Assembly (NCBI GenBank): GCA_030066655.1
Contig: JASJBE010000059.1
Span: 1 to 39,231, forward strand
Length of the DNA: 39,231 bases
Source of the DNA: Woeseiaceae bacterium
GTDB lineage: Bacteria; Pseudomonadota; Gammaproteobacteria; Steroidobacterales; Woeseiaceae
Direction of reading: 5' to 3'
This document shows, piece by piece, positions 1 through 39,231 of this stretch; the first letter of the stretch is position 1; each line of letters starts with the position of its first letter. A model generated the notes under the pieces. It had not been told where the DNA came from, searched no databases, and was given only the letters and a program-made list of their open reading frames with translations. Position numbers and translations under genes: made by a program.

Positions 1-681
1 TTCAATACCCGCGTGATGGGCGAGCAGGCGATCCAGGAGTTGCAGTCGCTGCACGTCCCATTGGTCACGGCGCAGCGCACGTTCAACGCAGCCAACCGCA
101 TCGATTGGTTTGGCTTTATCCCGGCAGACGGAGTCACGGCCAACGAGACCGAGGAAGCCGTAAAAGCAGTCTTTCGAGCGCGTCATCACATCTCACCCGA
201 CGACCGCCAGGCGTTGCAGAGCTTCAACGTCGAGCGCGAGTTTAAGGAGATGCAGGGCATCTTCACCGGCATCGCCGGCTTCAGCTGGTTCGTCGCGATC
301 GGCACGATCATCGCGGGCATGGTCGGCGTCGCAAACATCATGATGATCATCGTCAAGGAACGCACCCGGGAGATCGGCATTCGCAAGTCGGTGGGCGCGA
401 AGCCGTGGTCGATCATCGGGATGATCATCCTGGAGGCACTCGTGATCTCTGGCGTCGCCGGCTACCTCGGCCTCGTCAGCGGCGTGCTGCTGATCGAGGG
501 CGTGGGGCTGGTCATGGAACAGGCCGGCGCGCAGAGTGACTTTTTCGCAAACCCTGAAATCGACTTCGGCGTCGCGGTGTCCGCGATCGCCGTGCTCGTT
601 TTCTCTGGCGCTCTCGCCGGATTCTTCCCGGGCCTTATGGCGGCCCGGGTCAACCCGGTGCTGGCGCTTCGAGATGACTAG
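1..681 (+). CDS. MacB-like ABC transporter permease (FtsX domain), 3' part
   Basis: The reading frame is open from base 1, so the gene is cut by the window edge and only about 226 C-terminal residues are seen. They hold a soluble stretch followed by three strongly hydrophobic segments, with the loop KERTREIGIRKSVGAKPWSI after the first. That loop is the hallmark of the FtsX/MacB permease domain (coupling helix and 'REIGIRKAxGA' motif). MacB-type permeases are inner-membrane parts of tripartite or mechanotransmission pumps that act on periplasmic substrates. The adaptor gene begins 18 bp downstream, so the two are very likely one operon. The substrate (macrolide, peptide, lipoprotein or other) cannot be read from this fragment, and whether an ATPase domain is fused is outside the window. 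Confidence 0.9.
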   Translation, partial: FNTRVMGEQAIQELQSLHVPLVTAQRTFNAANRIDWFGFIPADGVTANETEEAVKAVFRARHHISPDDRQALQSFNVEREFKEMQGIFTGIAGFSWFVAIGTIIAGMVGVANIMMIIVKERTREIGIRKSVGAKPWSIIGMIILEALVISGVAGYLGLVSGVLLIEGVGLVMEQAGAQSDFFANPEIDFGVAVSAIAVLVFSGALAGFFPGLMAARVNPVLALRDD

Positions 682-699
682 AATGAGAGTATCAACAAC

Positions 700-1773
700 A
701 TGAAGAAATTCTTCGTCGTAGTGACGCTACTGCTGTTCGTCGCAGCCTTCCTCGGCACTGTGCTGTTCCTGTATGGCAAGTCGCAGGAACCACCGGTGGT
801 CTATGAAACCGACGAGCCGTTCATCACGGACATCGTTCGCAAGACCGTGGCGACAGGCTCCATCGTGCCGCGCCGCGAGGTGGCGTTGAAGTCACAGGTC
901 CCAGGCGTTGTGGAGGAGCTGTATTTCGAAGAAGGCGACAGTGTCACGGGCGGCGAACTGGTGGCGAAGATCCGCCTGATCCCCGACATGGTGCGCTTAA
1001 ACGATGCAGAAGCCGTGCTCGAAGCTGCGCGCATCGACCTGGAGGACGCCGAGCGTGAACTGCAGCGCCGACAGGAACTGTTCGACGACCAGCTGATCTC
1101 GGACTTCGACTTTAATCGCTACAAACTCGAGTACCGGCGAGTGCAACAACGACTCGAGGCCGCCGAGAACAACCTGGAGCTGATCCGCGAGGGCTCCGCC
1201 CGGCGATCCGGCAACGTCTCCAACCTCGTCGAGTCGACAGTCGATGGCATGGTCTTGGACATCCCGGTCAAGGAGGGCACTTTCATTATCGAGTCCAACA
1301 TGTTCAACGAGGGCACGACCATCGCGACGGTAGCGGACATGGGCGAGATGATCTTCGAAGGCCGCGTCGATGAGGCCGAAGTCGGTCGCATCGCGGTGGG
1401 CATGGACCTGATCCTGTCGGTCGGCGCCGTCGAGGCCGAGACCTTCGGGGCAGAGCTCGAGTTCATCTCGCCAAAGGGCGAGCGTGACCAGGGCGCCGTC
1501 AAGTTCGACATCCGCGCTGCGATCGAACTCAAAGACTCGACCTTCTTACGCGCAGGCTACAGCGCGACTGCCGACATCGTGCTCGACAAGCGAGACCAGG
1601 TGCTGGCCATCCGCGAGGGCAACCTGATCTTTGATGAAGACAAGACCTTCGTCGACGTTATGGTGGCCGAACAGGAGTTCGAGCGCCGCGAGGTGCAGAC
1701 GGGCTTGTCCGATGGGATCAATATCGAGATCGTCGATGGCTTAAACGAAGGCGAGCAGATCAAGAAACTTTAG
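700..1773 (+). CDS. MacA/HlyD-type periplasmic adaptor subunit
   Basis: This 357-residue protein has an N-terminal membrane anchor (residues about 4-26, MKKFFVVVTLLLFVAAFLG). A first lipoyl-like half follows (SQVPGVVEELYFEEGDSVTGGELVAKI, about 66-92), then a charged coiled-coil hairpin (about 100-165), a second lipoyl half (VDGMVLDIPVKEGTFI) and beta-barrel domains. This is the standard architecture of RND/MacA-family membrane fusion proteins, which link an inner-membrane pump to an outer-membrane channel. It follows the MacB-like permease by 18 bp. No TolC-like gene is visible nearby. An F1 palindrome begins three bases after the stop and may act as transcript end or 3' stabiliser. The family call is firm; the exported substrate is unknown. 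Confidence 0.92.
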   Translation: MKKFFVVVTLLLFVAAFLGTVLFLYGKSQEPPVVYETDEPFITDIVRKTVATGSIVPRREVALKSQVPGVVEELYFEEGDSVTGGELVAKIRLIPDMVRLNDAEAVLEAARIDLEDAERELQRRQELFDDQLISDFDFNRYKLEYRRVQQRLEAAENNLELIREGSARRSGNVSNLVESTVDGMVLDIPVKEGTFIIESNMFNEGTTIATVADMGEMIFEGRVDEAEVGRIAVGMDLILSVGAVEAETFGAELEFISPKGERDQGAVKFDIRAAIELKDSTFLRAGYSATADIVLDKRDQVLAIREGNLIFDEDKTFVDVMVAEQEFERREVQTGLSDGINIEIVDGLNEGEQIKKL

Positions 1774-1776
1774 AAA

Positions 1777-1819
1777 AAAGGGGTCGAACCGAATTAAGCA
1801 AAATCGGTTCGACCCCTTT
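1777..1819. repeat. F1 palindromic repeat, complete copy
   Basis: The left arm AAAGGGGTCGAACCGA (1777-1792) and right arm TCGGTTCGACCCCTTT (1804-1819) are perfect inverted complements around an 11-base loop. It starts three bases after the adaptor stop codon and lies between convergent genes. Confidence 0.95.
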
Positions 1820-1835
1820 AATCCATACTCATGTC

Positions 1836-2444
1836 TCAGGTGAACAGGCCCCGAGTCGCCTCTCTGCCACCTTCCGTGTGTATCCACGCGAGCGCCGCGC
1901 AGTTCATCAAAACGGTAATCCAGAACATGAAGCGGAAGGACGCCTTCTTCGATTTGTGCCTGAGCGTCTGTTGCGCTATCAGGCTACCCGGCCAGCCTCC
2001 CGCCAACCCGAGGAGCAGCAGGGTTTTCTCACTTGTCCGCCATGCACCTCGCTTCGCCGCCGACTTGTCCAGCGCATAGGCAATAAAGGCGATGAAACTA
2101 AGGGCTACGTATCCGATGAGGATATTCTCGGCGAGCCTTTTCGTTGCCACCCCCGCAGCAATAGCGGCCAGGAACGCAAGCGCAGTTGCGATCGCGAAGC
2201 TGCTGCCCATTCTTGACGCTGTTGCGACTGACTTGCCTCCCACGATTTTTGCCCTAGCGGCACGAGGGCGGCCCTGCGCGTCCTTCGATAACGAGTAGGT
2301 TACGACGTCATCGAGCGCCGGCCGTCGATAGCGCTTGCCGAGCGCCGAGATGTGAATGAAGATCCGCTTGCCGCCAGCCAGCGGGGTGATGAATCCGAAC
2401 CCCTTGTCGTCGTCCCATGACGTGATCTTTCCCTTGTTGCGCAC
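1836..2444 (-). CDS. Cold-shock domain / DUF1294 membrane protein
   Basis: This 202-residue two-domain protein starts with a cold-shock OB fold: RNP1 KGFGFI at about 14-19 and RNP2-like IFIHIS at about 28-33, the nucleic-acid-binding strands of CspA-type proteins. After a linker come two hydrophobic segments and a DUF1294 region (YALDKSAAKRGAWRTSEKTL, then GGWPGSLIAQQ and SKKASFRFMFW). The CSD-DUF1294 fusion is a widespread bacterial arrangement of unknown function, presumably a membrane-tethered RNA- or ssDNA-binding protein. The start codon follows a GGAGAAAG-like ribosome site. It converges on the MacA-like gene, with an F1 repeat between the two ends and another F1 repeat upstream of its start. 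Confidence 0.9.
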   Translation of the reverse strand: MRNKGKITSWDDDKGFGFITPLAGGKRIFIHISALGKRYRRPALDDVVTYSLSKDAQGRPRAARAKIVGGKSVATASRMGSSFAIATALAFLAAIAAGVATKRLAENILIGYVALSFIAFIAYALDKSAAKRGAWRTSEKTLLLLGLAGGWPGSLIAQQTLRHKSKKASFRFMFWITVLMNCAALAWIHTEGGREATRGLFT

Positions 2445-2510
2445 GTTCTTTCTCCGCGGCTTAGTCGCTGTCAGTAGTTGTCACCGCGCCATTATGCATA
2501 GATAAGAGAT

Positions 2511-2553
2511 AAAGGGGTCGAACCGAATTGAGCAAAATCGGTTCGACCCCTTT
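2511..2553. repeat. F1 palindromic repeat with T-tract
   Basis: Arms at 2511-2526 and 2538-2553 match the copy at 1777-1819 base for base, with one loop difference. The right arm runs into eight T residues, so on the plus strand the hairpin has the form of a rho-independent terminator, although no plus-strand gene ends just before it. Confidence 0.93.
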
Positions 2554-2644
2554 TTTTTGTGACGGATTAGTCGCAGGCGAACGGATCAAGGGACTATAGT
2601 TTCGGACTTGGGCGACACAAATAGCTACGAGTGAGGGCCGAAAG

Positions 2645-3880
2645 ATGAGCGATGACCGCAATATTGGATTGGCGCTTTCCGGCGGAGGCTACCGCGCCAG
2701 CCTGTTTCACCTCGGTGCCATGCGCCGGCTCAACGAGCTTGGAGTTCTCAAGAATGTCGGGTGTATCTCTTCAGTCTCCGGAGGTTCGATCCTGTCTGGT
2801 TTTGTCGCGGACAGGATGTTGGCGGCGGGCCAGAATGTTCCGCAGTTCGATGACTGGGAGACATCCGTGGCGCAGGGGTTTCGATCGTTCGTCGGGAAGG
2901 ATATCCGTACGACGCTGGTCCTGCGCTATGCTCTGATAAACGCCATCAAGCCACAGTGGCGAGCTGCGCGTCTCGCTGACGTGTTCCGCAAGAGGTTAAC
3001 GGGTCGATACCTGACAGACCTCCCTAAAGAGGAAGAGGGGACGTCCTTCATGTTTCTTGCCACCGACTTCCTGGAGAGCGTTGCGTGGGAGTTCGAACAG
3101 CACCGGGTCGGTCACTACAGGATGACGAACAAGAGGCGCCTTCCGAGCGATGGTATCTCGATAGCGCAGGCGGTGGCGGCTTCCGCCTCTTTCCCGCCGA
3201 TCTTTGGACCGGTTCGACTCCCGATAAAGAAGCGCAATGGTCGCGATGAACACGTCGCGTGGTTAACGGATGGCGGGGTCTACGACAACCTCGGCATGGA
3301 GCCAGTCTGGAACTCCAAAAATTACGACCGGGTGCTGATTTCCGATGGAGGTGGTGTGCTTCAGAAGGCGGTCCCCTCGTCTTACGGCGGCAGACTTTTC
3401 CGGTACTCCTCGATCGCCATGGACCAGGTTCGCTCTCGCCGGCAGTGGGAGTTCATTGCCAGGATCAAGCAGGCCGAGAAGCATGGTGATGACTACAACG
3501 GTGCGCTCTGGAGAAATGCGAGCAAGCGCAAGAAGTTTCGACAAAGCGCCGATGCCGACGGGAGGCAGAGGATCGACAAGCTGGTCGAGCAGGGGTGGTA
3601 TGGCTACGACGATAGCGACGACGGCACGATCGACAACTGGATCGCCAGGATTCGTACCGACCTCGACAAATTCACGACGGCCGAAAGCAAGATCCTGGAG
3701 AACCACGGCTATTTTAACGCTGACATAGCCATTCGTGCGTTCCTGCCGGAGTTCTTGTCGGACGCTGCACCATTCAAGGTGCCACACGACGATCAGCAGT
3801 ACCTCGACGACGCGGAGGTCAGGAAGCACCTGAAAGGCAGTGCATCCCGTTGGCGGTTCATTCAGCGCTACTTCCAATAA
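2645..3880 (+). CDS. Patatin-like phospholipase
   Basis: This 411-residue protein begins with the oxyanion loop SGGGYRAS (12-19). The nucleophile elbow is SVSGGS with Ser45, where the first Gly of the usual GxSxG is Ser, as in a known patatin subset. The DGG dyad motif is TDGGVYDN with Asp209. Patatin-fold enzymes use this Ser-Asp dyad to cleave acyl esters of phospholipids or other lipids. No signal peptide or membrane segment is visible, so cytoplasmic location or a dedicated export route is expected. The C-terminal half (about 230-411) is rich in charged residues and is not a recognised domain. The gene stands alone between F1 repeats; one starts two bases after its stop. Substrate and role (lipid turnover or defence effector) are open. 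Confidence 0.92.
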   Translation: MSDDRNIGLALSGGGYRASLFHLGAMRRLNELGVLKNVGCISSVSGGSILSGFVADRMLAAGQNVPQFDDWETSVAQGFRSFVGKDIRTTLVLRYALINAIKPQWRAARLADVFRKRLTGRYLTDLPKEEEGTSFMFLATDFLESVAWEFEQHRVGHYRMTNKRRLPSDGISIAQAVAASASFPPIFGPVRLPIKKRNGRDEHVAWLTDGGVYDNLGMEPVWNSKNYDRVLISDGGGVLQKAVPSSYGGRLFRYSSIAMDQVRSRRQWEFIARIKQAEKHGDDYNGALWRNASKRKKFRQSADADGRQRIDKLVEQGWYGYDDSDDGTIDNWIARIRTDLDKFTTAESKILENHGYFNADIAIRAFLPEFLSDAAPFKVPHDDQQYLDDAEVRKHLKGSASRWRFIQRYFQ

Positions 3881-3881
3881 T

Positions 3882-3918
3882 GGGGTCGAACCGATTTAAG
3901 GAAAATCGGTTCGACCCC
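3882..3918. repeat. F1 palindromic repeat, complete copy
   Basis: The left arm GGGGTCGAACCGA (3882-3894) and right arm TCGGTTCGACCCC (3906-3918) begin one base after the patatin stop codon, between two convergent genes. Confidence 0.94.
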
Positions 3919-3948
3919 TTCTAATATGCTCTCAGCTCTTGCCGATCG

Positions 3949-5037
3949 CTAGTTGCTGAGTGTCAGGTTAAACGTCCGAGCGACCAGGTAGATGATGGCT
4001 TCCGACTGAACGCCATTGAATATGTCGTTATGGTCCCTGGACACAGAATCTTCCCCCGTTGCGACCCAGATCTCCTCAGCCGAGTCGCTCTCACAGCCTT
4101 TCAAGTCTTCGCTGACAGCCTCGATCGCGAATCGATCGTTCTTTGCCAGGTACAGGTCACACGACCTACGTTTGCGTTCACAATCAACATCGATATCGCA
4201 CGCGAACGCGTTATGCGTAATCAGATCCTTTTTGAAACCGACCGGCGTTGAACCGAGGAAAGCGATTCGATAGAAGATTCCGACTGCCCTGTCGCCCAGC
4301 GCTTGAAGCACGAGCATCTTCCTATAATCGCGCATTGCTTCTTCGATGTTGGTCCCTGACTCTGTCATCCGCGATCGCATCAGTGCTAATCGGCGAAGTT
4401 CAGCACGAGCCTCATCGACTTCTGCATCGGAAGCCGCAGGGTTCATCAGCAGGTATTCGTAGCCGTCGTCGAATGTATCCTGGAGGTCCGATTTCAATGC
4501 GTGAAAAAGTGCCGAGCCTCCCAGGCTATGCCCCATAGCGAAAACCCGTCTGTTCGGATACTCACCTCTGATGTGGTCGAGGATTTCTCTTAGCCCGTTC
4601 TCGCCAACGTCTCGGGAAGCAGACTTCCGCCCCCAGATGGTGAAGAAGTCGATAAGTTCGGGCAGGAACGCAACGTCCACGGAGTCGCCACGCCACCCTA
4701 CATACAGGCCTAGAACCGAAGTGCCAGATTGCTCTTCGATGCGCGCCAGAAAATTGGTGAAGGAAACCAGGTTACAGTTTCCCTTCTTGGCGTTGTGGTG
4801 CCAGCCGTGTACATACAAAAGGAGTGGCTTTTCCTCGTTTTTCCTCAGCCAGTTTTCCATGTTGGACCGTTGTTCCGGCTGATGAAACGCGCCGTCATCG
4901 TCAATTTCGATCGTGAGAACTGTCGATTCCAGGCCTACCGCTACTTTTCGACCATCATGTGGTGTTTGCCACGCGACGTCGGCCACGCAGCCGGTCAGGC
5001 AAACTACGAGTAAGATCGAGAACAAGCATTTGTTCAC
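3949..5037 (-). CDS. Lipoprotein alpha/beta hydrolase (DUF900-like)
   Basis: This 362-residue protein starts with a type II signal peptide whose lipobox is LTGC (lipidated Cys17), so a membrane-anchored periplasmic or outer-membrane protein is expected. The hydrolase core shows LLLYVHGWHHNA (about 72-83, oxyanion region), LYVGWRGDSV (about 111-120) and the nucleophile elbow GHSLGG with Ser171. The HGW/WRG pattern is typical of DUF900-type serine esterases. The candidate acid and His lie in the C-terminal half; SRDHND near the end is plausible. Cys pairs in the second half (CDIDCERKRRSCDLY region) suggest disulfides outside the cytoplasm. No operon partner is present: both neighbours point differently or are separated by repeats. 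Substrate unknown. Confidence 0.85.
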   Translation of the reverse strand: MNKCLFSILLVVCLTGCVADVAWQTPHDGRKVAVGLESTVLTIEIDDDGAFHQPEQRSNMENWLRKNEEKPLLLYVHGWHHNAKKGNCNLVSFTNFLARIEEQSGTSVLGLYVGWRGDSVDVAFLPELIDFFTIWGRKSASRDVGENGLREILDHIRGEYPNRRVFAMGHSLGGSALFHALKSDLQDTFDDGYEYLLMNPAASDAEVDEARAELRRLALMRSRMTESGTNIEEAMRDYRKMLVLQALGDRAVGIFYRIAFLGSTPVGFKKDLITHNAFACDIDVDCERKRRSCDLYLAKNDRFAIEAVSEDLKGCESDSAEEIWVATGEDSVSRDHNDIFNGVQSEAIIYLVARTFNLTLSN

Positions 5038-5191
5038 AAGCGCCCTCTGATCAGTTCAGAATACCGACGTTTAGCAGTTTGAGAGTGTAGCGAGCTGGAA
5101 CAGAAAGACCAATTGCGGTTATATGACGAGCAGGCAATGCATCCGAAGCGACTACCCTTGTCCGTACAATCGGCGGGAAACCTGACAACAC

Positions 5192-6142
5192 ATGGATGAC
5201 GCGACTGGACCGAGACGTGTTCGACCCGGCAAAGTTCTCGTGTTGGGTGGTGCCGGGTTTATTGGCCGTCATGCTGTCGCTGCCTTGCTGGACGAGGGCG
5301 TGGAGCCCGTCATCGGCACCCGCTTTCCAGGTCCGCTGGGCAAGCGTGAGCCCCCGCATCCTGATGCTGCCAACGCACCACAGCGTGAGGTCAAACTCGA
5401 ACGCCTGACTGTGTCCGACGATTGGCTGCCGCTCATAGAAGACGTAGACGCAGTCCTAAACTGTGTCGGCATCCTGCGTCAGCGAGGAAAGGAGACCTAC
5501 GACCTCGTACACCACCGCGCGCCGGCGGCCTTGGCCGAGGCGTGCCGCGAACAGCGAAAGCGATTTGTTCATATCAGCGCCCTCGGCCTCGACAAACCGG
5601 CGCGAAGCCGCTTTCTGACATCCAAGCTCGCGGGCGAGAAGGCCATCCGCAACGTGGGTGGCGACTGGGTGTTCGCGCGACCGTCGTTGCTCGATGGCGT
5701 CGGTGGCTTCGGCGCCGCCTGGCTCCGCGGAATATCGCGCCTGCCTGTGTTTGTCGCTCCGGCGGATGCCAAGGGACACATAGCCGCACTGGATGTCTCG
5801 GAACTCGGTGAGGCGTTGACGCGGCTCGTTCTCGGCACGGCTGAGGAGCTCCGCCTTGAGGATTCGCGGGTATTCGAACTCGGCGGCACCGAGTCCTGGG
5901 AGTTTCGCGACTACATCTTTGCGCTCAGGCGGACCTACACAGACAAGCCAGCGCTGTGTATTCCGCTGCCCGGCATCCTCGCGCGCGCCGGCGCGCACCT
6001 GTTCGACGTCATTCACTTCTCGCCGTTCTCCTTCGGGCACTGGGAGCTCCTGCGGCGAGACAATGCACCGACGCGAAACCGTTTGCCCGAGCTGCTCGGC
6101 CGCGAGCCAGTATCCGTGGTCTCGCGCAACTTACTCGACTAG
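5192..6142 (+). CDS. Atypical SDR, NAD(P)-binding epimerase/NDUFA9-like protein
   Basis: This 316-residue protein has a Rossmann nucleotide-binding motif, GGAGFIG, at 19-25 and the strand FVHISALG near 131-138. In place of the classical YxxxK it has SKLAGEKAI, as in atypical SDRs related to the complex I subunit NDUFA9 and to NmrA-like proteins. Such proteins bind NAD(P)H; many are thought to be structural or redox-sensing rather than catalytic. The ATG at 5192 lacks a strong ribosome site, but no better start precedes the Rossmann strand. The stop codon is followed within three bases by duplicated F1 repeat ends. It stands alone, and I cannot assign a substrate. Confidence 0.82.
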   Translation: MDDATGPRRVRPGKVLVLGGAGFIGRHAVAALLDEGVEPVIGTRFPGPLGKREPPHPDAANAPQREVKLERLTVSDDWLPLIEDVDAVLNCVGILRQRGKETYDLVHHRAPAALAEACREQRKRFVHISALGLDKPARSRFLTSKLAGEKAIRNVGGDWVFARPSLLDGVGGFGAAWLRGISRLPVFVAPADAKGHIAALDVSELGEALTRLVLGTAEELRLEDSRVFELGGTESWEFRDYIFALRRTYTDKPALCIPLPGILARAGAHLFDVIHFSPFSFGHWELLRRDNAPTRNRLPELLGREPVSVVSRNLLD

Positions 6143-6144
6143 CG

Positions 6145-6250
6145 AAAAAGGGGTCTAGCGAAAAAGGGGTCGAACCGAATAAGCGAAAATCGGTCCGACC
6201 CCTTTTGGAGTCATTGAACCGAATTAAGGAAAATCGGTTCGACCCCTTTA
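6145..6250. repeat. F1 repeat cluster (one full copy plus partial copies)
   Basis: The string CTAGCGAAAAAGGGGTC occurs twice in a row (starting 6139 and 6155), the first including the stop codon of the SDR gene. A complete palindrome follows with left arm 6163-6178 and right arm 6190-6206; the right arm has TCGGTCCG with one transition. A degenerate copy ends it: short left part GAACCGA at 6216-6222 and perfect right arm at 6234-6249. Confidence 0.92.
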
Positions 6251-6307
6251 TTGTCATTCGGTAGGATTATCGGTCCCACGACAGCACATTAATTTCAGGA
6301 ACAAGAC

Positions 6308-7903
6308 GTGACCAGCACAGTACTACGATCACTGATCATCGCCTCAATTGTTCTCGTTCTCGCCGGCTGCGGAGGGGGCGGTGGAGGCGGCGGAGGCGGT
6401 TTCACTAACCCGCCACCACCTCCGCCAGACACGGGATGGCAGTCGGGCGTTTTCCAGGATGAATCGAACTTTGCTCGAAGCTGTGCGGTCCCGGGAAACA
6501 GCATCAACCTCAACACCTGCCAGCCCGTCACGGACATCCAGGGCTCGGTGCTCGATGAGAACAACTTCCTGCGTTCCTGGAGTAACCGGACGTATCTTTG
6601 GTACGACGAGATCGTCGATCGCGACCCGGGACTCTATAACGACCCGCTAGATTATTTTGACTTGTTGAAGACAACGGCGCTCTCGCCGACGGGTGCGCCG
6701 AAGGACAAGTTCCATTTCACCGACAACTCACTGGAATACTGTCAGCTCTCGCAAGGCGGCGTATCGGCGGGCTACGGCGTTACGTGGGCCTTCCTGTCCA
6801 CAATTCCGCCGAGGGAAATCCTGGTTGCCTATACCGAGCCAGGTACACCGGCGACCGACAACTCGCTCCTGCGCGGCGCCCAGGTCTTAGAGATCGATGG
6901 TGTCGACATTAACGACAATACGCAGGCGGGAGTGGACATTATCAACGACGGCTTGTTTCCAGCCAGCCTCGCCGAATCGCATGATTTCACGGTCCAGGAC
7001 CCCGACGGCACGATACGGACGATCACGATGGTCTCACAGGAGATCACGGTTGCCACGGTCCAGAACACGAACGTGATAGATACGCCGACCGGCCGCGTCG
7101 GCTACATGACCTTTAACGCCTTCCGAGCGCCGTCCGAGGAAGCGTTGATTGACGCGATCAACACGCTGAACCAGGGCGCAGGAATCGATGACCTCGTGCT
7201 CGACCTCCGTTACAACGGCGGCGGCTTCGGCGACATCGCGAGCCAGCTCGGCTACATGATCGCCGGTCCAACGGCGACAGCGGGTCGCATTTTCCTGCTG
7301 GATCAATATAACGACAAGCACCCGATAACGGACATCTTCGGCCGGCCGATCGAGCCGACGCCTTTCTACGACGAGACGCGGGGCTTCTCGGTTGCCCCCG
7401 GCCAACCGTTGCCGTCGCTCAATCTGCCGCGTGTGTTCGTGCTCACGGGAGGCCGTACAGCGTCTGCCAGTGAAGTACTCATGAACGGGCTGCGCGGCGT
7501 GGGCGTCCAGGTGATTCAGATCGGCTCGACGACGTCCGGCAAGCCTTACGGTTTCTTCCCGCAGGAGAACTGCGGCACGACGTACTTCTCGATCCAGTTC
7601 CGCGCCGTCAACGATCTTGACTACGGTGACTTTACGGACGGCTTCTCGCCGGCCGCCGTCGATGACGGCGAGGCCAACGTGCTCGGCTGCCAGGTGGATG
7701 ACGACTTCTCGGAGCAGCTCGGTAGTACTGCAGAGGATCGGCTGGAGGTCGCGCTGGCCTACCAGGCCGGGCGGGGCTGCGTCGCACCGGTCCTGGGCGT
7801 TCCCGATGGCGCAGCGGGCAAGCCGGGATCGGCCTTAAGGGGCAAGGAGCCTGTCATCTACCGCTCTTTCTTCGATTCGAACCTCATCTTGCGGCGGCCT
7901 TGA
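6308..7903 (+). CDS. S41-family (C-terminal processing) peptidase, lipoprotein
   Basis: This 531-residue protein starts at GTG, seven bases after AGGA. The signal peptide ends in lipobox LAGC (Cys21), followed by ten glycines and then six prolines, an unusual flexible-then-rigid tether. A PDZ-like region lies around 150-245. The S41 catalytic core shows LRYNGGG (about 300), the TASASE motif at 384-389 and SGKP with Lys412. By analogy with Prc/CtpA the nucleophile is Ser386 and the general base Lys412. The enzyme should cleave protein substrates in the periplasm from a lipid anchor. A small lipoprotein gene begins two bases after its stop, suggesting co-expression. Natural substrates are unknown. 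Confidence 0.92.
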   Translation: MTSTVLRSLIIASIVLVLAGCGGGGGGGGGGFTNPPPPPPDTGWQSGVFQDESNFARSCAVPGNSINLNTCQPVTDIQGSVLDENNFLRSWSNRTYLWYDEIVDRDPGLYNDPLDYFDLLKTTALSPTGAPKDKFHFTDNSLEYCQLSQGGVSAGYGVTWAFLSTIPPREILVAYTEPGTPATDNSLLRGAQVLEIDGVDINDNTQAGVDIINDGLFPASLAESHDFTVQDPDGTIRTITMVSQEITVATVQNTNVIDTPTGRVGYMTFNAFRAPSEEALIDAINTLNQGAGIDDLVLDLRYNGGGFGDIASQLGYMIAGPTATAGRIFLLDQYNDKHPITDIFGRPIEPTPFYDETRGFSVAPGQPLPSLNLPRVFVLTGGRTASASEVLMNGLRGVGVQVIQIGSTTSGKPYGFFPQENCGTTYFSIQFRAVNDLDYGDFTDGFSPAAVDDGEANVLGCQVDDDFSEQLGSTAEDRLEVALAYQAGRGCVAPVLGVPDGAAGKPGSALRGKEPVIYRSFFDSNLILRRP

Positions 7904-7904
7904 A

Positions 7905-8279
7905 ATGACGACGATAAAAGCAATTCTCGGTGCGAGTCTGTGGTTCACGCTGACCGGTTGCCAGACGGTCAACGGCAGCTACGATCAGCCCGCGCGTATC
8001 GTCAATCCGGACGCAGAGAGCCGGGCTGCCCTGCAGGCGGCGGTTAACGAGGCACTGGGTACGGAGGTCATGCTCGCAGATGACGCGCTGACCAACAGCA
8101 GCATTCTGCCTATCGAGCGGATGCCAACCGGCACGATGGCCGATCCCGTCCGCGAGGGGCTGATACTCGACAAGCCGATCCGGCTCCAGCTGGTCAAAAA
8201 TGGTCAGGACTGCGTGCTGATCAAGATGTCCGACGGCGCACGCTACCCGCTGAGCAACACCGACTGCGAAGTGGAATAG
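7905..8279 (+). CDS. Small lipoprotein, function unknown
   Basis: This 124-residue protein has a signal peptide and lipobox LTGC (Cys19), so it should be membrane anchored outside the cytoplasm. The rest is soluble and contains a region with ILPIERMPTGTMADPVREGL and a C-terminal pair of cysteines (DCVLIK, TDCEVE) that could form a disulfide. No family is recognised. It starts one base after the S41 protease stop codon, so it is almost certainly co-translated with it and may be a partner, adaptor or inhibitor of that protease (inference from position). Its stop codon TAG at 8277-8279 shares its G with the first base of an F1 repeat. Confidence 0.8.
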   Translation: MTTIKAILGASLWFTLTGCQTVNGSYDQPARIVNPDAESRAALQAAVNEALGTEVMLADDALTNSSILPIERMPTGTMADPVREGLILDKPIRLQLVKNGQDCVLIKMSDGARYPLSNTDCEVE

Positions 8280-8324
8280 GGGTCGAACCGAATATCCAAA
8301 AATAAGGAAAAGGGGTCGAACCGA
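8279..8324. repeat. F1 repeat, two left arms in direct orientation
   Basis: GGGGTCGAACCGAAT occurs at 8279-8293 and again at 8312-8326 with no right arm nearby. The first overlaps the upstream stop codon. These half copies lie about 70 bp upstream of the RAYT gene. Confidence 0.88.
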
Positions 8325-8390
8325 ATAATTCGACACCTGGCCCGAATTGGTCGATGGTGCACGGGGTACTTCTCGCAGCACACTTCGTCG

Positions 8391-9110
8391 ATGCCTCGTC
8401 AATGCCGATACTTCGTCCCCAACATTGCGCAGCATGTCATTACCCGTGGCATCGATCGCCAGGCAGTGTTCTTTCATCCGCAAGACTACGCGCTTTATCG
8501 TGAGGCACTGCAAGACGCCGCAACCACCAATGACTGCCAGGTGCACGCCTATGTCTTGATGACTAATCACGTGCACTTGCTGGTTACGCCCTCGCAGGAA
8601 AGATCATTGCCGCTAATGATGCAGGCAATGGGGCGACAATACGTGCAGCGGGTCAATGCTCGTTACGGACGTACCGGAACACTATGGGAGGGCCGCTACA
8701 AAGCCAGTCCGGTTCAGGACAACTACTATCTGCTAGCTTGCCAGCGCTATATCGAACTCAATCCCGTGCGCGCTCGCGTGGTTGACGCACCCGGTGCCTA
8801 CCCATACTCAAGCTACGCATACCACGCTGCAGGCGTTGACGATGCGTTGATCACCGCCCATCCATGCTACCTGAGCCTGGCTCAAGATCATTCATCACGG
8901 CAGTCAGCATACCGGGTGCTGTTTCAGGACGTGATCGACGAAAAGTTTTTGACGAGGATCCGCAAGACAACCAATGCCTGTGGCGTTATTGGTGACGATC
9001 GCTTCAAGGACCAGATCGAAGCAATGCTGGGTCGAAGGGTGCCGACTGGAACGCGCGGCAGGCCGACAAAGAGTAAAAGGGGTCGAACCGAATTTTCCAA
9101 AAATCACTAA
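8391..9110 (+). CDS. REP-associated tyrosine transposase (RAYT, IS200-like Y1 HUH)
   Basis: This 239-residue protein has the HUH metal-binding motif NHVHLL (His60, His62) and the catalytic Tyr in QRYIELNPVRA (Tyr120). It also has the family signature TGTLWEGRYKA at about 95-105 and the N-terminal block HVITRG. RAYTs are single-copy relatives of IS200/IS605 TnpA that nick and mobilise REP-type hairpins. It is flanked by F1 repeats on both sides, half copies upstream and a cluster downstream. The last residues, RGRTEFSKNH, are encoded by an F1 left arm, so the ORF reads into its presumed substrate. A shorter family-length protein might have ended before it. F1 is the natural candidate target, with F2 or F3 as alternatives. 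Confidence 0.93.
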   Translation: MPRQCRYFVPNIAQHVITRGIDRQAVFFHPQDYALYREALQDAATTNDCQVHAYVLMTNHVHLLVTPSQERSLPLMMQAMGRQYVQRVNARYGRTGTLWEGRYKASPVQDNYYLLACQRYIELNPVRARVVDAPGAYPYSSYAYHAAGVDDALITAHPCYLSLAQDHSSRQSAYRVLFQDVIDEKFLTRIRKTTNACGVIGDDRFKDQIEAMLGRRVPTGTRGRPTKSKRGRTEFSKNH

Positions 9111-9227
9111 CGAGTAAAAGGGGTCGAACCGAATTTTCCAAGAGTCACTAACAGGGGTCGCGCCGAATATTCAAAATTCGGTGCGACCCCTCTATGACTT
9201 TTCGCCAAAAATCGGTTCGACCCCTTT
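9075..9227. repeat. F1 repeat cluster at the RAYT 3' end
   Basis: Two left-arm units lie in direct repeat with a 41-bp period (AAAAGGGGTCGAACCGA at 9075-9091 and 9116-9132); the first codes for the end of the transposase. A variant palindrome follows at 9153-9191, with arms AGGGGTCGCGCCGAAT and ATTCGGTGCGACCCCT. A normal right arm ends the cluster at 9212-9227. Confidence 0.93.
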
Positions 9228-9291
9228 AAGTCTTCGAGGCAGCCTGGTCTTCGGCTCGACCCTTGTTACTCACGCAGAAGAGCTTATTAAG

Positions 9292-9675
9292 CTAGTCGCC
9301 AACGTAGATCGCGCTGTCGACGACCTCCCTGAAGTCTTCGGGCTTCTTGCCGTTCATCAGGCGGGGGCCATCACTGCGCGTTTCGCCCATGAGTTCCCGA
9401 AAGTTTTCTTCGCGCTTCTCGTATTCGGATTTCGACGCGTATCCGGTAATCAGCAGGATATCGGTCTGCCCGTCCTCGGAGTGTTTTACCAGCAGCTGGT
9501 ACGAGATGATGTAGTTCCTGCTGACCGCTTCAATGCGGTGTCTCTTCCAGTTGTTCTCGTAGTAATAAATGGCTTCTTCGTCGTTTCCGTCCAGCACCTT
9601 TACAAAGTCGATAGTGAAGATTTCCGCCAACGCCGATACAGGCAGAAGCAGGGTATAGATCAAAACAATCCGCAC
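9292..9675 (-). CDS. Small secreted protein, function unknown
   Basis: This 127-residue protein starts at GTG, six bases after a strong GGGAGG ribosome site. The N-terminus MRIVLIYTLLLPVSALAE is a clear signal peptide with a likely cut after ALA, so the mature chain of about 110 residues should be periplasmic. The mature part is mixed alpha/beta, with IYYYENNWKRHRIEAVSRNY and a C-terminal EDFREVVDSAIYVGD. No catalytic motif or known family is recognised. It lies alone, with its 3' end near the F1 cluster of the RAYT locus. The 264 bases upstream to the next gene contain no feature I can name. Confidence 0.7.
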   Translation of the reverse strand: MRIVLIYTLLLPVSALAEIFTIDFVKVLDGNDEEAIYYYENNWKRHRIEAVSRNYIISYQLLVKHSEDGQTDILLITGYASKSEYEKREENFRELMGETRSDGPRLMNGKKPEDFREVVDSAIYVGD

Positions 9676-9939
9676 TGTTGCCTCCCCAAGTAGCTAAGCT
9701 GCGGCTCCGCCTGAGACCGCCGAAGTAGCACTTCGCGCCTGACAAAAAAAAGCAATCGAACAAAGCAGAATGGACCAACACCATGACAATAGGTTCGACG
9801 CATATAACGAATTCGTATCCGGGCAAACAGCGCCGCACGATTATGCGAAAAAGTTCTAGCTAATGAGGACTAAACGCGCAACCAAATTCGAAACTGCCGC
9901 ATCCAATCTTTACACACATCGTGGAGACTGGAGGGGATA

Positions 9940-10476
9940 ATGAAAGAAGAAGTATGCAAGAAGTTCGTAAGCACGTTGGCCGTTGTTGCATTGTTCGCGA
10001 GCCCGGCCGTCGTGGCAGGCGATTACGTTGCAACAGGAAAATTCAAACAGACGATCGATGTCGATGGCGCAGCGGTTATTGACGTGGCTAACGAGAGCGG
10101 TGCCATTGAAGTCATCGGCGACGACGTTGACCAGGTCACCATCAAAGCAAAAGTGCAGATCAGCAAGCGACTATCCAAGTCGAACCCCATGAAGGCTGGT
10201 CAGATTGTCAAAGCCGTCAAGCGTTCGCCGCCGGTGACCGTTGAAGACGGTCGCATTCAGATCAGCAAGATCAACTCACGCCACCAGCGTCATGCGTCGA
10301 TCAGTTACAGGATCGTTGTGCCGCGCGATAGTGAGGTCAATGTGCAGTCAGTCTCTGGTGATGTGACCGTTTCCGGGGTGAAAGGCAGCGTTAATGCGAC
10401 GTCTGAGAAAGGCGAGGTTACGCTCGCTGAGTCGTCCGTTCCGGACGATGCAGAGCTGGCGGCTGCGGCGAATTAG
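9940..10476 (+). CDS. Secreted DUF4097-like beta-rich protein
   Basis: This 178-residue protein has a strong GGAGG ribosome site. Its signal peptide has a hydrophobic core around residues 9-24 and a likely cut after VVAG. The mature part begins with KFKQTIDVDGAAVIDVANESGAIEVIG-like strands. Later comes VNVQSVSGDVTVSGVKGSV, the short repetitive strand pattern of DUF4097/adhesin-type beta-solenoids. It is shorter than typical DUF4097 proteins and ends soon after two solenoid turns in an Ala-rich tail, so it may be a shortened member. An extracytoplasmic location is likely. No partner gene is adjacent; downstream, bases 10477-10804 contain only an F2 repeat, an F1 repeat and the leader of the TonB receptor. 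Confidence 0.72.
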   Translation: MKEEVCKKFVSTLAVVALFASPAVVAGDYVATGKFKQTIDVDGAAVIDVANESGAIEVIGDDVDQVTIKAKVQISKRLSKSNPMKAGQIVKAVKRSPPVTVEDGRIQISKINSRHQRHASISYRIVVPRDSEVNVQSVSGDVTVSGVKGSVNATSEKGEVTLAESSVPDDAELAAAAN

Positions 10477-10537
10477 TCCAAGGTTGGCCTTTCCGGAGGT
10501 CGGCGCAAGTCTTTGAAGTCGGCCCATTGTTAGCGTC

Positions 10538-10583
10538 GTAGGAGCGGCATCTTACCGCGAACGCGGCTGGAAGCCGCTCCTAC
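10538..10583. repeat. F2 46-bp hairpin repeat, copy 1
   Basis: Outer arms GTAGGAGCGGC and GCCGCTCCTAC are perfect complements around an inner stem CCGCGAACGCGG. This is the only copy with AACG rather than ATCG at the centre. The F1 copy at 10610 starts 26 bp later. Confidence 0.92.
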
Positions 10584-10609
10584 GGGCGTCGCATTAGACA
10601 GATGTATTA

Positions 10610-10653
10610 GGGTCGAACCGATCGTAGATTGACTGATTCGATCGGTTCGACCC
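10610..10653. repeat. F1-related palindrome with extended inner arms
   Basis: GGGTCGAACCGATCG (10610-10624) pairs perfectly with CGATCGGTTCGACCC (10639-10653). Compared with other copies, the arms lose the outer A/T flank and gain a CG pair inside. Confidence 0.9.
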
Positions 10654-10804
10654 AAATTGGTGTCAAACCTGATGATTGGGAAGTAACCGAAGCGCCTGCT
10701 CCGGACTATCCATATTTTGTCGAATTCCTAACAATTCCGTTTGCTTACGCCCGGAAAGTGTCTTAGTCTCTCCGGGAATTTCATTGCCTATTTGGGGGGC
10801 AAAC

Positions 10805-13429
10805 ATGGCAAACCTGACCATACGCCGAAGCGTATTCGGACTCTGTGCGGCCGCACTTGTGGCGCCGGCTATCGCTCAACAGCAGGACAGCCCGGCGGCT
10901 CTCGAGGAAATCGTCGTAACGTCCAGCAAGCGCGAATCGACCTTGCAGCAAATCCCGATCGCTGTTTCGGTGGTTCAGGCTGCGGATCTCAAGGAATCGC
11001 AAGTGCAGGATGTCAAGGACCTGCAGTTCCTGGTTCCGAGTCTTCGCGTCACGCAGCTGCAGACCTCTGGCAATACCAACTTCCTGATCCGTGGCTTCGG
11101 TAACGGCGCCAACAATGCTGGCATCGAGCCGTCGGTCGGCGTGTTCATCGACGGCGTGTATCGCTCGCGTTCGGCGTCGGCGCTCAATGATTTCCCGAAC
11201 CTCGAACGCATCGAGGTGCTGCGCGGTCCGCAGAGCACGTTGTTCGGTAAGAACGCATCGGCCGGCGTCATCAGCGTCGTCACGGCGAAGCCGAGCATGG
11301 ATAGCGTGACGGGGTCCGCCGCGGTAACGGCTGGTAGCTACGGCCAAACGATCGTCAGTGGCGATATCAGTGGCCCGATTACAGACACGATCGGCTTTGG
11401 CTTATCAGGCAGCCACAACCAGCGCAACGGCTACTACGACAACCTCGCGTTCAATGGTGCTGACTCGCTCGGCGAAGTGAATCGCTTCGGCGTCCGCGGT
11501 CAGCTGCTGTTCGTGCCATCAGACGAGCTCGAGCTCCGTTTGATCGCCGACTACGAAGAACTCGACGAAGCCTGCTGCGGCGTTGCCAACCTGCAGAACG
11601 GCCCGACGGGCGCCATTATCCGGGCCATCGGTGGCGACCTCGTCCCCGAAGAGCCGTTTGCCTACGAAGGCTTTTACGATTTCACCCCCGTGAACCAGTT
11701 CGACAACGGCGGTATCTCGCTACAGATCGACTACGACGTCAACGACTCCATGACGTTTACGTCGATCACGTCTTCCCGCGCGCTGAACCGCTTTGACAAT
11801 GCTGACGTCGACTTCACGAGTGCGGCGCTCATCGATTCGGCGCAAGGTAACCTCACCGATACGGAGATCGATACGTTCACGCAGGAGCTGCGTCTTTCGG
11901 GTTCGAACAACAACCTCGACTGGATGGTCGGCGGTTTCTTCTTCGACGAGGAGGTTAAACAGGATTCCGGTCTTATCTACGGACCGGCATTCCGCCTGTA
12001 CGGCGACCTGCTGACGACTGCGCTGGGCGGCGGCATTCCCGGTGTCGACCCATCGCCACTGACCGATTTCGAGAACGGCCTGATCGGGATCCAGACACTG
12101 GGTCTCCTGCCCACCGATTTCCCGACGATCACGCCGGGCACTTTTTTCGCGGCGGGCACGGGCCTGACCGAGGCGGCCACGATGGACAACCAGTCCTTCT
12201 CGCTCTTCGCCCAGGTCGACATCGCACTGGGTGACCGCGCCGTGCTGACGCTCGGCGCCAACTACACCGAGGATGAGAAGGACGTCACGTTCGATTCGAC
12301 CTCGACGGACGTGTTCTCGGCTACCGACCTGGCGTTTGCGGGCGGTCGCCTGATCTATGCGCAAGCCTTCCAGGAGGCCCTGCTCGGCGGTGCGGACCCC
12401 GTGACCGCCGACGCCATCGCGTCGGGAGCCGAAGCGGCGCTGGCGGGCGTTCCCTGCACCGCGGCCACCGCACCGAATTGCAACCCCGTGCTGGCGCTCA
12501 CGCCATTGCAGTTCCTGCCGCCCAACGTCGACTATCCGAACTCGGTGGAGCCCGGAACGAGCAATGACGACGACACGACCTGGACTGTGCGCCTCGCGTA
12601 CGACCTTAGCGACCAGGTGAATGTCTACGGCAGCGCGGCCACGGGCTTCAAGGCAAGTTCCTGGAACCTGTCGCGCGACTCGCGGCCGTTCCCCGAGGAC
12701 CAGGCGGCGCTGGAAAATGCCGGGCTGACGGTGCCTAACCTGACTTACTCAACGCGCTTCGCAGCGCCGGAAGAATCAACCGTGCTCGAGCTCGGTATGA
12801 AGGCCCGCTGGGACACGGTGGCACTCAACGTCGCGATCTTCGATCAGGAGATCGACAACTTCCAGTCGAACACCTTCGTCGGCACGGGCTTCGTCCTGCT
12901 GAACGCGGGCAAGCAGTCGACGTCGGGTGTCGAGTTTGACGTCCGCTGGGTGCCGACCGACAACTTCGAAGGCACGCTCGCTGCAACATTCATGGATCCG
13001 AAGTACGATTCATTCGAGACGGCAGCCTGTGTTCCGCCGCCGGGCAGTGCTTCCGCAAACTTCACCTGCGATCTGAGCGGCGAGACCCCGGCCGGTATTC
13101 ACAAGCAGAGCATCACGACCACGGGCCGCTACAATTTCATGATCGGAAACGTCGCGGCGTTCGTTCGCGCAGAGTACATCTACGAAGACAAGATCCAGGT
13201 CATCGACAACGTGCCGGCGGATGTCGCCTCACGCGAAGTCCAGACGTTCAACGCGAGCGTTGGCATGTCTTGGGAGAATGGTTTCGAAGCGCTGCTCTGG
13301 GGCCGCAACCTCTTTGATGACAAGTACCTGGTCAGTGCGTTCCCGTCCGTCGCGCAGAATGGCAGCTACTCGGGTTACCCGAACCAGCCGCAGTCCTACG
13401 GTCTGACGGTTCGCAAGTTCTTTGACTGA
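10805..13429 (+). CDS. TonB-dependent outer-membrane receptor
   Basis: The protein is 874 residues from the ATG at 10805. An upstream in-frame ATG at 10676 would add 43 residues without signal-peptide character, so it is not chosen. A signal peptide ends near AIAQQQD. A TonB-box-like segment EEIVVTSSKR is followed by the plug domain (QIPIAVSV, FLIRGFGN, GVFIDGVYRSR, RIEVLRGPQSTLFGKN). A 22-stranded barrel then closes with GLTVRKFFD. Such receptors import siderophores, vitamins, glycans or hydrophobic compounds using TonB energy. The plug signature is of the large CirA/FecA-like class common in marine gammaproteobacteria. It stands alone, with no palindromic TetR operator of the type found upstream of the second receptor. 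Substrate not predictable. Confidence 0.95.
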   Translation: MANLTIRRSVFGLCAAALVAPAIAQQQDSPAALEEIVVTSSKRESTLQQIPIAVSVVQAADLKESQVQDVKDLQFLVPSLRVTQLQTSGNTNFLIRGFGNGANNAGIEPSVGVFIDGVYRSRSASALNDFPNLERIEVLRGPQSTLFGKNASAGVISVVTAKPSMDSVTGSAAVTAGSYGQTIVSGDISGPITDTIGFGLSGSHNQRNGYYDNLAFNGADSLGEVNRFGVRGQLLFVPSDELELRLIADYEELDEACCGVANLQNGPTGAIIRAIGGDLVPEEPFAYEGFYDFTPVNQFDNGGISLQIDYDVNDSMTFTSITSSRALNRFDNADVDFTSAALIDSAQGNLTDTEIDTFTQELRLSGSNNNLDWMVGGFFFDEEVKQDSGLIYGPAFRLYGDLLTTALGGGIPGVDPSPLTDFENGLIGIQTLGLLPTDFPTITPGTFFAAGTGLTEAATMDNQSFSLFAQVDIALGDRAVLTLGANYTEDEKDVTFDSTSTDVFSATDLAFAGGRLIYAQAFQEALLGGADPVTADAIASGAEAALAGVPCTAATAPNCNPVLALTPLQFLPPNVDYPNSVEPGTSNDDDTTWTVRLAYDLSDQVNVYGSAATGFKASSWNLSRDSRPFPEDQAALENAGLTVPNLTYSTRFAAPEESTVLELGMKARWDTVALNVAIFDQEIDNFQSNTFVGTGFVLLNAGKQSTSGVEFDVRWVPTDNFEGTLAATFMDPKYDSFETAACVPPPGSASANFTCDLSGETPAGIHKQSITTTGRYNFMIGNVAAFVRAEYIYEDKIQVIDNVPADVASREVQTFNASVGMSWENGFEALLWGRNLFDDKYLVSAFPSVAQNGSYSGYPNQPQSYGLTVRKFFD

Positions 13430-13473
13430 TCGGCCCCTGCCCTCGACTGTCTAGACAGTCCGGGCCCTTAAAG

Positions 13474-13507
13474 AAAATACCCGCAGCTCGCTGCGGGTAT
13501 TTTTTTG
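13474..13507 (+). terminator. Rho-independent terminator of the TonB receptor gene
   Basis: ATACCCGCAG (13477-13486) and CTGCGGGTAT (13491-13500) form a perfect 10-bp stem with loop CTCG, followed by a run of T residues. It lies 48 bp after the receptor stop codon. Confidence 0.95.
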
Positions 13508-13582
13508 CCTGTGTTGAGGAGCCGAGGCGGGTCCGAGTCGAAGCAGGTCAATGCTCCGAGTCGTCGATTATTCGTTAGTGAC

Positions 13583-13628
13583 GTAGGAGCGGCATCTTGC
13601 CGCGATCGCGGCTGGAAGCCGCTCCTAC
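13583..13628. repeat. F2 46-bp hairpin repeat, copy 2
   Basis: Arms GTAGGAGCGGC and GCCGCTCCTAC enclose the fully self-complementary core CCGCGATCGCGG. An F1 left arm starts 21 bp later. Confidence 0.94.
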
Positions 13629-13649
13629 GGTAGGCAGCTTCGCGAAATT

Positions 13650-13662
13650 GGGGTCGAACCGA
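13650..13662. repeat. F1 repeat, single left arm
   Basis: GGGGTCGAACCGA is present, but the facing sequence reads AATCGGCTTGTCG at 13680, so the right arm is decayed or missing. Confidence 0.8.
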
Positions 13663-13711
13663 TTTAACCCGATTCTGCTAATCGGCTTGTCGTTTTGGCC
13701 TTGCAGGATGT

Positions 13712-14875
13712 CTACGCCGATGCTGCGTTAAAGCGTATCTTCACGCGGCCTTCGCTAATCTTGCGGCCGTCAGATGCTCGAAGTGCGTAGCGCAACGCCA
13801 GCTTCTTGCCCAATGCTTCGTTTTGGACAGCGAAGCGCAGCGATGTGCGGAATAGAGACTGTGTTTCGTTGGCTGCGAGTGATCCGAGCGTCGTCCGGAT
13901 AATGATTGCACCATCTCGGTTTTCTACGTCCGGGTAGCTGGAGCTGGTGTTGCCGGTGACAGAGCGTTTGTCGAATGGGTTTGTGTGGATGCGATCCGCC
14001 ACATCGAGCCCCGGAAGGCGCGGCATGCCGATTTCGACAGCGAGATCTTTGAGCGCTACGTCACCGTCATTGCGGATGCAGAGATCAACCTTCGCCGCAC
14101 ACTCCTCAAAAAAGTAGTGTTTCCTGGCGGCTTCGGCGACTTCCCTACCCGCGTCGTGCTCGTCGCCGGATGCGTCCTTCGTCGGCTCGTCTTCCTTCGC
14201 CATGTTGAGCATCTGCGTCGTGAGTCTCATCGTCTGCTTCAAGGTCTGAGTGATAGTCCTCGTCATGCTTGTGTCGCTGCTCGTGTCCTCATCGGCAAAC
14301 GGAGGATTCGAGGCGTCGGGAGCGGTGACCTCGATGAACTCGCAGTCGGGATCGTCATTGAACCCAACCGCCACGTCGACGCTGTCCGGCAAAGCCACGG
14401 GTTCGGCCTCAACGACTGCCTGCGCATGACCGTTCAGCAGCTCGCGCCGGTCTATCTCGACCAGTTCACGGCCATCACGTTGCCAGCAAGCGCCCCGGCG
14501 CAGCTCGTCAGACAGGTCGTGTGCGAGGAAGTAGGGGCCAAACTCACAACCGTCGATCTCCAGCGCGCCCACGAGCTTGCCGTCAATCTGATCGAAGATG
14601 AACGCGAGGTCGAGCACGGGTTCGACCAGTCCGGAAATCAGCCGGTGGGCTCGCTTCAGGTCGCTGATAGTACTGTCAGAGATGCCCACGATTTTCGCGC
14701 CGTTGACGCCACCCGGATTCACGCCGAACAGGATGTTCCGCGGTCCTTCGACGCTGGCGTTTGCCAGGCCAATGACTTCCCGAACCAGAGACTCACGATC
14801 AAGCGCCTGAAACGGGTCGAAGACCAGTAATTCCGACGATGTCGTGGGTGATGCGAGCATTTGCTTCAGGAGCAT
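13712..14875 (-). CDS. Schlafen AlbA_2-domain protein
   Basis: This 387-residue protein's first 150 residues fit the AlbA_2 (Schlafen/DUF4) domain: an early helix, then EVIGLANASVEGPRNILFGV with the invariant glycine-rich turn NPGGVNG, and later GKLVGALEIDG and FGPYFLAHDLS. AlbA_2 domains are associated with nucleotide or nucleic-acid binding and occur in transcription regulators and in phage-defence proteins. A charged linker (about 195-255) leads to a C-terminal beta-rich domain (about 256-387; CIRNDGDVALKDLAVEIGMP) resembling an Ig-like or COG1361-type fold. No HTH is visible. The gene is flanked by repeats on both sides and has no operon partner, which fits an accessory gene. A defence role is only a possibility. 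Confidence 0.72.
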   Translation of the reverse strand: MLLKQMLASPTTSSELLVFDPFQALDRESLVREVIGLANASVEGPRNILFGVNPGGVNGAKIVGISDSTISDLKRAHRLISGLVEPVLDLAFIFDQIDGKLVGALEIDGCEFGPYFLAHDLSDELRRGACWQRDGRELVEIDRRELLNGHAQAVVEAEPVALPDSVDVAVGFNDDPDCEFIEVTAPDASNPPFADEDTSSDTSMTRTITQTLKQTMRLTTQMLNMAKEDEPTKDASGDEHDAGREVAEAARKHYFFEECAAKVDLCIRNDGDVALKDLAVEIGMPRLPGLDVADRIHTNPFDKRSVTGNTSSSYPDVENRDGAIIIRTTLGSLAANETQSLFRTSLRFAVQNEALGKKLALRYALRASDGRKISEGRVKIRFNAASA

Positions 14876-14965
14876 GGTATCCGTCCAGGCGTCCAGCGGA
14901 CCGACAAAGATAGGGCTTCCTCATTATGTTGTCTGCGAAACCGGTCTCACTATGAAATAGGGGTA

Positions 14966-15044
14966 AAAAAGGGGTCGAACCGATTTTTATGATTCTCTAT
15001 TCAGTCTTAGCAAGCCGACTGGTCTGAAAAATCGGTTCGACCCC
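14966..15044. repeat. F1 repeat, long-arm copy
   Basis: GGGGTCGAACCGATTTTT (14971-14988) pairs with AAAAATCGGTTCGACCCC (15027-15044), an 18-bp perfect stem with a 38-base loop. A fragment TAGGGGTAAAA precedes it at 14958. Confidence 0.93.
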
Positions 15045-15139
15045 ATTTTCTCAATAACGCCACAATTCACCATTTTCCTGCCTCACGCTGTGCAGATACT
15101 GACGCGAAGCTGGTCTTACTACCGAGAAGGAGGTCAGTC

Positions 15140-15898
15140 ATGCCAGTCAACGCAAATCTGTGGAAACACTTCAACAGGCTGTTCGAGCAACGCTCCAATA
15201 GGCCTCTGCCTCCGCTCGATGCCGACCTCGACTACACGCAGCTTCCCAGGTCGCTCGCCCGATCGCTCGCCGTGTTCCAGCTCGGCGAGTCCGGCGGCGG
15301 CACCGTCGTGTCTCAGGCGCGGGCATCGCGTCTGGATGCTGTCGATGACGACTACGTATGCGCGCTCGCGCACTTCGTCGCGGAGGAGCACCGGCACGCG
15401 AGCATTCTTGCCATCTGCGTGCGCTTGCTCGGCGGCGAACTGATCCGCACCAACTGGACGGCGAAGTTGTTCGTGCTCGGCCGACGGTTGATGGGCTTAC
15501 GCCTGAAGATTCTTGTGTTGCTCGCAGCCGAAGTTGTAGGCCTGTGCTATTACCGCCTCATTGCATCGCGATTGCCGCCCTGCAATCTGCGAGACTGGTT
15601 GCTCGATATTGCGGCGGATGAGGCCAGCCACCTCGAGTTTCACTGCGCGTTCCTGCGAAGCCAGCTACGCGGCCCGGTATCGAGGTTCGTTTTTCTCTCG
15701 ATGTGGCGGTCGCTGATGACGGTTAGCGAAGTCGTTGTACTGATTGATCATCGGAAGGCATTGCACGACCTGTATATCGATCGGTCCGACGTGCGGGCCG
15801 CGTGGCGATCGTATCGACATGCCGTCGAGTCCGCCGTGCTGCGGTCGTCGGCGGATTTCGGCAGAGCAAGCTCCGCTGACTGTGTTGGTACGGTCTAA
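15140..15898 (+). CDS. Ferritin-like diiron protein, orphan
   Basis: This 252-residue protein has a strong AAGGAGG ribosome site. I see a full set of ferritin-like diiron ligands in four helices: Glu50 (FQLGESGGG), Glu83xxHis86 (AEEHRHA), Glu131 (LAAEVVG) and Glu161xxHis164 (ADEASHLEFH). The E...ExxH...E...ExxH order is the signature of carboxylate-bridged diiron proteins such as rubrerythrin, AurF-type N-oxygenases and ferritins. Length and His-rich second helix resemble diiron oxidases more than iron-storage ferritins. It has no signal peptide, reductase or ferredoxin partner next to it. The exact family and substrate are not recognised. F1 repeats lie on both sides. Confidence 0.75.
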   Translation: MPVNANLWKHFNRLFEQRSNRPLPPLDADLDYTQLPRSLARSLAVFQLGESGGGTVVSQARASRLDAVDDDYVCALAHFVAEEHRHASILAICVRLLGGELIRTNWTAKLFVLGRRLMGLRLKILVLLAAEVVGLCYYRLIASRLPPCNLRDWLLDIAADEASHLEFHCAFLRSQLRGPVSRFVFLSMWRSLMTVSEVVVLIDHRKALHDLYIDRSDVRAAWRSYRHAVESAVLRSSADFGRASSADCVGTV

Positions 15899-15918
15899 TA
15901 GCCCGAGGGCATTAACTC

Positions 15919-16035
15919 AAAGGGGTCGAACCGCTTTTTCAGGCAGCGGGGATCAAACCGAACAGATTGCCAAGGTGAAAAACCGGTTCGACCCCTTTTC
16001 AAATCCATAGGTTGGTTTATTCGGTTCGACCCCTT
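15919..16035. repeat. F1 repeat, one left arm and two right arms
   Basis: The left arm is AAAGGGGTCGAACCGCTTTTTC (15919-15940, listed by position). The facing arm at 15977-15999 is complementary and carries a matching change (ACCGG for ATCGG). A second standard right arm lies at 16021-16035. Confidence 0.9.
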
Positions 16036-16062
16036 AAAAAAAGCCACCTCTCTCGAGGTGGC
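16036..16062 (-). terminator. Rho-independent terminator of the second TonB receptor
   Basis: GCCACCTC (16043-16050) and GAGGTGGC (16055-16062) form an 8-bp stem with loop TCTC. On the minus strand the stem is followed by seven T residues. It lies 30 bp after the receptor stop and directly abuts an F1 right arm. Confidence 0.93.
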
Positions 16063-16091
16063 CTTCGATGGTCGCAAAAAGCGTTCAGCAA

Positions 16092-18377
16092 CTAGAAGCG
16101 ATACTCGAACGTAGCTGTGACCGTCCGCGGCGGTCCGTAGAAGACCGTCGTGTTGTCTTCTGCACCCAGCACAGTGGCACAACCACCGGTGACGCCGAAG
16201 CAGTAGCCAGCGGTCTTCACTTCTTCATCGCCGAGGTTCTTGGCATGCAGGCCAATGCTCCAGCGGTCGTCATCGGAGACATAGACGGCGCTGAGGTTGA
16301 AGATCTCATAGGCGTCCTGGTCGATGATCGGTGCGGGTGCCTCGAACTGCACGATGTCGCCGCGGTGAGAAACGTTGCCATTGAAGGTCAACGTGCCATT
16401 GGCCGTGTCTGCCGCATACGTCAGTCCGAAATACACCATCGTCTCAGGCGTGTTCTGGATCGCCCGGTCGCTCGAGATGTCGATCAAATTATCGGGGTCA
16501 GCAGGATCGACGATAAGGAACTCGGTGAATTTTGCGTCGAGGAAGCTGAAGGTCAGCTGGGCACTCAGGTTATCGGTAATCAGCAGATTGCCCTCGAACT
16601 CGATGCCGTTGATCTCGGCTGCACCGGCGTTCGTCACCGCACCGGCGAACGTTTCGTTGATGCCATCGTTGTCCGAATCAACGCCGACAGAACTGGGGAT
16701 CTGCACGTCTTTGTAATCGCTAATGAACAATGCGACGTTCGCTCGCGCCCGCCCGTCAAGCAGTGTCGCCTTGTAGCCCACTTCGAAGGAATCGAGGGTC
16801 TCAGGTTCGAAGCCTCTCTCCGCTTCCGGAGAGGCGAAGTTGGCGCCGCGTGGATCGAAACTGCCGGCCTTGAACCCCTGGCTGTAGCCGCCGTAAATGG
16901 TGGCGTTGTCGTCCAGGCTGTAGGAGAAGTTAATGCGCGGCGAGAAGTCGTCGAAGGTGCGGCTTGCCTCGTAGTCGCTCTGTGTCAAGAGCAGAACCGC
17001 AGAATCGTTGCCAAAGAAGGGCGAGCCTACACCGAGGTATACAGCGCGGAAGATATCGGAGCTACGCTCGTCTTCCGTGTAGCGACCGCCGATTGAGACC
17101 GCGAAGTCATCAGTCAGGTCATAGGTCACGTCGGCAAACAGGGACCACGCCTCGGTATCCACCGAGCCACCGGTGTATGCCGTCACGGTGTTGAGCACGA
17201 CGTCGAAGTCATTAGCTGCCTTGGCATCCAGGTAGTAAAAGCCGAAAACACCGTTCAAGCGGTCACCGCTGTACAGCAGCTGGAATTCCTGGCTGGTCTG
17301 TTCGTTGTCATAGATGACCGGCGCGTCGAAGTCCGGGACGGGCAGGCTGTCGAAGTCGATGACCGACTCGGTAAAGTCCTCGCGCATGGCCGTTAACGAG
17401 CGGAGCGTGAAATTGTCATTCAATTCCCAATCAATGGACAGACTGAAACCCTCTGAATCGACTTCCTGGTTTCCATCGATACCGGCGGTCGATGGATTCT
17501 CGGAGGCGCCGGCTTCCGTATCACGCACATTGCTAAGCACCGGATTGCCGCTGACGGCTGCCGGTGCTACTCGGAAGCCCGCCACCGGGTTCGATCTGTC
17601 ATTGGTGTTGTCGTAGGCAAGCCGGAAACTGAGGTTGTCGGTCGGTTCGAACTCTGCGCTGATACGATAGGCAAATATGTCCTTGTCGTAGTGCTCGGCG
17701 CCCGTGAAGCGGTTCTCTCCGTAGCCATCGCGGTTAAGGCTCGCCAGGGTAGCGCCAAGCCGGAACGAATCAGTGAGAGGCGCGGATCCCGTGACTACCA
17801 TGTCCATCTGGCTGAAACTGCCGACAGACGCTTTCGCCCTCAATGTGGGCTCTTCACTAAGGCGCCGGGTCACGTACTTGATGGCGCCGCCCACGGCATT
17901 ACGTCCATACAGCGTGCCCTGGGGTCCGCGCAGGACCTCGATGCGCTCGACGTCGTAGATATCGAGCAGGGCGCCCTGCGGACGGGCGATGTAAATGTCA
18001 TCGATGTACAGTGCGACACCCTGCTCGAAGCCTGCCAGCGGGTCCTGCTGACCGATGCCACGAATGAATGCCGTCAGCGTCGAGTTGGTTGCTCTCGATG
18101 GCTCGAGCGTAACGCTCGGTGTTTGCTGCGCGATCTCGGTAATGTCGGCCGCACCACGAAGCTCCAGTTGCTCGGTCGAAAATGCCGAAACCGCAGCGGG
18201 GACATCCTGAAGGCTCTCCTCGCGCCGCCTCGCCGTGACCGTGATCTCTTCTAGCGTGCCGCTGGCGCCCTCATCCTGAGCCTGTGCCTGCTCGGTCGGT
18301 GCGATGGCCAGTAAGCCAAACGCAGCAGCCATGCCAAGCGCAGTCGTGTAATGCCTTGAGAATTTTCGAAATTGCAT
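16092..18377 (-). CDS. TonB-dependent receptor of the TetR-controlled locus
   Basis: The protein is 761 residues from the ATG at 18377, which has a GGGGGA ribosome site six bases upstream; the longer frame to 18419 adds 14 residues without support. The signal peptide ends near AQAQDEG. TonB-box-like EEITVTARRR precedes the plug (FIRGIGQQD, ALYIDDIYIARPQG, RIEVLRGPQGTLYGRN, GGAIKYVTRR). The barrel ends with the canonical VTATFEYRF. The plug signature belongs to the large receptor group often found with aromatic, steroid or hydrocarbon-type catabolic genes, so uptake of a hydrophobic organic substrate is a reasonable inference. Two palindromic operators lie 45-86 bp upstream of the start, and the TetR gene lies immediately upstream on the same strand. 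Confidence 0.95.
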   Translation of the reverse strand: MQFRKFSRHYTTALGMAAAFGLLAIAPTEQAQAQDEGASGTLEEITVTARRREESLQDVPAAVSAFSTEQLELRGAADITEIAQQTPSVTLEPSRATNSTLTAFIRGIGQQDPLAGFEQGVALYIDDIYIARPQGALLDIYDVERIEVLRGPQGTLYGRNAVGGAIKYVTRRLSEEPTLRAKASVGSFSQMDMVVTGSAPLTDSFRLGATLASLNRDGYGENRFTGAEHYDKDIFAYRISAEFEPTDNLSFRLAYDNTNDRSNPVAGFRVAPAAVSGNPVLSNVRDTEAGASENPSTAGIDGNQEVDSEGFSLSIDWELNDNFTLRSLTAMREDFTESVIDFDSLPVPDFDAPVIYDNEQTSQEFQLLYSGDRLNGVFGFYYLDAKAANDFDVVLNTVTAYTGGSVDTEAWSLFADVTYDLTDDFAVSIGGRYTEDERSSDIFRAVYLGVGSPFFGNDSAVLLLTQSDYEASRTFDDFSPRINFSYSLDDNATIYGGYSQGFKAGSFDPRGANFASPEAERGFEPETLDSFEVGYKATLLDGRARANVALFISDYKDVQIPSSVGVDSDNDGINETFAGAVTNAGAAEINGIEFEGNLLITDNLSAQLTFSFLDAKFTEFLIVDPADPDNLIDISSDRAIQNTPETMVYFGLTYAADTANGTLTFNGNVSHRGDIVQFEAPAPIIDQDAYEIFNLSAVYVSDDDRWSIGLHAKNLGDEEVKTAGYCFGVTGGCATVLGAEDNTTVFYGPPRTVTATFEYRF

Positions 18378-18421
18378 GCTGTCCCCCATTTGTTTTTTGC
18401 GGGCGCAACACACCCGCATTG

Positions 18422-18463
18422 TTCAACGAACGTTGGACGAATCGTAATTCAACGTTTGTTGAA
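18422..18463. promoter_or_regulatory. Tandem TetR-type operators upstream of the TonB receptor
   Basis: Two 16-bp palindromes: TTCAACGAACGTTGGA (18422-18437, one mismatch) and TTCAACGTTTGTTGAA (18448-18463). Start-to-start distance is 26 bp. They lie between the TetR stop and the receptor start, so the receptor can have its own regulated promoter. Confidence 0.85.
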
Positions 18464-18508
18464 TATCAAGGCGGAACGGGGTCTGCCGCGCCTTTAGCGA
18501 GGCGCCGA

Positions 18509-19150
18509 TCAGTGCTTACACAGTTGGCGGAATCCGGCGGCGAGGAACGCGGGCATGCGGTCGATGACCGAGGCGATATCGGTCGACTTGCAGGCGCCGC
18601 CCGACAGGTTATCGATACGCCCGGTTTCAGCAAACGTCAGCGTCAGCGCGCCGGACAGGAAATGGTAGCTCCAGTAGAGATCTTCCGGATCGCTGTCGGG
18701 CAGCGCGCGTTTCAGCGCGTCGATAAAACGCGAGACCAGCGGATCGAAGTAGCGTGACATCAGTTCGCCGCCGCGATCCGGCGAATTGTTGATCTGCGCG
18801 ATGAGCTGGTAGTAATGGCTCCACTGGTCGTGATCCTCGGCGAGTAGCGACAAGAGCGGCCGCGTGAATGCGCCGATGATCTCCTCGACCGTCGGCTCGT
18901 CGTCAGGGTGTCGCTTCTCGACTTCCTCGAGCGCCTTTAACCGGATCTCGTTCAGGTACTCGACGCGCCGCAGCATGACCTGGTCGAACAGGTCTTTCTT
19001 GGACTCGAAGTGGTAGTAGGCGAGGGAAACGTCGGCCTCGGCCTTGGTCATGATCTGGCGGATCGAGACGCCCTCGAAGCCGTGATGCGCGAAGAGCTCT
19101 TCGGCCGCGTCGAGGATCCGTTCGCGGGTCGGGTGCATATCTTTAGCCAT
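18509..19150 (-). CDS. TetR-family transcriptional regulator
   Basis: This 213-residue protein opens with a TetR_N helix-turn-helix: RERILDAAEELFAHHGFEGV, then SIRQIMTKAEADVSLAYYHF at about 29-48 and SKKDLF. The YYHF-KKDLF part is the classic recognition helix and its cap. The C-terminal ligand domain (about 65-213) includes ALPDSDPEDLYWSYHFLSGALTL, typical of TetR proteins that sense acyl-CoA or hydrophobic small molecules, though the ligand is not identifiable. It is divergent from the ketosynthase operon and shares with it an intergenic region holding two palindromic operators, so it very likely regulates itself and that operon. The same palindrome occurs at three more promoters, making this the obvious local repressor for all of them. 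Confidence 0.93.
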   Translation of the reverse strand: MAKDMHPTRERILDAAEELFAHHGFEGVSIRQIMTKAEADVSLAYYHFESKKDLFDQVMLRRVEYLNEIRLKALEEVEKRHPDDEPTVEEIIGAFTRPLLSLLAEDHDQWSHYYQLIAQINNSPDRGGELMSRYFDPLVSRFIDALKRALPDSDPEDLYWSYHFLSGALTLTFAETGRIDNLSGGACKSTDIASVIDRMPAFLAAGFRQLCKH

Positions 19151-19179
19151 GACCTACGCTAACCGACACTCATTTGAAT

Positions 19180-19217
19180 TTCAACAATCGTTGAACTAAC
19201 ATTCAACGCTCGTTGAA
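19180..19217. promoter_or_regulatory. Tandem TetR-type operators in the divergent tetR / ketosynthase promoter
   Basis: TTCAACAATCGTTGAA (19180-19195) and TTCAACGCTCGTTGAA (19202-19217, perfect dyad in its arms), 22 bp start to start. They lie 29 bp upstream of tetR and 36 bp upstream of the ketosynthase start, suited to co-repression of both directions. Confidence 0.9.
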
Positions 19218-19253
19218 ATCCACGAAGGGAATCGTGGCGGGGGACTATCAAGA

Positions 19254-20291
19254 ATGAGAAAAATGGGCATCGTGTCGACCGGCACGTGGTTTCCGGAAAC
19301 CACCATGACCGCCGAAGAGCTCGCGTCAGCGAGCGGTCTTCCCGAGTGGGTCGTGCGTGAAAAACTCGGCATCGAGCGCAAGTACGTCGCGGATCCGAAT
19401 GTGCATCCCAATGACATGGCGGTCAACGCGGCCAGAAAGGCGATAGACAACGCCGGCATTGACCCGATGGATATCGACGTTGTGTTGTGCACGACGGAGG
19501 AATGGCGCGAGTACCTGCTGTGGACCACGGCCGTCGACATCGCTGAGCGCGTTGGCGCGAAGCGCGCCTGGGGTGTGGACGTGCACGCGCGTTGCGTGAC
19601 GACGATTGCCGCGATGAAACTCGCGCACGGCCTGCTATCGGAAGACGAGTCGATCAACACGGTGCTGATCGCCGGCGGCTATGCGATTTCCCATTTCATC
19701 GACTACGCCGATCTCGATACGTCCTTCCTGTTTAACATCGGGGCCGGCGCCGGGGCGATGATCCTGAAGCGCGACCACCCCGAAAACCAGGTGCTGGGCA
19801 ATCACATGATTTGCGACGGGTCGATGAGCCGTCACGTGATCGTGCCGAGCAGCGGTACCGTGCAACATCCGACCGACCAGGCGGTCGCCGACGGCGGTTT
19901 CAAGTTCCGCCTCGTGGAGCCCGAGGCCATGAAAGCCCGGCTCGGCGAGGTGTCCATCCCGAACTGGCTCACTTGTGCCGACGAGGCCTTGAGGAAATCC
20001 GGCTTGAAGAGCGACGGCACGCCCTACACGCGTGACGACATCGATTTCTTGAATATGTCGCTGATCAAACCGTCCGGGCACAACGAGATGCTGAGTCAGC
20101 TGGGGCTTAACGAAGAGCAAAGCGTTTACATCTCGGACACCGGTCACATTGGTGAGCAGGACGGAATTATCAACATCGAGGTCGGCCTCGAGCAGGGCCG
20201 CTTAAAGGCCGGCGACACGATGCTGATGCTGGGTGCCGGCATCGGCTATGTCTGGGGTGGCGCCATCGTTCAGTGGGGACCCGCACAATGA
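19254..20291 (+). CDS. 3-oxoacyl-ACP synthase III-like (thiolase-fold) enzyme
   Basis: This 345-residue protein matches FabH-type length. The nucleophilic Cys is clear: GVDVHARC with Cys114, aligning to Cys112 of E. coli FabH. The other two active-site motifs are not canonical. Instead of HQAN there is KPSGHNEM (His276), and instead of the NTS motif there is SDTGHIGEQDG (293-303), so the usual Asn is not evident. This suggests a divergent KAS III subgroup that condenses, transfers or hydrolyses acyl thioesters rather than a housekeeping FabH. Its stop overlaps the next start by ATGA, so it is translationally coupled to an acyl-CoA ligase. It is first in the operon behind two TetR operators. 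The product is unknown. Confidence 0.88.
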   Translation: MRKMGIVSTGTWFPETTMTAEELASASGLPEWVVREKLGIERKYVADPNVHPNDMAVNAARKAIDNAGIDPMDIDVVLCTTEEWREYLLWTTAVDIAERVGAKRAWGVDVHARCVTTIAAMKLAHGLLSEDESINTVLIAGGYAISHFIDYADLDTSFLFNIGAGAGAMILKRDHPENQVLGNHMICDGSMSRHVIVPSSGTVQHPTDQAVADGGFKFRLVEPEAMKARLGEVSIPNWLTCADEALRKSGLKSDGTPYTRDDIDFLNMSLIKPSGHNEMLSQLGLNEEQSVYISDTGHIGEQDGIINIEVGLEQGRLKAGDTMLMLGAGIGYVWGGAIVQWGPAQ

Positions 20292-21817
20292 AACAGCTTT
20301 CACACTACGTCACTGACTGGCTCGACAAGCGCGCCAGGCTTACGCCGGACAAGGTCGCGCTGATCGACTACGCCACCGGCGCTGAGACCACGTATGCCGC
20401 GTGGAACGAGCGCGTCAACCAGACGGCGAACTACTTGCGGAGCCTCGGCGTCGGCAAAGGCGACCTGGTCGCCGTCTACGCGATGAACCGCGTCGAGTAT
20501 CTCGACCTGTTCTGGGCGGCGCCCAAGATCGGCGCGATCCTGCAAAACCTGAACTGGCGCCTGACCGTGCACGAGCTTAAGGGCATCGTCGACAGTGGCG
20601 AGCCGAAGGTCCTCGTTTACAGCGACGACTGGCGCGAGCAGGTCGAGCAACTTAAACCCTCGTTTACGACGGTGAAGCACGTCGTCGCGATGAACGACCC
20701 GGGTCCGGGCGAACACGATATCGCTGAGCGCGATTCGATGAGTGCGACACTGACCGAGGTGCCGGAGCTTACGCTCGACGATCCCTGGGGCATCTACTAC
20801 ACCGGCGGTACGACCGGGCTGCCGAAGGGCGCCGTCGTCACGCACGGCAACGTGACCTGGAACAGCGTCAACACGATCACGTCGTGGGGCATTACCGGCC
20901 AGCACAAGGCGGCGCTGCAGCTGCCGTTCTTCCACATCGGCGGGCCGATGATCTTCATGATGCCGATGGTCCATGCCGGCGGCACGACGATCCTGTGCAA
21001 CGGATTCGACCTGGACCAGACCTTCGACCTCGTCGAGAACTCGGGCATCACCCACTACGTCGCGGTGCCGACGATGTTCCAGATGCTGCAGGAGCACGAG
21101 CGCTGGGACGCTGCCGATTTCTCGAAGCTGGAGCTGGTGATCAGCGGCGGTGCGCCCTGTCCGCTACCCATCATGGAGAAGTTCTGGGACCGCGGCGTCG
21201 ACTTCAAGATGGGCTACGGCCTGACCGAAGCGTCCGGCAATAACTTCTGGCTGCCGCCGGACAAGGTCCGAGAAAAGATCGGCTCTGTCGGATTCCCGAT
21301 CTTCCACATCGACATGAAGACCATCCGCGAGGACGGCAGTGCTTGCGACGACGGCGAGGAGGGCGAACTGCTGATTCGCGGCCCTCACATCATGGCCGGC
21401 TACTGGAAGAACCCCGACGCGACCGCCGAGACCATTCGCGATGGCTGGCTGCACACGGGCGATGTCGCCGTCCGCGACGCCGACGGCTGCTACTCGATCC
21501 TCGGCCGCTCCAAGGAGATGTTCATCAGCGGCGGCGAGAACGTCTATCCCGCCGAGATCGAATCGGTGCTGACGGCTCATGAGAAGGTACTCGAAGCCGC
21601 CGTGATTGGCGTGCCGCACGAAACCTGGGGCGAGGTGGGTCGCGCGTTCATCGTCGCCGACGACGGATATGACGAAGCTGACCTGAAAGCCTTCCTCGAC
21701 GAGCGCCTGGCGCGCTACAAGTTGCCGCGCTCGATCGTGCTGCTGGACGCGCTGCCGCTGACGGCGATCGGCAAGCTCGACAAGAAGGTGCTTGAGAAGT
21801 ACGAGGTCGACGAATGA
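20288..21817 (+). CDS. Acyl-CoA ligase (AMP-dependent synthetase)
   Basis: The protein is 509 residues from the ATG at 20288, which overlaps the ketosynthase stop as ATGA. The ANL-superfamily motifs are intact: P-loop-like YYTGGTTGLPKGAV (A3), the MGYGLTEASG region (A5), YWKNPDAT / GWLHTGDVA (A7), GRSKEMFISGGENVYPAEIE (A8) and the terminal Lys in AIGKLDKK (A10). It should activate a carboxylic acid to acyl-AMP and then acyl-CoA. The sequence resembles medium/long-chain fatty acyl- and aryl-CoA ligases; the chain type cannot be read by eye. Its coupling to a KAS III-like enzyme and an alpha/beta hydrolase recalls OleC-OleA-OleB sets, but no OleD-like reductase is present. Confidence 0.93.
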   Translation: MKQLSHYVTDWLDKRARLTPDKVALIDYATGAETTYAAWNERVNQTANYLRSLGVGKGDLVAVYAMNRVEYLDLFWAAPKIGAILQNLNWRLTVHELKGIVDSGEPKVLVYSDDWREQVEQLKPSFTTVKHVVAMNDPGPGEHDIAERDSMSATLTEVPELTLDDPWGIYYTGGTTGLPKGAVVTHGNVTWNSVNTITSWGITGQHKAALQLPFFHIGGPMIFMMPMVHAGGTTILCNGFDLDQTFDLVENSGITHYVAVPTMFQMLQEHERWDAADFSKLELVISGGAPCPLPIMEKFWDRGVDFKMGYGLTEASGNNFWLPPDKVREKIGSVGFPIFHIDMKTIREDGSACDDGEEGELLIRGPHIMAGYWKNPDATAETIRDGWLHTGDVAVRDADGCYSILGRSKEMFISGGENVYPAEIESVLTAHEKVLEAAVIGVPHETWGEVGRAFIVADDGYDEADLKAFLDERLARYKLPRSIVLLDALPLTAIGKLDKKVLEKYEVDE

Positions 21818-22881
21818 GCATTCCCGTTCTCGACGGTATCACCGCGCGCACGGTAACGACCGAGCGCCTGACGACTCGCGTGCTGTTCACCGGTCCCGAC
21901 GACGGCATCCCGGTGCTGTTCGTGCACGGTAACTTCTCGAGCGCCACGTGGTGGGAAGAGACGCTGGTGACCTTGCCGCCCGAGTACCGAGGCATTGCGC
22001 CCGACCAGCGCGGCTACGGAGGCGCGGACCCCGAGGCCAAGATCGATGCGACGCGCGGCATGCGCGACTTCGTCGACGATGCGCTGGCATTGATGGACCA
22101 TCTCGGCCACGAACGTTTTCACCTCGTGGGCAACTCGCTGGGCGGACTTGTGGTCTGGTGGGTCATGGCCGACGCCCCCGAGCGCCTGTTGTCGGCGACC
22201 CTCGCCGGGCCCGGCGCACCGTTCGGCTTCGGCGGGACGAGGGATGCCGACGGCACGCCGACGACGCCTGATTTCGCCGGCTCCGGCGGCGGCCTGATCA
22301 ACCCGGACCTGATCAAGAGCCTGCTGGCGGGCGACAAGGACTCGATCGGGGATTTCAGCCCGCGCGGCATCATGCGCCGGCTGGTCTGGAGCGGCGGCCA
22401 GATACCCGAGCGCGAAGACGCGCTGATCGACGCGATGTTCGAAGTGCACATCGGTGACCGCGAGTTGCCGGGCGACTTCGAAAAGTCGGAGAACTGGCCC
22501 TACGTCGCGCCGGGCAAGTGGGGGGCGACCAACGCGATGTCGCCCAAGTACATCGGCAATCTCGTCGAACGCATACTCGCCGGCGAGCCGAAGGTCCACA
22601 CGTTGTGGATCTACGGCGCCGACGACCTCGCCGTATGCAACACGGCCGCGTCGGATCCCGGCACCTGGGGCCCGACGGGTCGCCTGCCGGGCTTTCCGGG
22701 CTCCGAGGCCTATCCGCCGCAGCCGATGATGGACCAGATCCGCAAGATGCTGGACGACTATACGGCCGCCGGCGGCTCCTACGAGGAGGTCGTGATTCCC
22801 GACAGCGGCCACGTGCCATTCATCACGCACATCGAAGCATTCGATCAGGTGTTTCATGCCCACCTCGACAAGACGAGCTAA
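21814..22881 (+). CDS. Alpha/beta hydrolase, third gene of the coupled operon
   Basis: This 355-residue protein begins at an ATGA overlap with the ligase stop. The alpha/beta hydrolase hallmarks are the oxyanion loop VHGNFSS (about 37-43), DQRGYGGAD (64-72), nucleophile elbow GNSLGG with Ser108, the acid region IYGADDLAV (about 267) and the His in DSGHVPF (about 331). There is no signal peptide, so it acts in the cytoplasm, presumably on an ester, thioester or lactone related to the products of the two upstream enzymes. A lid-like insertion of about 80 residues (FGGTRDADG onward) shapes the substrate pocket. An F3 palindrome follows six bases after the stop. The specific reaction is unknown. 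Confidence 0.88.
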   Translation: MSIPVLDGITARTVTTERLTTRVLFTGPDDGIPVLFVHGNFSSATWWEETLVTLPPEYRGIAPDQRGYGGADPEAKIDATRGMRDFVDDALALMDHLGHERFHLVGNSLGGLVVWWVMADAPERLLSATLAGPGAPFGFGGTRDADGTPTTPDFAGSGGGLINPDLIKSLLAGDKDSIGDFSPRGIMRRLVWSGGQIPEREDALIDAMFEVHIGDRELPGDFEKSENWPYVAPGKWGATNAMSPKYIGNLVERILAGEPKVHTLWIYGADDLAVCNTAASDPGTWGPTGRLPGFPGSEAYPPQPMMDQIRKMLDDYTAAGGSYEEVVIPDSGHVPFITHIEAFDQVFHAHLDKTS

Positions 22882-22886
22882 CGAGG

Positions 22887-22960
22887 AAATGGGGACATTC
22901 TGCTTTTCTCGTTTTCCCTGTCCCTGTGAAGAAGGCAGGAAAAGCAGAATGTCCCCATTT
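22887..22960. repeat. F3 palindromic repeat, copy 1
   Basis: Perfect 21-bp arms: 22887-22907 (AAATGGGGACATTCTG plus CTTTT) and 22940-22960, with a 32-base spacer. The right arm ends two bases before the GTG and five before the ATG of the next gene, where a ribosome site would be expected. Confidence 0.95.
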
Positions 22961-22965
22961 ATGTG

Positions 22966-24066
22966 ATGGATAGCGTGAAGTCTGATCAACACGTCTTCGA
23001 GTTAGGCGCATACACCTGCGTGTCCGGCAAAGAGATAGACGATGTCCGGGTCGGATACGAAACCTATGGCACGCTGAACGCCGACAAGAGCAATGCCATC
23101 CTCGTGTGCCACTACTTCTCCGGCAACGCGCGCGCCGCCGGTCCGGCGGACGACGATCACGAGCTCCCGGGCTGGTGGGATAACCTGATCGGCCCGGGCA
23201 AAGCTCTCGACACGGACCGTTACTTTGTCGTCAGCAGCAACACGCTCGCCAACCTCAACGCGGCTGACGGCCGCTCGGTCATGACGGGCCCGGCCAGCCC
23301 GAATCCTGCGACCGGCAAAGCCTATGGACTGGATTTTCCGCTCGTCACGGTCGAGGACTTCGTGCACGTGCAGAAGCGCCTGCTGGAGCACTTAGGTATC
23401 GAGCGACTCGTTGCCGTCGCCGGCCCGTCCGGCGGTTCGGTGCAGGCCATCCAGTGGTCGGTTCAGTACCCCGACATGGTGCCCTGCGTGATCGCGGTGA
23501 TTTCACCGGGGCTGTACATTCACCCCTTCGCCGCCGGCATGATGGAGTTGTGGTCCCGGCCGATCACGGCGGACCCCAAGTGGAATGACGGAGACTACGA
23601 CGCGGCGAACCCGCCCAAAGAAGGCCTGGCGCAGGCCCTGGCGCTGGTCAATCTGACGTCTTTATCCTACGAGTTTGTCGGTGGCTTCGGTTACGGCCCC
23701 GCCGATGCGGACAAGCCTCCCGCGGAATCTCTGGATAACCTGTTTGTCGCCGACGCGATGCTCGATGATATCGCCCGCGCCAGGGCCGAGAGCCTGGATG
23801 CGAACAGCTTTCTGTACATGGTGCGGGCGTACAAGCTGTACGACGTACGGCAACGCCTGCATGAATCCCGCGCAAGGTATCTGTTCGTACCGTCAGAAAC
23901 CGACATGGTGTTTCCGCCGCATCTGTCGGTCACGGCCGTCGATGACCTGAAGGCGGCAGGACTCGACGCAGAGCTGTTCATGCTCAACGTGACGGGCGGC
24001 CACCTCGACGGGCTGGCGAAGATCGATCAGGCCGAGCAGGCCATCAGGACGTTTCTCGACGACTGA
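22966..24066 (+). CDS. MetX-like (homoserine acetyltransferase family) alpha/beta protein
   Basis: The protein is 366 residues from the ATG at 22966; a GTG directly before it at 22963 is in frame. The N-terminal block VRVGYETYGTLNADKSNAIL and the following CHYFSGNA are characteristic of the MetX family, as is WWDNLIGPGKALDTDRYFVV. The nucleophile elbow is AGPSGGS with Ser155; MetX enzymes usually have GGSMGG. The acid and base are seen in VPSETDMVFP and GGHLDG. It may be an acyltransferase or a simple hydrolase; the changed elbow argues against a normal methionine-pathway role. The gene is bracketed by F3 repeats and has no visible Shine-Dalgarno sequence, because the repeat occupies that position. 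Co-expression with the upstream operon is possible. Confidence 0.85.
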   Translation: MDSVKSDQHVFELGAYTCVSGKEIDDVRVGYETYGTLNADKSNAILVCHYFSGNARAAGPADDDHELPGWWDNLIGPGKALDTDRYFVVSSNTLANLNAADGRSVMTGPASPNPATGKAYGLDFPLVTVEDFVHVQKRLLEHLGIERLVAVAGPSGGSVQAIQWSVQYPDMVPCVIAVISPGLYIHPFAAGMMELWSRPITADPKWNDGDYDAANPPKEGLAQALALVNLTSLSYEFVGGFGYGPADADKPPAESLDNLFVADAMLDDIARARAESLDANSFLYMVRAYKLYDVRQRLHESRARYLFVPSETDMVFPPHLSVTAVDDLKAAGLDAELFMLNVTGGHLDGLAKIDQAEQAIRTFLDD

Positions 24067-24068
24067 TT

Positions 24069-24167
24069 TGGGGACATTCTGCTTTTGTTGCTTCTTGCTG
24101 GACTGACGCAGCAAGCAACAAAAGCAGAATGTCCCCATTACGCAGAAAAGCAGAATGTCCCCATTTT
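24069..24167. repeat. F3 palindromic repeat, copy 2 plus an extra right arm
   Basis: The left arm 24069-24100 and right arm 24109-24137 share the F3 core (TGGGGACATTCTGCTTTT) and pair further inward through GTTGCTT and CAGCAAG with a 3-base bulge, a stem near 29 bp. A second right arm follows at 24146-24167 and overlaps the stop codon of the convergent symporter gene. Confidence 0.93.
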
Positions 24168-25671
24168 AGAGATCCATCGCCATTTCGACGCGGCGGTCGA
24201 GCTCATCGTCCGTCGTGAACAGCGACGCGGCGATCGTGACCACGACCGCGGTCGCCATGACGAACACGTACCACGGCACGCCGCCGGGCCACGTGAAGTC
24301 CGCATGGTCGAAGCGGTTGAGCAATTCGATGCCAACGCCGCCGACCGTCGCGAGCAGCGCCGCCACCATACCCGTCATGACGCCCTTGCTGGTCGCGCCC
24401 TTCCACAACAGACCGATGATGAAGATCGGAAACGTCGCTGCGGCCAATGTGCCGAAACCGTAGGTCCCGAGTATGGCCACCATGTCGCCGCTCGCCGCCG
24501 CGAATCCGATCGCCGCGATGCCCATGACCGACATCGCGATGCGCGAGACCGTCACCTGCTGGGCCGGATTCATCGTGACGCCGAACGATCCCGGCAAGTC
24601 ACGCGACACGATATTGCCAGCCAGCGACAGGAACAGGCTCGACGTGGACAACGCAGCGGCCAGCACGGCCGGGTAGACGAAGACCTGGGCGAACAGGCCG
24701 AGGTAGTCCGCGACCTTGAACACGGCCTTGTCCGGATGGTCGATCTCGACCAGGCCGTTGGCCGCGAGGTAGATGGCGCAGTAGCCGATGGCCATCACCA
24801 TGGCGCCGGTTATGACGTTGGTGCTGACTGCGTACAACGAAAGCTTCGGCAGTTCCCGCGGGTTGCGAAGCATCATGATGCGCGTCAGGACTTGCGGCTG
24901 GCACATGATGCCGAGCGTGGGCAGCATGACCCAGGCGAACGCAAACGCGCCCGGCAGACTGCCCCACGCGGTCATGGCGGCCGGGTCCAGGTTCGTTGAC
25001 CCGTTCCCGGCCTCCGAGATGGAGGCGAGGACCGGCTCGAAGCCGCCCGTTACGGCGAAGAACGCGATCGCGAATACGAGGCCGGCCAGGACGATCACGA
25101 AGCCCTGGAACGCCTGCGTCAGGATGCCGCCGATCTCTCCGCTCAAGACTGTGTAGGTGATCAGGATAGCGAAGATAACGACGCTGATGATGAGCTTGTT
25201 CCAGTCGAACAGGTTCTCGAACAGCTTGGCGCAGGCCTCAACCTGTGCCGACAGGTACATCGCGCAGCCGATAAACAGCATCAGCGACAGGATCAGTTTG
25301 ATGCCACGGTGACCGTTGAAGCGCAGGTCCGATACGTCGCCCAGGCTCGCGACGGTGCCAATCTCTGCCAGTGCGCGTAGCTTTTTGCCGATGACGAGAT
25401 AGCCGAACACGAAACCGGGTGCTGCGAACATGAACAGCAGGATCGTGTTGCCGGTGCTGTAGACGAGACCCGGCACACCAACGACGGCGAAGGCGCTGCC
25501 AACGGCGGCCATCGTCGCGAGGCCGACGGTCAGAGGGCCGAAGATCTTCGCGCCGCCGAAAAACGCCTCGGGTGAGGTCACTTTCTTCTGCGCCCACACA
25601 CCGATGCCGAAGGAAATGGCGAGGACGGCCACGGACGAGGCGAGGATCAGGTATTTCTCCCAGTCGCTCAT
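24166..25671 (-). CDS. Sodium:solute symporter (SSS family)
   Basis: The protein is 501 residues from the ATG at 25671; the 21 residues further upstream in frame are polar and overlap the previous gene. About 12-13 hydrophobic segments are spread along the chain, beginning with YLILASSVAVLAISFGIGVW. The motifs ATMAAVGSAFAVVGVPGLVY, AALSTSSLFLSLAGNIVSRD and the central YLSAQVEACAKLFENLF are typical of SSS/ActP-PutP-like transporters that couple uptake of organic acids or amino acids to sodium. Its start overlaps the stop of a small membrane protein (ATGA), recalling the ActP-DUF485 pairing. In this context a carboxylate substrate feeding the ligases is a reasonable guess, but no residue proves it. 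Confidence 0.92.
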   Translation of the reverse strand: MSDWEKYLILASSVAVLAISFGIGVWAQKKVTSPEAFFGGAKIFGPLTVGLATMAAVGSAFAVVGVPGLVYSTGNTILLFMFAAPGFVFGYLVIGKKLRALAEIGTVASLGDVSDLRFNGHRGIKLILSLMLFIGCAMYLSAQVEACAKLFENLFDWNKLIISVVIFAILITYTVLSGEIGGILTQAFQGFVIVLAGLVFAIAFFAVTGGFEPVLASISEAGNGSTNLDPAAMTAWGSLPGAFAFAWVMLPTLGIMCQPQVLTRIMMLRNPRELPKLSLYAVSTNVITGAMVMAIGYCAIYLAANGLVEIDHPDKAVFKVADYLGLFAQVFVYPAVLAAALSTSSLFLSLAGNIVSRDLPGSFGVTMNPAQQVTVSRIAMSVMGIAAIGFAAASGDMVAILGTYGFGTLAAATFPIFIIGLLWKGATSKGVMTGMVAALLATVGGVGIELLNRFDHADFTWPGGVPWYVFVMATAVVVTIAASLFTTDDELDRRVEMAMDL

Positions 25672-26129
25672 GACGAGTCTCCCTCGTCCCTGGCTTTCTC
25701 GTCTTCGTGCGCGCCCTTCAGGAACTCGTCCCAACGCTCGCGGGACAGCCAGCGGTCCTTGACCGCCTCGAAACCGAAGCCCATCAGCAGCGTTGGCACG
25801 AGCCAGAACAGGACGACGATCGCGGCGAAGGACGGGTGGAAGCCGAACACGGTGAATTCAGGCTCACGACCCTCGAAAGCTTGCGCGTAGTGATTGCCGA
25901 CGAGGAACGCGGCTGCCCACATCAGGATCCAGATCAGGGAGGGGAACGCGACCAGCTTTAAGTCAAATTGGCCCTTGTGCGACGAGCCCAGCACGCCGTA
26001 GACGAGCAGCAGGCCGAGCAGTGCGAAGAGCCCGGCGAACCAGTGTCCGGCCCCGGCCAGTGCGACCATCGCGATCCACAGCAGGCCGCTGATGACGACG
26101 AGGATTGTCTCCGATTTCCCTTTCTTCAT
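25668..26129 (-). CDS. Small membrane partner of the sodium:solute symporter
   Basis: The protein is 153 residues from the ATG at 26129; an in-frame GTG at 26153 would add eight residues but falls inside a structured repeat. Four hydrophobic segments are visible: ETILVVISGLLWIAMVALAG, HWFAGLFALLGLLLVYGVLG, LVAFPSLIWILMWAAAFLVG and SFAAIVVLFWLVPTLLMGFG. A charged, acidic C-tail follows (KGAHEDEKARDEGDSS). Small helical proteins are often encoded just upstream of SSS symporters (for example DUF485, DUF997 and DUF4212 partners) and are co-transcribed. Here the stop and the symporter start overlap as ATGA, so fixed stoichiometric coupling is likely. The exact family is not recognised. Upstream lies the 287-bp palindromic element. 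Confidence 0.8.
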   Translation of the reverse strand: MKKGKSETILVVISGLLWIAMVALAGAGHWFAGLFALLGLLLVYGVLGSSHKGQFDLKLVAFPSLIWILMWAAAFLVGNHYAQAFEGREPEFTVFGFHPSFAAIVVLFWLVPTLLMGFGFEAVKDRWLSRERWDEFLKGAHEDEKARDEGDSS

Positions 26130-26137
26130 TGTTTTTC

Positions 26138-26424
26138 TAGGGGCTGTAGGCACTGTGGGGATGCACTCTGCCGGAGTCCATTTTTTCGCCCGGCAAGGCG
26201 GAGGGAGCGCCGTTTAGCACCGCTAAACAAGCGACTGACAACGCCGCTGGCGGAAAAATGGATCCGGCCCTTCGGGTTGTCCCTGAAAAAGCGTCACTGG
26301 GCGTTGCTCGTACCCAAGGGGCAGACCCTCGTTCATTTGGAATCACCAAACCTCACTCCTCGCGCCTACATTGACGCTTTTTCAGGGACGACAGGGTACA
26401 TCCCCACAGTGCCTACAGTCCCTA
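26138..26424. repeat. Nested palindromic element of about 287 bp
   Basis: Outer arms TAGGGGCTGTAGGCACTGTG... (26138-26163) and 26399-26424 are 26-bp complements with one mismatch. Inside, GTCCCTGAAAAAGCGTCA (26279-26296) pairs perfectly with 26372-26389. CCGGAGTCCATTTTTTCGCC (26171-26190) pairs imperfectly with 26249-26267, and within that GTTTAGC ACC GCTAAAC (26212-26228) makes a perfect hairpin. It occupies most of the 412-base gap between divergent genes. No ORF with coding character is seen. It could be a MITE-like element or a structured RNA. Confidence 0.8.
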
Positions 26425-26503
26425 TAGGCGGCGCCGTCTCTGCGGCGGGAGAACGGCCATCCTTTTAGTCGGAGGAGGGCCGGCTAAGATCGCGAATCAA
26501 AAA

Positions 26504-26519
26504 TTCAACGCTCGTTGGA
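26504..26519. promoter_or_regulatory. TetR-type operator upstream of the PhaC-like operon
   Basis: A single palindrome TTCAACGCTCGTTGGA, 22 bp before the first ATG and overlapping a possible -10 (AATAAT at 26519-26524). It differs from the 19202 site by one base. Confidence 0.85.
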
Positions 26520-26541
26520 ATAATACCAGTGTTCTGGCAAT

Positions 26542-27570
26542 ATGAAATATGTGTTGACGTTGCTACCCACCAACGCGACCTTCCGGTCCGCCGCTGAAAC
26601 CATCGAAATCGGTGATGATGTGCGCGTTCATCACCTGGTTCCGCGCTTCAATGAGACGCACCCGATCCCGATCATCCTGGTCCACTCGCTGCTGTCGAAG
26701 TGGTACGTGTTCGACCTGCATCCGAATCGAAGCCTCGCGGCGTACCTCCGCGACAACGGCTACGACGTCTGGTGCGTCGATTGGGGCGTTCCCGACAATA
26801 CCCGGCCGACACCGAGCTTCAGTGCCTACGTGCAGAACTGGCTCGATTCTGTCGTCGACGTCGTCACGGCTGAGAGCGGCGCCGATCGCGTGACGATGTT
26901 CGGCTATTCGCTCGGCGGCGTGCTGTCGACAATGTACGCATCGCTATACCCTGATCGGCTACAGAATCTCGTCACACTGACCACACCCGTCGACTTTTCC
27001 GAAACGGGCCTCAACCAGCTGTACGCTCGGGCGTTCCCCGCCGAGACGATGGTCGACTTCTGGGGCAATATCCCGGTGTGGTGGCTGAAGAGCGCGACTC
27101 TATGGGGAACGATGGCTCGCGCCCGTGGCTTGTGGAAGTCGTTTGGCAGCGAATTGTCGAGCCCGGCAGGCCGGAGCGTCGTGGCCGAAGTCATGCGCTG
27201 GACCTTCGACAATGTGCCGCTGGCAGGGGAGATGTTCCGCCGGCTGATGCGTGACTGCTATCGGGAGAACCTGCTGATCGAGGACCGCTTTACCATCGGC
27301 GGCGAGATCGTTCGCCTGTCCAGTATTTCCGCCTCGCTACTCACGATCTCTGCATCGGACGACGATCTTTGTCCGCGTGTGGCGGCCGAGGCACTCAATC
27401 ACGCCGTCTCGAGCGAAGATGAGACGGCAATCATGGTCCCGGGCAGTCACCTCGGTGCCGTCATCGGCCAGGAAGCGCACCACCTGTTGTGGACGCGTGT
27501 TGTGGACTGGCTGTCCCGGCGGTCGGGTCACCACCCGGCTGCTTACTACGGAGTCAACGATGCTATTTGA
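26542..27570 (+). CDS. PhaC-like alpha/beta protein with Ser nucleophile
   Basis: This 342-residue protein has the PHA-synthase-type layout: IPIILVHSLLSKWYVFDLHP, then SLAAYLRDNGYDVWCVDWG (the 'GxDVyllDWG' block of PhaC) and the nucleophile elbow FGYSLGG with Ser123. True PHA synthases have Cys in a GxCxG box; here it is Ser, so a hydrolase or acyltransferase activity is more likely than polymerisation. The candidate acid is in SASDDDLCP and the base in VPGSHLG, the PhaC positions. It is the first gene behind a single TetR operator, and its 3' end overlaps the next gene by 11 bp. It is shorter than class I synthases and close to class III PhaC length. Confidence 0.85.
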   Translation: MKYVLTLLPTNATFRSAAETIEIGDDVRVHHLVPRFNETHPIPIILVHSLLSKWYVFDLHPNRSLAAYLRDNGYDVWCVDWGVPDNTRPTPSFSAYVQNWLDSVVDVVTAESGADRVTMFGYSLGGVLSTMYASLYPDRLQNLVTLTTPVDFSETGLNQLYARAFPAETMVDFWGNIPVWWLKSATLWGTMARARGLWKSFGSELSSPAGRSVVAEVMRWTFDNVPLAGEMFRRLMRDCYRENLLIEDRFTIGGEIVRLSSISASLLTISASDDDLCPRVAAEALNHAVSSEDETAIMVPGSHLGAVIGQEAHHLLWTRVVDWLSRRSGHHPAAYYGVNDAI

Positions 27571-27898
27571 TAACACCAGTCCCGGCGCCGCGATCCGGGG
27601 CATCGCCGACCGGCTTCTCGTCACCGCGGGTGAGAGGATCGATGAGATCGTCGCCTCGGAGGAGTTTTCCGAGGCCGTTGCCCGCGGCATGTCGGTGGCC
27701 GCTACGACGGCCGGGTCAGTGCGGGGCATGACGCACGTCGTTGGCGACATCGCGTCGGAGTGGTTCAACGTCCCGACGCGGGCGCAGGTACACGAGCTGT
27801 CGCGCCGCCTGACGCATCTCGAGATGTTGCTCGACGACGTCGACGTTAAGACCAGCGAACTGGTTGAGCGTCTCGGTGAACAGGATGCCGAGGATTGA
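27560..27898 (+). CDS. PhaE/phasin-like small subunit
   Basis: The protein is 112 residues from the ATG at 27560, which has a GGAG ribosome site inside the end of the upstream gene (11-bp overlap). The chain is all helical in character. Its second half reads VPTRAQVHELSRRLTHLEML, close to the 'lPTRxExdxLhrRlheLEr' segment found at the C-terminus of class III synthase subunit PhaE and in PHA-associated phasins. The final part has heptad-like spacing suited to a coiled coil. It is sandwiched between two PhaC-like genes with overlaps on both sides, so a subunit or granule-associated role with them is likely. The similarity is short, so the call is an inference. Confidence 0.7.
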   Translation: MLFDNTSPGAAIRGIADRLLVTAGERIDEIVASEEFSEAVARGMSVAATTAGSVRGMTHVVGDIASEWFNVPTRAQVHELSRRLTHLEMLLDDVDVKTSELVERLGEQDAED

Positions 27899-29282
27899 CT
27901 CGACCATAAGGGGCCTGCTCAAAGCGGTCACCCGGCCCGCGCGAACCGCGCGGGCGATCACGTCGTCGTTCACGTACCCGGTGGGGCAGACCCCGCGCGA
28001 AAAAGTATGGCGGCTGAACAAGTGCGTCCTCTATCGCTACAAGCCGGTTCGCCCGGCCGCTGAACGGCACCCGGTGCCGCTGTTGCTCGTGTTTGCCGCC
28101 ATCAACCGCCCGTTCCTGTTCGACATGCGGCCCGGTTTCAGCTTTATCGAGTTCATGCTCGAGCAGGGCTTCGACGTTTACCTCTTCGACTGGGGCGAGT
28201 TCGGTCCCGAAGACGGGGATATGACGCTTGACGACTATGGCGCCGAGTACGTGCCGCGGGCGGTGCGGCGAGTCTTGCGTGATTCGGGCGCCAAAGAGGT
28301 GAGCGTGCTCGGCTACTGCATGGGCGCCATCATCGTGCTCCTGTACGCGGCCCTGAACATAGATGGGCCGATGAGAAACATGATCCTGCTCACGACGCCG
28401 CTCGACATGTCCGAGCGAGAGGGCAGCAAGTTCGTCACGTGGTTGGACAAGCGCTGGTTCGACGTCGACAAGGTGACCGGCGGCCTCGACGGTGTGCTCC
28501 CGACCATGGCCATCGAGAACGGCGGCAAGATGCTGAAAGTGGCTGCCAATTATGTAGGCGCTTACGTCAATCTGTGGGACCGCATCGATAACCCGGAGTC
28601 GGTCGCGAACTGGCAGGCCATGCACCGCTGGGTGCATGACGGCGTCCCGCTGCCGGCCGGCGCGTTCAGGCAGTGGGTCCGCGATTACCTGTGGGACAAC
28701 GCGCTCGTGTCCGGCAAGCACACCGTGAAGGGCCAGAGGGTCGACCTCGGAAAGATCACGGTGCCAACGCTCAACATCCTCGCGAAGTACGACCATATCG
28801 TGCCGGTAGCCCAGTCGATGGCGGTCGGCGAGCTCCTCGGCAGCAAGGACATCACGACCGAGGTGCTCAATGCGGGGCACATCGGCATCATGGCGGGCAG
28901 AAAATCCAAGGGTGAGCTGTGGCCGAAACTTGCCGCCTGGCTGGGCGAGCGCTCCGGCCTCGACGCCAGGAACGCCCATTCAGGAGCTCGCGCAGAGCCG
29001 GTGAAGCGGGCGGCCCGCAAGAAGACGGCTGACAAGACGGCGTCAAGTAAGAAATCAATCGCACGGGAAAAGGCGACTGATCAGAAGGTGCCACCCAAGA
29101 AAACGACCGCACCGAATAAGGCGACTGACCAGAAGGTGCCACCCAAGAAAACGACCGCACGGAAAGAGGCGACTGATCAGAAGGCGCCACGCAAGAAATC
29201 AGCCGTGAAAAAGAAGGTCGCCAGGAAGACGACGGCGACGAAGAAAAAAGCGTCCAGGAAGAAGGCGTCCAGGAAGAAGTGA
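27885..29282 (+). CDS. PhaC-like polyester synthase with lysine-rich tail
   Basis: The protein is 465 residues from the ATG at 27885; a TTG at 27864 is in frame, and the start overlaps the small subunit gene by 14 bp. The PhaC core has PLLLVFAAINRPFLFDMRPG, then FMLEQGFDVYLFDWGEFG and the synthase box LGYCMG with Cys145. The likely Asp is Asp303 (AKYDHIVP) and the His is His332 (NAGHIG), the Cys-Asp-His triad of PHA synthases. After about residue 375 comes a tail of some 90 residues rich in Lys, Ala and Thr, with three 16-residue repeats beginning ATDQKVPPKKTTA (DNA period 48 bp, units from 29073, 29121 and 29169). The tail resembles histone H1/PhaF-like DNA-binding tails. It may tether the enzyme or granules to the nucleoid. 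Confidence 0.87.
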   Translation: MPRIDSTIRGLLKAVTRPARTARAITSSFTYPVGQTPREKVWRLNKCVLYRYKPVRPAAERHPVPLLLVFAAINRPFLFDMRPGFSFIEFMLEQGFDVYLFDWGEFGPEDGDMTLDDYGAEYVPRAVRRVLRDSGAKEVSVLGYCMGAIIVLLYAALNIDGPMRNMILLTTPLDMSEREGSKFVTWLDKRWFDVDKVTGGLDGVLPTMAIENGGKMLKVAANYVGAYVNLWDRIDNPESVANWQAMHRWVHDGVPLPAGAFRQWVRDYLWDNALVSGKHTVKGQRVDLGKITVPTLNILAKYDHIVPVAQSMAVGELLGSKDITTEVLNAGHIGIMAGRKSKGELWPKLAAWLGERSGLDARNAHSGARAEPVKRAARKKTADKTASSKKSIAREKATDQKVPPKKTTAPNKATDQKVPPKKTTARKEATDQKAPRKKSAVKKKVARKTTATKKKASRKKASRKK

Positions 29283-29321
29283 GCGGCGAAGCAATAGCCG
29301 ACCGAACACCGTCCTCTTCAC

Positions 29322-30428
29322 TCACTCTTTAGTGCGTCGCTCCCGCAGTTCGGCGAGGATCGCGTCGGTGTCTGCGCCGATTTCCGGTGGGCTCGACGGC
29401 GTGCTGCATTCGGACCGGCTGAAACGCGGTGCGGGCGCCGGCTGGGTGACGCCTCCGACCTTGATATACGTTTCGCGGGCCTGGTTGTGTGGATGGTCCG
29501 GCGCCTCGCGGTAGTCGAGCACCGGTGCGAAGCAGACGTCCGTTCCCTCGAGAATTTCACACCATTCGTCGCGAGTCTTAGCAACAAAGACGGCGGCCAA
29601 TCGGGCTTTCATATCGGGCCAGCGCGATGGGTTGTCCCTGTCCTTGAACACGGCCGGATCGAGGCCGGCCTTCTCGATCAACAGCGCGTAGAACTGTGGC
29701 TCGTAGGAGCCGATCGAAATGAACTTCGCGTCGGCCGTTTTATACACGTTGTAGTAGGGCACTGCGCCATCGAGCAGGTTGGACTCCCGCTCGGGCGTCC
29801 ACACACCGAGTTTGTCCATAGTGCGAAACATGCTCATGAGGCTGGCCGTACCGTCGGTGATGGCGGCATCGATTACCTGGCCCTTGCCCGAGGAACGCAC
29901 CTCGAGCAACGCCGCAAGAATGCCCACGACGAGGAACAGGCTGCCGCCGCCGAAATCGCCAACGAGGTTCAGCGGAATAGTGGGTTTGTCACGGTCGCCG
30001 ATGGCCGCCAGCGCACCCGTCAATGCGATATAGTTGATGTCATGACCGGCGCTGTGGGCGAGCGGTCCTGCCTGGCCCCAGCCCGTCATGCGACCGTAGA
30101 TCAGCCGCGGATTGCGCGACAGGCAGACATCCGGCCCGAAGCCGAGTCGCTCGGCGACGCCCGGCCGGTTGCCTTCGAAGAGCACGTCTGCCGACTCGAC
30201 GAGCGCCAACAGGTTATCCAGTCCCTCCGACGTCTTGACGTCGAAGACGACCGACTTTTTATTGCGAGAGTGAATGTCGAGGTGCGACGGTGGTGCCACG
30301 CCCGTGGCTTCGGTGGAGCGCTCTACGACGATGACCTCGGCGCCGAGGTCTGCGAGCAGCATGCCCGCGTACGGACCGGGGCCGATGCCCTTCATCTCGA
30401 TGACGCGGATTCCGGCAAGTGGTCCCAT
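29322..30428 (-). CDS. Alpha-methylacyl-CoA racemase (CaiB/BaiF family III)
   Basis: The protein is 368 residues from the ATG at 30428, which overlaps the upstream stop as TGATG; a TTG one codon earlier is less likely. Family III CoA-transferase features are strong: GPLAGIRVIEMKGIGPGPYA at the start and RNKKSVVFDVKT. The racemase-specific blocks are AGHDINYIALTG (His129) and NLVGDFGGGSLFLV (Asp158), which match His126 and Asp156 of Mycobacterium tuberculosis MCR. The enzyme should interconvert (2R)- and (2S)-2-methylacyl-CoA, needed when branched chains such as isoprenoid or sterol side-chain acids enter beta-oxidation. It is last in a four-gene minus-strand operon led by an acyl-CoA ligase, giving a coherent activation-then-racemisation order. 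Confidence 0.93.
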   Translation of the reverse strand: MGPLAGIRVIEMKGIGPGPYAGMLLADLGAEVIVVERSTEATGVAPPSHLDIHSRNKKSVVFDVKTSEGLDNLLALVESADVLFEGNRPGVAERLGFGPDVCLSRNPRLIYGRMTGWGQAGPLAHSAGHDINYIALTGALAAIGDRDKPTIPLNLVGDFGGGSLFLVVGILAALLEVRSSGKGQVIDAAITDGTASLMSMFRTMDKLGVWTPERESNLLDGAVPYYNVYKTADAKFISIGSYEPQFYALLIEKAGLDPAVFKDRDNPSRWPDMKARLAAVFVAKTRDEWCEILEGTDVCFAPVLDYREAPDHPHNQARETYIKVGGVTQPAPAPRFSRSECSTPSSPPEIGADTDAILAELRERRTKE

Positions 30429-31339
30429 CAATGGTCTCCGAGTTCCGCGAGGAATGTGTCGATTGCGCCAAGCATCTCCGGTCCCTCGATGTACGGTGAA
30501 TGGCCGATGTCCGGAATGGTCGCGACTTTAAGGTCCGGCTTGACTGCCTGCATGCGTTCGACGATCTCCTCCGACAGGATGTCGGACAGTTCGCCACGCA
30601 TCACGAGGCAGGGCATGTCGACCGCGCGGAATGAATCCCATGCATCGATTGGCACACCGCGCACCTCCTTCATGACGCGCAGGGCGCGCAGCATTTTCAG
30701 GGCGGGCAGCGCTCGCATCGAATGTCGGATCGCGTCGCCTATTTTCATGTCCATGTCCAGCTCGGGACGGCCGTCGTCGCCTTCGCGATAGGCCAGTCGC
30801 ACACGCTCCTCCCAATACTCGCGTGGCCGTTTGGGTATGCCCACGCCATAGGTGCTGTGCAGTTGATCCACCGCCGCGTCCCAGTCTCTCACCGGGGTCT
30901 GTCGACCCACATAGTTCAGGATGCGTTGGATGCCGGTCGGGTCGGCTTCCGGTCCGATGTCGTTCAGGATAATCGCCTTGACGCGCTTCGGTTGCTGATA
31001 GGCCAGGGTCATGGACATCAGGCCACCCATCGACGTGCCGAGGAAAATCGCCTCGGGCACGTCGGCCACGTCCATCAGGCGGTCGAGGTCCGGCATGTAC
31101 GTGGGGATGTTGTAGTTGTGCCAGTTGGGATCCCGATCGGACATGCCACGCCCCCTGGGGTCGGCGCAGATCACGCGGTAGCGATCGGCGAGTCGCAGTG
31201 CGAGCTCATGGAAATCCCGGGAGTTGCGGGTGAGGCCGGGGAGGCAGAGGATGGTGTCGCCGCTGTCATCGCTGCCGTACACCCGATAGTAAAGGCTTAG
31301 CCCGTCATCAGATGAAAAGCGATGTTCGCTGAACGACAT
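30428..31339 (-). CDS. Alpha/beta hydrolase of the racemase operon
   Basis: This 303-residue protein has the standard small-molecule alpha/beta hydrolase pattern: CLPGLTRNSRDF (about 32-43, oxyanion loop), ADPRGRGMSD (59-68), nucleophile elbow GTSMGG with Ser103 and the base in DIGHSPYIEGPE (about His281). The acid is probably in MRGELSDILSEE. There is no signal peptide. The tight one-base overlap with the racemase gene and 26-bp spacing from the depolymerase-like gene place it in the same transcript. A role in ester or thioester cleavage of an intermediate is likely; the substrate cannot be named. Confidence 0.9.
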   Translation of the reverse strand: MSFSEHRFSSDDGLSLYYRVYGSDDSGDTILCLPGLTRNSRDFHELALRLADRYRVICADPRGRGMSDRDPNWHNYNIPTYMPDLDRLMDVADVPEAIFLGTSMGGLMSMTLAYQQPKRVKAIILNDIGPEADPTGIQRILNYVGRQTPVRDWDAAVDQLHSTYGVGIPKRPREYWEERVRLAYREGDDGRPELDMDMKIGDAIRHSMRALPALKMLRALRVMKEVRGVPIDAWDSFRAVDMPCLVMRGELSDILSEEIVERMQAVKPDLKVATIPDIGHSPYIEGPEMLGAIDTFLAELGDH

Positions 31340-31365
31340 GGCGGGTCAGTGGAGATCGACGTGTA

Positions 31366-32400
31366 TCACAACGAGCGCCCCGCCAGCGCGTCCATCGTCG
31401 CCTTGATCACCTTGATCTGCGGACCGGATTTGGTCGCGTAGCTCTCTTCCGTGTAGCCCCACCAGTCCCAGCAGCCCATCGGGTTGAGCGGCGCAAGCTT
31501 GCTGCTCGCCACCTGCGGATACAGGACGATCATCCGGTTGGCTTCGGCCCACTCGTTGTAGCCGGCGCCGGCCGCAAATGCATCGCCAATGTACGCGGTT
31601 GACTGCAGGCAGCCGTGCAGCGCGACGTGCAGGCCGCAAGCATCGCCCGCCGCGCAGGCCTTGGGTACATAGAGCAGCGCGTTCTCTAACATGGTCGCAT
31701 CGTCCGCGCCGGGCTGTGCGAACTCCTGCAACGTTCCGGACGCGTCGACGCGCGCCTCGAGTTTGCCGTGAAGCGCTGCCAGCAGATTGCCCGCCGCGTC
31801 GTAGTTGCAGGCGTTCAGGTACGGTTCCGCCATTTCGTTGCAGGCGGCGCCGGTCTCAAGCGTCGGGAAACCGTGCGTGGCTTCGACGTCGCCGACGTAC
31901 TGGATTGAATCTTCCGGCATGAACTCGTTGTAGAAGGCAACGGTCGCCTGTGAGGCCCGCGCTGACATAGCTGCGTCCAGTGTCGCGTGGAAGACCCATG
32001 CGCGGTCGCCTTCGAGACTGGCCAGCGCATCGATGCTGCCGTCGGCTTCGGCCTGCTTCGCGGACGCTACCAGCTTATCAACGCCGATTTCGCCGCCTTT
32101 CATGCAAGGCCCGAGAGCGGTTTGCATGGACGCTTGCGCGCAAAACCAGGGTCCGCCCGCCAGCAGCGCGGCACCGTTGAACAACGATGAGTGCGCGACA
32201 TGCAGCTGCGTCGCCATCATCGCACCCGACGAGACGCCGGAGACGCTGATACGCGTCGAGTCGATGTTGTAGGTCACGGTCTCTTCTGTCTGGGTCGGTT
32301 CGTCGCTGCCGCCGCAGGCAGTGATCAGGATCGCGACGAGCGGCAGCAGTCCGCGCATGCCCATCGACGCTCCATCGGCCACGTTGTCGGCTCGAGTCAT
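31366..32400 (-). CDS. PHB-depolymerase-like esterase, lipoprotein
   Basis: The protein is 344 residues from the ATG at 32400 (AAGGA seven bases upstream); the ATG at 32364, with GGAG five bases upstream, would give a more usual signal peptide. The lipobox is ITAC (Cys29), so it is lipid-anchored outside the cytoplasm. The triad fits the Penicillium-type PHB depolymerase family: GVSSG with Ser57, Asp142 (HATLDAA) and His176 (VEATHGFP), at spacings close to Ser39-Asp121-His155. The oxyanion HGC motif is in ALHGCLQS. Many Cys residues suggest disulfides. It could release hydroxyacids from polyesters or other esters at the cell surface. It sits between the ligase and the hydrolase in one operon. 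Confidence 0.87.
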   Translation of the reverse strand: MTRADNVADGASMGMRGLLPLVAILITACGGSDEPTQTEETVTYNIDSTRISVSGVSSGAMMATQLHVAHSSLFNGAALLAGGPWFCAQASMQTALGPCMKGGEIGVDKLVASAKQAEADGSIDALASLEGDRAWVFHATLDAAMSARASQATVAFYNEFMPEDSIQYVGDVEATHGFPTLETGAACNEMAEPYLNACNYDAAGNLLAALHGKLEARVDASGTLQEFAQPGADDATMLENALLYVPKACAAGDACGLHVALHGCLQSTAYIGDAFAAGAGYNEWAEANRMIVLYPQVASSKLAPLNPMGCWDWWGYTEESYATKSGPQIKVIKATMDALAGRSL

Positions 32401-32414
32401 GTTCTTGTCCTTAT

Positions 32415-33968
32415 CTATGCGTGGCGAAGAGCGTCGGCGTAGTGCCTGCGAAGCTCTCGCTTGAGTATCTTGCCATTCGGATTACGAGGCAACTCGTCGA
32501 TCAGCACGGTGTCTGCGACTCTCTGTTGCTTACCCACTCTCGCGTTCACCCATCCGGTCAGGCGGTCGGGCGTCTCGGTCGCGCCTTCGGCGGGTACGAC
32601 GACTGCCAGCGGCGTCTCACCCCATTTCTCGTGCGGGATGCCTATGACGGCGACCTCGCTGACGGCGTCGTGCTCGATCATCGCGGCCTCGATATCCGCC
32701 GGGTAGATGTTCTGGCCACCCGAGATAATCAGGTCTTTCTTGCGATCAACGAGGTACAGGAAGCCGTCTTCGTCGAGCTTGCCGATATCCCCGGTACGCA
32801 ACCATCGTTCGCCGGACGGGTGCGTCCACGTCGCTTCTTCGTTGGCCGCGTCATTGGCGTGGTAGCCGGCCATCGTGAAGCCGCACAGGCCGACGATCTC
32901 ACCGACCTGGCCTGCGGGCAGCACATGATCGTTGTCGTCGAGTATCGCGATGCGCTGGCCGGGGCAGGGTTGGCCGACGGACTCGAGTTTTTCAGGCATG
33001 TCCTCGGGCGACAGGATCGTGACCAGGCCCTCGGTGAGTCCGTACAGTTCGATGAAGTCGCCCGGCCAGCGTTCGGCGAGCGTCTTCTTCAGCGCGGGCG
33101 CCAATGGTGATCCGCAGCACATGCAGGCATCGAGACTCGACAGGTCGTACTTCGCAAAATCCGAGTGCTCGAGAATTTTCTGGAATTGCAGTGGCACCAT
33201 GGCCGTGTGAGTGACCCGGTGCTTCTCGATTGTCTCGAGACAGTCCTCCACGGTGAAGCGTCGCGAGATAACGATCGCGCCCTGCGCGAAGAAGGTCGCG
33301 AGTATGCCCACCCACGTGATGTTCGAGAACAAGCCGAGATTGCACAGGTTGCGTGCGCCTGAGTGATAGCGAAGAGACACGGCGAGATCGCTGCCCCAGG
33401 CTGCACGACCTGCGTGATCGTGCACGATGCCCTTGGGCAAGCCCGTCGTACCGGAGCTGTAGATAATGTTGCACTCGTCGTCGGCAGAGATCTCGACGGT
33501 CGGCGTCGCGTCACTGGCCGCGTCGCGCATCGTCGCGTAGTCGGTCCAGCCATCGAAGGGGGAGTCCGGTGCGATCAGCATCGCGTCGATCCGATCGCGA
33601 AGTGCTTCGACCCGGTGCACATGTTCGCCCGATGCGACGATCGCTTTGGCGTTCGAGTTGACCGCCATGCCGGCAACGGCGTCATCGGTAATGGAGACGT
33701 TGAGCGGCACGGCAACGCAGCCGGCCCGGATGACACCGAACATGGCCTCGGCCATCTCGTAGCTGTTCTTCATCAGTATGACGACCCGGTCGCCCTTGCC
33801 GAGCCCGGCATCGGAAAGCGCGTTCGCGAAGCGCGCCGTACCCGCGCCGAAGTCACTCCAGCTGATGATCTGGTCGTCGATGATGACGGCCGGCTTGTCA
33901 CGCAGGTATTCCTGGTTCCACGTCAGGATGTCGGGAATCAGGACAGGTCGGGGTGAGAACCACGACAT
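32415..33968 (-). CDS. Acyl-CoA ligase, first gene of the racemase operon
   Basis: The protein is 517 residues from the ATG at 33968; a GTG two codons upstream is also in frame. ANL motifs are intact: YSSGTTGLPKGIVHDHAG (A3), ELYGLTEGLV (A5), RWLRTGDIGKLDEDGF (A7), RKKDLIISGGQNIYPADIE (A8) and the A10 Lys in PRNPNGKILKREL. It should form acyl-CoA from a carboxylic acid. It is only distantly similar to the ligase at 20288, so the two probably take different acids. The gene begins 16 bp downstream of two TetR operators and heads the depolymerase, hydrolase and racemase operon, with 14 bp to the next gene. Confidence 0.93.
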   Translation of the reverse strand: MSWFSPRPVLIPDILTWNQEYLRDKPAVIIDDQIISWSDFGAGTARFANALSDAGLGKGDRVVILMKNSYEMAEAMFGVIRAGCVAVPLNVSITDDAVAGMAVNSNAKAIVASGEHVHRVEALRDRIDAMLIAPDSPFDGWTDYATMRDAASDATPTVEISADDECNIIYSSGTTGLPKGIVHDHAGRAAWGSDLAVSLRYHSGARNLCNLGLFSNITWVGILATFFAQGAIVISRRFTVEDCLETIEKHRVTHTAMVPLQFQKILEHSDFAKYDLSSLDACMCCGSPLAPALKKTLAERWPGDFIELYGLTEGLVTILSPEDMPEKLESVGQPCPGQRIAILDDNDHVLPAGQVGEIVGLCGFTMAGYHANDAANEEATWTHPSGERWLRTGDIGKLDEDGFLYLVDRKKDLIISGGQNIYPADIEAAMIEHDAVSEVAVIGIPHEKWGETPLAVVVPAEGATETPDRLTGWVNARVGKQQRVADTVLIDELPRNPNGKILKRELRRHYADALRHA

Positions 33969-33983
33969 GAGCACATCTCGAAT

Positions 33984-34021
33984 TTCAGCGTTCGCTGAAT
34001 ACTAGTTCAACGACCGTTGAA
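33984..34021. promoter_or_regulatory. Tandem TetR-type operators upstream of the ligase-racemase operon
   Basis: TTCAGCGTTCGCTGAA (33984-33999) and TTCAACGACCGTTGAA (34006-34021), 22 bp start to start. The first has symmetrical compensating changes in both arms (AAC to AGC, GTT to GCT), which keeps the dyad perfect. Confidence 0.9.
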
Positions 34022-34075
34022 ATTCAAAGAATCGGAAGGCTTCAGACGGCATTGCACCGGTCAAACGTTTACGTC

Positions 34076-34121
34076 GTAGGAGCGGCATCTTGCCGCGATC
34101 GCGGCTGGAAACCGCTCCTAC
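34076..34121. repeat. F2 46-bp hairpin repeat, copy 3
   Basis: Same 46-bp unit with core CCGCGATCGCGG and one change in the right arm (AACCGCTCC). F1 sequence starts six bases later. Confidence 0.93.
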
Positions 34122-34224
34122 AGAAGAAAGGGGTCCAGAAGAAAGGGGTCGAACCGATTTTTCCCGATATCGCTTCCAGCCTATCCGTTGGAAAAATCGG
34201 TTCGACCCCTTTTACTCGACCCCT
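34122..34224. repeat. F1 repeat with duplicated outer end
   Basis: CAGAAGAAAGGGGTC occurs twice in tandem (34122-34136, 34137-34151). The second runs into a full left arm (34142-34163) that pairs with 34191-34213. A right-arm fragment CTCGACCCCT follows at 34215-34224 and overlaps the stop codon of the next minus-strand gene. Confidence 0.92.
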
Positions 34225-34513
34225 AATACTTGTGCGACGCTGCCAGTGCAGCGGACCTGTAGAGGAAGCCGTCAGGATGGAAGGGAATCAAAGCGGCGAG
34301 GCGCTGCGCGAATCCCTTCCGAGTATTCTGTCCGGAGACGGGCAATTCTTCGAGCTGACCGTACCGCTTCATCTCAGCCTCTACTCGTTTAGAAAACTGC
34401 CGCGCTGCTTGTGGTCGCCTGGAGATAGCCCGCCACGGCAGGCCTGCGTAGTCAGCGGCGCGCCGGACGCGTTCGATATCCTGCTGACTCAGTTCGTTCG
34501 AAAAGATGCCCAT
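34223..34513 (-). CDS. Small basic hypothetical protein
   Basis: This 96-residue protein is led by GGAG eight bases before ATG. It is basic and helical in character (QQDIERVRRAADYAGLPWRAI, FSKRVEAEMKRYGQLEEL), without signal peptide, membrane segment or Cys. No family is recognised. Its codon usage looks like the neighbouring genes and the reading frame is undisturbed, which supports a real gene. Its last codon lies inside a fragment of the F1 repeat. The 222 bases upstream, up to the TPR gene, hold nothing I can name. Confidence 0.55.
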   Translation of the reverse strand: MGIFSNELSQQDIERVRRAADYAGLPWRAISRRPQAARQFSKRVEAEMKRYGQLEELPVSGQNTRKGFAQRLAALIPFHPDGFLYRSAALAASHKY

Positions 34514-34735
34514 CTCTCTGACTCCAGGTGCGTGTTGGTTAGCGTGGGTTCATCATCGTTCGAAGGGGCACTTTCGCTCTTGGCGCATCGCGACAAATCT
34601 TGTGCACACCGCGCCTACCTCGGATCGAAGCGCTGACAACAACGAAAATCAGGGCCAGACCACCGTATTGCGGGCGAGAAGCAACGCCGCCTTCGGCTAT
34701 ACTGCGACGCTGGTCACCGAGGGAAGCGTGCCCTG

Positions 34736-37087
34736 ATGGCGAAATCTGAATCACTGTTCCAGAACCTGATGCATCGACGCGTGCCGCAGATCACCGGCAT
34801 GTACATCGCCGCCATGTGGCTGGTCATCGAGCTCGGTGACTGGGTCACGGAGCGGTTCGGCCTGGCCGGCAACCTGACCTCGTATGTGTTCATCGCCATG
34901 CTCGTCATGCTGCCGGCGGTGCTGCTCGTCGCCTACAACCACGGCGCGCCCGGTCGGGATCGCTGGACCAGGCTCGAAAAGGTATTCGTGCCGATCAACG
35001 TGGCTCTCGCGGCTGTCGTCCTGTGGTCCGCGACACCTCGGATCAATGCCGAGGCAGCGACCGAGACGATGATGATCGAAAACGAAATGGGCGAGATGCA
35101 GGAGTTCGAGGTCGCTCGCCGTGGCTACCATCGTGAGATCATCGCCTTCTTCTGGCAGAACGATACGGGCAACCCGGAGCTCGACTGGCTGTCCTACGGT
35201 CTGCCGATTCTGCTCGAATACGACATCAACCGCGTATCCCCGGTTGTTACGGCTGACACACCGCTGGATACGCTGGCGCTCAAGGACCGACTGCGCGAGC
35301 AGGGCTACGACCGACTCACCGGCGTGCCGAGCGGCCTCGCTGTCGAGCTAAGCGGCCAGCGGCAGAGCGATGCACTCGTTGTCGGTAGCTTCGGCGAAGA
35401 CGGCAACGCCAAAGTCATCTCTGTTCGAGTTCTCGACGCGAGTAGTGGAGAAGAACTCCAGACGTTTACAGCCACTGCCAACGACTGGATGACCGCCGTC
35501 GATGCGGTGACGACCGCCGTGCTCGGTACCTGGGAAATCACGCCGGCGGAAAATCGCAGCGACGACCCCGTCAGCGAACATTTCTCGAACTCCTTGGAGG
35601 CGGTGCGGCACTTTGTCCTCGCCCAGGTGGCCATCCAGCTCGATGGCAACTACCCGCTCGGCGTTTCGGAATTCCAGTCAGCACTGGAGATCGACCCCAT
35701 GTTCGCGGAAGCGCTGGGCGACCTATCCGTACGGCAATACCTGAGTGGCGATCTCGCGGCTGCAAGAGACCGCGCGTCGCAGGCATTGCGCAATAGCTAT
35801 AGACTGTCGACGAGAAGCGAGTTTGTGCTAAAGGCCAACCGCTACATTTTCGATGGTGACTACGATCGGGGTCAGCGCGTTCTCGACATCTGGACCGAGG
35901 TGGAGCCGAATAGCACGAGGGCCCTGCAGGTCATCGCGCAATTCTCGCGGATGCGCGGCACATCGGAGTCACTCGACAAGGCGCAGGCAGCCTACAACCG
36001 CTTGCTGGAACTCAGGCCGAACGATTACTCGATCTATCGGCAGAAGGCGGACATCGAACTGCAGATTGGTAATTACGAGGAAGCGATCGCGCACTTGTCG
36101 CGCTACCTCGAGTTCGTTCCCGATAGCGGAGCCGGCTACACGCAGCTTGCTGGCCTGTACCTGGCGCAGGGTGAACTTGATGCGTCGCAGGCGGCGCTGG
36201 AGGACGCCGCGATCTTGCTGAACGATCCGCTGCAGGCGGAACTCGGGCTGGCGCGGCTCGACGCGCGACGCGGCATGTTCCAGCAAGCGACAGATCGTCT
36301 TGAGCGCTTGCAGGCCAACGCATCGCTCCCGCCGCAGCAAATGCAGGTCATGCTTGTCACCGTCGAAATCATCCTCGCGCAAGGTCGAATCGGCGAGGCC
36401 ATGGCGCTCACCGCCGACGCAAATGAGCTCGCTAAGACCATTCTGCCGCCCGCCAACCGCGTATTCTCGATAGAAGCCCAGACGGCCGGCATGCTGTCGC
36501 TCCTGGGCCGTTCTGACGAAGCCATTGAAGTGCTCGACGGCATCGCGGCAAATCTGCAGCCTCCGATGTCGCTGTATCTCAACTCGATCTACACGACGGT
36601 CCACGGGCGCGCGGACAACCGCGACGAGTTTCGTCGCTTCGCACAAGCCTCGCAGGATGCAAGAAATCAGCTGCCGGAGCTTTTCCAGGGCGTCATCGCG
36701 CTGGAGAGGGCGCAGCTGGATATCTGGGACGAGAACTTCGAGGCAGCGGTTGAAAACATCGATGCCGCGAACGCGATACTCAGTCAGTCGGTGCTGCAGG
36801 TCTTGCTCTCAAGCCTGTCAGTGTCCGAGCTGTATGTGGACCTTGCACGCCTCTACCTCGAGGCAGGCGCGGTCGACAAGGCGAAGGAACAACTCGAGTC
36901 CGTCCTGCGCGTGTATCCCAGCTTTCCGTACGGGAAACTAGTCCTGGCGCAGGCGCTGATCGCGTCCGGCGATGTCGACGATGCGAGACTGATCCTGGAG
37001 GAGGTCACCAACGTCTGGTCCGTTGCCGACGACGATTTCCACTACCTGCGGCAGGCCAGAGAGGTGCTGGCATCGTTGGAGGGTTGA
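34736..37087 (+). CDS. Membrane-anchored TolB-like/TPR protein
   Basis: This 783-residue protein has three hydrophobic segments near the N-terminus (about 22-42, 46-69 and 82-100). A mixed domain follows, starting at ENDTGNPELDWLSYGLPILL-like sequence (about 140-160; here FFWQNDTGNPELDWLSYGLP). It resembles the TolB-N-like module that follows the catalytic part of some TPR adenylate cyclases. From about 280 to the end there are many helical pairs of TPR type (for example YNRLLELRPNDYSIYRQKAD and YEEAIAHLSRYLEFVPDSGA). No cyclase or kinase domain is present. It is likely a scaffold at the inner membrane. It stands alone with short spacing to the next gene, which begins 56 bp downstream. Confidence 0.8.
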   Translation: MAKSESLFQNLMHRRVPQITGMYIAAMWLVIELGDWVTERFGLAGNLTSYVFIAMLVMLPAVLLVAYNHGAPGRDRWTRLEKVFVPINVALAAVVLWSATPRINAEAATETMMIENEMGEMQEFEVARRGYHREIIAFFWQNDTGNPELDWLSYGLPILLEYDINRVSPVVTADTPLDTLALKDRLREQGYDRLTGVPSGLAVELSGQRQSDALVVGSFGEDGNAKVISVRVLDASSGEELQTFTATANDWMTAVDAVTTAVLGTWEITPAENRSDDPVSEHFSNSLEAVRHFVLAQVAIQLDGNYPLGVSEFQSALEIDPMFAEALGDLSVRQYLSGDLAAARDRASQALRNSYRLSTRSEFVLKANRYIFDGDYDRGQRVLDIWTEVEPNSTRALQVIAQFSRMRGTSESLDKAQAAYNRLLELRPNDYSIYRQKADIELQIGNYEEAIAHLSRYLEFVPDSGAGYTQLAGLYLAQGELDASQAALEDAAILLNDPLQAELGLARLDARRGMFQQATDRLERLQANASLPPQQMQVMLVTVEIILAQGRIGEAMALTADANELAKTILPPANRVFSIEAQTAGMLSLLGRSDEAIEVLDGIAANLQPPMSLYLNSIYTTVHGRADNRDEFRRFAQASQDARNQLPELFQGVIALERAQLDIWDENFEAAVENIDAANAILSQSVLQVLLSSLSVSELYVDLARLYLEAGAVDKAKEQLESVLRVYPSFPYGKLVLAQALIASGDVDDARLILEEVTNVWSVADDDFHYLRQAREVLASLEG

Positions 37088-37143
37088 TGGCGATGAAGCT
37101 GACAGGCGACTCGCCCGGGGCATGATGCCCGTTGGAGAAGATG

Positions 37144-37725
37144 ATGGAGGGCTCCAGCATTACCTCGCGGCTCGACTTTCTTCGTAAAGCCGAAAAGCTA
37201 AAGGACACACTCCGAACCGCCTACACGACGAGCGGACGCACCGAGAGCGTCGCCGAGCACACCTGGCGACTGACACTGCTGGCCGTTACCTTCGCCGATG
37301 AGCTCCCCGACATTGATCTGCTGAAGTTGTTGAAGATCTGCATCCTGCATGACCTGGGCGAGGCGATTGACGGCGATATCCCTGCGCCGTTGCAGTGCAC
37401 GACAGCGTCCAAGTCCGAGAAGGAACGCGACGATTTCCTGTCCCTGGTCGAAACACTGCCCGACGACGTCAGGTCCGAGTTCGTGTCGCTCTGGGATGAG
37501 TACGAAGACGGAGCGTCACCCGAGGCGCGCGTCGCCAAGGCGCTGGACAAGCTCGAGACCATCCTGCAACACAACCAGGGTCTCAATCCCCCGGACTTCG
37601 ACTACGAGTTCAACCTCGGGTACGGAAAGACGCACACGAACAAGGTGCCGATCGCGGCAACGATTCGCGACTTGCTCGACGCTGAGACCCGAGCAAGGGC
37701 CGATCAAGCCGAGCGCAAGGACTAG
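37144..37725 (+). CDS. HD-domain protein (YfbR/HDDC2-like nucleotidase)
   Basis: The protein is 193 residues from the ATG at 37144, six bases after GGAG; ATG at 37141 and TTG at 37132 are in frame alternatives. The HD metal motifs are His39 (VAEHTWR), His69-Asp70 (CILHDLGE) and a late Asp in AKALDKLETILQ. This pattern, with EHTWR and LHDLGEAIDGDIP, is that of the YfbR/HDDC2 group of 5'-deoxynucleotidases. It should hydrolyse deoxynucleoside monophosphates in the cytoplasm. It follows the TPR gene closely but shows no functional link to it. Confidence 0.88.
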   Translation: MEGSSITSRLDFLRKAEKLKDTLRTAYTTSGRTESVAEHTWRLTLLAVTFADELPDIDLLKLLKICILHDLGEAIDGDIPAPLQCTTASKSEKERDDFLSLVETLPDDVRSEFVSLWDEYEDGASPEARVAKALDKLETILQHNQGLNPPDFDYEFNLGYGKTHTNKVPIAATIRDLLDAETRARADQAERKD

Positions 37726-37787
37726 CGATTTCTCCTTCTCCACTACGGGGGCCCCCATTCACGGCAGACCTGCTGTGACGCACTCTC

Positions 37788-37833
37788 GTAGGAGCGGCAT
37801 CTCGCCGCGATCGCGGATGGAAGCCGCTCCTAC
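37788..37833. repeat. F2 46-bp hairpin repeat, copy 4
   Basis: Same 46-bp unit with substitutions CTCGCC and GGATGG in the spacers; arms and the CCGCGATCGCGG core are conserved. This is the only F2 copy without an F1 neighbour. Confidence 0.93.
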
Positions 37834-37977
37834 GGGAATCGAACGAATCGTTGCTTGATCTGGCGGGTGGCTGCGGGTCGCCGCAGAAGTCTGTCGTGCT
37901 AATGTCGGCCCACTGTCGTGGCCGACAGGCGCCTCTGGGGAGGATGATCCGCCACACAGAGTAGCGAGGCTAACAGA

Positions 37978-38391
37978 GTGATCGTAAAGAAACTGAGAGA
38001 CAAAAACGGCTGGTCCCAAGAGCAGCTTGCAAGCTTTTCGGGCCTCAATGTTCGGACCGTCCAGCGCGTGGAAAGCGGCCAGAAGGCCAGCCTGGAGACC
38101 CTGAAGTGCCTCGCCTCTGTGTTTGAAGTGGATATAGCAACTCTCACAGAGGAGATAACCGTGATCGACAAGAGTAAAGAGGAATGGCAGCGCCTGCCCT
38201 GGTGGTTCCGCGCGAATATGTTCGGCGTAAATACCCGGAAGCATATTTTCCGAATTGAGATGATCCTGCTGGCCTTCGGATTCGCCCACTGGCTGGTCAG
38301 ACCGGATGTTTTTGCAACACCGGTGATTTTTCTGGCTGCGTACGCCACCGGTTGGCTAATGCGATACGGCGACAAGCATGAGGTCTGGTAG
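37978..38391 (+). CDS. XRE-family HTH protein with membrane tail
   Basis: This 137-residue protein starts at GTG, eight bases after GAGG. An XRE/Cro-type helix-turn-helix occupies the first 60 residues: KLRDKNGWSQEQLASFSGLN, VRTVQRVESGQKASLETLK and LASVFEVDI. The C-terminal half has two hydrophobic segments (MILLAFGFAHWLV and VFATPVIFLAAYATGWLM) joined by a short loop, matching the '2TM domain' found on some XRE proteins. It is likely a membrane-attached DNA-binding regulator. Its target and signal are unknown; the next gene on the same strand starts 57 bp later. Confidence 0.85.
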   Translation: MIVKKLRDKNGWSQEQLASFSGLNVRTVQRVESGQKASLETLKCLASVFEVDIATLTEEITVIDKSKEEWQRLPWWFRANMFGVNTRKHIFRIEMILLAFGFAHWLVRPDVFATPVIFLAAYATGWLMRYGDKHEVW

Positions 38392-38448
38392 CGAAACTCG
38401 TCGCTTGTCGTTAGCCTGACGGACCAATCGGACGATAAGAGACGCACT

Positions 38449-39201
38449 TTGGAACTCAGATTCAGTACCTGGCAGGAAGTCGAGCGCTACCTGGAAACCA
38501 GTAAAACCATCGTTTTGCCGATAGGTTCCACGGAACAGCACGGGCCCAACGGCCTCATCGGCACTGATGCGCTTTGCCCGGAGGCCCTGGCGCTCGAGCT
38601 GGGCAAAGAGACGGGCGCGTTGATCGCGCCGACGATCTCTGTCGGTATGGCGCAGCACCACCTGGGGTTTCCAGGCTCCATCACGCTCAGGCCCTCCACA
38701 CTGATCCAGGTCATCCTTGACATGGTGAATTCACTGGTGCAGCACGGCTTCGAGCGTTTCTACTTCCTGAACGGGCATGGTGGCAACATCGCGACGGTGA
38801 GTGCTGCTTTCTCCGAGATCTACGCGCAGTCCAGCCTGGGCACGCAGGCAGCGGAGCCTCCGAAGGTTCGCTGCCTCCTGAGAAACTGGTGGGAAGCCGA
38901 CGGCGTGATGAAATTGAGCAGGGAGTTGTTCGGCGAAGCGGACGGCAGCCATGCCACCTGCGGGGAAGTCTCACTGACGCAATACGCCTACCCCGAGAGC
39001 ATCAAGTCCGCCGAGATGAACCCGCCGATCGCACCGACCGGACCGATCTATGACGCCGCTGATTATCGCCGCCGTTTTCCAGACGGGCGCATCGGTTCGA
39101 ATCCATCGCTCGCCAACCCGGACGCAGGTAAGGCGCTGTTCGAGATGGCCCTTCGTGGCATCGTTTTGGATTACACGCGGTTCTCCAGCGTGAAATCCTA
39201 G
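38449..39201 (+). CDS. Creatininase-family amidohydrolase
   Basis: This 250-residue protein starts at TTG; no ATG or GTG precedes the first conserved strand in frame. The metal-binding set of the creatininase family is visible: Glu29 and His31 (GSTEQHGPNG), Asp40 (IGTDAL), His110 (FLNGHGGN) and Glu173 (TCGEVSLT). Length fits the family, whose members hydrolyse cyclic amides such as creatinine, 3-dehydro-scyllo-inosose-type rings or formamidopyrimidines and often act in cofactor (mycofactocin, riboflavin) pathways. The single-domain, cytoplasmic form here gives no further clue. No transport or dehydrogenase partner lies within the window; the following 30 bases to the window end show no gene. 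Confidence 0.9.
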   Translation: MELRFSTWQEVERYLETSKTIVLPIGSTEQHGPNGLIGTDALCPEALALELGKETGALIAPTISVGMAQHHLGFPGSITLRPSTLIQVILDMVNSLVQHGFERFYFLNGHGGNIATVSAAFSEIYAQSSLGTQAAEPPKVRCLLRNWWEADGVMKLSRELFGEADGSHATCGEVSLTQYAYPESIKSAEMNPPIAPTGPIYDAADYRRRFPDGRIGSNPSLANPDAGKALFEMALRGIVLDYTRFSSVKS

Positions 39202-39231
39202 ATCGTCTTTTGCAGACGCCAGTCTGCTGCA

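Follow-up and report, generated by a model that had tools for sequence, protein, structure and literature searches.

The TetR-family repressor encoded in the middle of this locus very probably shuts the promoters of a TonB-dependent receptor, of a ketosynthase unit divergent from tetR and of an acyl-CoA ligase operon. It would do so through pairs of 16-bp palindromic operators, O1 and O2, and an acid or acyl-CoA would release it. The gene cluster under its control appears to serve the uptake and activation of ester-like acids. The proposal rests on the sites, their conservation, their promoter geometry and their co-occurrence with the repressor gene, all of which can be read directly from the genomes. 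Since the palindrome tracks the repressor through many species, we regard the control circuit as real. Hereafter, the window denotes the whole stretch of DNA that was analysed (39,231 nucleotides).

Candidate operator sites in the window and in the genome

All seven palindromes reported in the initial annotation were found, with exact coordinates (Table 1), and each of them (7/7) is intergenic. Six form three pairs with spacings of 26, 22 and 22 bp, in agreement with the earlier description. Two sites match the consensus exactly (19202 and 34006) and four have one mismatch (18422, 18448, 19180 and 26504). The remaining site, 33984 (TTCAGCGTTCGCTGAA), differs from the consensus by two mirrored changes, as expected from the symmetric compensating changes noted earlier at one site. 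The site at 18422 lies 2 bp off the longest ORF of the TonB receptor, for which an inner ATG at 18377 is the better start.

Table 1. Genes and candidate operators of the locus, in window coordinates
Feature	Position	Strand	Remarks
TonB-dependent receptor	16092..18419	-	PF00593 158.1 bits, PF07715 76.9 bits
O2, TonB-receptor promoter	18422..18437	-	26 bp from O1
O1, TonB-receptor promoter	18448..18463	-	fills 17-bp spacer: -35 TTGATA (18469-18464), -10 TACGAT (18446-18441)
tetR, proposed repressor, 213 aa, PsrA-related	18509..19150	-	PF00440 52 bits, PF17939 (TetR_C_30) 126.7 bits, both above cut-off
O1, ketosynthase promoter, divergent from tetR	19180..19195	+	-35 TTGAAT (19174-19179), -10 TAACAT (19197-19202)
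O2, ketosynthase/tetR promoter region	19202..19217	+	22 bp from O1
Added unit: KASIII-like (PRK06840), acyl-CoA ligase, alpha/beta hydrolase, MetX-like esterase	19254..24066	+	
SSF sodium:solute symporter	24166..25734	-	PF00474 97.3 bits
Single site, PhaC-like operon	26504..26519	+	22 bp 5' of ATG of first PhaC-like gene
PhaC-like protein	26542..27570	+	TIGR01836 211.8 bits; Ser in GxSxG box (by eye)
PhaC-like protein	27864..29282	+	TIGR01836 300.1 bits; Cys in GxCxG box, Lys-rich repeated tail (by eye)
Ligase operon	29322..33974	-	gaps <=26 bp, one overlap
Family III CoA-transferase (ligase operon)	29322..30431	-	
Alpha/beta hydrolase (ligase operon)	30428..31339	-	
PHB-depolymerase-like protein (ligase operon)	31366..32400	-	
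Acyl-CoA ligase (ligase operon)	32415..33974	-	
O2, ligase-operon promoter	33984..33999	-	two mirrored changes
O1, ligase-operon promoter	34006..34021	-	-35 TTGAAT (34027-34022), -10 TAGTAT (34004-33999)

When up to three mismatches are allowed, dinucleotide shuffles of the window give a mean of 1.99 sites (sd 1.44, maximum 6), and none of 100 shuffles reached seven. The draft genome (3,613,093 bases in 167 contigs, 91% complete) was also scanned, using the pattern with mismatches as the query. At up to one mismatch there are six matches, every one inside the window. At up to two mismatches there are 14, namely the seven window sites and seven outside sites, all of the latter with two mismatches; because the reversed pattern, used as a control, gives eight matches at this threshold, the outside matches resemble background. 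Good matches are confined to the window, and the hundreds of gene-internal matches that the initial annotation had named as a refuting outcome are absent. The window count, the genome scan and a count over 80 loci (see below) rule out chance or gene-internal scatter of the sites. As for a possible RNA element, the window has no Rfam match at gathering score.

Promoter geometry

In 44 of 45 aligned promoters, a TTGnnn -35 and a TAnnnT -10 element enclose a 17-bp spacer that O1 fills exactly. Under the identical test O2 scores in 0 of 45, and shuffled flanks in 0 or 1 of 45. From these positions direct repression is predicted. The TonB promoter was recovered by a separate promoter scanner as well. 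Mirrored changes in the two half-sites are in excess (30 versus 15.8). In one relative (G242), three mismatches are seen in the ligase-promoter O2. Note that the line-up leaves aside two loci from Alcanivoracaceae MAGs, in which the pairing differs: L106 has one site, and L107 has three, a single one preceding tetR and two following it at a spacing of 34 bp.

The initial annotation had assigned four units to one repressor. This stands for the TonB, tetR/ketosynthase and ligase promoters; the PhaC-like operon, with one unpaired site that does not show the geometry of the other promoters, is less certain and is the weakest of the four. The alternative in which the repressor governs only those three promoters, with the site at 26504 being a chance or vestigial match, is possible but less likely than not. 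No -35/-10 geometry is seen there or at the G242 counterpart, and two-mismatch matches occur seven times elsewhere in the genome. However, the site has only one mismatch, and nothing that good is found outside the window in 3.6 Mb. Moreover, G242 carries a palindrome with mirrored changes (TTGAACGATCGTTCAA) 22 bp 5' of the same ATG, although the flanks have diverged.

The geometry also bears on the direction of control. Some TetR-type proteins both activate and repress, LuxR of Vibrio harveyi reportedly being an example, and the protein studied here might likewise bind the sites and activate, or do both. We consider this improbable, since O1 occupies a spacer of the standard 17 bp and O2 coincides with the transcription start, both of which are polymerase-blocking positions.

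Co-occurrence of the site and the repressor gene

A comparison of related genomes, as suggested in the initial annotation, showed that the sites co-occur with the TetR gene at the level of the genus, the order and the 80 loci. Within the genus, the exact site is present in 17 of 20 genomes that have the TetR gene and in none of the 53 that lack it; the three exceptions (G151, G222 and G240) contain mismatched sites only. Within the order (296 genomes, 50 with the TetR gene), 22 genomes contain the exact site, and 20 of these have the gene. The 80 loci carry relatives of the TetR gene; all of their 126 sites (one mismatch or none) are adjacent to tetR, with none in the 1,264,817 other positions. 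The zones for this count were chosen post hoc, after an earlier analysis, and related species are not independent. No site at this threshold is found in 33 of the 80 loci, those with more distant TetR genes.

Two further observations are relevant. First, the recognition helix of the TetR protein covaries with the operator type. Second, in all 5 genomes in which the symporter gene is displaced from the operon (5 of 5) it is preceded by a separate operator, while a symporter gene within the operon has one in 0 of 10; the operator thus accompanies the function. Together with the co-occurrence and the promoter geometry, these observations support the assignment to one repressor.

It is very improbable that another regulator reads the sites and that the TetR gene merely adjoins them. 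Binding by the TetR protein is a prediction, and two of the 22 exact-site genomes of the order lack the gene; however, one of these two sites falls within an ORF (G019), and the other is not immediately 5' of a gene (G071). The complete absence of the exact site from TetR-lacking genomes of the genus, and the shift of operator type with the recognition helix of this particular protein, also argue against such a regulator.

Genes of the predicted regulon

The conserved core of the predicted regulon consists of the TonB receptor, tetR and an operon for the acyl-CoA ligase, hydrolase, PHB-depolymerase-like protein and SSF symporter. The depolymerase-like gene scores 350.4 bits against the model for type 2 short-chain-length PHA depolymerases (NF050059, cut-off 280), and the nearest solved structure to its product is the PHB depolymerase 2d80 (E 1.1e-48). 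A small ORF before the SSF symporter (25668-26153) has no family over the cut-off.

The ketosynthase/PhaC-like cassette is a lineage-specific addition under the same predicted operators, present in the window and in a single close relative; KASIII was found in 2 of 27 genomes tested. A search of the taxonomic class for the origin of the ketosynthase cassette matched 3 of 369 genomes, namely the source of the window and two distant genomes (51% and 50%), which have no other cassette gene beside the ketosynthase on the contigs examined, one of which is only 3.2 kb. All 227 matching plasmid records are below 60% identity. Both PhaC-like proteins score below the cut-off of 365.3 bits for the class III PHA synthase subunit PhaC (TIGR01836), and the second gene contains a 48-bp tandem repeat (29049-29198).

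Relation to PsrA

The N-terminal helix-turn-helix places the protein in the TetR family (PF00440, cut-off 24 bits). Its best NCBIfam match is the PsrA model NF053516, it has the PF17939 domain, and 2fbq, which we take to be PsrA of P. aeruginosa, is among its nearest solved structures. That it is a genuine PsrA, with long-chain fatty acids as its signal and beta-oxidation under its control, is nevertheless very improbable: PsrA identity is rejected on the model score (109.2 bits versus a cut-off of 300) and on the operator, and the genome has no further PsrA match at E 1e-15. The sites here are 16 bp (TTCAAC-N4-GTTGAA), each half lacking one base relative to the 18-bp TTCAAACN4GTTTGAA given for PsrA (PMC13104628). 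The 18-bp pattern matches the window once, with three mismatches, which is at chance level (mean 0.94).

The fatty-acid responsive PsrA of Pseudomonas and relatives shares with the present protein the TetR_C_30 domain, autoregulation (probable here) by a TetR-type repressor, a TTCAA...TTGAA palindrome and acyl-CoA-related targets (PMC13104628). However, the regulon here is local and includes a TonB receptor and a depolymerase-like gene, whereas that of PsrA includes the fad genes and rpoS.

Discussion

In the predicted part of the mechanism, which covers binding, repression, ligand, substrate and control of the PhaC-like unit, the repressor would bind TTCAACGNNCGTTGAA as a dimer. Two dimers would sit at each of the TonB, ketosynthase/tetR and ligase promoters, the first on O1 between the -35 and -10 elements and the second on O2, which starts at or just past the -10, so that RNA polymerase would be shut out. 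Release, presumably by a substrate-derived acid or acyl-CoA, would induce outer-membrane import by the TonB receptor, ester cleavage by the PHB-depolymerase-like protein, inner-membrane uptake by the SSF symporter and CoA activation by the ligases. The tetR gene is probably autoregulated through the shared 22-bp pair. The ketosynthase/PhaC-like cassette of this lineage now sits, with its own predicted operators, between tetR and the former neighbour operon.

The circuit is of a familiar kind and apparently undescribed; no description of the operator was found in a literature search covering mostly open-access papers, so that an earlier description is possible. TetR of tetracycline resistance resembles the mechanism proposed here in its divergent promoter with two operators, one dimer per operator and promoter-blocking repression (PMC9736018). 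Its operator sequence and targets differ, and its two 15-bp operators are 11 bp apart, whereas 6 or 10 bp separate the 16-bp sites here. The TetR-like PA3973 of P. aeruginosa, whose targets are an acyl-CoA dehydrogenase and a thioesterase, likewise has palindromes that occur as a pair about the -10 element of the promoter from which it is itself expressed (PMC9736018); its motif (SAAGRNMTGAACG) has more than 300 genomic sites, whereas good sites here are confined to one locus.

The set of gene roles is that of polysaccharide-utilisation-type loci, although the enzyme families here point to esters and acyl-CoA rather than sugars. Such loci bring together a local regulator, a depolymerising enzyme, a TonB receptor, an inner-membrane importer and activating enzymes.

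Tentatively, these features may be read jointly as a one-repressor locus for polyester or oligoester utilisation and as a natural series of operator re-spacing across the repressor family, a combination that we regard as possible rather than likely. The depolymerase-like enzyme, apparently a lipoprotein, would cut the polymer, the TonB receptor would import oligomers, the hydrolases and the SSF symporter would handle monomers, and the CoA ligases would activate them; the PhaC-like genes would have been added in the window lineage. In the re-spacing part, a His-to-Tyr change in the recognition helix would go with a change from the 16-bp operator to a 12-bp form (TTCAACGTTGAA) or to TTCATCANNTGATGAA.

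Should the substrate prove to be a polyester, the locus would suggest that its fragments are imported in a TonB-dependent manner. The Woeseiaceae, represented here almost exclusively by MAGs, gain a regulon predicted at base level, and the repressor family may offer a natural series in which the recognition helix of a TetR protein changes jointly with the spacing of its operator.

Sites and the proposed repressor gene

The initial annotation had placed seven 16-bp palindromes in the window, and all were confirmed, at 18422, 18448, 19180, 19202, 26504, 33984 and 34006: two are exact, four have one mismatch, and one has two mirrored changes. None of 100 shuffles of the window contained seven or more sites. 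Across the whole draft genome (3.61 Mb, 167 contigs), the pattern was found at 14 places when at most two mismatches were allowed. Seven of these lie outside the window; they have two mismatches each and show no excess over a reversed-pattern control (eight in the whole draft genome), and all six places with at most one mismatch lie inside the 39-kb window. Note that the site patterns are derived from the same sites that they then count, that the genomes are drafts, and that the species compared are related.

The TetR gene was found in 20 of the 73 genomes of the genus (E 1e-20), and the exact site is present in 17 of these 20 versus none of the 53 TetR-lacking genomes. TetR-bearing genomes without an exact site (G151, G222 and G240) carry mismatched sites instead, and G006 has a pattern match and no exact site. 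At the level of the order (296 genomes), the gene is present in 50 (E 1e-30) and the exact site in 22, 20 of which are among the 50. Among the sites away from a TetR gene, those in G019 and G269 fall within an ORF, and the one in G071 has no gene directly after it.

In the best 80 of 126 loci with relatives of tetR, from a scan that took one genome per species, TTCAACN4GTTGAA, allowing one mismatch, was counted 126 times (47/80 loci) in zones beside tetR, which were picked post hoc after a first look at the data (450 bp before and 300 bp after; 59,264 positions in total), and at none of the 1,264,817 positions outside them. Three rearranged control patterns were absent from the zones, with 0 to 3 occurrences in the rest of the same loci.

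Features of the cluster and its surroundings, with gene families assigned using Pfam and NCBIfam, and loci with other palindromes
Feature	Position or loci	Strand	Basis or remark
TonB receptor	16092-18419	-	Pfam/NCBIfam
TetR with TetR_C_30	18509-19150	-	Pfam/NCBIfam
KASIII-like PRK06840, acyl-CoA ligase, alpha/beta hydrolase, MetX-like esterase	19254-24066	+	Pfam/NCBIfam
SSF symporter, preceded by small ORF without family	24166-25734	-	Pfam/NCBIfam
Two PhaC-like genes	26542-29282	+	Pfam/NCBIfam
Family III CoA-transferase, alpha/beta hydrolase, PHB-depolymerase-like protein, acyl-CoA ligase	29322-33974	-	Pfam/NCBIfam
Schlafen/AlbA_2-domain protein near cluster	13712-14875		28.8 bits, just above Pfam cut-off of 25.3
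C-terminal Lys/Ala-rich tail of second PhaC-like protein	29049-29279		Tandem repeats, 48-bp unit, 3.1 copies
MITE-like element	26138-26424		Carries no gene; terminal inverted repeats of 36 nt (89% complementary)
Short intergenic tandem repeats, common AAAGGGGTC-like core	6139-6183, 9071-9152, 34121-34150		
TTCAACGTTGAA before tetR	L117-L119, L123, L125, L126, L128-L131, L134-L136, L139, L140		Alphaproteobacterial, mostly Maricaulaceae
TTCATCANNTGATGAA-like palindromes before tetR	L153, L155, L160, L162-L166		Steroidobacteraceae

Promoter geometry

The line-up comprises 45 promoters, 24 with a 22-bp pair of palindromes and 21 with a 26-bp pair. They come from the window and from 21 of the 80 loci, picked because they show the Woeseia-type arrangement; the window and genome G242 each contribute their second 22-bp promoter in addition. 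For L108 the TonB side is missing, since it lies past the contig end; L106 and L107, which share the gene order and differ in pair spacing, and L159, in which the TetR gene is cut, were excluded.

TTG stands at the -35 position in 44/45 promoters, abutting the first palindrome (O1), and TA....T begins one base past O1 in all 45; O1 is thus itself the 17-bp spacer. Averaged over the line-up, agreement with TTGACA and TATAAT is highest at these offsets. Both boxes surround O1 in 44 of 45 rows and the second palindrome (O2) in none, and 200 shuffles of the flanks gave both boxes in 0 or 1 of 45 rows. An independent promoter scanner run on 18300-19300 returned a single promoter, TTGATA-17-TACGAT, around 18448, the O1 of the TonB promoter. 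Three promoters of the window (TonB, ketosynthase and ligase) fit this geometry, and the PhaC-operon site does not. Among 102 distinct sites or site-like words, 30 mirrored half-site changes were observed, 20 of them at position 7, against 15.8 (sd 2.9) expected when right halves are shuffled (0/2000).

Predicted core regulon and lineage-specific addition

Woeseiaceae relatives have the gene order TonB receptor, 26-bp pair, tetR, 22-bp pair, ligase, hydrolase, depolymerase-like gene. In G105, an exact distal site precedes an SSF symporter, and a search with this symporter matched 18 of 28 genomes. Where it follows the depolymerase-like gene within 15 bp (ten genomes), it has no site of its own (0/10); where it lies on a separate contig (G105, G001, G017, G043 and G054), 5/5 have an exact TTCAACN4GTTGAA upstream of it, 68-121 bp from where the match begins, the sites of the first three genomes having been known beforehand and those of G043 and G054 first found by this test. 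G157 (copy at a contig edge), G236 and G300 fall outside the comparison.

The ketosynthase/PhaC-like cassette is a lineage-specific addition. Its KASIII gene occurs in two of 27 genomes tested, the window's own and G242, and in both the cassette sits between tetR and the ligase operon, and a 22-bp pair of like build stands before the ligase operon as well as at the cassette front. The ligase pair of G242 carries three mismatches in its second site, and this genome gave no CoA-transferase match at the end of the ligase operon. On the PhaC side, G242 has TTGAACGATCGTTCAA, as far from the ATG as the corresponding site of the window; roughly 90 bp separate it from the nearest ORF, the first, of the divergent symporter unit. 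The MITE-like element stands between site and symporter unit in the window and is absent from that position in G242. The symporter may therefore be served by the PhaC site as well. Further copies or parts of this element occur elsewhere in the genome, on six contigs other than the window's (77-92% identity). The tail of the second PhaC-like protein resembles the histone-like tail of PhaF.

Recognition helix and operator type

In the best 80 of the 126 loci, residue 47 of the repressor is His (..YHF or ..YHC) in 47 and Tyr in 33; the 16-bp site accompanies all of the former and none of the latter. With the helix D(P/A)AL(V/I)(A/T)YYF, the 12-bp palindrome TTCAACGTTGAA replaces the 16-bp site before tetR in 15/15, and is absent elsewhere in the 80 loci (1.26 Mb). 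With DTAL(L/I)HYYF, TTCATCANNTGATGAA (at most two mismatches) is found in 10/10; this form is less specific, because it also occurs in 11/47 His loci, 1/23 other Tyr loci and nine times elsewhere in the 1.26 Mb. In several Steroidobacteraceae loci, the TTCATCANNTGATGAA-like palindromes are paired about 56 bp apart.

On a tree of 79 of the 80 repressors (L159 excluded), the 16-bp label needs three changes, the 12-bp operator group forms one clade (100/99), and L116 (Tyr) clusters with L120-L122 (His) (99/95). We regard the apparent covariation of helix and operator as a lead, since it is mostly explained by kinship and other residues vary as well.

Identity and proposed role

The window TetR protein, whose closest named relative is in the Woeseiaceae MAG L089 (92%), is a putative TetR-type repressor related to PsrA, a fatty-acid-responsive regulator, yet distinct from it. 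Identity with PsrA was rejected: the model score is 109 against a cut-off of 300 bits, and the operator does not match that of PsrA either. Judging from its gene families, the cluster would serve ester cleavage, import and CoA activation; the compounds handled may be hydroxyalkanoate polyesters or oligomers. Most likely, the repressor occludes the promoters of a local regulon for import and activation.
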